Below are positions 1-40,213 of a stretch of DNA of 40,213 nucleotides, piece by piece (within the stretch, counting starts at the first letter, position 1; each line of letters begins with the position of its first letter). Position numbers and translations under genes: made by a program. Below the pieces are notes generated by a model that was given only the letters and a program-made list of their open reading frames with translations, was not told the origin of the DNA and did no database searches. Source of the stretch: Opitutus sp. GAS368 (lineage in GTDB: Bacteria; Verrucomicrobiota; Verrucomicrobiia; Opitutales; Opitutaceae); assembly GCA_945869845.1 (NCBI GenBank), contig CAMBRG010000019.1, positions 1 through 40,213 on the forward strand, in the 5' to 3' direction.

Positions 1-100
1 ACACCGCATCCTGTTTCGCATCGAAGCCGTCGAGCGCCGATGCCTCCGCGTCCAACTGGTCGCCCAGCACCACCACTAGATTCCGCACCGATTTGATCAT
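1..100 (-). CDS. Cryptochrome/photolyase-related protein, N-terminal fragment (runs off the window)
   Basis: Only the first 33 codons are in the window. They read MIKSVRNLVVVLGDQLDAE and onward. The stretch NLVVVLGDQLD is the typical opening of the deoxyribodipyrimidine-photolyase-related family (PF04244, the iron-sulfur bacterial cryptochromes/(6-4) photolyases), in which a Rossmann-like N-terminal domain begins with an 'LVLGDQL' strand and turn. The start is the ATG at 98-100, preceded by AGGT a few bases upstream. The gene lies 12 bp downstream of a class I photolyase gene on the same strand, so the two are probably co-transcribed as a light-dependent DNA repair pair. The family call rests on a short fragment. 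The FAD and Fe-S cluster region cannot be seen. Confidence 0.7.
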   Translation of the reverse strand, partial: MIKSVRNLVVVLGDQLDAEASALDGFDAKQDAV

Positions 101-112
101 AAAACTACCTGG

Positions 113-1585
113 TCAGTCAGCGACCACAGCCTCCGGCCCACGCAGCGCCTTAAACGCCGCCAACGCTTCATCGCGCGCCTTGGCGTGGTTCACCATCGGC
201 CCCGGATAGTTCTTCCCGAGCTCCACTCCCGCCCGCGCCAGTACCGCTGCCGGCGCCTCCCAAGGCGCGTGAATGTGCTCTGCCGGCAGCTTAGCCAACT
301 CGGGCACCCACCGCCGCACATAGTCGCCATCGGCATCAAAACGCGTCCCTTGCAGCACCGGCGCAAACACGCGGAAATACGGTGCGGCATCCGCCCCGCA
401 CCCCGCACTCCACTGCCAGCCGAGCGTGTTGCTCGCGAGATCCGCATCGACCAGCGTGTCCCAAAACCACGCCGCGCCGTGCGTCCAATTGAGTCGCAGG
501 TGTTTCACCAAAAACGACGCCACCACCATGCGCACGCGGTTGTGCATCCACCCTGTCGCGTAGAGCTGCCGCATCCCCGCATCGACGATCGGATACCCCG
601 TCTGACCGCGTTGCCAGGCCCGCAATTTTTTCCCGTCCGCGTCCTCAGCCCACCGGAATTTCTCAAAATCTACCCGCAGCGGCCGCTCCGGCGTGTGCGG
701 AAAATGAAACAACAGGTGATGCGCAAACTCCCGCCACCCGATCTCGCTCAGAAAAACCCGCGCCCCGTTACTCGACGGAAACACCCCGGACGCTTTAGAC
801 TCCGCCGCCACCGCTGCCCACACCTGCCGCGGCCCGATTTCCCCGAAATGCAACCATGGCGAGAGCATCGAGGTCCCATCGCGGTCCGGTAGATTTCGCG
901 CGTCGGCATAGTTGCCCATCGCGCGCGCGACAAAAGTCTTCAATCGCGCCGCCGCTCCTTCCTCACCCGGCTGCCACGTCGCAGCAAGCCCGGCATCCCA
1001 CTTGATTTTCGGCCGCAGCTCCAGCTCCGCCAGCTCCAGCGATTTCGGCCACGTTGCCGGCGCGGCGATCGTCTTTTCGGTGAACTTCACCGCCGGCGGC
1101 ACCGGCAACGTCAGGCAGTGTTTCCAATACGGCGTAAACACCTGAAACGGCTTGCCCTGCTTGTTCTGAATCAGGTGCGGTTCAAACAGCAACGCGCCAC
1201 AGAAACTCTTCGCCTCGACCCCGCTCGCTAACAGCTCGGCTTTGATCGTGGCATCCCGCGCGATCACCGCCGGTTCATAACGGCGATTCCAAAACACCGC
1301 GCCCGCACCAGTCGCCTTCACCCATGCCCGCACCACTTCCGCCGCGCTGCCGCGCGCGATCACCAGCCGCGATCCACGCTCGCGCAAACTCGCATCAAGC
1401 GCCGCGAGCGCGTGATGCAACCACCACCGCCCCGCCTCGCCCATCGGCCAATTTCCCTCCGCCGCATCGTCCAATATATATACCGGCACGACGGGACCAC
1501 CTCGCCCCACTGCCGCCGCGAGCGCCGGATTATCCTGCAACCGCAGATCTTGCCGAAACCAAATGAGAGTGGGAGTAACCGACAT
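113..1585 (-). CDS. phrB: Deoxyribodipyrimidine photolyase (class I CPD photolyase/cryptochrome family)
   Basis: Predicted to repair UV-induced cyclobutane pyrimidine dimers with blue light, using FAD in the cytoplasm. The 490-residue protein has the usual length. The N-terminal alpha/beta antenna domain begins TLIWFRQDLRLQDNPAL (residues 6-22). The C-terminal FAD domain shows TSMLSPWLHFGEI (238-250), RGQTGYPIVDAGMR (326-339), TGWMHNRVRM (344-353) and DLASNTLGWQWSAG (382-395), followed by DAAPYFRVF (399-407), which includes the tryptophans used in FAD photoreduction. I chose the ATG at 1585 because the family begins about here. An in-frame start 30 bp further upstream would add an atypical MRRGWGFFER leader. 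The PF04244-type photolyase gene follows after 12 bp. CPD specificity, as opposed to cryptochrome function, is inferred from the family. Confidence 0.93.
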   Translation of the reverse strand: MSVTPTLIWFRQDLRLQDNPALAAAVGRGGPVVPVYILDDAAEGNWPMGEAGRWWLHHALAALDASLRERGSRLVIARGSAAEVVRAWVKATGAGAVFWNRRYEPAVIARDATIKAELLASGVEAKSFCGALLFEPHLIQNKQGKPFQVFTPYWKHCLTLPVPPAVKFTEKTIAAPATWPKSLELAELELRPKIKWDAGLAATWQPGEEGAAARLKTFVARAMGNYADARNLPDRDGTSMLSPWLHFGEIGPRQVWAAVAAESKASGVFPSSNGARVFLSEIGWREFAHHLLFHFPHTPERPLRVDFEKFRWAEDADGKKLRAWQRGQTGYPIVDAGMRQLYATGWMHNRVRMVVASFLVKHLRLNWTHGAAWFWDTLVDADLASNTLGWQWSAGCGADAAPYFRVFAPVLQGTRFDADGDYVRRWVPELAKLPAEHIHAPWEAPAAVLARAGVELGKNYPGPMVNHAKARDEALAAFKALRGPEAVVAD

Positions 1586-1946
1586 TCGCTCGAAGAAGCC
1601 CCACCCCCGCCGCAAAGCAAGCCACCCGGGCGCAAATTTCCGCGCCCCGCGCCAACCGCCTCCTCCAAGTAGATCGCCGCCCCACCCTCATGTTCGCCGG
1701 ACCGGCAACCTGCTGCTCGCCGCTACGCCCCAACCTCCACCCCACCGCGATGGCCGCCACTTCCTCCCAGCGCTCACTCCAAGCTCGACGGTCTGGGTAG
1801 CGCGCTAAAAAAATTTCCGACGGAAGGCGTACCCGCCTACGTTGCTGTTACGAGGGAGCCGGACGTGCTCGGGCCATGTAGCCCCGAGCGCCCGCGGGTT
1901 CGGCGGGGCGGATTCCAAGAGCATCCCGGGATGTTCCTGCGGCGAA
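1586..1946. other. Intergenic stretch without a recognisable gene
   Basis: This separates the photolyase start from the cyclase remnant. Open frames exist on both strands, but their translations are proline/arginine-rich or low-complexity and match nothing I recognise. It presumably holds the photolyase promoter. I see no convincing -35/-10 pair, terminator or RNA. Confidence 0.4.
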
Positions 1947-2335
1947 AAAAGGCGCGCGGCGTTGGCTACCGCTTTGCTCGACCACGCCGCGGTCTGCGCG
2001 CAAGCCGCCCACGAAATACTGGAAAATCTTCGCCCCCGCGCCCCTCGCTACCCGATTACTCGAGCGGTGCGCATTCGACTGAACAGCGGCCCGCTTATCG
2101 GCGGCATCGGCACAAAACAATTCGCATACGACCTTTGGGGCGAGACCGTAAGCAGGGCCAACAGGGTGGAGTCACATGGCCAGCCCCGGCGGATTCAGCT
2201 CATCGAAAGCACGAGGAAACGGTTGGGGGAAAAATTCGGGTCTGAAGGACGGGCGGGATCGAAATCAAAAATTCCGAACCCATGCGCGTGTTCCCCCTCG
2301 CCCACTCCAGCGCCGTATCGACCCGGTCTTGGCCG
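1947..2335 (+). pseudogene. Decayed C-terminal half of a class III adenylate/guanylate cyclase
   Basis: The translated stretch resembles the second half of the class III nucleotide-cyclase catalytic domain. ALLDHAAVCAQAAHEIL matches the 'DHA...A..ML' helix. VRIRLNSGPLIGGIGTKQF plus AYDLWGETVSRANRVES matches the consensus '[37 protein letters not shown]'. GQPRRIQLIESTRKRLGEKF matches 'GxPGRIQVSEATYERLxxxF'. Near 2250-2257 the match moves to another frame and continues as GIEIKNSEPMRVFPLA, equivalent to 'G.IEIKGKG.M.TYFL', so there is a frameshift. The first half of the domain, with the metal-binding aspartates, is missing, as are any sensor domains. The remaining ORF continues through unrelated sequence. 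It lies convergent to glgB. I judge this a non-functional relic. Confidence 0.72.
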
Positions 2336-2373
2336 GAGCGGCGCCCCAAAAGACCGATCAAAAAATGGATCGC

Positions 2374-4587
2374 TCAACCGGCCGACCACCGGAAGACGCT
2401 CGTCGAAAGTGGAGCCAGCTTGACGTTTACCGACTGCGCAAATCCGTCCCGCTCAATCGCCGAGGCCTCGAGGCCACCCTCATTGCCCAGTCCGGTTCCT
2501 CCGTAATACTCGCTGTTTGAATTGATCACTTCCCGCCAGAAGCCGCGACGCGGCACCCCCACCGCATAAGAGCGGGTCGCGCCGCCGAAGTGGGCCACGA
2601 CGAGAAAGAGCGTTTGCTCGAAGACATCCATTCTCAGGTAAGCGATCAGGTTCGCATGGGCGTCGTGACACGTGACCCAACGGAAACCGTTAGGATTGTA
2701 ATCATTTCGGCTGAGCACCGGCTCGTTGACGTAGAGCTTATTCAAATCCCGCACCAGACGACGCACCCCCTCATGATCCGGATAGAGGCAAAGGTGCCAA
2801 TCCAGACTGGCCGAGTGATTCCACTCCCGCGACTGCGCGAACTCACTGCCCATAAAGAGAAGTTTTTTTCCGGGGTAACACCACATGTGGGCATACAAAG
2901 AGCGCAGATTTGCGGCCTTCTCGGGCAGGTGCCACCCGCCCATTTTAAACAACATCGAGGCCTTCCCGTGCACCACTTCATCATGCGAAAAAACGGTCAC
3001 GAAATTTTCCGCATACTGGTAGAGCATCCCGAAGGTAAGGTCGCTTTGGTGCCAGCGACGGTGCACCGGTTCTTTCGCAAAATAGCGGAGCGTGTCGTTC
3101 ATCCACCCCATGTTCCATTTATAATCGAAGCCCAAGCCGCCGTCGCCAGTCGGACAGGTCACTTGAGGAAATGAGGTGCTCTCCTCCGCGATCATCATCA
3201 CGCCGGGATGATAGTGATGAACCAAGTCGTTCACCTGCTTCAGAAACTCGATCGCCTCCAGATTTTCCCGACCACCGTGCTGGTTCGGAATCCATTCCCC
3301 TTCCTTTCGCGAGTAATCGAGATAGAGCATCGACGCCACGGCATCCACGCGCAGGCCGTCGAGGTGATACCGCTCCAGCCAGGCCAAGGCGCTCGCAATC
3401 AGGAAACACCGCACTTCGTTGCGGCCATAGTTGAAAATCAGCGTGCCCCAGTCCATGTGCGCCCCTTGGCGAGGATCGGCGTGTTCGTAGAGATGACTAC
3501 CGTCAAACTCCGCCAAGGCGAACGCGTCGCGTGGAAAGTGAGCCGGTACCCAGTCCAAAATGACCCCGATTCCCCGTTGATGCAGATGATCCACGAACCA
3601 GGCGAAATCCTCCGGGGTGCCGAATCGTTGGGTCGGAGCGAAAAAACCGGTGACTTGATAACCCCATGAACCGTCGAACGGATGCTCGGCGATCGGCATG
3701 ATCTCAACGTGGGTGAACCCCATCTCGACCACATAGTCGGCGAGTTCCGGGGCGAGCTCGCGATAGGTGAGCGGGCGGTTGTTGTCTTCCGGCTTTCGCT
3801 TCCAGGAACCAAGGTGCAACTCGTAAGCGGAGATCGGGCGATCCAGCTGGTTCGCCTCCGCTTTCCGCCGATCCATCCAGTCCCGGTCACTCCATTTAAA
3901 TCCATCCGTCGCACAAACAATCGCCGCGTTCCCCGGCGGTGCTTCGAAAAAAGTCCCGTAAGGATCGGTCTTCACGCTCACCCGGCCCGACTGGCTGCGA
4001 ATCTCAAACTTGTAGAGCTCGCCGGCCCCGAGGCCGGGCACAAACAATTCCCACACGCCTGAAGCCCCCAAGGGCCGCATGGGAAAGAACCGTCCATCCC
4101 AACGATTGAAATTTCCCACGACGGAGACGCGGGCCGCAGACGGTACCCAAACGGAAAAGGCCACCCCGGGAACCCCTCCGATCTCCCGCGGATGCGCTCC
4201 GAGCTTTTCGAAAATACGGTGCTCGTTGCCCTCATTGAACAGGTAGAGATCCTGCGCGCTCAATGTCGGCAGAAAGCTGTAAGGATCAAAAAACTGCCGG
4301 GTCTCACCGTTGGGGAAAGTGGCGCGCAACTGATACCGAAAAACCTCGGGGCGTTTGGCGATGAAGCCTTCGAAAAAACCTTCCTCCGTCAGCCGCTTCA
4401 ACGCATGCACCGACTGACCTTTGGCCTCGAGCTCGACGACCGAACAGCTCACCGCATCGCCCAACAGAGCCCTGACGACCACCCCTTGGCTTCGACCGCG
4501 CTTGTGGGGGTGCATTCCAAGCACCCCATGGGGCGCCGCGTGAGTTGCGCTGAGCAAGGCCGCCAGATCAGATTTGGAAGTTATCAC
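2374..4587 (-). CDS. glgB: 1,4-alpha-glucan branching enzyme
   Basis: Transfers alpha-1,4-glucan segments to make alpha-1,6 branches in glycogen (GH13 subfamily 8/9 type, cytoplasmic). At 737 residues it has full bacterial GlgB length, with an N-terminal GlgB-specific domain (about 1-105), a CBM48 (about 125-225, VWVPSAARVSVVGNFNRWDG) and the (beta/alpha)8 domain. Catalytic landmarks are the nucleophile D415 in GLRVDAV, acid/base E468 in MMIAEES, and the transition-state Asp in FSHDEVVHGK (533-542). WGYQVTGFFAPTQRFG (308-323) is also typical. The start is a GTG at 4585-4587 with no strong Shine-Dalgarno sequence. ppc lies 84 bp upstream in the same direction, so the two may share a transcript. 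No other glycogen genes are in the window. Confidence 0.97.
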   Translation of the reverse strand: MITSKSDLAALLSATHAAPHGVLGMHPHKRGRSQGVVVRALLGDAVSCSVVELEAKGQSVHALKRLTEEGFFEGFIAKRPEVFRYQLRATFPNGETRQFFDPYSFLPTLSAQDLYLFNEGNEHRIFEKLGAHPREIGGVPGVAFSVWVPSAARVSVVGNFNRWDGRFFPMRPLGASGVWELFVPGLGAGELYKFEIRSQSGRVSVKTDPYGTFFEAPPGNAAIVCATDGFKWSDRDWMDRRKAEANQLDRPISAYELHLGSWKRKPEDNNRPLTYRELAPELADYVVEMGFTHVEIMPIAEHPFDGSWGYQVTGFFAPTQRFGTPEDFAWFVDHLHQRGIGVILDWVPAHFPRDAFALAEFDGSHLYEHADPRQGAHMDWGTLIFNYGRNEVRCFLIASALAWLERYHLDGLRVDAVASMLYLDYSRKEGEWIPNQHGGRENLEAIEFLKQVNDLVHHYHPGVMMIAEESTSFPQVTCPTGDGGLGFDYKWNMGWMNDTLRYFAKEPVHRRWHQSDLTFGMLYQYAENFVTVFSHDEVVHGKASMLFKMGGWHLPEKAANLRSLYAHMWCYPGKKLLFMGSEFAQSREWNHSASLDWHLCLYPDHEGVRRLVRDLNKLYVNEPVLSRNDYNPNGFRWVTCHDAHANLIAYLRMDVFEQTLFLVVAHFGGATRSYAVGVPRRGFWREVINSNSEYYGGTGLGNEGGLEASAIERDGFAQSVNVKLAPLSTSVFRWSAG

Positions 4588-4671
4588 GATGGAAACACCG
4601 CGACCGTGACTCCTGCCACCCCGCTCGTCTAGCCGCGAATACTGACCGATCGGTGTTCTCGCCCACGGGGC

Positions 4672-7434
4672 CTAACCCGTGTTCTTCAGCCCGCCCGATA
4701 TTCCATTGATCGTCAACTCCACCACGGCCCGCGCCGCTTCGGCGTCGCTCGAGGAAAGTTTCTTGCCCGCCGCCTGAATCCGAAGACGGCGCAGCATGTC
4801 GACCTGGATGTAGTTGAGGGGATCAATGTAAGGATTCCTCAGTTGCACCGACTTCAACAGCACCGGTTCCCGCGCCAACATCTGCCGCTCGCCCGTGACC
4901 GCGAGAATCGCTCGCGCCGTTCGCTCAAACTCCACCGTGAGCAGGCCAAGAATTCGCTTCCGGATCTTGGGGTCGTCGACCAACTCGGCGTAAAGGGACG
5001 CGATGCCCATGTCCGCCTTGTGCATCGTGAGTTGGGCATTGTTGATCATGGTCTGAAAAAACGGCCACTCCTGGTGCATCGTCCTCAGCAGCTTTTTACC
5101 CGCAGGGCCCCGTTGCAAAATCGCCTCGAGGGCCGAGCCCAAACCAAACCACCCGGGGAAATTGAAACGACTCTGCATCCAGGAAAACACCCAGGGAATC
5201 GCCCGGAGGTCTTCGACGCTGGTCGTCGCCCGCCGGAAGGTCGGCCGCGATCCAAACTTCAGATTGCTGATCTCGTCGATCGGCGTCGCCTGCTTCCAAA
5301 AGACGAGAAATTCCGGATCGTCGTGCACGATGGCTTTGTAGGCGGCGAACCCCGCCGAGCTCATCACCGCCATCGCTTCGCGCCATGCCGCCGGTACCTC
5401 GGCCTTGGTTTCCGCGGCGTGCGTCCCAAGCATTACGCCATAGGCCATCTGCTCGAGAATTCGATGCGCCAGATCGGGATCATGATACCGCGTGGAAAGC
5501 ACCTCACCTTGCTCGGTCACGCGGATTCCTCCGTCGCGTAGGCCGGCCGGCTGGGCCAAAATCGCCTTGGCCGCCGGGCCGCCGCCCCGCGCGATACTGC
5601 CGCCCCGGCCGTGGAAAAGCGTGATCTTCACTCCCCGTTCAAGCCCCACGCGCGCGATGGCCGCTTGCGCCTCAAACAGCGCCCAATTCGCGGTCACGTA
5701 GCCGCAGTCCTTGTTGCTGTCCGAATATCCTAGCATCACATGCTGGTGCGACGGTTTCTGCCGCCCGGGCAACGTAAAGAGCGTCGCCAAAATATCCGGC
5801 GCCCGCTCCAAATCATCCAACGTCTCAAACAGCGGGGCCATCGGCAGCGCCGCGCCGGTGATTTTTTGCAAGAGCTCCAACTCCAGCACATCCGACACTC
5901 CGTCCGTCATGCTGATGATTGCGATGCCCAGCGCCTCGGCGCCAAACCGCTCCACCGCCCGCGCCGCCAGCGCGAGCGGCTCCAACACGTGCCTCGTGCC
6001 CGCCGAGTAGTTCGCCACCGTCGCCGCCGACAAAACCTTGGCTTTGGCGAGCTCAGCCAAAAGCAGAGTCTGTTTCTCCCCTTCAGTCAGCGCCTCATAG
6101 TCACCGCGCTCGAGAATCTCAGCCACCGCCGCTGCGTGCTGCGATGAATGCTGACGGATATCCAAACGGGCGGTGTGCAAGCCAAACACCTCGAACTGCT
6201 CGCCCATTACCTGCAAATCGCCCTCGACCAACATGGCCCCCTTCCCCGCGGCCAGGCTGACTCGGATTGTCTCGAGCGTTTCCTCCACCGTCGAGCGGTC
6301 GAGGTACCCGCCGACCACCGAGTCCGAACCGTCCCGCACTTCGTTCACCGCCTGCGCCAGACGCGCGCGCAGCACACCCAAGACGAGTCGATACGGCTCG
6401 TGCGGATAACGTTTACTCAACTCCTCGACGTGCTTCGAGAGGTGCAAATTTTCCCGCAGCTCTCGCTTCAACGCCGGCACCACCGAATCTCTCCGGTCGC
6501 TCACCGTGAGTGAGCGCGCCAGATCCCTCGACGCCAGGCGCAGTTTCTCGATCGCGAGTCGCCGATGCAGCAGGAGAACTTCCGCCGTCACCGTCCCCGT
6601 TACCCCGGGATTGCCGTCGCGGTCTCCACCAATCCACGAACCAAACGCCAGCCAACGCCGCGGCGGCTTGACCGTGGGATAATGCCGACCGAGCGCACGC
6701 TTCATGTCGGCGTGCAAACGCGGCAGGGTTTCGAACAGCGTCGTGTCAAAATACCACAGCCCCGTCTTCGCTTCATCCGTCACCTCGGGCCGGGCCGCGC
6801 GGCTACGATCGGTCAACCACAGCGAGGCGATCTCCCGCTCCACACATTCGGCCTCCAGCAATGCGGGATCGGTCAACAGCGCGGGCTGCGCGCGCAATCG
6901 CAAGATCTCGCCCAGTCGCCGCAACTTCGTGAGCAAGGTTCGCCGCTTCGATTCCGTCGGGTGCGCCGTAAACACGAGCTCGATCATGAGGCGGTCCACC
7001 AAGGCCTGCATCGCGGCCGCACCCACTCCGCGTCGTTTCAACTCGATCACCGCCGCTTCGATTGATTCACGCATCGGCGGGCTCGCCGTGCCTTCTTTAA
7101 CGCGGGCGGCGCGTCTCTGGCGCAACAGCACGATGCGAAAATTCTCCTCGGCGAGGTTCACCAACTCGAAATAGAGCGTGAACGCCATCGCTTGGTTAAA
7201 CGCCTCGCTCGGACTCAACTCCGCGATCCGCGCCGCCAAACCACGCGCCGCTTGCTCGTCACCCGCCCGCCGCGCTTTGGCCAACTGTCGCAAGGCCTCG
7301 ACGGTGGTGAAGGTCTCCGGCCCCTCCAGCCGGGTGATCACGCGGCCCAGCGCGCTGCCGAGCGCACGTACCTCAGCTCGGAGCGAGGCGATTTCAGTGG
7401 GAGGGACCGGGAGCGGCGGCGTTGGCTTTGGCAT
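4672..7434 (-). CDS. ppc: Phosphoenolpyruvate carboxylase
   Basis: Carboxylates PEP with bicarbonate to oxaloacetate, the anaplerotic feed of the TCA cycle, in the cytoplasm. The 920 residues cover the whole enzyme. The catalytic histidine motif is VFTAHPTESKRR (154-165, H158). The other landmarks are GSWIGGDRDGNPG (265-277), LGYSDSNKDCGY (568-579), the mobile glycine loop FHGRGGSIARGGGP (607-620) and IRVTEQGEVLSTRY (637-650). The C-terminus ends GGLKNTG, matching the conserved xNTG that forms part of the active/allosteric region. The start codon is ATG. The divergent lptD-like ORF could begin only 14 bp away if its longest form were used. This suggests that its true start lies further downstream, leaving room for both promoters. 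Confidence 0.98.
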   Translation of the reverse strand: MPKPTPPLPVPPTEIASLRAEVRALGSALGRVITRLEGPETFTTVEALRQLAKARRAGDEQAARGLAARIAELSPSEAFNQAMAFTLYFELVNLAEENFRIVLLRQRRAARVKEGTASPPMRESIEAAVIELKRRGVGAAAMQALVDRLMIELVFTAHPTESKRRTLLTKLRRLGEILRLRAQPALLTDPALLEAECVEREIASLWLTDRSRAARPEVTDEAKTGLWYFDTTLFETLPRLHADMKRALGRHYPTVKPPRRWLAFGSWIGGDRDGNPGVTGTVTAEVLLLHRRLAIEKLRLASRDLARSLTVSDRRDSVVPALKRELRENLHLSKHVEELSKRYPHEPYRLVLGVLRARLAQAVNEVRDGSDSVVGGYLDRSTVEETLETIRVSLAAGKGAMLVEGDLQVMGEQFEVFGLHTARLDIRQHSSQHAAAVAEILERGDYEALTEGEKQTLLLAELAKAKVLSAATVANYSAGTRHVLEPLALAARAVERFGAEALGIAIISMTDGVSDVLELELLQKITGAALPMAPLFETLDDLERAPDILATLFTLPGRQKPSHQHVMLGYSDSNKDCGYVTANWALFEAQAAIARVGLERGVKITLFHGRGGSIARGGGPAAKAILAQPAGLRDGGIRVTEQGEVLSTRYHDPDLAHRILEQMAYGVMLGTHAAETKAEVPAAWREAMAVMSSAGFAAYKAIVHDDPEFLVFWKQATPIDEISNLKFGSRPTFRRATTSVEDLRAIPWVFSWMQSRFNFPGWFGLGSALEAILQRGPAGKKLLRTMHQEWPFFQTMINNAQLTMHKADMGIASLYAELVDDPKIRKRILGLLTVEFERTARAILAVTGERQMLAREPVLLKSVQLRNPYIDPLNYIQVDMLRRLRIQAAGKKLSSSDAEAARAVVELTINGISGGLKNTG

Positions 7435-7448
7435 GAATTCGGCGCACC

Positions 7449-9644
7449 ATGAGGGGCGCAGGAACCCGGCAAAAGCTAAAACTACGCCAGCGTGCCGCCC
7501 ACTCCCGTAGGCTTGCTTGCGCCGGAGGCGACTCCTTTGCTCGATTGGTGCTTTGTCGTCTCATCTTCGTCTCCATCGCTTTGCTCGCGGCCTACCCGCA
7601 TGCCACCGGGCAGACGCCCGATGCGCAAACCGAGGTCCAATACGAGAGTTCCTCGGTCGACTTCACCACGGGAGAAACCGTTTTCACTAAGGCCAGCCTC
7701 AGCGATGGGCCCTCGCTCCTCACGGCCGACGAGATCCGCTATAACTTTATCACCCACGTCGCCACCGCCAACGGGAATGTCACCCTGACCCGCGGTCCCC
7801 AGCGGCTCATCGCCCAAAAATTGATCTACCAACAGCGCACCGCATCTTTTACCGCCGAATCAATCCGCGTCGGCTCCCATCCGTTCTACGTTTCCGGCGC
7901 CACGGCCTCCGGCTCCGTTGATGAACTCAGCGTCTCTGCCGCCACCGTCACGTTTCGCGAGCCCGGCCGGTGGCAGCCGACGGTTCAATCCGGTCGTCTG
8001 CTTTATGCGCCCGGTCGCGATCTTCGCAGCGAAGACACCCGCCTCGGTCTGGGTCGGAACCAGCCGATTCCTCTGCCCAAGATTCGCCAAAACCTGAACG
8101 AACCTCTCATTTCCTACCTTTCCGCCACCGCCGGCTATCGACAGTTCCTCGGCGCTTATCTCGAAGCCGGGCTTCGCGTCCCCGCCGCGGCCGGGGTAAA
8201 AATCGGCGCCGATATCGGTTTCTACACGGCGCGCGGCTTCATGGCCGGTCCTTCCGCCAGCTACCTCGGCGAAAACAACGGCCAAAATCTGCGCGGTCTC
8301 TTTCGTTCCGGTTACATTCGCGACTCCGGTGAGAAACTCACCGATGTGCTCCGTCGCCCCGTCCCTGAAGATCGCAGTCATGCCGAATGGCAACACACCC
8401 AGCGCTTCACCGAAAATCTCACGCTGGCGGCACATTTTAACCTGTGGAGCGATTCTGAGGTCATTCGCGATTTTCGCCCCACGACCTTCTTCCCCGTCCA
8501 GTCCCCCAATAACTTCATCGAGTCGCTTTACACCGGTCACAACTACTCGATCTCACTCTTTGCCCGGCTCCAGCCCTATTCCTACCAGTCCGTGCAAGAG
8601 CGCCTCCCCGAGTTGCGCTACGACCTGTTCCCCACCGCCGTCGGTCACGGCATTTATCAACGCGCCCAAGCCAGCGTCGTGGCCCTCCGCGAGCGCCCTC
8701 CCGGGGCGATTGCCCCGCGCCTCGCCAGCGATCGCGCCGACGCCTACTACGCGCTGACCCGCCCGTTCACGCCCCGCGAATGGCTCACCGTTACGCCCAC
8801 CGCCGGCGCCCGCGTGACCCACTATTCGAACCCCGCCGGTGCTTCCGAGGCCAGCCGCCGCTACACTCGCGCCCTCGGTGAGGTCGGCGTCGATGCCGCG
8901 CTCCGGGCCAGCGCCACCTACGCTTACAAAAACCCCCAGTGGAAAATAGACGGCCTGCGCCATCTCGTGACCCCGAAGTTGAGCTACCGTTACATTCCGC
9001 AAGGCGACCTCGGCCGCCGCTTCATTCCCGGCATCGACCGCCGCGAGCCTCTCACCAGTTACCTGCGTCCTCTCGGCCTCGGCGAGCAGCGTAGTATCGA
9101 CGATCTCCGCGCCACCAACACCCTCCGCCTCGGCCTCGACAATACCCTCCAGACCCGCGACGCCACCTACGGCTCGCGCGACCTGCTCGTCTTCAACAAC
9201 GCCGTCGATTTCCGGTTTCAACGCGGCCCGGGCGAACGCGACTTCTCAGCCGTCCATACCGAAATTGCCCTGATGCCAGCCCCGTGGCTGCAATTCGATC
9301 TCTACGAAAGCTTCACGCCGCACACCGGCACACTCCAAGAGCTCAACACCGGTATCACGCTCCGCGACGGCGATGCTTGGTCGCTCCGCTTTGCCACCAA
9401 TTTTCTTCGCCGCGAGAGCGAAGACTACCGCATCGAGGGGCGCATCCATCTGAATGAAACCTACGACGCGCTCGCCCGCTTCCAATACGACGCCCGCGAA
9501 CGCCGTCTCAACGAACAGGCCTACGGTCTCGCCCAGAATCTCGATAACACTTGGCTTATCGAATACGTCGTTTCCGTCTACTCCGGTCGTCGCCGCGAAA
9601 ACGGCTTCGGCTTCAACGTCCAAGTCGCGGCCCGCAATTTCTGA
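7449..9644 (+). CDS. lptD: LptD/OstA-like LPS-assembly outer membrane protein
   Basis: Predicted outer-membrane beta-barrel that would insert lipopolysaccharide into the outer leaflet. After a hydrophobic signal segment (LIFVSIALLAAYPHATGQ, about residues 38-55) comes an OstA/LptA-like beta-jellyroll (LLTADEIRYNFITHVATANGNVTL, QRLIAQKLIYQ; about 90-200). A long barrel domain follows, with LPELRYDLFPTAVGHGIYQRAQ in its middle, an arrangement and motif typical of LptD. It is aromatic at the end, finishing ...VQVAARNF. The longest ORF starts with ATG at 7449, but residues 1-32 look unlike a signal peptide. TTG at 7545 or GTG at 7548 is more plausible and gives about 700 residues. The paired cysteines of E. 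coli LptD are not evident, which is common outside Proteobacteria. Confidence 0.75.
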   Translation: MRGAGTRQKLKLRQRAAHSRRLACAGGDSFARLVLCRLIFVSIALLAAYPHATGQTPDAQTEVQYESSSVDFTTGETVFTKASLSDGPSLLTADEIRYNFITHVATANGNVTLTRGPQRLIAQKLIYQQRTASFTAESIRVGSHPFYVSGATASGSVDELSVSAATVTFREPGRWQPTVQSGRLLYAPGRDLRSEDTRLGLGRNQPIPLPKIRQNLNEPLISYLSATAGYRQFLGAYLEAGLRVPAAAGVKIGADIGFYTARGFMAGPSASYLGENNGQNLRGLFRSGYIRDSGEKLTDVLRRPVPEDRSHAEWQHTQRFTENLTLAAHFNLWSDSEVIRDFRPTTFFPVQSPNNFIESLYTGHNYSISLFARLQPYSYQSVQERLPELRYDLFPTAVGHGIYQRAQASVVALRERPPGAIAPRLASDRADAYYALTRPFTPREWLTVTPTAGARVTHYSNPAGASEASRRYTRALGEVGVDAALRASATYAYKNPQWKIDGLRHLVTPKLSYRYIPQGDLGRRFIPGIDRREPLTSYLRPLGLGEQRSIDDLRATNTLRLGLDNTLQTRDATYGSRDLLVFNNAVDFRFQRGPGERDFSAVHTEIALMPAPWLQFDLYESFTPHTGTLQELNTGITLRDGDAWSLRFATNFLRRESEDYRIEGRIHLNETYDALARFQYDARERRLNEQAYGLAQNLDNTWLIEYVVSVYSGRRRENGFGFNVQVAARNF

Positions 9645-9737
9645 GCCACCTGCCCTGATGCGACGTGGGGGCCCGCTTGGGGGCGATTTCTGCTCCCCGC
9701 CGCCAAAACTTTCCAGCTTCAACTCCAATCGCCCACC

Positions 9738-10952
9738 ATGTCCCTTTTCGGTAGCCAACAAAAAGTATTCCTCCGCCTCCTCTCCGTGCTGCGCCCGCAC
9801 TGGCACACGGACCCAGCGTTGCCCCTGCGAATTCAACAGGAGTTCGCCGCCAATCGCTCCTTCGGCTCCCGCGACCGGAAACTTTACCGCGAGCTCATCT
9901 ACACGACGCTGCGCTACCTTCCGTGGATTGAACCATTGCTCGACCCCGATCCCGCCCGCGCCTCCACGATCGTGGCTTGGCTAGCCGCCGATCTTCCCGC
10001 CACCAAAGCCTACCGCGCCGGCACCTGTGGCGACTGGCCGCGTTGCCCTGCTTCCATCGCGTCTCGGGCCGCCCACCACCACCTCGACCCGTCGCTGCTC
10101 CTGCCCGCGTGGCTGGCCCGGCATTGCCCCGCCGCCGGCGTCGCGCCCGACCTCGACGCCCTGCACGCTCGCGCCGCCGTCTGGCTCCGCCTGCAAACGC
10201 CCGACCCGGCACCCGTGCTCGCCGAATTCGCAAGCCTCGGCTGGGCCACTCGTCCTGCCGCCGTCCTCCCCGGCGCGCTCGAACTGCTCTCCGATGCCGA
10301 TATCACCAAAACCAACTCCTTTCTCTCCGGCCTCGTCGAAGTCCAGGATCTCGGTTCGCAACTGATTCTCGCCTCCGCTGCGATCTCCCCCGGCGGACGA
10401 TGGCTCGACGCCTGCGCCGGCGCCGGCGGCAAAGCCCTGCAACTCGCCGCGATTCTCGGTCCCAACGGCCACATCGACGCCTACGACATCCGCGCCAGCG
10501 CCCTTAAAGAACTTCAAATCCGCGCCGCCCGCGCCCGGCTCAACCACATCGCAATCCTCCCGGCCGCGCCCACCGCCCTTTACGATGGAGTCCTCGTCGA
10601 CGCCCCGTGCAGCGGCACCGGCACATGGCGCCGGTCGCCTCACCTCAAGTGGACCACGACCCCCGCCCAAGTCACCGCGGCCGCCGAGCAACAGCTCGCG
10701 CTCCTCACTCATTACGCGGCCCTCGTTCGACCCGGCGGCCAGCTCATTTATGCCACCTGCTCACTCAGCCACTTTGAAAACGAAGATGTGATCCGGGCGT
10801 TTCTTACCGCCAACTCCTCGTTTGCCCCGGAGCTCCCGGCGCCCGACCGGGCTTTTGGCTTCACCGCCGACGCCGCGACCGGCGGTCTCACCCTTCTTCC
10901 CGCCCGCCACAACACCGACGGCTTCTTCGTCGCCACGCTGCGCCGCCAGTAA
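9738..10952 (+). CDS. rsmB: RsmB/NSUN-family RNA cytosine-5 methyltransferase
   Basis: Predicted SAM-dependent m5C methyltransferase of rRNA (RsmB/Sun/NOL1 family), 404 residues. The N-terminal helical NusB-like part (about 1-130) is followed by the Rossmann fold. Motif I is WLDACAGAGGKALQLA (222-237), motif IV VLVDAPCSGTGTWRR (285-299) and motif VI IYATCSLSHFENED (337-350). The two conserved cysteines are C291 (product release) and C341 (the nucleophile). GLVEVQDLGSQL (198-209) is also typical of the family. It lies 93 bp downstream of the lptD-like gene and upstream of scpA on the same strand. Which cytosine it modifies (E. coli RsmB acts on 16S C967) cannot be decided from sequence alone. 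Confidence 0.9.
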   Translation: MSLFGSQQKVFLRLLSVLRPHWHTDPALPLRIQQEFAANRSFGSRDRKLYRELIYTTLRYLPWIEPLLDPDPARASTIVAWLAADLPATKAYRAGTCGDWPRCPASIASRAAHHHLDPSLLLPAWLARHCPAAGVAPDLDALHARAAVWLRLQTPDPAPVLAEFASLGWATRPAAVLPGALELLSDADITKTNSFLSGLVEVQDLGSQLILASAAISPGGRWLDACAGAGGKALQLAAILGPNGHIDAYDIRASALKELQIRAARARLNHIAILPAAPTALYDGVLVDAPCSGTGTWRRSPHLKWTTTPAQVTAAAEQQLALLTHYAALVRPGGQLIYATCSLSHFENEDVIRAFLTANSSFAPELPAPDRAFGFTADAATGGLTLLPARHNTDGFFVATLRRQ

Positions 10953-11017
10953 TCGAATCGACTTCGACGCGCGTTTTTATTTGCCGCGCCCCAGCGCCGC
11001 CCAAACCTCTCCGCACC

Positions 11018-11800
11018 GTGGCTCCCGAAACCGATTACCGCATCAAACTTCAGGTCTTCGAAGGCCCGCTTGACCTGCTGCTTTTTCTCATCCGCAAGAG
11101 CGAGATCGACATCTACGATATCCCGATCGAGTCGGTCACGAAGCAATACCTCGAAGCCCTTCGGGCGATGCAATCGCTCGACCTCGACGTCGCCGGCGAA
11201 TTCTTCGTCATGGCAGCCACGTTGATGGAGATAAAGAGCCGGCTCCTCCTGCCCAAAGGCCTCCACGCGATCGACCCCAACGCCAACCCGGACGACGACA
11301 TCGACCCTCGCTGGGAGCTCGTCCACCAGCTGCTCCAATACAAAAAATTTAAAGAAGCCGCCGGCGAACTTGCCGCGATCATTCGCCGTCAACAGGACCT
11401 GATGGAGCGTCACGTTTCGTCACTCTCCGCCGAGCTCAGCGAGCGGCCCCTGCAAGCCGTCGGCCGGATCGACCTTTGGAACACCTTCAATATCGTCCTC
11501 CGGCGGCTCGCCGAGAAACTCGTCGTCGGCGAAATTCACGACGAAACAATCACCGTCTCCGATCAAATGGAGTGGCTGCTCGCCCGCATTCGGACCGAGA
11601 AGTCGTTCATCTTTTCCGACCTATTCCCCGACGGCACAACTCTCCGCCAACTCGTCGCTACCTTTTTGGCCGTGCTTGAACTTACGCGCCTCGGAAAGCT
11701 TCACCTCACCCAGCACGAAGCCTTCACCGACATCGTCTGCACCGCGCGCGAAGAAAACCCGCTTGAAACTGCGGCCGCCCCAAGCACGTTGCTCGCGTGA
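11018..11800 (+). CDS. scpA: Segregation and condensation protein A
   Basis: Kleisin subunit of the SMC-ScpA-ScpB condensin, which organises and segregates the chromosome. The 260-residue protein starts with a GTG at 11018. It shows the diagnostic N-terminus YRIKLQVFEGPLDLLLFLIR (residues 7-26) and then VAGEFFVMAATLMEIKSRLLLP, the SMC-neck-binding helices. The C-terminal winged-helix part (about 180-250, FSDLFPDGTTLRQLVATFLAVLELTRLGKL) would bind the SMC head. No scpB or smc is nearby in the window. Its stop codon overlaps the start of the next small gene by 4 bp (GTGA), so the two are translationally coupled. Confidence 0.96.
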   Translation: MAPETDYRIKLQVFEGPLDLLLFLIRKSEIDIYDIPIESVTKQYLEALRAMQSLDLDVAGEFFVMAATLMEIKSRLLLPKGLHAIDPNANPDDDIDPRWELVHQLLQYKKFKEAAGELAAIIRRQQDLMERHVSSLSAELSERPLQAVGRIDLWNTFNIVLRRLAEKLVVGEIHDETITVSDQMEWLLARIRTEKSFIFSDLFPDGTTLRQLVATFLAVLELTRLGKLHLTQHEAFTDIVCTAREENPLETAAAPSTLLA

Positions 11801-12048
11801 CCAAAAAGCGAAAACCTTCCGCGCCCAAAGCCGGCCTCCTCGGACTCGGATTGGACAATACCGATGGGCACAAACGGCTCACCACCGGCGAGCAATTCGC
11901 CATCGTCGGTGGTTCCGCCGAGACTCACGACCGGATGACGGAGACCGTAGTAAAAACGTTCGAAGAACTAAAAACCCGCGGGAAACCGCTGCATAAAGTC
12001 GAGCCGAACGAACTCGCCGAGATTCTCTATAAATCCACCCCACGTTAG
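11797..12048 (+). CDS. Small basic protein of unknown function, coupled to scpA
   Basis: An 83-residue protein with a GTG start that shares four bases with the scpA stop. It opens with a lysine-rich segment (MTKKRKPSAPKAGLLGLGLD), followed by a soluble, mixed-charge region (HKRLTTGEQFAIVGGSAETH, then an amphipathic helix around MTETVVKTFEELKTRGK). It has no signal peptide, membrane segment or cysteines. I recall similar short proteins beginning 'GLLGLGLD...DGHKR(L/I)T' in Verrucomicrobia and Planctomycetes, but I know of no assigned function. The strict coupling to scpA makes a role near chromosome segregation or DNA possible, which is inference only. Confidence 0.8.
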   Translation: MTKKRKPSAPKAGLLGLGLDNTDGHKRLTTGEQFAIVGGSAETHDRMTETVVKTFEELKTRGKPLHKVEPNELAEILYKSTPR

Positions 12049-12118
12049 CCCGCAGCCCCGAGCCGCCACTTGCCTTTCGCCCTATTCCAGACCTCCTTCC
12101 CTTAACGCCCATTCCACT

Positions 12119-12445
12119 ATGTCCGAAAAAATTGCCGATCTCACCACCGCCGACTTCAAAACGACCGTCGCCGCCGCAACCACGCCCCTGCTTGTAGACT
12201 TTTGGGCTCCGTGGTGCGGACCGTGCAAAGCCATCGCGCCGATCCTCGAAGAGATTGCGACCGAGATGGACGGCCAAGTGAAAATTGCCAAGGTCAACAT
12301 CGACGACCACGACACGATCGCCGCCGAGTATGGCATCCGCGCCATCCCGACCATGCTACTGTTCAAAGGCGGCAAAGTCGTCGAGCAAATCGTCGGCATG
12401 ATGCCCAAGGCCGCCCTCAAGGCCAAACTCACCGCCCAGCTCTAA
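12119..12445 (+). CDS. trxA: Thioredoxin
   Basis: Cytoplasmic dithiol-disulfide oxidoreductase of 108 residues, the normal thioredoxin length. The active site WAPWCGPCK (residues 29-37, with C33 and C36) follows the buried strand LLVDFWAP. The cis-proline loop is IRAIPTMLLF and the conserved glycine region is FKGGKVVEQIVG. It is the last gene of the plus-strand group beginning with the lptD-like gene and is followed by a strong intrinsic terminator within 25 bp. Confidence 0.97.
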   Translation: MSEKIADLTTADFKTTVAAATTPLLVDFWAPWCGPCKAIAPILEEIATEMDGQVKIAKVNIDDHDTIAAEYGIRAIPTMLLFKGGKVVEQIVGMMPKAALKAKLTAQL

Positions 12446-12468
12446 CCGAGATCTTGGCCAGCCCTCCA

Positions 12469-12496
12469 GCCCCGACGCCCACGTCGGGGCTTTTTT
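12469..12496 (+). terminator. Intrinsic (rho-independent) terminator after trxA
   Basis: A perfect 9-bp stem GCCCCGACG / CGTCGGGGC with a four-base loop (CCCA) is followed directly by six T residues. It starts 24 bp after the trxA stop and closes the lptD-to-trxA transcription group. Confidence 0.93.
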
Positions 12497-12532
12497 GTAA
12501 ACCTCCACCATGAGTGTCCACCTCCCCACATT

Positions 12533-13030
12533 TTGTTCACCGCGCTCGGCGTTGCCGTCGGACTGAGCGCTCCCCATCCGCCTGCGGTGGTACGGGGCCC
12601 GAGCGAGGAATTCCTGCTCGCCTTTCGCCGCGCGCCTAACCGGAAAGCCTTCGGCGAAGAAAATAACAACCACGCCGATCTCAACCGCCAGCTCTGCCAG
12701 CTCTGCTCGCGCGCTCCCAAAAGGGCGTGAGTGGGACGACGCCCACGCTCATCTCTGCTCACGCGATCGGAGGGTCGCAGGATTCCTGCCTGCTGCAGGT
12801 AAGCGACGGCACCTTGCTCTGCCTCAGCTATGGCTGGACTTTTCTCCGCCCCGACGGAGTCAAGAACCTCAAGCCGCCGTTCCCGCAAAACTACCTGGGC
12901 TCCATTTTCACCGGCGGCCATTTTCTACGCTCGGTTGACCGCGCTCAAACGTGGCTAGACCCGTTTTACCCACCCATTTCGCCACCTCCCCCCGAAACCA
13001 TCGTTCGCGACGACAGCACCGCCACCGGCC
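12533..13030 (+). pseudogene. Frameshifted fragment of a sialidase-like (BNR repeat) protein
   Basis: Two neighbouring frames together give one recognisable protein segment. Frame 2 (12533 to about 12725) reads EEFLLAFRRAPNRKAFGEEN then NNHADLNRQLCQLCSR. Frame 1 (from about 12727) continues SGTTPTLISAHAIGGSQDSC, LLQVSDGTLLCLSYGWTFLR, PDGVKNLKPPF and GGHFLRSVDRAQTW. This order (F..AFRRAP...H.D.N...RSRDG..W......GGSQD..LLQL.DGTLLC.SYGW....G..LLRS.DGG.TW) is that of bacterial exo-alpha-sialidase/BNR-family proteins (PF13088-like). The frames change near 12720, the N-terminus and most of the propeller are missing, and the end runs into the convergent menA. I read it as a relic, not an active glycosidase. 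Confidence 0.7.
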
Positions 13031-13032
13031 GC

Positions 13033-13917
13033 TCAAAACCAGAGTCCGCCGCTCAACAAGACCGCATATCCCGCCACCAATTTTCCCGTGTCACCCAGCA
13101 AGGCGATTAACTCCGCCGGCGTCTCGCTCGCCTTCAATCTCCGCGCCTGTCGCCAAGCGACGGGGGCCAGTAACAGCGGCGCCAAGACCCACGGAGAAAA
13201 TCCTCGAGCCCACAACACGAGAGGCAGCGCAAGCGCCACCACCAAGGAGGCGTCAAACTGCGCCCGGGCCGCCCCGCGTCCGAAACGCACGACCAACGTC
13301 CGCTTCCCCGCCGCTCGATCGGTCTCGACGTCGCGATAGTTGTTCACGACCAAAATATTTGCCGCCAACAATCCGATCGGGATCGCCGCCAAAATCGCGT
13401 TCACCGTCACCTCACCGGTTTGAACAAAAAAAGTCGCGCCGACCGCGACCAGCCCGAAGAAAACGAATACAAATAGGTCGCCGAGTCCGTTGTATCCCAG
13501 TGGAAACGGCCCGCCGGTGTACGCCACCCCGCAGGCAATACTCGCCACGCCGATCACGATCAGCCCCGGTCCGCCCCAGGCGACCAGCCCCAGTCCCACC
13601 GCAAAAGCCAAAGCAAAGACCGCGACCATCGCCCGCTTCATCACCGCCGGCCGCACCAACCCAGCCGCCACCGCCCGTCTCGGCCCCACCCGACTCGCCG
13701 AATCGGCTCCTTGGATGAAGTCGTAGTAGTCGTTCGCGAAATTTGTGCCGATCTGGATCAGGAGCGCAAAGAGCAGACACAAGCCCGCCGCCGCGTAATC
13801 GGCGCTGCCCCCGTGAGCCGCCAACGCCGTCCCGACCAGGACCGGAGCCACCGCCGCCGGCAACGTTTTCGGCCGCGTCGCCTCAATCCAGATCGACCAC
13901 ACCGGTGATTTTTCCAT
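13033..13917 (-). CDS. menA: 1,4-dihydroxy-2-naphthoate polyprenyltransferase
   Basis: UbiA-superfamily integral membrane enzyme that prenylates 1,4-dihydroxy-2-naphthoate to demethylmenaquinone, implying menaquinone respiration. The 294-residue protein has about eight or nine hydrophobic helices. The first Asp-rich prenyl-diphosphate/Mg site is NFANDYYDFIQGAD (59-72). The second is NNYRDVETDRAAGKRTL, in the typical MenA form. The N-terminal IEATRPKTLPAAVAPVLVGT also fits MenA. The ATG at 13917 has AAGG upstream, whereas a GTG 24 bp further upstream lacks a Shine-Dalgarno sequence. It is the last gene of a six-gene minus-strand operon starting with acyP. No other men genes are in the window. 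Confidence 0.93.
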   Translation of the reverse strand: MEKSPVWSIWIEATRPKTLPAAVAPVLVGTALAAHGGSADYAAAGLCLLFALLIQIGTNFANDYYDFIQGADSASRVGPRRAVAAGLVRPAVMKRAMVAVFALAFAVGLGLVAWGGPGLIVIGVASIACGVAYTGGPFPLGYNGLGDLFVFVFFGLVAVGATFFVQTGEVTVNAILAAIPIGLLAANILVVNNYRDVETDRAAGKRTLVVRFGRGAARAQFDASLVVALALPLVLWARGFSPWVLAPLLLAPVAWRQARRLKASETPAELIALLGDTGKLVAGYAVLLSGGLWF

Positions 13918-13930
13918 CGGCTGAAAGACC

Positions 13931-14371
13931 TTAACCCCCACGATTAAAAAGCATCACCTGCTGCTTCGCGAGCAGACTGATCAACACCGGCAGAAAAAAG
14001 GCGAGGAACCCGACCACGCCAAACCCGGCGCTCGGCCCATCGAATAAAATTCCAGAGGGCACAATTAACGCAGCGTGAATCCCCTTAAACGCCGCCGGAT
14101 CCGGCAGCCCCAGATTCAACGCCAAAATCAGGCCAAGGGCCATGGCCACCCCCGCGAAACCGCCGCGTCCGCACGTCAGTCCGTTAACGAAAACAAACGG
14201 GGCGAAAAGAGTCGTTCCTCGCTCGTAACGGCGCCCCTGCACCCACCGCGCGCCCAACACGATCGCCGCCTTCAGCCCGATCAACCGTCGCACGCTGGAA
14301 TCGATCGGGCATGAGGCCATCTCTGCCATCGAGAAATCTACCCGCCTCGATGTCAAAGCCACACTCGTCAC
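13931..14371 (-). CDS. Small integral membrane protein of unknown function
   Basis: A 146-residue protein with about three hydrophobic segments (FAPFVFVNGLTCGRGGFAGV, AMALGLILALNLGLP, and VVGFLAFFLPVLISLLAKQQ near the C-terminus) and a charged N-terminal region. I do not recognise a family. The GTG start at 14371 shares four bases with the stop of the upstream TPR gene (GTGA), which suggests coupling. An internal ATG at 14329 (MAEMASCPIDSS) is an alternative start giving 132 residues. It lies between the TPR protein and menA in the acyP-ABC operon and may act with the ABC transporter or the TPR membrane protein, which is inference. Confidence 0.72.
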   Translation of the reverse strand: MTSVALTSRRVDFSMAEMASCPIDSSVRRLIGLKAAIVLGARWVQGRRYERGTTLFAPFVFVNGLTCGRGGFAGVAMALGLILALNLGLPDPAAFKGIHAALIVPSGILFDGPSAGFGVVGFLAFFLPVLISLLAKQQVMLFNRGG

Positions 14372-15123
14372 TTCGCCCGGTAACGCTGCTCGGCCGGCAC
14401 CGCCAACACGTTTTCCAGCTCCTGCAACCGCGCCAGCACCAGGGGCGCATCCGCCGCGTCATCCTCGGCCGGCAACTGGGGATGAAGCTCTCGCAACCAG
14501 ACATAAGCCTCCGCGTTCTTCCCCTGCCTGCGGAGCAATTCCCCATAAATGCGCGCCGCATAATACGGTCCCCGCGGTTCTACCCAAGCGCGGCGATAGC
14601 TCTCTGCCGCCGCCGCTAAATCTCCGAGCTTGTTCAGCTCGATGTTCGCCTGCTCGACCCAGAGCGCAGCCTGTCCCGCCTGCACGCGCCGGGCCGCCTG
14701 AATGTGCCTGATCGCCATCTGCGCGTGCTCGACTTCGAGCCCACGCCGCCGCGTCGCCGATACGACTTCGTAGCCACCTTCCGCCGCGATCCGCCACGCC
14801 GGCAGGTCGTAGGCGAGAATGCGGGCTCCGTTCAGCCAGAAATAAACCGGCCGGGGATCCACCGCCACCACCGCGCGGATCAGGGTCTGCGTGCCGGGCA
14901 AATCACGATCTTCCCATCCCGCATACATCCGCAGCCAAAGAAAATCCGCCGCCAGCGCCTTAAATCCGCCCAACCAGCCAAACAGCGCCCCGGCCCCCGG
15001 CGACTCTGATATCGTCTCGTTCACCCGAACCTCCTTCGTCGGCCCGAGCGCATAACGCAGCCCGGCCCCCGCCGCGGCCAGCACCACTAACACCAACGCC
15101 AGCAAATAGACCTTAGACTTCAC
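14368..15123 (-). CDS. Membrane-anchored TPR-like protein of unknown function
   Basis: One N-terminal transmembrane helix (VYLLALVLVVLAAAGAGLRY) is followed by a soluble domain with TPR-like helical repeats (AAAAESYRRAW, AARIYGELLRRQGKNAEAYVW). A conserved-looking block WLGGFKALAADFLWLRMYAG lies between them. About 251 residues if it starts at the GTG at 15123, which overlaps the ABC permease stop by 11 bp. A longer version from 15180 would read through the permease's last codons in another frame and is less likely. The soluble part probably faces the periplasm. Its position directly after an ABC-2 permease suggests an accessory role in that export system, though no specific function can be claimed. 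Confidence 0.82.
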   Translation of the reverse strand: MKSKVYLLALVLVVLAAAGAGLRYALGPTKEVRVNETISESPGAGALFGWLGGFKALAADFLWLRMYAGWEDRDLPGTQTLIRAVVAVDPRPVYFWLNGARILAYDLPAWRIAAEGGYEVVSATRRRGLEVEHAQMAIRHIQAARRVQAGQAALWVEQANIELNKLGDLAAAAESYRRAWVEPRGPYYAARIYGELLRRQGKNAEAYVWLRELHPQLPAEDDAADAPLVLARLQELENVLAVPAEQRYRAK

Positions 15124-15937
15124 GTCGTCGGAAAACGTAAACCGCCAGCCCCAAAGCCACCGCCGTGTAGCCCGCCGCATAAATCGTCAGGCGCCCTAGC
15201 GCCACCGCCGACCCGTCCCCGCCCGCTTCAACCGCGAACCGTTGGAAATCGGGAAAAACCCAGTGGATTAACTTCGCCGGCATCAGCATCACACTCGCCC
15301 CGCTCCGCTCGTAAGCCCCATGGGCGAAGCCCTGCAAATGGCAGATCACGAAACCGGCAAATCCCATCATCACCGCGTAAATCTGCGTCTGGGCGAAACT
15401 CGCCACCAACAAAGTCCCCGCCGCCAACAGCATCAATTTGAGCGCGTGCAACCACGCCGCGACGACCAGCGCGCCATAGTTCACCGCTCCGCCAATCGCA
15501 AAGGCCTCGGGCTGCTCCAGCCGCAACCCGGCTTCACGCTGCCCTAGCACGACGGCCAACGTCGCGATCAACGTCCCGCAAAACGTCACCAGCACCACGG
15601 CCACGCCGATAAATTTGCCCAGCAAAAACTCCGTCCGCCACACCGGCTTGGCGAGCAGGGTGAGCGCGGTGCGATTCTCAATCTCGCTGAAGAAGAGCTG
15701 CGCCGTCAGCACGATCGCCAGCACCGCCCCAAACCCCGCGATCGCCCCATCCCCGAAATCCGCGATGAACTTCAGCTCCGGCGCGCCGAAATTAAAATCC
15801 CGCAACCCCCGCACGCCCACGACCAAGCCCGCGGCCACCAACACCAACAAACCCACGAGCTTTTGCCGCAGCGCCTCGCGCAACGTGACCGCGGCGATCA
15901 ATCCCGTGCGCCCCATTGAAAACGGCACCTTTTTCAA
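15113..15937 (-). CDS. ABC-2 type transporter permease
   Basis: Inner-membrane subunit of an ABC exporter, 274 residues with about six transmembrane helices (e.g. LVGLLVLVAAGLVVGV, AIAGFGAVLAIVLTAQLFF, VAVVLVTFCGTLIATLAVVL, TIYAAGYTAVALGLAVYVF). The segment FFSEIENRTALTLLAKPVWR is the typical cytosolic 'E..R.T...LL..P..R' motif of ABC-2 permeases, which lies at the interface with the ATPase. It overlaps the ATPase gene upstream by 4 bp and the TPR gene downstream. The cargo is not predictable. The family includes Na+ extrusion (NatB), antibiotic and gliding-related exporters. Confidence 0.9.
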   Translation of the reverse strand: MKKVPFSMGRTGLIAAVTLREALRQKLVGLLVLVAAGLVVGVRGLRDFNFGAPELKFIADFGDGAIAGFGAVLAIVLTAQLFFSEIENRTALTLLAKPVWRTEFLLGKFIGVAVVLVTFCGTLIATLAVVLGQREAGLRLEQPEAFAIGGAVNYGALVVAAWLHALKLMLLAAGTLLVASFAQTQIYAVMMGFAGFVICHLQGFAHGAYERSGASVMLMPAKLIHWVFPDFQRFAVEAGGDGSAVALGRLTIYAAGYTAVALGLAVYVFRRREV

Positions 15938-16806
15938 GCGCTTTCCTCCCTTTCCTTCGGCCGATTCCGCGCCACGTGTTCGATAAAAATCTGATCCAGC
16001 CGCGTTGACTGGGCCGAGAGTGCCGTCGGCGATTTCCCACGGGCGGCCAGCCAGTGGTTCAACTCCTCCCGTTCCGCCGCGCTCAGGCGATCGGGTCCGC
16101 CGCCCGACGGCGCCGTCAGTTCGGCCACCGTTCCGCTCACCAACAACCGGCCCCGATCCAAAATCGCCACACGGTCACAGACCTCTTCGATCTGGGCCAA
16201 AAGATGGGAGGTAATCAGCACCGTCTTGCCTTGGGCCTTTAAACCACGAATGAGCGTCGTGATCGCCGCCGTGCCGATCGGATCAACCCCCGCCGTCGGT
16301 TCATCAAGGATCACCAGTCTCGGATCATGCACCAGCGCCTGCGCCAAACCAATGCGTTGCAGCATCCCTTTCGAATAGGTACCGACGCGTCGCTCCGCCG
16401 CCTCCGTCAGCCCGACCCATGCGATTACCTCCGCCACCCGGGCCACCAATTTCGCTCCGCTCAAGCCGCAAATCCGCCCGTAAAACGCCACCAACTCCCG
16501 CCCGCTGAGAAAGCGATAAAAGTTCGGCGCTTCGGGCAGATAACCTACCGCCACCCGCGATTCCACCCGGTCGCTCGGCACCCCAAAAACCCGACACGCT
16601 CCGGCCGTTGGCGCAAGTAAACCTAGAATGACCTTGATGGTCGTGCTCTTGCCCGAGCCATTGGGCCCGAGCAGGCCGAACACTTCACCCCCGCCGATGC
16701 GCAGGCTCAAGTGATCCACCGCCCGCAATCGGACCCCGCGCAGCCCGGTCGCAAAATCTTTAGTCAGCCCTTCCAGCTCCACGGCCGCTTCGGTCTCGTC
16801 CGTCAT
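15934..16806 (-). CDS. ABC transporter ATP-binding protein
   Basis: Nucleotide-binding subunit partnering the permease gene that overlaps it by 4 bp. In its 290 residues, Walker A is GPNGSGKST (47-55), the signature YSKGMLQRIGLAQAL (144-158), Walker B LVILDEPTAGVD (164-175) and the switch histidine ITSHLL (about 197-202). The degenerate signature (YSKGM in place of LSGGQ) and the Y-P-E block after the Q-loop (VGYLPEAPNFYRFL) are typical of CcmA/NatA-type exporter ATPases. The acylphosphatase gene upstream overlaps it by 4 bp, so the genes are translationally coupled. Confidence 0.95.
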   Translation of the reverse strand: MTDETEAAVELEGLTKDFATGLRGVRLRAVDHLSLRIGGGEVFGLLGPNGSGKSTTIKVILGLLAPTAGACRVFGVPSDRVESRVAVGYLPEAPNFYRFLSGRELVAFYGRICGLSGAKLVARVAEVIAWVGLTEAAERRVGTYSKGMLQRIGLAQALVHDPRLVILDEPTAGVDPIGTAAITTLIRGLKAQGKTVLITSHLLAQIEEVCDRVAILDRGRLLVSGTVAELTAPSGGGPDRLSAAEREELNHWLAARGKSPTALSAQSTRLDQIFIEHVARNRPKEREESA

Positions 16807-17078
16807 AGCATCTTAAACCCGCTGAATTGCCCTGCGCGAAGTCCGTGACTGCGCTCTACCTTGCGCACATAGCCATGCATCCGATCCTCAACCGCAGCGG
16901 TAAACGCCTTCACTTCCACCTCCGCCCCCTCCGCCTCAAGCTGCACCCGTCCATCGGCCAGATTGGCGACCACTCCCGCCACTTCATACTCCTTCGCGAC
17001 CTGCAACACGGCATAGCGAAAACCCACGCCTTGGACGTGGCCTGAAAAGAAAACGTTCTCGTGGTAAACGACACCCAT
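16803..17078 (-). CDS. acyP: Acylphosphatase
   Basis: Small cytoplasmic enzyme hydrolysing acyl phosphates such as acetyl phosphate and 1,3-bisphosphoglycerate. At 91 residues it has the normal length. The phosphate-binding cradle FSGHVQGVGFRY (11-22) contains the catalytic arginine R21, and VANLADGRVQLEAEG (37-51) contains the catalytic asparagine N39. I chose the ATG at 17078 because an upstream in-frame start would add an unrelated 17-residue leader, and AGG precedes the chosen one. It is the first gene of the acyP-ABC-TPR-menA operon. The promoter should be in the roughly 117-bp gap to the divergent gene at 17196. Confidence 0.93.
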   Translation of the reverse strand: MGVVYHENVFFSGHVQGVGFRYAVLQVAKEYEVAGVVANLADGRVQLEAEGAEVEVKAFTAAVEDRMHGYVRKVERSHGLRAGQFSGFKML

Positions 17079-17195
17079 GGCCCGCGAACCTAGGCGCCGC
17101 CCGGCCCACGACTCAATCCGCAAAAACATCCGTCACGGGACGGGGATTTTTGTTTGCATTCGCCCGACTCGCCCCCTCCTTTTCCTCAAAACCTG

Positions 17196-17903
17196 ATGAG
17201 CAACTCTGATTCTGACGGCCCCTCCAACAACGAGTGGGAAGATCGCGGCGAAGTGGCTTGGAACGAATTCGATTGGGAACGTTACCTGCGCGAGCAGGAC
17301 GCCTCGATCGCGCGTTACCGCAAACTCTACGAGGCCAACGCCGAAAGCCCCAACCGGATCGATAAAGTCGCCGAGCAGATGGGTTGGAGTATCGAAGATT
17401 GGACGGAAGAAGGCGGCGAGATTCCGGATTCGGATGATGATGACGACGAGGCGGAAGACGACCTGGACTTCGACGCGGAAGACGACGTCTACACGCTGCA
17501 CAAAAACCCCATCTTCATTTCGACCAAGGCCATCATCGGAGGCCTGCAAGAAAAATGGCTGGAGCGCGCCAGCCTAGCCAAGCTTCCCGTTCCAGTTTCC
17601 ATGGCGCTGCTGAATGCGTTGCACCGTAGCGAAGACCAATCCGCGCAGGCAATCCACGCGCTGGACTTCGGCGATTACGCGATGGCGATCAGCCTCTTCA
17701 AGCGCGCGCTCAACCTCGTGAACAGCACGTTCGCCCTGCTGAATGCAGCGGAGACCGCGACGATCCCCGCGATTGTGGCCTTTCGGGAGCACGCCCAACC
17801 CGCGCTCTTTGATCTCCGCGAAATTTGGCTTCGAGTCATCAGCGAATGCCGCGAAGAGATTGAACGTCCGCAGGAAGCCGATGAAGACGACGATAGACCG
17901 TGA
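17196..17903 (+). CDS. Acidic protein of unknown function
   Basis: A 235-residue soluble protein starting at the ATG at 17196 (MSNSDSDGPSNNEWEDRG). I prefer this start to an in-frame ATG 42 bp upstream because the extra residues are proline-rich. The N-terminal part is rich in Trp and Glu (GEVAWNEFDWERYLREQDA). A strongly acidic linker follows (PDSDDDDDEAEDDLDFDAED, about 83-102). The C-terminal half is an all-alpha domain (KAIIGGLQEKWLERASLAKL, ALDFGDYAMAISLFKRALNL) and the tail is acidic. It has no signal peptide or known catalytic motif. It lies just upstream of tRNA-Ser. I do not recognise the family, and the alpha-helical half could be a four-helix bundle. Confidence 0.85.
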   Translation: MSNSDSDGPSNNEWEDRGEVAWNEFDWERYLREQDASIARYRKLYEANAESPNRIDKVAEQMGWSIEDWTEEGGEIPDSDDDDDEAEDDLDFDAEDDVYTLHKNPIFISTKAIIGGLQEKWLERASLAKLPVPVSMALLNALHRSEDQSAQAIHALDFGDYAMAISLFKRALNLVNSTFALLNAAETATIPAIVAFREHAQPALFDLREIWLRVISECREEIERPQEADEDDDRP

Positions 17904-17987
17904 GGCGGTGTTTTGCGGGGCCAATCGAGGTTTCGCAGAAACACCTTGCTCTTCGCGGGAACGATTTGTTCGCTAGAAAACTAAGCG

Positions 17988-18079
<92 letters not shown>

Positions 18080-18209
18080 AATTCGATTCTCATAGGAGAA
18101 ACCGGTAAACCGGAGTCGGAAAATGGCCCGACTTACAATCAAACTCACAATAGAACCGAGGAAACCCGCCTAAAGGCGTCCGATATCTATGATGTGATTT
18201 GTCGTGACA

Positions 18210-18232
18210 GCCCGCCGACGTTGCCGGCGGGC
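18210..18232. terminator. GC-rich hairpin downstream of fic (possible terminator)
   Basis: An 8-bp perfect stem GCCCGCCG / CGGCGGGC with a 7-base loop sits 50 bp beyond the fic stop and about 130 bp after the tRNA. No T-run follows on either strand, so it could be a weak or factor-dependent terminator, or simply a repeat. The remainder of 18080-18281 shows no gene I can support. Confidence 0.35.
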
Positions 18233-18281
18233 GGTTAAGCAGCATCCCTGGGGAGTAGCGCGAGGTGCACCGGGCATCATT

Positions 18282-19376
18282 TTATCTCAGGTGATAGCCG
18301 GTGCTGCGTCCGCCAGCGTCATCCTTGGCCAGAATGTTCCGTTCGATCAGGTCCGTGATGTCACGCAGCGCCGTGTCCGGGGAGCATTTGGCGATCTTAG
18401 CCCATTTTGAGGAGGTCAGTTTGCCGTCGAAACCGTCCAGAAGATGGTTGATGAGATTGCGCTGACGGTCGTTGCATCTCTCCCCTTCGTGTCGTTTCCA
18501 GAAATTCGCCTTCGTCAAAACGGCGTCGAGAATCTCATGGGATGAATTTATCGCACGCCTGAGACACGCGAGATACCATTCAAGCCAAGCGGTGATGTTC
18601 AGGTCGCCACGCTGACTGGCCTCGAGAATGTCGTAATAGGCATTTCGTTCACGCTGGATTTGCGCGGACATGCTGTAGAAACGCTGCGCGCTATTTTCAG
18701 AGCGCGCGAGGATCATGTCGGCGATGGCGCGGGCAATGCGCCCATTGCCGTCGTCGAATGGATGGATCGTAACGAACCAAAAATGCGCGAGCGCCGAGGT
18801 CAGGACCGGATCGGTTGCAGGCCCGGCGTTCAGCCACGCCAGCAACCGGTTCATTTCCGCGTTTAGCCTGTCATGACGCGGAGCCTCGTAATGAACCTGC
18901 TCCCGTCCGTAGGCACCGGAGATAACCTGCATCGGCCCTGACGCATCGGTGCGCCAGCCGCCTACGGTAATTTTCCGCATGCCGCTGCGCCCGGTCGGGA
19001 ACAGCGCCGCATGCCAGCCGAACAGCCGATCCTGATCGAGCGGCTTGTGATGGTGGCGCGTGGCGTCCAGCATCACTTCAACGATGCCCTCGACGTTGCG
19101 ATCCACCTGCGGGAGGGCCGCGATCTCGATGCCCATGCGCCGCGCGATCGAGGAGCGAACCTGCTGGGCATCCAGCTTCTGCCCTTCAATCTCACTCGTC
19201 TTGATCACGTCCTGCGTGAGCGTGGCCAAGGTCGCTTCCTCACGTAGCTGGAAGCCCAAGCCTTCCATCTTGCCGAGCAAGCGCCCCTGCGTATGCCTCG
19301 CATCACTCAGCAGCGGAGTGATGGCGGCGTGATCCCAGGTGAAGTCTGGCCAACTCTTTCGTTCGTGGATATACAT
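18282..19376 (-). CDS. Fic-family protein with N-terminal DUF4172-type domain and inhibitory motif
   Basis: Fic enzymes transfer AMP (or related groups) to hydroxyl side chains of target proteins. In 364 residues the catalytic motif is complete: HPFDDGNGRIAR (205-216) with H205 as the base. N-terminally, TSEIEG (60-65) fits the inhibitory helix motif (S/T)xxxE(G/N), so this is an autoinhibited class II Fic protein. Residues 1-90 resemble DUF4172 and the last about 80 residues look like a winged helix (SSKWAKIAKCSPDTALRDIT, DLIERNILAK), which could bind DNA. The Shine-Dalgarno GGAG is provided by a copy of the upstream repeat. The gene stands alone beside tRNA-Ser with no antitoxin gene next to it. 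The target is unknown. Confidence 0.93.
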   Translation of the reverse strand: MYIHERKSWPDFTWDHAAITPLLSDARHTQGRLLGKMEGLGFQLREEATLATLTQDVIKTSEIEGQKLDAQQVRSSIARRMGIEIAALPQVDRNVEGIVEVMLDATRHHHKPLDQDRLFGWHAALFPTGRSGMRKITVGGWRTDASGPMQVISGAYGREQVHYEAPRHDRLNAEMNRLLAWLNAGPATDPVLTSALAHFWFVTIHPFDDGNGRIARAIADMILARSENSAQRFYSMSAQIQRERNAYYDILEASQRGDLNITAWLEWYLACLRRAINSSHEILDAVLTKANFWKRHEGERCNDRQRNLINHLLDGFDGKLTSSKWAKIAKCSPDTALRDITDLIERNILAKDDAGGRSTGYHLR

Positions 19377-19380
19377 CTAA

Positions 19381-19481
19381 TCTCCGCAGTGTATGCCGCG
19401 AACATACCAAGTATTCTCCGCACAGAAAAAGACAATCTCCGCTTTTTATGCGGAGAATAGGGGTCCTATTCTCCGCATAAA
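19381..19481 (-). promoter_or_regulatory. Repeated operator-like motif and 17-bp-arm palindrome upstream of fic
   Basis: The core TCTCCGC (inverted: GCGGAGA) occurs at 19381-19387, 19414-19420, 19436-19442 and 19470-19476, and once inverted at 19451-19457. The last two form a perfect palindrome with arms 19445-19461 and 19465-19481 (17 bp each, TTTATGCGGAGAATAGG and its complement) and a 3-base centre. Read toward fic, the first copy gives TGCGGAGATTAG-ATG, so its GGAG is the ribosome binding site. This arrangement suggests autoregulation by the winged-helix part of the Fic protein, which is inference. Confidence 0.75.
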
Positions 19482-19484
19482 CTA

Positions 19485-19813
19485 CAGGCACATCCGATGC
19501 CCGCGCTTAACAATGGGTCAATCGGATGTGATGAAGACGTCGCCGCCGGGTGCGCCAGATTGTCGATCTTCGATTGGCAACTGGGTACCAAGATGTCCGA
19601 GGCCGAAGTGGTGCAAATCCGTGAGACAGCACCATCAAATCCTTATCACCCGTCCCAATGATTTTCGGCAGCAGGCGGAGAGATCGCGTCGGATTTCGGC
19701 GAGATTTCGCCTCCGAGAACGATCTATTAGCGCCACTTTGGTTCGCGTTGAAATCGCGTCTCCTCCGCCAATTTTCCGACATCAGGGACCTCGTAATGTG
19801 GGTTTAATGGTTT
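19485..19813. other. Non-coding stretch between the fic control region and the sulfatase gene
   Basis: I see no convincing gene. Short open frames on both strands have no recognisable motifs. A 9-bp match to the 3' end of tRNA-Ser plus one following base (CTCCGCCAA at 18072-18080) recurs at 19763-19771. It could mark the far end of an inserted segment, but it is very short. Confidence 0.35.
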
Positions 19814-21331
19814 CTAATGTTTGGAATACTCAAGGCGGTCTATGACTTTTCCGGTGTCGTAGAGCAGAGTTTTCGGATAGTACGCTTCATCAAACGGGCG
19901 TGGCCGCGTCGGCCCGCCCCACGTTGAGCCCGGACGGCTTCCCCACGGCCGGCGCGCCCAGTGCGGACCACGCAAGGGATCTCTCGTGCGGTTCATCCAA
20001 GCGAGCAACTCGTCGAGCAACCGTTCCCGTTCAGGGGTGAGCGCCGGATCGTTGACCCGGTTCTGGAGCTCGAGGGGATCGGCCGTCAAATCGTAGAATT
20101 CATCGGTGTCGAGCAGGTTGATGACCAGTTTGTAGCGTCCGTCAAAGACACTGCGCATCGGCGCGAACGCGCCAAAACCGTCGTGGTCGATTTCAAACCG
20201 ATTGAATTCCATAAAGACAAAATCATTGGTGCGGTGGGCCGGATTGCGCATCTGGGGCAGTAGCGAACGTCCTTGGAGGATCGACGGAGCGGCCATCCCG
20301 AAGTAGTCGAGCAGCGTTGGCACCAGATCGATGTGCGATATCGGATCTTTGGATACTGCGCCCGCGGGTGCCATGCCGGGCCATCGGACGATGAACGGGA
20401 TGCGGACGATCTCTTCATACATGCACGGACCTTTGCCATAGAGACCGTGACTGCCGAACATGTCCCCGTGGTCGCTGGTGTGGATGACGAGGGCCCCGGG
20501 TGTTTCGGCATCGATTGCCGCCAGCACCCGACCGACCTGGGAGTCGCAAAAACTGTTGCACGCAAAATGGTGCGGGTGGCGCAAGTAGGCCTTGCCTCCG
20601 CTGCGAGCCAATTGGGTCTGATGGGACTCGGTATGCTGAGCCCATTCTTTTTGGGAGCGCGGTTTGTCCGAGAGTGGATCGTCCGCATTGGGCACGGGAA
20701 AAAGGAACTCGTCGAATGCGCTGGCGTAGGGTTCCGGCGCAATGAACGGATGGTGCGGTTCGTCAATCGACACGACCAACAGGAAGTCCCGATCCCGGTG
20801 GGCGCGGATAAATTCCCTCGCCCGTTCGGCTATCCGCCAGGCATGGGTGAATTCGGCGGTGATCCCGTGCGCGGCCACGTCTTTGGCCGCCAACACGCGT
20901 CGAGAAAGCGCACGCGCTTCGTCATTGGGCAATGACTCGAGGTAGTTTCGTCCGTCCATCCAATACGCCGGGTCCCAGCCGGGAGGACAGCGTCCGTCCC
21001 CAAAGTAGTCGCTGCCGTCGAGATGCCATTTACCGATGTAACCGGTCGCAAATCCGGCGTCGCTCAAGCGCTGACCGAGAGTGGGCAGATCGAGGTGGGG
21101 CGCCATGTCGTTGCCGAGGACGCCGTTGCTGTGCGGATAAAGCCCCGTAAACAGAGCCGAGCGCGCGGGCCCGCAGACCGGCGAGCACGAATAGGCACCG
21201 TTAAACCGGACACCCTCGGACGCGAGTCGGTCGATGTTCGGAGTGCCCAACGCCAACTCCGGGCGGTAGCAACCGACGCAATTGGCGCCCTGAGTATCGA
21301 TGAGGAAGAGAACGGTCTGTCGTGTAGCCAT
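19814..21331 (-). CDS. Sulfatase (family S1) without a signal peptide
   Basis: Formylglycine-dependent sulfatase of 505 residues. The metal-binding start is VLFLIDTQGANCVGCY (7-22), the FGly site CGPARSALFTG (53-63, C53 the modified residue) and GKWHLDG (about 100-106) carries the catalytic Lys/His. A second metal site is HTSDHGDMFGSHGLYGKG in the middle. The core motif is C-x-P-A-R where the other three sulfatases here have C-A-P-S-R. The protein begins directly with the first beta strand (MATRQTVLFL), so it looks cytoplasmic, unlike the three exported sulfatases of the locus. It is the last gene of the receptor-symporter-araC group on this strand, 123 bp after araC. It may act on imported sulfated sugars. 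The substrate is unknown, and no FGly-generating enzyme is in the window. Confidence 0.9.
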   Translation of the reverse strand: MATRQTVLFLIDTQGANCVGCYRPELALGTPNIDRLASEGVRFNGAYSCSPVCGPARSALFTGLYPHSNGVLGNDMAPHLDLPTLGQRLSDAGFATGYIGKWHLDGSDYFGDGRCPPGWDPAYWMDGRNYLESLPNDEARALSRRVLAAKDVAAHGITAEFTHAWRIAERAREFIRAHRDRDFLLVVSIDEPHHPFIAPEPYASAFDEFLFPVPNADDPLSDKPRSQKEWAQHTESHQTQLARSGGKAYLRHPHHFACNSFCDSQVGRVLAAIDAETPGALVIHTSDHGDMFGSHGLYGKGPCMYEEIVRIPFIVRWPGMAPAGAVSKDPISHIDLVPTLLDYFGMAAPSILQGRSLLPQMRNPAHRTNDFVFMEFNRFEIDHDGFGAFAPMRSVFDGRYKLVINLLDTDEFYDLTADPLELQNRVNDPALTPERERLLDELLAWMNRTRDPLRGPHWARRPWGSRPGSTWGGPTRPRPFDEAYYPKTLLYDTGKVIDRLEYSKH

Positions 21332-21454
21332 AGGAAAAATTTTGATCGGTCAGCGGTGTTTGCCCATCGCACCGCTCGGAAACTCCGCCACCTGGGGACT
21401 CATTAGCTCGAACGAATCTGGAGTTGTCGCGCTGCACTCATGGCGTGGGTCCGG

Positions 21455-22516
21455 TTAGCTCGCTGCGGCGGACGTTTTGCGGCACGACTGGCGATACATG
21501 GTCGGAGTCCGTTGCATAATACGCTTGAACAAGCGGCAGAAATAAAACGGATCCTCAAAGCCGACTAAGTGGGCGATGCTTTCCACCTTGGCGTCACTTT
21601 CGGCGAGGTATTCACACGCCTTGGCAATCTTCTGTCGGTTGAAAAAAATTCGCGGGCTTTGACCGGTGTGCTTGCGGAACTGTTGGGTGAAATAGGCGTG
21701 GGACATACCGGTGCTGGCCGCCAACTCGTGGATGCTCACGTGCGCGCGGAGGTTTTTGCGCATCATTGTGAGCGTGCGCTCGATCCGGGTTGCCGTTGAC
21801 TCCTGCACGGCCGGGCGACGGCACACCTGGCCAAAGAGATCGCCGAGCAGTTGATGCATCGCCGAGGAGGCCTGCACCAAATCCTTGTAGGCTTGGCCTG
21901 CGTGGTAGATCCCGAGAATTTTTTCGAAGGTCTCGACGAAACGGAGATCCGATTGAACAGCGATGCAGGTGTTTTTTCCTCCCGTGGTCAGAATATCGTA
22001 ATACTGCTGGGCGACCGTGCCGTTGAAATGAATCCAATAGTAGGACCACGGGTCGCCCGGGTCGGCTGCGTAGGCGTGAAATTCAAACGGCCGCAGGAGC
22101 GCGATGGTACCTCGGGTGATCCGGTGCGTGCCCTGGCTGAGATCGAGCGTGCCCGCTCCATCGAGGCAGTAGAGCAGCGTGAAGGCCCAATCCCCATTGG
22201 CTCGGGAAACTTTTTGTCCCTTGGCCCGGGGGAAATAACCGAGCCGGCAAGGCAGCAAGGCCGCCGTCAGAGCCTGCCGGTTGGCCGATTCCACGACTTT
22301 GGTAGGCAGCTTGAAAATCCGTTCACCCGGAAAGTCCTCACGACCGAGCACCGAGACGAGCTTGCGGCCATTGAAACTGAACACGCGCGTCTTGTCGTCC
22401 GCCATGTAGCCCTCCAGCGAGAACGCCTTCGGATCCAAGGGCGGCAACACGCGGTTGCGCGGTTTGGCCGACGCGGCGCCAGGACGTTTGCCTTCGGTTG
22501 GCTTGCTCATGACCAT
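21455..22516 (-). CDS. AraC-family transcriptional regulator
   Basis: 353 residues from the ATG at 22516 (MVMSKPTEGK); a second ATG lies two codons on. The open frame extends further upstream, but only as an arginine-rich shadow of the symporter gene. A cupin-like sensor domain (TLLYCLDGAGTLDLSQG, RITRGTIALLRPFEFHAYAA, WSYYWIHFNG) is followed by two helix-turn-helix motifs (SIHELAASTGMSHAYFTQQF, then KVESIAHLVGFEDPFYFCRL FKR), the standard AraC/XylS output domain of about 100 residues. The sensor probably binds a sugar released from the locus' glycan. The gene begins 5 bp after the symporter stop and is probably part of its operon. Likely operator sites lie at 27219-27328. Confidence 0.94.
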   Translation of the reverse strand: MVMSKPTEGKRPGAASAKPRNRVLPPLDPKAFSLEGYMADDKTRVFSFNGRKLVSVLGREDFPGERIFKLPTKVVESANRQALTAALLPCRLGYFPRAKGQKVSRANGDWAFTLLYCLDGAGTLDLSQGTHRITRGTIALLRPFEFHAYAADPGDPWSYYWIHFNGTVAQQYYDILTTGGKNTCIAVQSDLRFVETFEKILGIYHAGQAYKDLVQASSAMHQLLGDLFGQVCRRPAVQESTATRIERTLTMMRKNLRAHVSIHELAASTGMSHAYFTQQFRKHTGQSPRIFFNRQKIAKACEYLAESDAKVESIAHLVGFEDPFYFCRLFKRIMQRTPTMYRQSCRKTSAAAS

Positions 22517-22521
22517 CGGTC

Positions 22522-24177
22522 TTAGCCGGAATGGGCGAGACGCCACAGGGAAAAATAGAGCACGACCGCGAGCACGGAGACCACCACCGAGGCCACGCGC
22601 AGGCCACGCCACGGCGTGAGATCCACGGCGACGTCGGACGGCAGGCCGTCCCGCTTCGCGCTGGCGGCGGCGGGCGCAGCGGGAGCGAACCAACCGACGA
22701 TCAACATGAATCCGCAGAGCAACAGGGTGTTGAGGGCAGCGAGATGGAGCCAGTGGATGTGCAACGAGGAAACGTCGAAGCGCCCCAACCCGAGGAACCC
22801 AACGCCCCACAGGCAGTTCAGAAAAATCGACGTGAATACGCCGAGGATCATCGACACATTGGCCGCCCAAGCCGGCACCCGTCGGCTGAGCATCCCGGTG
22901 ACGACCACGGCGAGCAGGGGCAGCTTAAAGGCGGACATCACCTGCTTCATCATCGTGAAAATTCCCTCGGAAGAGCTGCCCAGCAGGTTGGTGGTGAAAA
23001 TGGCAACGAACATGATCACGACGCAGAAGAGTTTGCCCGCTCGAACCATCTCGCGATCCGAAGCTCCGGGCCGGAGCCAGCCTCGATAAAGATCCAAACT
23101 GAACATGGTCGAAACACTGTGCAGTCCGCCGTTGAATGAGCTGATCACGGAGCCGAGGAAAACCGCGGCGAACAAACCCACCAAATAGGGCGGCAGCACG
23201 GCGTCAACCAACAGCGAATAAGCGAGGTCGCCGTTGCCAATCGCGGCGGCGCCAAACATTTCCGCCGCCATGATGCCAGGGATCACGAGGAAGAACGGCC
23301 CCAGCAGCTTGAGCCCCGCGGTGGCGAGAATTCCCTTTTGAGCCTCGGCGAAGCTCTTCGCGCCGAAGGAGCGCTGCACGATCATCTGGTTGGTGCACCA
23401 GTAGAAGAGATTGATGAAAAGCATGCCCGTGAAGAGCGTGTCGAACGGCACGTTTGAGCCTGAACCACCTACCGGGTCGATCTTCGCGGCTTGGTGCTGC
23501 AACATGCGATTCATACCCGCGAGGAAGTCGCCATCACCCAACTTGAAAAGCGCGAGCACGGGGATGAGCAGACCGCACACGAGCAGGCCGGCACCGTAGA
23601 GCGTGTCGGATAGTGCCACCGCCTTCATGCCGCCGAAGAGCACGTAGCAGGTGCCGATGATGCCGATGCTCCAAGCCATCAGTTGGAAAGAGGCGCCCTC
23701 GGAAATACCGAGCTGGGTGTGCACATGGAAGATCGTGCTCATCGCCAACCCACCGGAATAGAGGACAAACGGCAGGATGTTCAGCGCGATCGTGATAATA
23801 AACACGATACCCATGATCCGGCGCGCCGTCGCGTCGAAGCGCTGTTCGAGAAACTGCGGCACGGTCGTGATGTTGCCCGACCAGTAGCGGGGCAGAAAAT
23901 ACCACGCCATCGCGATCAATGCGAACACCGGCACGACCTCCCACGCCATCACCACCGCGCCGTGAATGGACGCCGCCCCGTTCAGACCGATGAGCTGCTC
24001 GGTGGAAAGGTTGGTCAGCAACAGCGCCCCGGCCACTTGGATCCACGGCAGTTTCCGACCGGCGAGGAAGTAGGTTTGCGCGTCGCTATTGTCCTCGCGG
24101 CGGGTCTGCCACCACGAAATCAACCCCACCACGACGGTGAAAAAAAGAAATGAGCCGATGGCGAGCGGAAGATTCAT
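22522..24177 (-). CDS. SSS-family sodium/solute symporter (SLC5-like sugar transporter)
   Basis: Inner-membrane symporter of 551 residues with about 14 hydrophobic helices. The N-terminus (VVVGLISWWQTRREDNSDAQ, TYFLAGRKLPWIQVAGALLL, TNLSTEQLIGLNG) is the SSS signature region: 'FLAGR.L.W......L..T..S...L.G'. The Na+-site region FLGSVISSFNGGLHSVSTMF is also conserved. It resembles the SglT/SGLT sugar branch more than proline or pantothenate transporters. The gene lies 66 bp after the TonB-dependent receptor and 5 bp before araC. It would take up the mono- or oligosaccharide released in the periplasm. Exact substrate not predictable. Confidence 0.94.
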   Translation of the reverse strand: MNLPLAIGSFLFFTVVVGLISWWQTRREDNSDAQTYFLAGRKLPWIQVAGALLLTNLSTEQLIGLNGAASIHGAVVMAWEVVPVFALIAMAWYFLPRYWSGNITTVPQFLEQRFDATARRIMGIVFIITIALNILPFVLYSGGLAMSTIFHVHTQLGISEGASFQLMAWSIGIIGTCYVLFGGMKAVALSDTLYGAGLLVCGLLIPVLALFKLGDGDFLAGMNRMLQHQAAKIDPVGGSGSNVPFDTLFTGMLFINLFYWCTNQMIVQRSFGAKSFAEAQKGILATAGLKLLGPFFLVIPGIMAAEMFGAAAIGNGDLAYSLLVDAVLPPYLVGLFAAVFLGSVISSFNGGLHSVSTMFSLDLYRGWLRPGASDREMVRAGKLFCVVIMFVAIFTTNLLGSSSEGIFTMMKQVMSAFKLPLLAVVVTGMLSRRVPAWAANVSMILGVFTSIFLNCLWGVGFLGLGRFDVSSLHIHWLHLAALNTLLLCGFMLIVGWFAPAAPAAASAKRDGLPSDVAVDLTPWRGLRVASVVVSVLAVVLYFSLWRLAHSG

Positions 24178-24243
24178 AGGTGGGAATTCTAACCGGGCCC
24201 CCGGCGGCCGGCCAGCGTCAGGTATTCTATTGGGGGATACTCA

Positions 24244-27126
24244 TCAGAAACTGAACTTGGTCGTGATGATCCAATCGAGGGGAGGATTGAACCGATAGGC
24301 CGTCAACACGCCGTCCCGAGCGGTGTTGATCCGAATGAAGGCATCATTGTTCAGCGCATTGTTAATGTTCGTCTGCAGGGACCAGGCGACGGATTTACCC
24401 ATGATCTGAAGCTTCCGGCGGTAGGCCGCGTTGAGGTCGAGAAACACTTGCTCCGATCCATAAGAAACGGTGCTCGTCACGGCTCCGCCCGGAGTTCCGG
24501 TGGCGCGATAACCATTGATCGGCCTGCCGGTGTAGCGCACGCCGCCGCCGACGGTGATGCCCTTCAAGGCTCCTCGGGAGAACTCATAATTCGATACGAG
24601 ATTCAGCTTGTGCTCCATCTGGCCGAGTGCGGGCCGCCCATTGGCGAGCGTAAAGTCGGTAAACGTCCGGACATCGAGCGCCGCGAGCTGCGTGGCGATG
24701 GTGCCGACGCCGGTGCTCAGGGGCAGTGCCGCATTGGCCGCCCAAGTCGGGCGCCAAAAGGCGATGTAAGCAAAATCCTCTTGCCCGATGTTGGTTTGAG
24801 CGGACTTCGATTGGCTGTAGTTCAGGAATACCCGCCAATAGGCCGTGGGGTTGGCCGTGAGTTCCACCTCGTAGCCTTGGGTGCGGTTATCAAAGGTCCG
24901 GCCGGTGCCGCTTTGCACGGTGCCGCTCGGAATTTTTCCGGCCAAAGCGAGGGCGCTCCAGATCGGGTTGATCGACGACGCAATGTTGCCGAAATCAAAA
25001 TCGCGATCGGCGCTGGTTTGGAAATACTGCGCGGTGACGAAAAGCCGGTTCTTGAACAGATCCAGTTTAAATCCGATGTCCTGGCTCTTGCCTTTCGGGG
25101 TGGGCGGACGAGCGAACGCGGCCACATCTGAATTGGGGACATTCAGCCGTCCCCCAAAGCTGGGCAGGCCGCTGTTGCCGGATTGGCTGTAGGTCAGGCC
25201 GAGCCACTCGGTGGCTTGCAGCACGCCGCTAAAAGAAACACTGGTAGCGACCGTATTGATGGGCGTCTGGCTGCGCACAGGGCCCGGTATGCCGGAAGCA
25301 AAGCCAGCCACAGGCGTTAGCACGGACGTGGAGGCGTAGTCGTTGCGATCATCGCGGCTGGTGCCAATGATGGTCTTGATTCGATTTTTCCAGAACGAGC
25401 TTTGCAGCATGCCGATCATCGTCTGGCTGTCGAAACTGTTGAGGATGCCGTTGACGTTAAACGGCACCAAAGCGGTCGTGTAACTTCTGCCGCTGAGGGT
25501 TTCCGTGATCGTGCCCAAGGCCTGCCGGTTGTAAGGCGCCATCACGATGTTGCGGCTCGGGCCAGCGAGGTCGACATAGGTGCGGCGGAAGATGCGATTG
25601 TTGGCGTTGATGGCGCTGGTTAAGTTCGGCGCGTTGGGTGAGATGATTTGTTCGCGGACCGCGATTTGAGACAACTTCGTGAAGTCATATTGATAGACCC
25701 CGGCCAACGTGTGTTTGCCCCAGCGGCCGAAGTCCCGCGTGTAGGAAAGAACCGACCGCAGTGAATCACTGCGGGTGTCTGCGAATCCGATCTGAGGCAG
25801 GCCCTCGACGTAGGTTTTGCCGACATTGGGGTTAACGGCGCCGGAAGGCAGGGTCGGGTTGGTGTCGACGATGATGGCCCGGGTGTTGGCGGTCTGTGGG
25901 TCCGAGTTCACCGTATGGCTGTCGGTGCGCATGCCGGCGATTTCCAGATTGAGGTTGGGGGTAAACGAGTGGGTCAGATAGGCCCCGAGACGGGCGTATT
26001 TCGTATCGAGACCAAAACCCGGCCCGTAAACCGACGTCTCCTTGGGCAACACATTGAAATTCGACATGGGAACATTTTCGCCATCAATCGCCGTCCAAAG
26101 GGTGCTCCGGGTTTTGTTGACCCAATTGGTCACGGCGCCCGAGGCCGTGTCCAAAACCAGATAGGGCGTGTTGTTGGCCGCGACCCCCGAGATTTGCTGC
26201 GCGGCATTGATGGCACCGACGTTGCGTCCCGCGGCCGCCCAGCGGGTGTAGGCATCATAGGCCGTGATGGAACGGATGGTCCGCTTATTGAGGTCCGCCT
26301 TCTCCAGATCGAAATTGAACTCGGTTTTCTGCCCCACGCGCCATTTCCCGGTGAGATAGGCACGTTCCGAGTCGCTGAACTCATAGTTGCGCCAGCTGCC
26401 GCGTTGTTCCTTCACTGCGGCGACCCGGAGCGAAATGTGTTCGCCGATGGCCTGGTTGTAGTCGGCCTCTTCGCGTAGGCCTCCCTCCGAGCGACCCTGC
26501 ACGGCGGCCGAAAAAGCGTTCTTGCCCAGCAACGCACGTTTGTTCGTCACGTTGATGAGACCTCCGGGTGAGCCGATGCCGAACAGGATCGAATTCGGGC
26601 CGCGGGCTTGGTCAATGCGCTCCGTGCTAAAGGTGTCGGCCGGGAAATCGGATTTGAAAAAGTTAACCGCGACGGTGCCGCCCGGGAGGCCGCGCATCCG
26701 CAATGATCGCGTGCTCGAACTCGCAAGAAAGTTCTGCCCCGGCCCGGCATTCTCACCGAAGTCATACTCGGTGCTGAGCATGTAGCGCGCGAGATCGTCG
26801 GTGTTCGTGATGCCGACGTCGTTGAGAAATTCTGCGGTGAAGGCAGTGGTGGGCGCGGCGACGTCCTTGAGATTGGTCCGCAGGCGGCTGCCACCCAAGG
26901 TCGATTGCGCTTGATAGCCACGATCCAACGTCGACGTGACGGTGAAAGGAGTGAGTTCCACCACTTCCGAAGCGGTGGCATTCTTGGGATCATCCGTCGG
27001 CGAGGCCGGAGATGAGGAATTCGCCACCGCTTGGGCGCAGGCGATGGAGGCTAACCCCGGCAGACAAAGTAGAAGCGCTAACGGGAACCAGCGCGGGATG
27101 ACAGGAATCGGGGAAGAAATCAGCAT
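24244..27126 (-). CDS. TonB-dependent outer membrane receptor
   Basis: Outer-membrane channel for active import of a glycan fragment, 960 residues. I chose the ATG at 27126 because it is followed directly by a signal peptide (MLISSPIPVIPRWFPLALLL to ACAQ). The open frame upstream adds 70 residues that contain no export signal. A TonB-box-like segment (VVELTPFTV) precedes the plug domain (APTTAFTAEFLNDVGITNTD, RMRGLPGG, DQARGPNSILFGIGSPGGLI). A 22-strand-type barrel follows, ending in the outer-membrane insertion signal DWIITTKFSF. This layout is common among Opitutaceae receptors. No SusD-like protein accompanies it. A nine-base C tract lies 8 bp upstream of the start. Confidence 0.95.
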   Translation of the reverse strand: MLISSPIPVIPRWFPLALLLCLPGLASIACAQAVANSSSPASPTDDPKNATASEVVELTPFTVTSTLDRGYQAQSTLGGSRLRTNLKDVAAPTTAFTAEFLNDVGITNTDDLARYMLSTEYDFGENAGPGQNFLASSSTRSLRMRGLPGGTVAVNFFKSDFPADTFSTERIDQARGPNSILFGIGSPGGLINVTNKRALLGKNAFSAAVQGRSEGGLREEADYNQAIGEHISLRVAAVKEQRGSWRNYEFSDSERAYLTGKWRVGQKTEFNFDLEKADLNKRTIRSITAYDAYTRWAAAGRNVGAINAAQQISGVAANNTPYLVLDTASGAVTNWVNKTRSTLWTAIDGENVPMSNFNVLPKETSVYGPGFGLDTKYARLGAYLTHSFTPNLNLEIAGMRTDSHTVNSDPQTANTRAIIVDTNPTLPSGAVNPNVGKTYVEGLPQIGFADTRSDSLRSVLSYTRDFGRWGKHTLAGVYQYDFTKLSQIAVREQIISPNAPNLTSAINANNRIFRRTYVDLAGPSRNIVMAPYNRQALGTITETLSGRSYTTALVPFNVNGILNSFDSQTMIGMLQSSFWKNRIKTIIGTSRDDRNDYASTSVLTPVAGFASGIPGPVRSQTPINTVATSVSFSGVLQATEWLGLTYSQSGNSGLPSFGGRLNVPNSDVAAFARPPTPKGKSQDIGFKLDLFKNRLFVTAQYFQTSADRDFDFGNIASSINPIWSALALAGKIPSGTVQSGTGRTFDNRTQGYEVELTANPTAYWRVFLNYSQSKSAQTNIGQEDFAYIAFWRPTWAANAALPLSTGVGTIATQLAALDVRTFTDFTLANGRPALGQMEHKLNLVSNYEFSRGALKGITVGGGVRYTGRPINGYRATGTPGGAVTSTVSYGSEQVFLDLNAAYRRKLQIMGKSVAWSLQTNINNALNNDAFIRINTARDGVLTAYRFNPPLDWIITTKFSF

Positions 27127-27133
27127 GGTAGCA

Positions 27134-27142
27134 GGGGGGGGG
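27134..27142 (-). repeat. Nine-base homopolymer (C9 on the receptor strand) just before the receptor start
   Basis: The plus strand reads nine consecutive G residues. On the coding strand the C9 run lies 8 bp before the chosen ATG, where a Shine-Dalgarno sequence would normally be. Such tracts can change length by slipped-strand mispairing and alter expression of surface proteins. That this happens here is inference. Confidence 0.7.
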
Positions 27143-27218
27143 TGACGAAACGGGGGAGAGAGACCGAGGGAAGATACGCACAGCCCAACGCATCGGACAT
27201 AGACGAATTTGGCATCAA

Positions 27219-27328
27219 TCTGGACTTTTTGAATTAGGTCTGGACTTGGCCGTGTCGCCTCGTTCTTGGCTAGACAGTGAGGCGGACTATAAGCCGCTTC
27301 TCTCAAGTCGCGTAAACAAAAAGTCCAG
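27219..27328. promoter_or_regulatory. Candidate AraC operator: 20-bp-spaced direct repeat plus inverted copy
   Basis: TCTGGACTT occurs at 27219-27227 and again at 27239-27247, exactly 20 bp apart, two helical turns and typical for AraC-family half-sites. An inverted copy lies at 27317-27328: CAAAAAGTCCAG is the perfect complement of CTGGACTTTTTG at 27220-27231. The sites are in the 446-bp divergent gap (27127-27572) between the receptor and the glycoside-hydrolase-like gene, about 93 bp before the receptor start and 245 bp before the hydrolase start. The rest of the gap shows no gene I can support. Confidence 0.65.
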
Positions 27329-27572
27329 CGAGCCATGCGGAATGTCTATACGCTCGCCGGACCGGCACGAATACTATCTCGCAGACGATGCCGGTCTCCC
27401 CAGCCGCTCAATTCGCGCCCCACCCCTCAACGCTCGCTCGCCCAAGTTTGCTCATCCCCAAAAAGCAATGTCACTCGCCCGATTGATTCTGGCTTCAAGA
27501 CCGGTCGCTTTCGCTTCGCTCTGCGTGGCCCTCGTCACACTTCACGGATAAATCACGAACGCCCATTGAAAC

Positions 27573-29495
27573 ATGAAAAATAATCGTCCCTTCTTCAACG
27601 CCCTCGCGTGCAAAGTAACCCTCACCGGGCTGATCGGCGCATGTGCACTATGGTCAATTCAGGCCGCTCCGCTCCCCAGTGCCTTTGGCGTGTGGGACCG
27701 GGGCGAGGCCCAAGATCCTCGTGAGCATCCCTACCTGCGGGGAACGGCGTGCGATGCACCGTGGGACGAAGTGGAGAAAAAGCCGGGGCTCTACGACTGG
27801 AGCGCAATGGATCGGGCAATTGAGCGAGCTCATAGGCTCAAGATTTCGCTCTACTTCTCCTTCGAGGCTGGACCGAAAACGCCGGAGTGGGTTTATGCGC
27901 AAGGTGTCCCCAAGGTGGTGACGGACAACGAGAGGCACGCCGATAAATTTCCTCACTACCCCTACTACCTCTCCCCGGAATACAAAACGTATTACCACCG
28001 TTTCCTCACGGCGGTAGCCAAACACATCCGCAGCTACTCGAAGGAAAAACAGGAGCGCATTGCCTTCATCCAAGTCAAGACGGGCTGCACCGGCGACGAA
28101 ACTCCCTATAAAGGAAAGGCGCTTAACGCAAAATACGATTTGCCGAAAAACTCCCCGCAATGGCTCGCGTTCCGGCTGGAGACCTTCGCCTTGTATGCGA
28201 AGCTCTTCGATCAAGGTCCGGATCCGAAAATCAGCCTGCTTTTCGGCGGCATTTCCGGCGACGACGAGAACGGCGGTGAAGGGCAAAACCCGGAAGAATG
28301 GAAATGGGTGACGAGCAATATCACCGGGAGCTTTGGCAGTAAAATAGGTGCACTCTCGCGCGGACATCATTTGAGCGGCGAGCGGACTGCGGTGAACACT
28401 TGGCAACGCTACCTGATCGATCCCAAAGGACCGAGCGTCTTTGCCCGGTCGGAGATGGATCAAACATGGACGAGGCCGTGGTATCAGCTCAACGTCCCGC
28501 TCAACTTTTACTGGGGTGCCATCAATGCCCTGAATTCCGGCCAAAGCATCTGGGACGTCACCAAAGTCGCGATGCAGGTGAGCAAAGAGCAGGGCTTCGA
28601 TTATTCCTTCTATTTCTTCAACAAGTATGCCGGGCAGATTTTTCCGGCGACCGCCACCGACGCGTTCTGTGCCTTGCACAAGGGGTTGGATGCCGCCGAC
28701 ACCAAGGCCTATCCCGAAGCGACGTTTGGGCCTGCCTCTCACAAAAATGTGGAGCGGATGGAGAAGATCGTTGCCGCCTATGCCAAGTATGGCGCGGCCA
28801 TCGACGACCGGAAGATCCTGGCATTCGGGCAGGTCCAACAACGGGGCGACCAAGCCGGATTCAACGACGTAGGCTGGGATATTTGGCCGGACAACTACTC
28901 GCGGTTGCTCGACCAGATCGAGCCCGATGAAACCTCAATCCCGCTCTGGCGCGTCGGCGGAACCATCACTCCGACCTCTCCTATCTACTCCCGGTTTGCC
29001 CGCGGCTTCGAGCATTCCTCGGGGAAAAATGCCCTGTATTTCAAACTCCATGAGGGCTTTTCCCAAGACACGAAGCCCAAAGTCATGTCGATTACCGTCG
29101 TCTGGTATGACGGCCAGGAAGGCTCCACTTGGAAACTCGACTACGACGCTGGCGCTCCAACCATGAAAACCGCGCTCTCAGTGACAGGCAAAGGCGACAA
29201 ACAATGGCACCATGAGGCCGTAACCCTACCCGACGCCGTGTTCCGCCATGGTGGAACCAAAGGCGCTGACTTGGCCTTGGTGAACACGGACGCGAAGGAC
29301 GATACCTTTAGTCTCATCGAAGTGCGCCGGGGAGAGCCCGAAGTTCCGGCGCTACGTCCCCCCACCGAGGTGCGAGCATTTGCCGGCTATGCAAAAGGCA
29401 CCAAGTATGGCGCAGGCGAGAAAGGCGATAAGACCGGCAAAAAAGAAAAGGGCAAAAGGAACAAGGCCGATGCCGTTGAGAAAAAGGAGAATTAA
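27573..29495 (+). CDS. Exported glycoside-hydrolase-like TIM-barrel protein, family unassigned
   Basis: 640 residues with a signal peptide (VTLTGLIGACALWSIQA, about 15-31). The pattern RGTACDAPWDEVEKKPGLYD followed by AMDRAIERAHRLKISLYFSF (56-98) is that of retaining clan GH-A/GH42-type barrels ('W..vEp..G.yd...lD..i..A...gl'). Candidate catalytic acids are E176 in VKTGCTGDET and E294 in FARSEMDQTW, each at a place expected for strands 4 and 7. A C-terminal beta-sandwich-like domain (about 465-590, ITVVWYDGQEGSTWKLDYDA) resembles a carbohydrate-binding module. The last about 33 residues are a lysine-rich tail (GEKGDKTGKKEKGKRNK). It is the first gene of the plus-strand enzyme group. I cannot name a CAZy family or substrate. 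Confidence 0.75.
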   Translation: MKNNRPFFNALACKVTLTGLIGACALWSIQAAPLPSAFGVWDRGEAQDPREHPYLRGTACDAPWDEVEKKPGLYDWSAMDRAIERAHRLKISLYFSFEAGPKTPEWVYAQGVPKVVTDNERHADKFPHYPYYLSPEYKTYYHRFLTAVAKHIRSYSKEKQERIAFIQVKTGCTGDETPYKGKALNAKYDLPKNSPQWLAFRLETFALYAKLFDQGPDPKISLLFGGISGDDENGGEGQNPEEWKWVTSNITGSFGSKIGALSRGHHLSGERTAVNTWQRYLIDPKGPSVFARSEMDQTWTRPWYQLNVPLNFYWGAINALNSGQSIWDVTKVAMQVSKEQGFDYSFYFFNKYAGQIFPATATDAFCALHKGLDAADTKAYPEATFGPASHKNVERMEKIVAAYAKYGAAIDDRKILAFGQVQQRGDQAGFNDVGWDIWPDNYSRLLDQIEPDETSIPLWRVGGTITPTSPIYSRFARGFEHSSGKNALYFKLHEGFSQDTKPKVMSITVVWYDGQEGSTWKLDYDAGAPTMKTALSVTGKGDKQWHHEAVTLPDAVFRHGGTKGADLALVNTDAKDDTFSLIEVRRGEPEVPALRPPTEVRAFAGYAKGTKYGAGEKGDKTGKKEKGKRNKADAVEKKEN

Positions 29496-29531
29496 CCGAA
29501 CCCGTCGGTTTCGAATACCACGAATTACACT

Positions 29532-30998
29532 ATGAAAAATCCCCTCAACATCATCACCCTGGCCGCGCTTTTGCTCACTTCGCCGGCCGCACTCCCGGCC
29601 GCCGGGCCTGCTCAGCCGCCCGCCCAACCCAACATTATCTACATCCTGCTGGATGACGCCGGCTATGGCGATTTCGGCTGTTACGGCCAAAAGACGCTGC
29701 GCACACCGAACATCGACCGCCTGGCGAGCGAAGGCATGAAGTTCACGCGGCACTACGCCGGCTCCACGGTCTGCGCCCCCTCGCGTTGCGTGCTGATGAC
29801 CGGCCTGCACACCGGCCACAGCCGCATTCGCGCCAATGGCCCCAGTCACTTGCCAGACACGGATCTCAACGTGGCCCGGTTGCTCAAGGATGCGGGCTAC
29901 CTCACCGCGTGCATCGGAAAATACGGCCTTGGCATGCCTCTGCCCCCGGATGATCCGCAGAAAAAAGGCTTCGATTATTTCTTCGGCTACGTCGACACGG
30001 CCCACGCGCACAATGGTTACCCCACCCACCTCTTTCGCAACGGGGCCAAGATGTCGTTCGACAACCGGATTATTCCCGGCTCGGAAAACAAACCCGGCAC
30101 CGGTGTGGCCCCGATCGACGGCCGGAAACACTGGGCACCCCAAATTTTGGCTGACGATGTGCAGCGGTATCTCGACGAGCGCGCAAAGGACCGCAGCAAG
30201 CCGTTCTTTCTCTATTATACGCCCATTCTTCCCCATGCGAACAACGAGGCGGACGAAACGTCCCCGCTTGGCCACGGCATGGAAGCACCCGCCGACGCCG
30301 AGTTCGCCGGGCGCGACTGGCCTCCGGTAGAAAAAGCTTTCGCCAGCGCCATGAAATTCGTCGACCGCGACGTGGGGGCAGTGATGGCGCAACTGAAGGC
30401 TCTGAACCTGGATCAGACTACGATCGTCATGTTCTCCAGCGACAACGGTCCCCATCAGGAGGGCGGTCACAAGGCGGCGTTTTTCCAGAGTAGCGGCGGC
30501 CTCACCGGGACGAAGCGCGACCTCACCGAAGGCGGCGTGCGCGTGCCGTTCATCGTGCGCTGGCCCGGCAAGATCAAACCCGGCACCGTCAACGAGCACG
30601 TCAGCGGCTTTCAGGACCTGATGCCCACGGCGGCCGACCTCGCCGGCGTCAAGATCACGGCGGAGTGCGACGGTGTTTCATTCCTGCCGACCCTGCTCGG
30701 AAACAACGCGCAACAGAAGCAGCACCCCTATCTCTATTGGAATTTCAGCGAACAAGGCGGCAAACGCTCGGTGCTCAAGTGGCCGTGGAAGCTCATTCAC
30801 CGCAATACCGCCTCCGCAGATACATCCGCCCAATCCTCCGCCAAGAAAAATAAGTCTGCTGAGGGCAAATCGCTTATCGTTGAACTGTTCAACTTGGACC
30901 GCGACTCCACCGAATCGAACAATGCCGCGAGTGCGAACCCGCGGATCGTCGAGGAACTCACCGCCTACATGCAGCAGGCCTGGCGCGATCCCAAGTAA
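29532..30998 (+). CDS. Exported sulfatase (family S1, arylsulfatase-like)
   Basis: 488 residues with a signal peptide (IITLAALLLTSPAALPAAG). Metal-binding start NIIYILLDDAGYGDFGCYG (34-52). FGly site CAPSRCVLMTGLHTGHSR (81-98), C81 modified. GKYGLGMP carries the catalytic lysine, and the second metal site is FSSDNGPHQEGGH. The YGDFGCYG plus CAPSR.....GLHTGHSR.R pattern is the AtsA/GALNS-like type (often SulfAtlas S1_16/S1_19-like, from memory). A serine/lysine-rich insert (SAQSSAKKNKSAEGKS, about 439-454) interrupts the C-terminal subdomain. It follows the glycoside-hydrolase-like gene by 36 bp and should remove sulfate esters from the locus' glycan in the periplasm or outside. Confidence 0.94.
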   Translation: MKNPLNIITLAALLLTSPAALPAAGPAQPPAQPNIIYILLDDAGYGDFGCYGQKTLRTPNIDRLASEGMKFTRHYAGSTVCAPSRCVLMTGLHTGHSRIRANGPSHLPDTDLNVARLLKDAGYLTACIGKYGLGMPLPPDDPQKKGFDYFFGYVDTAHAHNGYPTHLFRNGAKMSFDNRIIPGSENKPGTGVAPIDGRKHWAPQILADDVQRYLDERAKDRSKPFFLYYTPILPHANNEADETSPLGHGMEAPADAEFAGRDWPPVEKAFASAMKFVDRDVGAVMAQLKALNLDQTTIVMFSSDNGPHQEGGHKAAFFQSSGGLTGTKRDLTEGGVRVPFIVRWPGKIKPGTVNEHVSGFQDLMPTAADLAGVKITAECDGVSFLPTLLGNNAQQKQHPYLYWNFSEQGGKRSVLKWPWKLIHRNTASADTSAQSSAKKNKSAEGKSLIVELFNLDRDSTESNNAASANPRIVEELTAYMQQAWRDPK

Positions 30999-31056
30999 CC
31001 ACCCGGAGTCCGCAACTGGAACTCTGCCCCTAGATACCCACCCTATTTTCCGGCCC

Positions 31057-32562
31057 ATGAAATCCCCTTCACTCTTCCTCGCGCTGACCGCGCTGACCCT
31101 GACGCCTCACTTCGCTCTAGCGGCGGCAGCGGCAACCGCGGTCCGGCCCAATGTTCTGTTCATCATCGCGGACGATGCGTCCCGCCATTTCGGCGAAGCT
31201 TATGGCTGCACTTGGGTGAAGACGCCGAACATCGACCGTCTAACAAGACAGGGCTTGGTCTTTGACAATGCCTATACGCCGACGTCGAAGTGCGCACCGT
31301 CCCGCGCCGCCATCCTCACCGGGCGCAATCCGTGGCAACTCGAAGATGCGGCGAATCATCAGCCGTATTTTCCGGCAAAGTTCATGGCTTTCAGCGAAGC
31401 CCTCGCCAAGGCCGGCATCGCCTGCGGCTCCGCCGGTAAGACGTGGGGTCCGGGCGAAGCAAAGATGGCCGACGGCAGCCCGCGAAATTTCGGCCTCCGG
31501 GGGCATGGCGTCGTCACCGATCGCGAGCCGGGCGCCGCACTCGCTGCCTTTCTCAAAACCCGCGCCCCCGGTCAGCCGTTTTTTTATTGGTTCGGCAGCC
31601 ATTATCCTCACCGGGGCTACAAACCGGATTCAGGCATCGCGGCCGGCAAGAGGCCCACCGACATCGACCGCGTCCCCGCGTATTGGCCCGACAACGATGC
31701 CGTGCGCCGCGACATGCTCGACTACGCGATCGAGATCGAAGCCTACGACGCGCAGATTGGATCGCTGCTCGCCGCACTCGAGGAGAGCGGGGAAGCCAAG
31801 AACACCTTGATCATCGTCACGTCGGATCACGGCATGCCCTTTCCCCGCGTGAAGGGGCACACCTATGACGATGCGCACCACATTCCTTTCATTGTGACAT
31901 GGCCCGGGCGAGTCGGGCAGCCGGGCGGCCGAGTCGCCGACTTCATCAGTTTCATCGACCTAGCGCCGACCTTTCTCGAACTGTTCGGCATCAACGGCAC
32001 CGCGCAAGGCATGGCGCCCATGACCGGCCGCAGCTTCACCGATTTGCTGCGCGGCCAGGCGAAGGCCGACCGCGGGTTTGTGATTGTCGGGCGCGAGCGC
32101 AACGACGTGCTGGCGCGCCCCGGTTCCCCGGCGGGACTCGGGTATCCTACGCGCGCCATCCGTGCGGGCTCGCTTTTTTACGTGCAAAACTTCGCGCCCG
32201 ACCGCTGGCCGTGCGGCAACCCTGAACTTGGTTTGAAGGACACCGACGCCAGTCCCTCCAAGACCCTGCTGACCGAGCGCGGCGAGTCGGATCCGTTCTG
32301 GCAACACGCCTACGGCAAACGCACCGCCGAACAGTTATTCGACCTCAGCAAAGATCCCGATTGCGTGACCAACCTCGCCGGCCAGCCCGCTTACGCCGCG
32401 AACCTCTCCACCTTGCGGGCCCAACTGATGTCTGAACTTAAACGCCAAGAAGACCCGCGTGCACTCGGCCGGGGAGACACGTTTGACCAGTATCCTTCGC
32501 CCCGGGTCGGCGGAACGGGCGAGCAGCAGAATCGAAACGCGAAAAAGAAAGCCCAGCCGTGA
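31057..32562 (+). CDS. Exported sulfatase (N-sulfoglucosamine sulfohydrolase-like, family S1)
   Basis: 501 residues starting at the ATG at 31057. The open frame extends upstream, but only through the previous sulfatase gene. A signal peptide (SLFLALTALTLTPHFALAAA) is followed by VLFIIADDASRHFGEAYGC (33-51), then TPNIDRL, FGly site CAPSRAAILTGRNPWQLEDA (79-98, C79 modified) and the catalytic region GSAGKTWGPG. The second metal site is VTSDHGMPFPRVKGHTYDDA. The C-terminal RAIRAGSLFYVQNFAPDRWP resembles heparan N-sulfatase-like proteins (S1_8-like), but the substrate may be an O-sulfate. The C-terminus ends in a short basic tail (NRNAKKKAQP). It precedes the esterase gene by 11 bp. Confidence 0.93.
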   Translation: MKSPSLFLALTALTLTPHFALAAAAATAVRPNVLFIIADDASRHFGEAYGCTWVKTPNIDRLTRQGLVFDNAYTPTSKCAPSRAAILTGRNPWQLEDAANHQPYFPAKFMAFSEALAKAGIACGSAGKTWGPGEAKMADGSPRNFGLRGHGVVTDREPGAALAAFLKTRAPGQPFFYWFGSHYPHRGYKPDSGIAAGKRPTDIDRVPAYWPDNDAVRRDMLDYAIEIEAYDAQIGSLLAALEESGEAKNTLIIVTSDHGMPFPRVKGHTYDDAHHIPFIVTWPGRVGQPGGRVADFISFIDLAPTFLELFGINGTAQGMAPMTGRSFTDLLRGQAKADRGFVIVGRERNDVLARPGSPAGLGYPTRAIRAGSLFYVQNFAPDRWPCGNPELGLKDTDASPSKTLLTERGESDPFWQHAYGKRTAEQLFDLSKDPDCVTNLAGQPAYAANLSTLRAQLMSELKRQEDPRALGRGDTFDQYPSPRVGGTGEQQNRNAKKKAQP

Positions 32563-32573
32563 CAGGACCCACC

Positions 32574-33692
32574 ATGATGCCCCGTTTCTTTCCCCTCCTG
32601 CTCGCCGCCTGCCTCGCGTCGCCATTGCCCGCGCAAGAGGACGAGAATCAAGGGAATCGCGCGGCCGAGTTGAACAATGCCCCGGCGATTTCAAAGGACG
32701 GCCGAGTTACCTTCACGCTGACCGCGCCCAAGGCCTCGGTGGTTTCGCTAGGTGGCGATTGGGGCGGTGGCCGCACGCCCATGACCAAGGACGGCCTGGG
32801 AAACTGGACCGCCACCGTGCCCCTCCGCCCGCAGATTTATTCCTACACGTTTCTCGTCGACGGCGTGAGGACGCTCGATCCGGCCAACCCTCAGCTCAAA
32901 CTGGGTCGCGTTGCCACCGCGAGCTCGGTGGAAGTGCCGGGCACTCCGGCGATGCCGTGGGAGATGCGCGACGTGCCCCACGGCGCGATCACCACCCTCA
33001 CGTATCATTCCACCGCCGCAGGCGACCAGCGGCGGGTCACGATCTACACACCGCCCGGCTATCGCCCGGATCAGGCGACCAAGCTTCCGGTGCTCTATCT
33101 TTTGCACGGCAACGGCGAAACCGAAAGCGGCTGGGTGCACTACGGTCGGGCCCACCTGATTGCCGACAGCCTGTTGGCCGAAGGACGGATGCAGCCCATG
33201 CTCATTGTCATGCCGAAGGGCCACACCTACCCACCGGGCGAAAAGCCCACGCCCGGGGTGCGACCGACGAACGTCTTCCCGGCGGACCTCCTGGGGACCA
33301 TCGTGCCGCTCGTGGAGCAGACGTTTCGGGTGCGGACCGACCAGCCCGGCCGCGCCATCATGGGATTGTCGATGGGCGGCGCGCAGTCGCTCAGCATCGG
33401 CTTGGGTCATCTCGACCGCTTCAGTCATGTGGGCGTCTTCAGTGCCGGCGGAAGCCACGCGGCGGAGGTGTTGGCGCGGGTCGCCGCGGCTCCCGGCTCC
33501 GCCAACGAAAAGCTCAAGCTGCTCTGGATCGGCTGCGGGCGCGAGGATCGCGGCTTCGCCGGCGTGGAAAAACTGGCCGCCGATCTGACGCAGGCCGGCA
33601 TCCGGTTCACATTCCGACCGACCGCCGGGGCCCACACCTGGCTCAACTGGCGCGAGTATCTGGTCGAAACCTTGCCGCTGTTGTTCCGCTGA
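32574..33692 (+). CDS. Exported esterase with N-terminal E-set domain (CE1/esterase D-like)
   Basis: 372 residues. The ATG at 32574 is preferred: AGGA lies 5 bp upstream, though a GTG at 32559 overlaps the sulfatase stop by 4 bp and is an alternative. After the signal peptide (FFPLLLAACLASPLPAQ) comes an immunoglobulin/CBM48-like domain (VTFTLTAPKASVVSLGGDWG, NWTATVPLRPQIYSYTFLVD; about 44-100). The alpha/beta-hydrolase follows, with LPVLYLLHGNGETESGW (171-187), nucleophile S266 in IMGLSMGGAQS and H354 in GAHTWLNWREYL. The order matches feruloyl/acetyl-xylan esterase-type CE1 proteins and enterochelin-esterase relatives. In this locus it probably removes acyl groups from the glycan. The ester cleaved is unknown. 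Confidence 0.9.
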   Translation: MMPRFFPLLLAACLASPLPAQEDENQGNRAAELNNAPAISKDGRVTFTLTAPKASVVSLGGDWGGGRTPMTKDGLGNWTATVPLRPQIYSYTFLVDGVRTLDPANPQLKLGRVATASSVEVPGTPAMPWEMRDVPHGAITTLTYHSTAAGDQRRVTIYTPPGYRPDQATKLPVLYLLHGNGETESGWVHYGRAHLIADSLLAEGRMQPMLIVMPKGHTYPPGEKPTPGVRPTNVFPADLLGTIVPLVEQTFRVRTDQPGRAIMGLSMGGAQSLSIGLGHLDRFSHVGVFSAGGSHAAEVLARVAAAPGSANEKLKLLWIGCGREDRGFAGVEKLAADLTQAGIRFTFRPTAGAHTWLNWREYLVETLPLLFR

Positions 33693-33716
33693 TTCACCCC
33701 ACCCTCGTCTCCTCCT

Positions 33717-35807
33717 ATGCACCATCCCATGTTCCGAATTCTGGCGGCCCTGATCGGCTTCGCCCTCGCCCGGATCGCCGGCGCCGCCACGCCTGCGGTG
33801 GAGCATGTCCCCGGTGGAGCCGAGTTTTCCCTGCGTTGGGGAACCGCAGCGCACATCGCCGATGTCACGTTCTCCCTTCGCGTCAACGGCCAGTGGATTC
33901 ACGGCGAGGCTTTTCCCCGCCGTGAATGGACGTCCGCTTCCGGCCGACACGTGCTGCGCTGCTCCGGCCTGCCCCCGCTGGAGGAGTTTGTCCTGACGAT
34001 CGAGACCGCCGCTGATCGCCCCTATGTGATCGTGAACGCGGGACTCACCGCCCGCGATCAATTCGAGTTGGGCGGCGTGCGCGTGCTGACCCGCAAAGGC
34101 GAGGCCGCCAATCTCCCCGTCACCCGGGCCGATCCGGGTTGGACGGTTTTCTCCGAAGCTCTGCACTCCCCCGACCACGGGCGGATCTTCACGGTCGCGC
34201 AGATGGCCGACCTGAAGCCCGGCCGGCGAGGCGATCCACGCAACGCCTATTGGGTGTCGACGCTTCAGCACGACGTGAAGAACCAGACCTATGCTTTTGC
34301 CGCATTGAAAGGCGAACTCTGGCCGACCTCCTTCGAGTGGCGGACCTCCGCGCAGGGAGCGCTGGACGTCTCCCACCGCAGCGGCAGTCCCGAGGGACTC
34401 GAGAAGATTCTCGTCAAGTCGGGCCGGGCAATCGCGGTGGATCCCGTGCTCGTGGGATTCTGGGAAAACCGGCGGCCGACCCAGGTGCTGGCCGAGGTGG
34501 GACGGATCATGGGAGAAAGCCTCCGGATGGGACGCCCGATGAAGCCTATCGAACCCGGCTGGAGCACTTGGCACTCGTATGGCCGCGAAATCACCGCCGA
34601 CGGCGTGATGAGAGCGGCGCGGTTCATGCGGGACGAACTCTACGACGCCGGCTATCGCTACATCCAACTCGACGGCGGTTGGTGGACCGTGCCGGGCTCG
34701 TATGTGGTGAACACGGATTTTCCCCGCGGCATCCGCGATCTCTCGAATCAGATCACCGACCTCGGCCTGAAGTTCGGGCTCCACATCAGTCCGTTGCGGG
34801 TGAATCCCACCGACCCCTATTGGAAAAATCATCCCGACTGGTTGGTCTCGCCTTACAACAAGAAGCCGATCGATCCGCACGACGCCGAGATGATGACCTC
34901 GCTGGGCATGATGTATCTCGACGGCAGCCATCCCGACGTGCCGCCCTATCTGGCCGGACAGTTCAAGCAGATGGTCGAGGACTACAAGCCGACCTTCATG
35001 AAGTGGGACCATCACTACGGCGGCCTCGAGGAGGCGCCGCGGCACGATCCCACCATGACCGGCCTCCAGGCGCACAACCGGGCGGTGCGCATGATCCGCG
35101 CGGCCCTGCCGGCGGATCTCGTCGTCACGCGGAGCATGGGCTGGCTCTTCGGCGCGATCGAGTGCTACGACGCCGTGCGGATCGGCAACGACATCAACCA
35201 CACGGGCGTCCGGAGCGCGGCCGAGCCGTATGCGAATATCACTTACGGCCAGACCACCGGCTCGATCGCCGAGGTGCCGTTGGGCCGCGACTTCCAGGGC
35301 CTGATCCGCTTCGCCCGGGCGGCGGCGCAAAATTACTACATTCATAACCACATCGCGATCTGCGACCCCGACGCCTTCTTCACCTCGCCGCAATACACGC
35401 TGGAAGAAGCGCGCTGCCATATCACCGTGCAGGCGCTGATGGGCGGCTTTCTTTTCGGCGGCGACCGCATCGAGTCGCTCCCGAAAGATCGCCTCGACCT
35501 GTATCGCCACAAGCCGTTGCTCGACGTGTGGCGCTCCGGCAAGCACGCGGTGCCGCTCGATCTCTTTTCCGGCGCCGACATCCCCCGGATCTGGAAGCTC
35601 GAATTACCCGACCGCACCGTGTTCGGATTTTTCAACTGGATCGATGCAGCCGTCGAATCGACATGGTCCCTGCGCGACCTAGAACTCGGCACCGGGACCT
35701 ACCGGCTCACCGATCTTTGGAGCGGACAGCCGGTCGCGCTGGGCCAAAGCGGCCTGACTCTGCCCATGGCGCCGCATACGGTGCGATTGATCGAATTCCG
35801 CCAATGA
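33717..35807 (+). CDS. Exported alpha-galactosidase-like glycoside hydrolase (GH36/clan GH-D)
   Basis: 696 residues with a signal peptide (FRILAALIGFALARIAGAA). The N-terminal half (about 25-270) is a beta-sandwich supersandwich-like domain. The barrel begins EPGWSTWHSYGREITADGV (279-297), with RYIQLDGGW (314-322). The nucleophile is D431 in FMKWDHHYGG and the acid/base D492 in AVRIGNDINH, matching the clan GH-D pattern KWD...R.(G/S).D. A C-terminal beta domain (FGFFNWIDAAVESTWSLRDL, VALGQSGLTLPMAPHTVRLI) closes it. An alpha-galactosidase/alpha-N-acetylgalactosaminidase activity is expected from the family, but GH27, GH31-like and GH97 relatives share parts of this pattern. It follows the esterase by 24 bp. 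Confidence 0.88.
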   Translation: MHHPMFRILAALIGFALARIAGAATPAVEHVPGGAEFSLRWGTAAHIADVTFSLRVNGQWIHGEAFPRREWTSASGRHVLRCSGLPPLEEFVLTIETAADRPYVIVNAGLTARDQFELGGVRVLTRKGEAANLPVTRADPGWTVFSEALHSPDHGRIFTVAQMADLKPGRRGDPRNAYWVSTLQHDVKNQTYAFAALKGELWPTSFEWRTSAQGALDVSHRSGSPEGLEKILVKSGRAIAVDPVLVGFWENRRPTQVLAEVGRIMGESLRMGRPMKPIEPGWSTWHSYGREITADGVMRAARFMRDELYDAGYRYIQLDGGWWTVPGSYVVNTDFPRGIRDLSNQITDLGLKFGLHISPLRVNPTDPYWKNHPDWLVSPYNKKPIDPHDAEMMTSLGMMYLDGSHPDVPPYLAGQFKQMVEDYKPTFMKWDHHYGGLEEAPRHDPTMTGLQAHNRAVRMIRAALPADLVVTRSMGWLFGAIECYDAVRIGNDINHTGVRSAAEPYANITYGQTTGSIAEVPLGRDFQGLIRFARAAAQNYYIHNHIAICDPDAFFTSPQYTLEEARCHITVQALMGGFLFGGDRIESLPKDRLDLYRHKPLLDVWRSGKHAVPLDLFSGADIPRIWKLELPDRTVFGFFNWIDAAVESTWSLRDLELGTGTYRLTDLWSGQPVALGQSGLTLPMAPHTVRLIEFRQ

Positions 35808-35853
35808 ACGCGGCTCCCACCTTCGCGCCGCCCTCCCCCTGAAACCCGCTTCT

Positions 35854-37302
35854 ATGAAATCCCTCCTCCGTCTAATTTTCGTCGTCGCGGCGGCCGTGTC
35901 CGCCCGGGCCGAGCGGCCGAACATTTTGCTCGTACTTTCCGACGATCACAGCGTCCCGCATCTCGGAGTTTACGGCGACGTCAACTGTCGGCGTCTGGCC
36001 TTGACCCCCCACCTCGACGCCTTTGCGGCCCAGGGCATGCGTTTCAACCGCGCCTTCACCGCGGCGCCGCAATGCGCACCTTCCCGCACCGCGATGTTTG
36101 CGGGTCGCTCGCCGATCGGGATTGCCGCCACGCGTTTCGCCCAGCCGGCGCGCGCGGGCACGCCCTTCGTGACCGATCTGCTGCGCGCCGCCGGATACTG
36201 GGTGGGGTTGGACGGGCGGCATCAGCACCTCGAAGGGCAGATCAACGATCCGGCCCATGTGGTGGTGGCGCTGGAGGAGCAAGGCGTGCGCGGACCGCAG
36301 TTTGAGGCGCGGTTCGATCATTTTGTGCGAAGCGCTCGGACCAAAGGCGACGCGCTGCCCAAGGTGCCCGCAATGTTCGGATCCATCCTCGACAAAGTGC
36401 CGGCCGGAAAACCCTTCTTTCTCTATTTCGGCTTCAACCAACCCCACCGCCCCTGGGGCGACGACCACGAAGGGATTGATCCCGCGCAGCTGAAACTTCC
36501 GGCCGACTGGCCGGACCTGCCGGAAGTGCGGCTCGACTACGCCCGCTACCTGGCGGAAGTCCGCGATTTGGATACGGGCTTTGGCCTGATCATGCAGGTG
36601 CTCGAACAACGCGGACTGGCGGAGAACACTCTGGTGCTCTTTATCGGCGACAACGGCGAAGCGTTGCTGCGCGGCAAGGGCACGCTCTTTACCCGCGGCC
36701 TGAATGTGCCGCTGCTGGTGCGTTGGCCGGGCAAGATTCGCGGCGGGAGCGTGAGCGAAGCGTTGATCAGCGGCGAGGATATCGCCCCGACCCTCCTGAG
36801 CGCGGTGGGCGTTGCGGCGGACCAGGGGATGACCGGCCGCGATTTCAAGCCGCTGCTGTTGGGGCAGCCGTTCACCCCGCGCGAGCAGATCTTTGCCGAG
36901 CGGGGCTGGCACTTCGGCCCTATCACGCGCACCGATGGCTTCGACCTGTCCCGCTCCGTCGTCACGCCGCGCTACAACTTCATTTACAATGCCATTCCCG
37001 AGCGCAGCTATACCCCGGTGGATATGGCGACGCGAAACGTGGCATGGGAAGCGATCAAGGCCGCGCACAAAGCGGGCCGCCTGAGCGCCGAACATGCGCG
37101 GATGTATTTTCAGAATCCCCGGCCCATATTCGAACTCTACGACTTGGACAACGACCCCTTTCAGCTCAGCAATCTCGCCGGGCAAGACGCCGTCAGCGTG
37201 ATCGAGCGGGACCTGCGCGAACGCCTTGATCGCTGGATGGTGAGCGAGGGCGACTACGTGCCCCTGCCGGTCCATGCGTTTCAAAACCGGGAAAAACCGT
37301 GA
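35854..37302 (+). CDS. Exported sulfatase (family S1)
   Basis: 482 residues with a signal peptide (SLLRLIFVVAAAVSARAE). Metal-binding start PNILLVLSDDHSVPHLGVYG (22-41), FGly site CAPSRTAMFAGRSPIGIA (74-91, C74 modified) and the second metal site FIGDNGEALLRGKGTLFTRG. GLDGRHQHLEG replaces the usual GKWHLG, so the catalytic lysine position is occupied by Arg or lies elsewhere. FGFNQPHRPW supplies the substrate-binding His/Arg. The C-terminus has the standard ELYDLDNDPFQLSNLAGQ sulfatase end. It is the last gene of the plus-strand enzyme group, 46 bp after the alpha-galactosidase-like gene. It differs clearly from the other three sulfatases, implying another sulfate position. Confidence 0.92.
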   Translation: MKSLLRLIFVVAAAVSARAERPNILLVLSDDHSVPHLGVYGDVNCRRLALTPHLDAFAAQGMRFNRAFTAAPQCAPSRTAMFAGRSPIGIAATRFAQPARAGTPFVTDLLRAAGYWVGLDGRHQHLEGQINDPAHVVVALEEQGVRGPQFEARFDHFVRSARTKGDALPKVPAMFGSILDKVPAGKPFFLYFGFNQPHRPWGDDHEGIDPAQLKLPADWPDLPEVRLDYARYLAEVRDLDTGFGLIMQVLEQRGLAENTLVLFIGDNGEALLRGKGTLFTRGLNVPLLVRWPGKIRGGSVSEALISGEDIAPTLLSAVGVAADQGMTGRDFKPLLLGQPFTPREQIFAERGWHFGPITRTDGFDLSRSVVTPRYNFIYNAIPERSYTPVDMATRNVAWEAIKAAHKAGRLSAEHARMYFQNPRPIFELYDLDNDPFQLSNLAGQDAVSVIERDLRERLDRWMVSEGDYVPLPVHAFQNREKP

Positions 37303-37310
37303 GGGTTTTT
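37292..37310 (+). terminator. Possible weak terminator at the end of the sulfatase gene
   Basis: AAAAACC and GGTTTTT form a 7-bp stem around GTGAG, which contains the stop codon, and the stem itself ends in five T residues. This could end the plus-strand enzyme transcript, but the stem is short and AT-rich. Confidence 0.4.
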
Positions 37311-37520
37311 GTCTCGCAGCTCTCGTGCACCGCCTGAGCAGCGATTTAGTCCAGCGCTCGGCGCAGTAAGTCCATGGCGTGCGGCGGAGCCTTGCGGCAT
37401 GATGAGCGGGCACCGTGAGGCGTCGCCCCGTTTCGCCTCGCGCGGTTGTTCAGGAATTCCGCCAGCCCACCCCCGGGCTGTCGCCCTCGCGAAACCCACG
37501 GTCACGAAACTGTCCTCACC

Positions 37521-37592
37521 ATAAAAACTACCCTCCCTTCCTCGCTCTTCGCCGCAGCGCTTGTCTGCGCCGTGCTCCCAAGCCCTGCGGCC
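37521..37592 (+). pseudogene. Signal-peptide-like remnant without a start codon
   Basis: Starting at an ATA the frame reads IKTTLPSSLFAAALVCAVLP then SPAA, a textbook signal peptide apart from Ile in place of Met. It lies in a 440-bp gap (37303-37742) between the last sulfatase and the second receptor. The frame stays open into the receptor gene on the opposite strand but encodes nothing recognisable. The rest of the gap shows no gene I can support. I read it as the 5' relic of a lost exported enzyme of the locus, with low certainty. Confidence 0.35.
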
Positions 37593-37742
37593 CGTTGGGT
37601 TTCCCGCCTCTTCCCGACCCTTACTGAAAGCTGCAGGCCAGCCTCGTTCTCCTTCGCCACCGAGACGGCCAGTTGGGTCCGATGCGGCTCGGGCTGGCCG
37701 ACTCTCGTCGGCAGAAAGCGGACGCCAGGGACGTCTCCCCGC

Positions 37743-40213
37743 TCAGAATTCAAACGTGGACCGCAGCATAAAAGTGCGGCCTTGGGGGGCCATCCACGAA
37801 GAGATGGAACCGTTGGGCTGCGCGGCGGCGGGAATCAACTGGTCGTCGTCGAGGAGGTTGCGGACGTTGAGTTGCAATTTCCAGTTGATCCGATTCCGCC
37901 AGATTTTCCGACCGTAGCCGACCCAGCTGTCGACGGCGAACTCCGCCGGACCGTAGTAGGGGCGCTGGAGGTTGGGCACTTCAACGACCTTGCCGTCGAT
38001 GGTTGCAGAGATGATGGGGTAACCGATGCCAACGCGGTCCTGCCAGCGTAGGCCCGAGCCAGCGCTCCAGCCGCGGAGGCGGGAGTCGCGGGAAAAAGTG
38101 TAGTTCGCCACGACATTGGTGCGCCATTCGCGCAGTTCCGAGACGCTCTGGCCGGAGCGGGCGAGCTTGCCGTTGAGGGCGTTGAGCAACGTATCGTAGA
38201 CGCGGATGCGCACCGGCTGACCCGACTCGTCGGCGATGAGGTTCGAGGCGGCGCCGGTGGTCCACTCAGCGAGACGCAGCTTGAGAAATTCCTGGGAAGC
38301 CGGGGCGATGTCGGCCTGGCTGGCCAGCTGCTGGCTGACATTGAAGGCAATCCGCCACTGGTTGGTGGGATTATAGGTGGACTCAAACTCGAAGCCCTTT
38401 GAGGCGGTGCTCGTCGTGTCGCGCATGTTGCCGGGCACCGTGTAGGTGACGTTGACACCGCTGGGCGCCAAGGCCGTGGGCGGACCGGTAAATTCCTGCC
38501 AGTTAATCAGGGCCTTGAGAAACTGAGGCGAACCCTTGTAGCCAACGGCCGCGAGCGCGGCGGGGGAGTTGTAGCGCACAATGCGGGCATCCGTCTCGAT
38601 CAAAAAATTGGGATAGGTGTCGGTGGCGCGCTCGGATTGCGTCTCAAACCAATTGAAGCGGGTTTGCAGTTTGCCGCCGAGGAAGCCGAGGGTGAAGCCA
38701 CGGTCGGTGGTGGTGCCACCGGGCGGCTGGATGGCCTTGCCAAAAATGTCGATTCGGGCGTCCGCCGGCTGAAAGTTCTCCGACTTGCTGTAAAAGACCG
38801 AGAAATCGACTCCGGGCATAAATTTGAGGAACGGCGGCCGGTGCACGACGAAGCCGTGGCTCCAAATCGCTTGCTCGAAGACGGAGCCGGGCGTGGAGGG
38901 CAGCACGAAGTTGGGGCTCGCGCGGTCGACGAAGTTATACTGATTGCGCACGTTGTTGTCGTCGTTCTTGCGGTAGGACTTCACCTTGTCGTTGCGCCAG
39001 CCCAGCGTGGTCACGACCCATTCGCCCTTGAGCCAGCGGGCTTGGTGGACGGCGGATTGAGATTCGATGACTTGACGGACCAGAGAGGCGTTGGTGGCTT
39101 GGCGGTAGAAAACTTCATCGTCGATTATCCGCGAGATTTGCACCGGTCGGGTGACAAACGTGCGGCTCACTTGGTCCCAAGTCCAACCGGTGACGTTGGC
39201 CGGATTCAGCTCCGTCTGGATGCCCTGCAGGTTGGCTCCCTTCGCGGTGGCGGCGTTGGCCAAACTGGGGCCGAGATAGACGACGGTGCGGACGGTTCCA
39301 TCGCTGGAATTGATGTCATCGCGGGCCGTGACGGGATTGATCGCCGAGCGGGTTTGAAGAACCCAGTTGAGGTCGGTGGTGTTGGTGCCGGAGAACGTCG
39401 CCTCATCATAAGTGAAGCGATTGCCGAACCCGGTGAAATTATGCCGGCCAAGCCACTTGAAGCGCTCGGTGTTGCGGGCGAAATCGAGTTCAAGAAAGGC
39501 AGTCAAGCGATCGGAGCTGCGGTCTTCACGGGTGCTCGAGCGGGTGCCGGTGCCGGCCATGAAGGGGCGGCCGAAATTAGGATTGGGCGCGCCCCACGGC
39601 AGCGTGGTGTTGATGTCGATATTGATCGTGTAACCGCGGTTGCTGGCGAAGAGGTCGTAGAAGTTGCGCGTGTGTTCCTCGCGGCTGATCGCGGCCTCGA
39701 AGCCCATCGTGCCGAGCGGGTGCGTCCAAAGGTGATCGTAGCTGACGTTGCCCACTTGGAAATTCTCCCACTCGCGTTTGTTGGGACCATCGAGCAGTTG
39801 GTTGCGCCAATCGAAAATCGAGGTGTCGCCGATCTCCTCGTCCACGAAGAAAGAGCCAAATTTGATGCCCTGGGCAGCCGCGGCAGCGGACGAGTAATAC
39901 TGACTGCCGGTGGTGAGAGAAACCATGTTAGCCTGAAACGCGGCGGGGATGGTGGGACTCACGGGCCGACCCAGCAGGGTTTGCCAACCATACTGGAGCC
40001 GGGACGGAGCCGCCGCGTTGTTGCTCTCGTAGATGACGCCGGGCTGCGCAAACCAATCACCTGGGGAACGCACCAGATCGCGGTTGATTTGGTTGAAATC
40101 GACCGTGCCCGGACTGTGCGTGACTTTATTGAATGGAGTTTGAAACCACTTGGTCAGGGTGTCGCGCGGGGAGTTGGTGCGCGGGCGATTGGCGTCGATC
40201 TTGCCGCTTTCGA
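37743..40213 (-). CDS. TonB-dependent outer membrane receptor, N-terminus beyond the window
   Basis: The frame is open from the window end to the stop at 37743, giving 823 codons of barrel. An in-frame GTG at 40073 is internal, since the coding continues upstream (NRPRTNSPRDTLTKWFQTPF). The plug and signal peptide are outside. The barrel is recognisable by alternating aromatic strands (FLGGKLQTRFNWFETQSERA, GFEFESTYNPTNQWRIAFNV, WSAGSGLRWQDRVGIGYP, WRNRINWKLQLNVRNLLDDD) and by the C-terminal insertion signal GRTFMLRSTFEF. LNVRNLLDDDQLIPAAAQ is the conserved penultimate turn. It converges on the plus-strand sulfatase group and is not closely similar to the first receptor, so it may import another fragment of the same glycan. 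Confidence 0.93.
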   Translation of the reverse strand, partial: ESGKIDANRPRTNSPRDTLTKWFQTPFNKVTHSPGTVDFNQINRDLVRSPGDWFAQPGVIYESNNAAAPSRLQYGWQTLLGRPVSPTIPAAFQANMVSLTTGSQYYSSAAAAAQGIKFGSFFVDEEIGDTSIFDWRNQLLDGPNKREWENFQVGNVSYDHLWTHPLGTMGFEAAISREEHTRNFYDLFASNRGYTINIDINTTLPWGAPNPNFGRPFMAGTGTRSSTREDRSSDRLTAFLELDFARNTERFKWLGRHNFTGFGNRFTYDEATFSGTNTTDLNWVLQTRSAINPVTARDDINSSDGTVRTVVYLGPSLANAATAKGANLQGIQTELNPANVTGWTWDQVSRTFVTRPVQISRIIDDEVFYRQATNASLVRQVIESQSAVHQARWLKGEWVVTTLGWRNDKVKSYRKNDDNNVRNQYNFVDRASPNFVLPSTPGSVFEQAIWSHGFVVHRPPFLKFMPGVDFSVFYSKSENFQPADARIDIFGKAIQPPGGTTTDRGFTLGFLGGKLQTRFNWFETQSERATDTYPNFLIETDARIVRYNSPAALAAVGYKGSPQFLKALINWQEFTGPPTALAPSGVNVTYTVPGNMRDTTSTASKGFEFESTYNPTNQWRIAFNVSQQLASQADIAPASQEFLKLRLAEWTTGAASNLIADESGQPVRIRVYDTLLNALNGKLARSGQSVSELREWRTNVVANYTFSRDSRLRGWSAGSGLRWQDRVGIGYPIISATIDGKVVEVPNLQRPYYGPAEFAVDSWVGYGRKIWRNRINWKLQLNVRNLLDDDQLIPAAAQPNGSISSWMAPQGRTFMLRSTFEF

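Follow-up and report, generated by a model that had tools for sequence, protein, structure and literature searches.

A putative two-module utilisation locus for a sulfated, galacto-configured glycan in an Opitutaceae-like lake bacterium

Freshwater Verrucomicrobiota are rich in sulfatases, and to our knowledge their sulfated substrates are hardly known. The locus described here makes one such substrate testable, since it points to a galacto-configured sugar with a sulfate at O3, an enzyme set and named strains. Several systems have been described that lie close to it. In the lambda-carrageenan cascade, S1_8A is the galactose-2-sulfate sulfatase (PMC12549532). Pontiella sulfatireligans F21 grows on kappa-/iota-carrageenan, chondroitin sulfate, fucoidan and galactose, which is a strain-level observation and is not tied to its locus L086 (PMC7356697). 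The polysaccharide of the freshwater alga Cladophora surera is built on 4-linked beta-L-arabinopyranose, with sulfate chiefly at C3 and to some extent at C2, and it also carries terminal galactopyranose chains and 3-sulfated 6-linked galactose (PMC5694217).

The window, i.e. the whole stretch of DNA analysed here, was the entire 40,213-base contig (40.2 kb) of an Opitutaceae-like lake-bacterium MAG. This MAG is 83% complete, has 84 sulfatase matches across the genome and encodes galactokinase and FGE. A fucoidan-like sulfatase array was seen on contig C1. Genes in the GC-rich contig were called by composition score, because the longest ORFs there include shadow ORFs. Every gene named in the preliminary description is present, and there are two arms on opposite strands: sulfatase A, an AraC regulator, an SSS symporter and the TonB-dependent receptor TBDR1 on the minus strand, and a TIM-barrel hydrolase (GHx), sulfatases B to D, a CE1 esterase and a GH36-like enzyme on the plus strand. 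Receptor, regulator, inner-membrane transporter and carbohydrate-active enzymes are clustered as in TBDR-type (CUT) polysaccharide-utilisation loci. No SusD was found among the window proteins scanned, as had been described before, so the locus is not of the Bacteroidota SusCD type. A guessed repeat pattern beside tRNA-Ser gave no match. The contig ends within the second receptor, TBDR2, which means that the locus is incomplete. On balance we favour, with moderate confidence, a TonB-dependent utilisation locus made of two evolutionary modules, with an exo-acting pathway for a sulfated glycan whose sugar is galactose or galacto-configured, i.e. a galactan or an arabinopyranose analogue.

The minus arm starts with sulfatase A (19814-21331, minus strand), an S1-type enzyme with the motif C53-G-P-A-R (PF00884, 174.7 bits) and S1_30A as nearest PDB relative (9.6e-49). 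It has no signal peptide, and its N-terminus begins in the catalytic domain both in the window and in four orthologues, so this leaderless sulfatase is probably cytoplasmic; the other enzymes of the locus carry leaders. The AraC-family regulator (21455-22870, minus strand, likely true start near 22438) combines PF12833 (HTH_18) with an AraC-type ligand-binding domain (PF02311, AraC_binding), and orthologues were found in relatives. The SSS symporter (22522-24177, minus strand; PF00474) is of the SGLT/YidK type, with 582 bits against the NF007790 equivalog (cut-off 401) and vSGLT as nearest PDB chain (4.7e-48). Both receptors of the preliminary description are present. TBDR1 (24244-27336, minus strand, likely start 27126) has a Plug match slightly below cut-off (23.0 bits vs 23.9) and orthologues 88-97% identical in 4 of 12 genus relatives; TBDR2 (37743-40211, minus strand), with its N-terminus cut by the contig end, had no Pfam match and was recognised as TBDR-like with a TBDR1-derived profile (85 bits).

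The first plus-arm gene encodes GHx (27573-29495, plus strand), a secreted TIM-barrel hydrolase. The earlier statement that its family is unassigned holds for Pfam, NCBIfam and PDB only; neither Pfam nor NCBIfam has a model of the family. The best Pfam score is sub-threshold (GH42, 20.3 bits vs cut-off 21), and profile matches to GH42/GH35 cover about 100 residues in the first third of the barrel. The AlphaFold model, built from a 74-sequence alignment, reached pLDDT 89.5, and its best Foldseek matches were GH35 beta-galactosidases, which are weak matches (TM about 0.36, 11% identity, poor rmsd). The candidate nucleophile is E294 at the end of strand 7, and the candidate acid/base is D175 in the loop after strand 4. 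In GH35, strand 4 is followed by the acid/base pair Asn-Glu (IQVENE). GHx has IQVKTG there, with G171 in 72 of 74 sequences. So GHx resembles the GH35/GH42 beta-galactosidases in weak profile similarity, top fold matches and the Glu ending strand 7, but it lies outside the Pfam family, lacks the Asn-Glu pair and is only about 11% identical, and it was not placed in GH42 or GH35. Our tentative idea, which we regard as possible but doubtful, is that GHx founds a new clan GH-A family cleaving beta-linked, possibly sulfated galactose. In this view its acid/base would have moved to D175 from the Glu that normally follows strand 4, and the enzyme would be central to the first freshwater route described for a 3-O-sulfated galactan or arabinogalactan. 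Should GHx prove to be a new hydrolase family, it would be an added tool for work on sulfated galactans.

All four sulfatases have a PF00884 domain, and the formylglycine motif C-x-P-[SA]-R is intact in each. They are different proteins as claimed before: A and B have their own nearest-PDB groups, while C and D are distinct proteins with a common nearest chain. Sulfatase B (29532-30998, plus strand; PF00884, Cys81 of CAPSR) is S1_20-like, and its best PDB matches were BT1622/BT1636 (E 3.6e-95 and 6.5e-83; next match 1e-58). Alignment showed that it retains H160 at the position of the His that reads the axial O4 and the pair E310/R329 at that of the Glu/Arg pair that reads O2, the residue roles being those of a review (PMC10154612). 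It is predicted to be an exo-3-O-sulfo-D-galactose sulfatase. The same H/E/R set is kept by all full-length sulfatase B homologues with at least 43% identity in the fetched loci, including those from Pontiella, Gramella, Marinilabilia and Carboxylicivirga; one homologue at 41% identity has H/Q/R, and the other sulfatases of these loci mostly lack H/E/R. S1_20 enzymes with these residues desulfate mucin (PMC10154612), which would fit a substrate of animal origin (mucin-type 3-O-sulfated galactose/GalNAc) in place of an algal or plant galactan. But the window contained no hexosaminidase, sialidase, fucosidase or S1_11 enzyme, the relatives are lake-water genomes, and the O2-reading Glu/Arg pair fits galactose and not GalNAc, so mucin was considered and disfavoured, and we judge an animal substrate to be very improbable. 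Fucoidan was rejected as the substrate of the window because no fucosidase was found in it.

Sulfatase C (31057-32562, plus strand; PF00884; start at about 31057 vs ORF start 30673) is a secreted S1 enzyme nearest to S1_8A (galactose-2-sulfate), and sulfatase D (35854-37302, plus strand; PF00884; CAPSR, signal peptide) is a secreted S1 enzyme nearest to S1_8A/S1_8B. The nearest PDB chain of both is S1_8A at a large distance (E 3e-35 and 4.5e-45), and because the likeness to S1_8 is only distant, O2 as their target is a guess. S1_8-like sulfatases, an alpha-/beta-galactosidase logic and galactose as end product would all suit a Pseudoalteromonas-type lambda-carrageenan locus. However, the window lacks GH150, GH110, GH2 and S1_15 altogether, it encodes a 3-O-sulfatase although lambda-carrageenan has no 3-sulfate, and the habitat is freshwater; with no GH150, GH110 or GH2 and only S1_8-like members, membership in that PUL type was rejected, and we give this reading hardly any credence.

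The CE1-type esterase (32574-33692, plus strand; PF00756) was present as described before; it is secreted, has an N-terminal CBM48-like domain and the nucleophile motif G-L-S-M-G, and aligns at full length to CBM48-CE1 chains, its best PDB relatives being CBM48-CE1 feruloyl esterases (E 8.7e-62; 6rzn/8bbp, 6mou, 7b5v). The GH36-like glycosidase (33717-35807, plus strand; PF17801, and PF02065 Melibiase with 50.6 bits against a cut-off of 27) is secreted and belongs to clan GH-D, with both catalytic Asp present: candidate nucleophile D431 (MKWD) and candidate acid/base D492 (IGND). Its PDB relatives are alpha-galactosidases, with GH27 beta-L-arabinopyranosidases also among the matches, and its sole NCBIfam match, a weak one, is a beta-L-arabinopyranosidase. 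Beta-L-arabinopyranose is alpha-D-galactose without C6, and the terminal sugar may be either of them. The substrate of the preliminary description, a sulfated, galactose-containing glycan, stands as a class, to which the S1_20 residues, the S1_8-like neighbours, the SGLT-type symporter, galactokinase and the Leloir genes all point.

The same machinery could act mainly on a Cladophora-type sulfated xylogalactoarabinan, where the GH36-like enzyme would be a beta-L-arabinopyranosidase, sulfatase B a 3-O-sulfo-L-arabinopyranose sulfatase, and GHx a trimmer of galactose side chains. The C3/C2 sulfate and galactose chains of Cladophora surera (PMC5694217), the beta-L-arabinopyranosidase matches in NCBIfam (weak) and GH27, and GH127, an arabinofuranosidase family, near GHx in two loci (L043, L020) agree with this, and, judged by record title, the majority of GHx loci appear to be freshwater. 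We still consider it unlikely, since galactokinase and galT/galE go with the loci (galactokinase lies within the gene run of the arm in G012 and G010, and in Flavobacterium GHx has galT, galE and an SSS symporter as neighbours) whereas none for arabinose were observed there, the window has no xylosidase, and marine Pontiella and Gramella have GHx-type loci as well. Against our favoured galacto-sugar pathway it must be said that the Flavobacterium gal genes may have other reasons, that no endo-acting depolymerase was found within the 40-kb contig, that the GHx fold match is weak and that the arms are separable.

The plus-arm genes have a patchy, linked distribution. GHx was found in 8 and the GH36-like gene in 4 of the 273 genomes of the order, with 3 in common, which is more than expected by chance (hypergeometric p 6.6e-5). 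Sulfatase B (at least 76% identity) and the GH36-like gene co-occur in 4 of the 13 genus genomes, neither being found in the other nine, and lie on one contig in all four. Only these order-wide and genus-wide counts are free of GHx-based choice; neighbour counts in the fetched loci are conditional, because the loci were picked by GHx. The minus arm is syntenic in two same-genus relatives, G005 and G008, at 90-95% DNA identity. The homology covers 19763-27368 with G005 (90%) and 19763-27236 with G008 (95%), and both ends fall in the divergent intergenic region between the arms (27126-27573), and from this divergent promoter onward the plus arms have nothing in common. In G010, sulfatase B and the GH36-like gene occur without GHx, and G008 keeps the minus arm without adjoining GHx, so the arms are separable. 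The wholly different plus arms of G005 and G008, and plus arms without adjacent TBDR1 in G012 and G010, would also suit two unrelated abutting modules, minus-strand import for one sugar and transferred plus-strand enzymes for another. But GHx adjoins TBDR1 or SSS in L017, L023, L027, L029, L048 and L050, whose arms are otherwise different, and the other arm of G005 again encodes GHx-type and S1_20 H/E/R proteins, so that the genes differ but their kinds recur; we regard unrelated modules as improbable. Across phyla, GHx occurs in Verrucomicrobiota, Bacteroidota and MAGs labelled Planctomycetota, Acidobacteriota, Sumerlaeota and Myxococcota, and SusD is present at one Flavobacterium GHx locus (L035). 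The family is widespread yet nameless in Pfam and NCBIfam, and its spread across phyla involves probable lateral transfer; this argument uses named strains, and MAG labels (Rhizobium, Akkermansia muciniphila, Chitinophagaceae) were judged unreliable as a guide to taxonomy. Named strains carrying genes of this kind are IMCC26134, Flavobacterium luteum and Pontiella sulfatireligans.

The two-module galacto-sugar pathway that we infer would run as follows. The exo-enzymes of the plus arm, secreted or periplasmic, would act in turn: CE1 would take off acyl groups, sulfatase B the 3-O-sulfate of terminal galactose, and sulfatases C and D the sulfate of another position, probably O2, while the GH36-like enzyme would cut alpha-galactosyl or beta-L-arabinopyranosyl and GHx beta-galactosyl ends. 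TBDR1 would bring oligosaccharides through the outer membrane, the AraC regulator would detect a sugar product, and the SGLT-type symporter would take the monosaccharide, possibly still sulfated, to the cytoplasm, where sulfatase A would strip residual sulfate ahead of galactokinase. The plus arm has probably been swapped as one cassette with the divergent promoter as its boundary, and its enzymes have probably moved between phyla. With its import arm fixed and its enzyme arm interchangeable, the locus illustrates clearly how such loci may shift substrate range.

Compared with known systems, the locus would share with the lambda-carrageenan PUL of Pseudoalteromonas distincta U2A (PMC12549532) the alternation of exo-acting sulfatases with alpha- and beta-galactosidases down to galactose, and its S1_8-like sulfatases recall the S1_8 sulfatases there. 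However, that PUL uses GH150, GH110, GH2 and S1_15, whereas here we found GH36-like, GHx, S1_20 and CE1 proteins in a verrucomicrobial TBDR/AraC/SSS set without an endo-enzyme. Sulfatase B aligns with BT1636/BT1622 of Bacteroides thetaiotaomicron across the catalytic domain and keeps the His/Glu/Arg of BT1636, but those enzymes belong to a mucin PUL with SusCD, and here a TBDR without SusD is found in an aquatic bacterium. The CUT loci of freshwater Verrucomicrobia (He et al. 2017, PMC5615132) likewise combine TBDR, extracellular hydrolases and inner-membrane sugar transporters in sulfatase-rich genomes, but the available excerpt of that paper gives no such gene set, substrate or residue-level prediction. 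Pontiella sulfatireligans F21 is a marine anaerobe with another transporter context, but its locus L086 has GHx types, CE1, S1_20 (H/E/R) and a GH36-like gene 73% identical to that of the window.

The MAG of Opitutus sp. GAS368 is 3.62 Mb in 219 contigs and 83% complete, and the window is the whole of contig C19. Its left 18 kb holds housekeeping genes, and the gene order matches that of the relative G005 from 7.2 kb onward. The genes listed in the preliminary description from 19814 on were present and were confirmed by Pfam, except for the receptors, whose matches were sub-threshold or absent. Because the genome has 84 matches to the sulfatase domain PF00884, a lone sulfatase is unremarkable there; it is the gene set and how it is linked that counts. 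Elsewhere in this genome, the 100-kb contig C1 (L010-L014) carries 34 PF00884 matches, TBDR-like genes, an SSS-like symporter and, by look, a candidate GH29 fucosidase (L014 11598-13286), with other glycosidases nearly absent; it is perhaps a fucoidan-type array.

The best PDB matches of sulfatase B (29532-30998) were BT1622 (E 3.6e-95) and BT1636 (6.5e-83), with the next chain far behind. B. theta has these two as its S1_20 enzymes, and PMC10154620 links the PDB codes to them. In S1_20, a His reads the axial O4 of galactose, and in BT1636 a Glu and an Arg, both missing from BT1622, read O2 (PMC10154612). Alignment to BT1636 and BT1622 placed H160 of sulfatase B at the conserved S1_20 His. E310 and R329 aligned with a Glu and an Arg of BT1636, both absent from BT1622, and these are presumably the O2-reading pair. 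When sulfatases of related loci were aligned, all full-length homologues with at least 43% identity retained H/E/R, and these span Verrucomicrobiota, Pontiella and marine Bacteroidota; one homologue with 41% identity had H/Q/R, and below that identity H/E/R was mostly absent, yet present in three at 33%. From the closeness to S1_20 and the conservation of H/E/R, sulfatase B is predicted to be an exo-3-O-sulfo-galactose sulfatase. The nearest chain to sulfatases C (E 3e-35) and D (4.5e-45) was S1_8A, a sulfatase that acts on galactose-2-sulfate in the lambda-carrageenan cascade (PMC12549532), and at this distance O2 as their target is only a lead.

Sulfatase A, with S1_30A as its nearest chain, had no signal peptide at its start in the window or in its four orthologues. 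Since it is leaderless, unlike sulfatases B-D, CE1, GH36-like, GHx and TBDR1 with their hydrophobic N-terminal leaders, it may act in the cytoplasm on sugar imported by the symporter. The symporter scored above the NF007790 cut-off with vSGLT as the nearest match, and the genome encodes galactokinase and formylglycine-generating enzymes. Galactokinase also lies downstream of GH36-like and a sulfatase in a same-direction gene run in two relatives (G012, L016; G010, L100), and GHx has galT and an SSS symporter as neighbours within 10 kb in the Flavobacterium loci L035, L036 and L040, joined in L036 by a galE-like gene.

GH36-like (33717-35807, plus strand) scored above the Pfam Melibiase cut-off, and its KWD (D431) and GND (D492) motifs occupy the sites of the two catalytic Asp of clan GH-D. 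Its weaker matches include GH27 beta-L-arabinopyranosidases, so it is a predicted clan GH-D glycosidase for which either anomer or sugar is possible. GHx (27573-29495, plus strand) had been described as a hydrolase of unassigned family, and indeed no family was found for it in Pfam or NCBIfam. GHx profiles with 6 and 74 members reached only GH42-, GH35- and GH10-type chains, over about 100 residues and with weak E-values. The AlphaFold model based on 74 sequences (pLDDT 89.5) had GH35 beta-galactosidases as top PDB fold matches (E 3e-10, TM 0.36, 11% identity). Among acidic residues placed at the probable active-site ends of strands 4 and 7, E294 at the end of strand 7 is conserved in 73/74 members and D175 in the loop following strand 4 in 71/74; 72 of the 74 members have Gly at the site of the post-strand-4 Glu of GH35. 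GHx could plausibly be a retaining clan-A enzyme whose acid/base is displaced. Giant GHx variants of 1277 aa and longer (L107 3-4859, L086 9911-13744) carry Ig-like (He_PIG) and InlB-like repeats and are possibly surface-anchored forms.

Within the genus, sulfatase B (at least 76% identity) and GH36-like co-occurred in the same 4 of 13 genomes, on one common contig in all four. Order-wide, GHx was found in 8 of 273 genomes, GH36-like in 4 and both in 3 (p 6.6e-5); the two lie within about 10-35 kb of each other in G107, and about 50 kb separate them, within a long stretch rich in sulfatases, in G184, whose coordinates are identical to those of IMCC26134 (CP011265). In the complete genome of this named strain, about 75 kb (about 1338-1414 kb, L104-L108) contain many sulfatases, four GHx and one GH36-like. 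A public scan with the GHx alignment kept 77 loci, with lake Opitutae/Opitutaceae MAGs as the closest named relatives of the window's GHx gene. In the GHx tree, the Flavobacterium luteum GHx clustered with the window's clade within Verrucomicrobiota sequences with high support (SH-aLRT only, some long branches being unsure), and this nesting argues for inter-phylum transfer of GHx. Two further clusters recur at such loci. Cluster c14, a protein of about 600 aa adjoining GHx genes in 6 loci (among them L108 1-1787, minus strand; L039 13522-15381 and L044 7806-9865, plus strand), had zero Pfam matches in the scanned members and is a candidate for a further enzyme of new type. Cluster c8, near GHx and GH36-like genes, is a six-hairpin glycosidase-like protein with sub-threshold Bac_rhamnosid6H/MGH1-like matches (L102 10848-12230, L104 7294-8748, L107 16884-18185 and L101 11190-14006, the last a fusion with a sulfatase seen once).

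The window was collinear with G005 over 19763-27368 (90% identity) and with G008 over 19763-27236 (95% identity), and both breakpoints fell in the divergent region immediately upstream of TBDR1. Past the breakpoint, G005 has a different GHx (38% identity), a different sulfatase and an S1_20 with H/E/R, and in G008 the counterpart region carries sulfatases, a large gene of receptor-like type, and genes resembling those for Gfo/Idh proteins and 3-keto-disaccharide hydrolases. Judged by these breaks and the differing genes beyond them, the front end formed by the minus arm is fixed, and it is the enzyme arm that varies. Among alternative enzyme arms, pairs of a Gfo/Idh oxidoreductase and a 3-keto-disaccharide hydrolase (L135 15814-18418, L023 12337-14533, L017 12603-15114) suggest that glycans of the same kind may there be processed by an oxidative 3-keto route. 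On the other side of the collinear region, directly after tRNA-Ser(GCT) (17988-18079), a 1.67-kb stretch (18093-19762) with a DUF4172-Fic gene (18282-19376) is absent from the same site in G005 and G008, and an imperfect repeat of the tRNA 3' end lies at 19747-19774. It is a small tRNA-targeted insertion with no integrase visible, and a 73%-identical DNA copy lies near another TBDR1 in G010 (L134 4436-5620).

The preliminary description had proposed a sulfated, alpha-galactosyl-containing glycan; this class was right and can be sharpened to a sulfated galactose-type glycan by the S1_20 H/E/R, the vSGLT-like symporter and the nearby gal genes. The predicted substrate is galacto-configured and sulfated at O3 and probably at one more position. 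Candidates include Cladophora-type xylogalactoarabinans, sulfated heterogalactans of freshwater plants and red-algal-like galactans. The xylogalactoarabinan of a freshwater Cladophora species carries sulfate at C3 and C2 of beta-L-arabinopyranose, and it also contains 3-sulfated galactose (PMC5694217); freshwater plants contain sulfated heterogalactans (PMC3269731). Known kinds here include PULs, the S1_20 and S1_8 sulfatases, CE1 and enzymes of clan GH-D; what sets this locus apart is its gene combination, its cassette behaviour and, most of all, GHx, a family with no Pfam or NCBIfam model.

Follow-up and report, generated by a model that had tools for sequence, protein, structure and literature searches.

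An exported glycoside-hydrolase-like protein from a sulfatase-rich Opitutus locus, member of a probable new family of galactan hydrolases

GH42 and GH35 are two separate CAZy families, and the GH14 family comprises the beta-amylases, of which the soybean enzyme presumably uses Glu186 and Glu380 as its catalytic pair (taken from PDB titles and Gln variants). That a distant relative of GH42 can occur in carrageenan loci is shown by the GH167 enzymes, which release beta-neocarrabiose and are described, in excerpts from two reports, as proteins of 808 residues with a helical N-terminal part, a barrel domain A, an alpha/beta domain B, a beta-domain C and the glutamates Glu288/Glu473 (PMC6923384, PMC6952198). 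The GH168 endo-fucanase FunA has an essential Asp/Glu pair, D206 and E264, according to an excerpt of its report (PMC7401878). Excerpts of further reports describe sulfated polysaccharides in freshwater Cladophora (PMC5694217) and many sulfatases of unknown target in freshwater Verrucomicrobia (PMC5615132).

In this study P0001, a protein of Opitutus sp. GAS368 encoded within a stretch of 40,213 nucleotides (the window), was compared with these systems. Like the GH167 enzymes, it appears to be a distant relative of GH42 in a sulfated-galactan locus with sulfatases, but going by the excerpted descriptions it is set apart from them by its length of 640 residues, the lack of a domain B and a putative D175/E294 pair in place of Glu/Glu (PMC6923384, PMC6952198). 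Its Asp/Glu pair resembles that of GH168, but the substrate of GH168, again by excerpted description, is fucan (PMC7401878). GH14 is close in fold, and its beta4-loop acid pairs with D175 in a weak profile match, but the context of GH14 is starch, not galactan. GH42 has the barrel opening (residues 61-176) and the galactose context in common with P0001, but the match covers under a third of the GH42 model and the Asn-Glu at beta4 is missing. GH35 enzymes of the Bgl35A type (4d1i, 8faa), its best Foldseek matches, share the barrel plus beta-domain. With moderate confidence, P0001 is proposed to be an exported glycoside hydrolase, most likely cutting sulfated galactan together with sulfatases and a GH36-like enzyme, with D175 as donor and E294 as nucleophile or base.

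Table 1. Features of P0001 and its neighbours in the window
Feature	Position	Strand	Evidence
P0001, exported glycoside-hydrolase-like protein, 640 aa	27573..29495	+	ORF, relatives, predicted fold, codon comparison
Signal peptide, residues 1-31	27573..27665	+	cleavage after I-Q-A placed by eye; N-termini of relatives
Predicted (beta/alpha)8 barrel and trailing helices, residues 35-430	27675..28862	+	models, fold searches
D175 codon, invariant acid on beta4 loop, proposed proton donor	28095..28097	+	79/79 rows with a letter; GH14 pairing
E176 codon, acid of the original prediction, conserved in close clade only	28098..28100	+	55/55 close, 7/24 divergent rows
E294 codon, strand beta7, proposed nucleophile or base	28452..28454	+	79/80 rows, model
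Predicted all-beta C-terminal domain, residues 442-586	28896..29330	+	AlphaFold2 model
Lysine-rich tail, residues 613-640	29409..29492	+	pLDDT <50
Sulfatase (PF00884), C-A-P-S-R site	29532..30998	+	Pfam, motif
Sulfatase (PF00884), C-A-P-S-R site	31057..32562	+	start by eye at residue 129 of ORF 30673-32562
Esterase-like protein (PF00756), G-L-S-M-G	32559..33692	+	Pfam, motif
GH36-like protein (PF02065 Melibiase over cut-off), K-W-D motif	33717..35807	+	Pfam, motif
Sulfatase (PF00884), C-A-P-S-R site, ends run	35854..37302	+	Pfam, motif
TonB-dependent receptor-like protein, divergent from P0001	24244..27336	-	Plug domain scores slightly below cut-off; ORF as called probably starts too far upstream
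Sodium:solute symporter (PF00474; NF007790 over cut-off)	22522..24177	-	Pfam, NCBIfam
AraC-type regulator (PF12833, PF02311)	21455..22870	-	Pfam
Sulfatase (PF00884), C-G-P-A-R site	19814..21331	-	Pfam, motif

The ORF of P0001 is a real, conserved coding gene. Against the nearest relatives, in loci L002 and L003, differences at codon positions 1/2/3 amount to 69/51/215 over 624 codons and 80/51/283 over 637 codons, and synonymous changes exceed non-synonymous ones. The N-terminus agrees with the signal peptide of the original prediction: residues 15-28 are hydrophobic and precede a cleavage site between I-Q-A and A, and a comparable N-terminus is found in most relatives, all as judged by eye. 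A stop-poor antisense ORF of 399 residues lies beneath the gene (27654-28853, minus strand). The codon-registered antisense frame is interrupted in three of four relatives checked (2, 11 and 4 stops) and free of stops in L006; codon usage is the simplest account of this frame, and the ORF is not needed.

P0001 heads a run of six closely packed genes, at most about 60 bases apart, as had been predicted for the first gene of an operon, and is followed by two sulfatases, the esterase-like protein, the GH36-like protein and a third sulfatase. The operator said to adjoin it was not recovered, since the inverted repeats at positions 27100-27600 were all short, had spacers of at least 18 nt and were unconvincing. 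First place had also been read as marking the key backbone-cleaving enzyme. Position says nothing about role, and that reading stays a suggestion, for which a complete locus gives a better argument (see below). The C-x-[PA]-x-R site is kept in all four window sulfatases, and the genome has genes for three FGE-type proteins; its galK sits away from the P0001 locus. Elsewhere in the window, a second receptor-like gene (37743-40211, minus strand) is cut by the window end, is weakly like the first and matches no Pfam or NCBIfam model, and the protein of 18282-19376 (minus strand) is Fic-like, with H-P-F-D-D-G-N-G-R, which we take to be the Fic motif.

The claim that P0001 fits no recognised family held when tested through Pfam, NCBIfam and PDB sequences. 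In hmmscan, no Pfam or NCBIfam family scored over its cut-off, and a clear hit to an established family did not occur. The nearest Pfam model was PF02449 (GH42), with 20.3 bits against a cut-off of 21 over residues 63-152. That stretch reached 22.3 bits and passed the cut-off when the genome was searched, and of 73 family members 62 give E 0.1 or lower against PF02449, the lowest value being 1.1e-09. GH42 domains other than PF02449 gave no match to P0001 at E 1, so that the test of the trimerisation and C-terminal domains was negative, and in the predicted model the alpha/beta domain after the barrel is absent. GH35 models stayed below cut-off on P0001 (NF051902, 13.7 versus 500 bits), PF01301 (GH35) had no match in the window's genome, and PF01373 (GH14) had none there at E 0.001 and none for P0001. 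As named families GH42, GH35 and GH10 were rejected, the Pfam, NCBIfam and PDB sequence searches having given only partial matches to them at the barrel opening.

In profile comparisons, the P0001 group (alignment A1, 73 of 80 rows, the seven dropped being incomplete or repeat fetches of a gene already included) matched GH42 (A2, 14 of the 20 loci L069-L088) at 95.9% and E 6e-09, over residues 61-176 only. The match to GH35 (A3, ten loci) was 88.6% with E 3e-06, and that to GH14 (A5, three loci plus soybean beta-amylase) 54.5% with E 1e-04; four GH35-like rows (A4) stood outside these comparisons. As yardsticks, GH42 matched GH35 at 97.3% and E 2e-11 across most of the barrel, and GH14 at 93.9%. 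Judged by the GH42-GH35 yardstick, the P0001 group thus stands no closer to GH42 than GH35 does. Seen through Pfam, NCBIfam and PDB sequences, P0001 is a member of a probable new galactan-hydrolase family. It is possible, if somewhat doubtful, that the family already has a CAZy number. A search of titles and abstract openings found no publication on it, which is no proof of absence.

The two glutamates put forward as catalytic in the original prediction, E176 and E294, both exist. Conservation was assessed over 80 rows, some of them one gene under two locus ids, which were separated at 500 bits into 56 close and 24 divergent rows. E294, on the strand 289-295, is kept in 55 close and all 24 divergent rows. 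E176 is kept in all 55 close rows with a letter at the site, but only in 7 of the divergent rows, the other 17 having Gly, Arg or Lys. D175 is found in each of the 79 rows that have a residue there, within the common beta4-loop motif G-x-T-G-D-x3-Y, and both D175 and E294 are retained down to about 27-30% identity. In the GH14 alignment, a weak match at 54.5%, D175 pairs with the Glu of G-P-x-G-E-L-R-Y-P-S-Y, so that the G-x-x-G-E loop of GH14 lies opposite the G-x-x-G-D of the family. Because D175 is invariant and pairs with GH14 whereas E176 varies, D175 and E294 appear the better pair. These alignments favour D175 over E176 as the candidate acid of the beta4 loop, and only E294 of the predicted glutamates keeps its place. 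D175 would serve as proton donor and E294, on beta7, as nucleophile or base. A copy from a Planctomycete MAG (L017:108-1754) has Val at the E294 site, by natural inactivation or sequence error.

The predicted clan GH-A style of the barrel opening stood in part. The opening is GH42/GH35-like at residues 63-152, a (beta/alpha)8 barrel is predicted, and E294 corresponds by position to the nucleophile Glu at the end of beta7, but the Asn-Glu of the clan is absent from beta4. When the family is aligned with the GH42 profile or with the GH35 profile, the Glu of this dipeptide has a gap opposite it, and none of the 73 rows has an Asn-Glu in the beta4 stretch. Given this gap, the alignments do not support plain clan GH-A membership. 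This bears on the possibility that P0001 is an ordinary but divergent, retaining clan GH-A beta-galactosidase, in or beside GH42, with E176 as acid/base and D175 as a structural residue. Such an enzyme would agree with the GH42 profile match, with the many members matching PF02449 and the 22.3-bit score of P0001 itself, and with the invariance of E176 within the close clade. However, the GH42 match stops before the catalytic residues, the Asn-Glu is without counterpart, and E176 is replaced in most divergent rows, which leaves this reading unlikely, if worth weighing.

An AlphaFold2 model built with the 73 aligned members had a mean pLDDT of 87.3 and a pTM of 0.87 for the whole protein, and 89.5 and 0.88 for the barrel alone. 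A (beta/alpha)8 barrel was predicted, in line with the original expectation and not the barrel-less fold that would have contradicted it, with eight strands starting at residues 39, 55, 92, 163, 221, 254, 289 and 326. Helices then continue to about residue 427, and about 10 strands at 442-586 would form the all-beta C-terminal domain that had been foreseen. The best Foldseek matches were GH35 beta-galactosidases (E 2.4e-10 for the whole protein, 7.6e-09 for the barrel), with TM-scores of only 0.3-0.5. The top VIA row for the whole protein was the GH14 beta-amylase 1vep (Z 15.2, rmsd 3.8, 290 aligned); with the barrel alone, 1vep (Z 18.9, rmsd 3.8, 285 aligned) was tied with others. Glucosaminidases, GH35, GH5 and GH42 lie within about 3 Z units of 1vep, and GH42 matches the barrel with Z up to 16.6, so in these model-based comparisons no one family stands out. 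GH167 and GH168 were not recognised among the 50 fold-match rows listed, which excludes neither. A bolder suggestion, decidedly unlikely in this form, is a new family in which the barrel opens like that of GH42/GH35 and the acid loop resembles that of GH14, with Asp for Glu. It would act on sulfated galactans across several bacterial phyla, perhaps with inversion, and bridge clan GH-A and the inverting beta-amylases.

Gene company was scored in 52 loci, the window included. A sulfatase is present in 28, a GH36-like gene in 15 and GalK/GalT/GalM in 6, and 17 loci, some of them short contigs, have none of the scored partners. For the 20 loci of at least 20 kb the corresponding numbers are 12, 9, 4 and 5. 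The fullest locus, of about 40 kb, belongs to G426, a Flavobacterium relative (L014). It holds SusC/SusD, a hybrid two-component regulator, a symporter, GalM twice, GalK, GalT, three sulfatases, two GH36-like genes and four copies of the P0001 family (30-60% identical mutually, 32-68% to P0001), together with a six-hairpin glycosidase-like gene below cut-off and one protein with a secretion tail. No GH16, GH50, GH86, GH2, GH35 or GH53 model scored over cut-off among the proteins scanned in this locus. The backbone role is better argued from here, because in this complete related locus no candidate for a beta-galactan hydrolase was seen other than the P0001 family. In G426, G427 and G429, the sole galK and galT matches of each genome lie in the locus or at its edge, and the chance of a given gene falling within 10 kb is below 1% for genomes of 2-3 Mb; the three have a history in common and do not test this placement independently. 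The galK match of G430 lies outside the locus, and G428 has none.

A galactan bearing sulfate and alpha-galactose, cut by the P0001 family, is the simplest account of this company. Against it stand the 17 loci without any scored partner, five of them at least 20 kb long, the position of galK outside the locus in the window's genome and in G430, and the missing match in G428. We infer that P0001 is an active hydrolase in which D175 and E294 take part in catalysis, and the neighbours suggest substrate and linkage; beta-specificity would follow from the GH42/GH35 likeness and from the G426 locus, where no further beta-galactanase model scored. The exported P0001 would cut galactosidic, probably beta-galactosidic, linkages in sulfated galactan, the sulfatases and the GH36-like alpha-galactosidase would work alongside it, and the freed galactose would enter the Leloir pathway. 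If so, a family that has no name in Pfam or NCBIfam performs galactan cutting in sulfated-galactan loci of five phyla, and a defined enzyme makes carbon flow from freshwater sulfated polysaccharides testable; the D175/E294 pair poses a clear mechanistic question.

The polymer could be a different sulfated one, such as fucan or arabinogalactan, with the galactose genes serving side chains. Excerpts of two reports, on the Asp/Glu pair of the GH168 endo-fucanases (PMC7401878) and on a sulfated xylogalactoarabinan in freshwater Cladophora (PMC5694217), are consistent with this, but the sugar-metabolism genes identified among the neighbours scanned, which are not all neighbours, are galactose genes, and such a substrate seems improbable. 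That P0001 is a non-catalytic carbohydrate-binding protein or pseudo-enzyme with a GH barrel, as the presence of several copies in one locus, a number of them with Ig-like or fn3 fusions, and the E294V copy of L017 might suggest, is very improbable, considering that D175 and E294 persist to such low identity and that the G426 locus would then be without a backbone enzyme.

Relatives of P0001 were found in 51 loci by a scan of the genome collection, the best with 83% identity over nearly full length, and span at least five phyla (Verrucomicrobiota, Bacteroidota, Acidobacteriota, Planctomycetota and Sumerlaeota). Within the window's phylum, 12 of 387 genomes have a match at E 1e-5, which in five of the 12 is no more than a weak local one (24-38% identity), and G426 itself is the only one of 199 genomes in its family to match at E 1e-20; the gene is thus sporadic. 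The family tree requires 13 changes of group label against a minimum of 5, for which transfer may be one reading, paralogues and binning errors being others. No match was found in the plasmid collection at E 0.01. Divergent paralogues often lie alongside family members, and 20 of the 52 loci have at least two family ORFs, a count that takes in L048 and L050, where a single gene seems split by frame breaks.

In the clade of L032 and L036-L042, Verrucomicrobiota except for L041 (Acidobacteriota), the fetched stretches contain no sulfatase, GH36-like or galactose genes, and these members may have another role. In some Verrucomicrobiota a GFO/IDH/MocA-type oxidoreductase adjoins the family gene (L002:12010-13446, L006:14348, L033:5165). 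The member on L013, a contig titled Rhizobium, falls inside the Flavobacterium group of the tree, probably through a binning or naming error. Giant members of 1107-1482 residues (L020:12059-16267, L022:12014-15334, L149:14895-19340) are fused to Ig-like, fn3 or glycine-rich parts and are perhaps cell-surface forms. According to the record titles, several loci come from lakes, ponds or groundwater.
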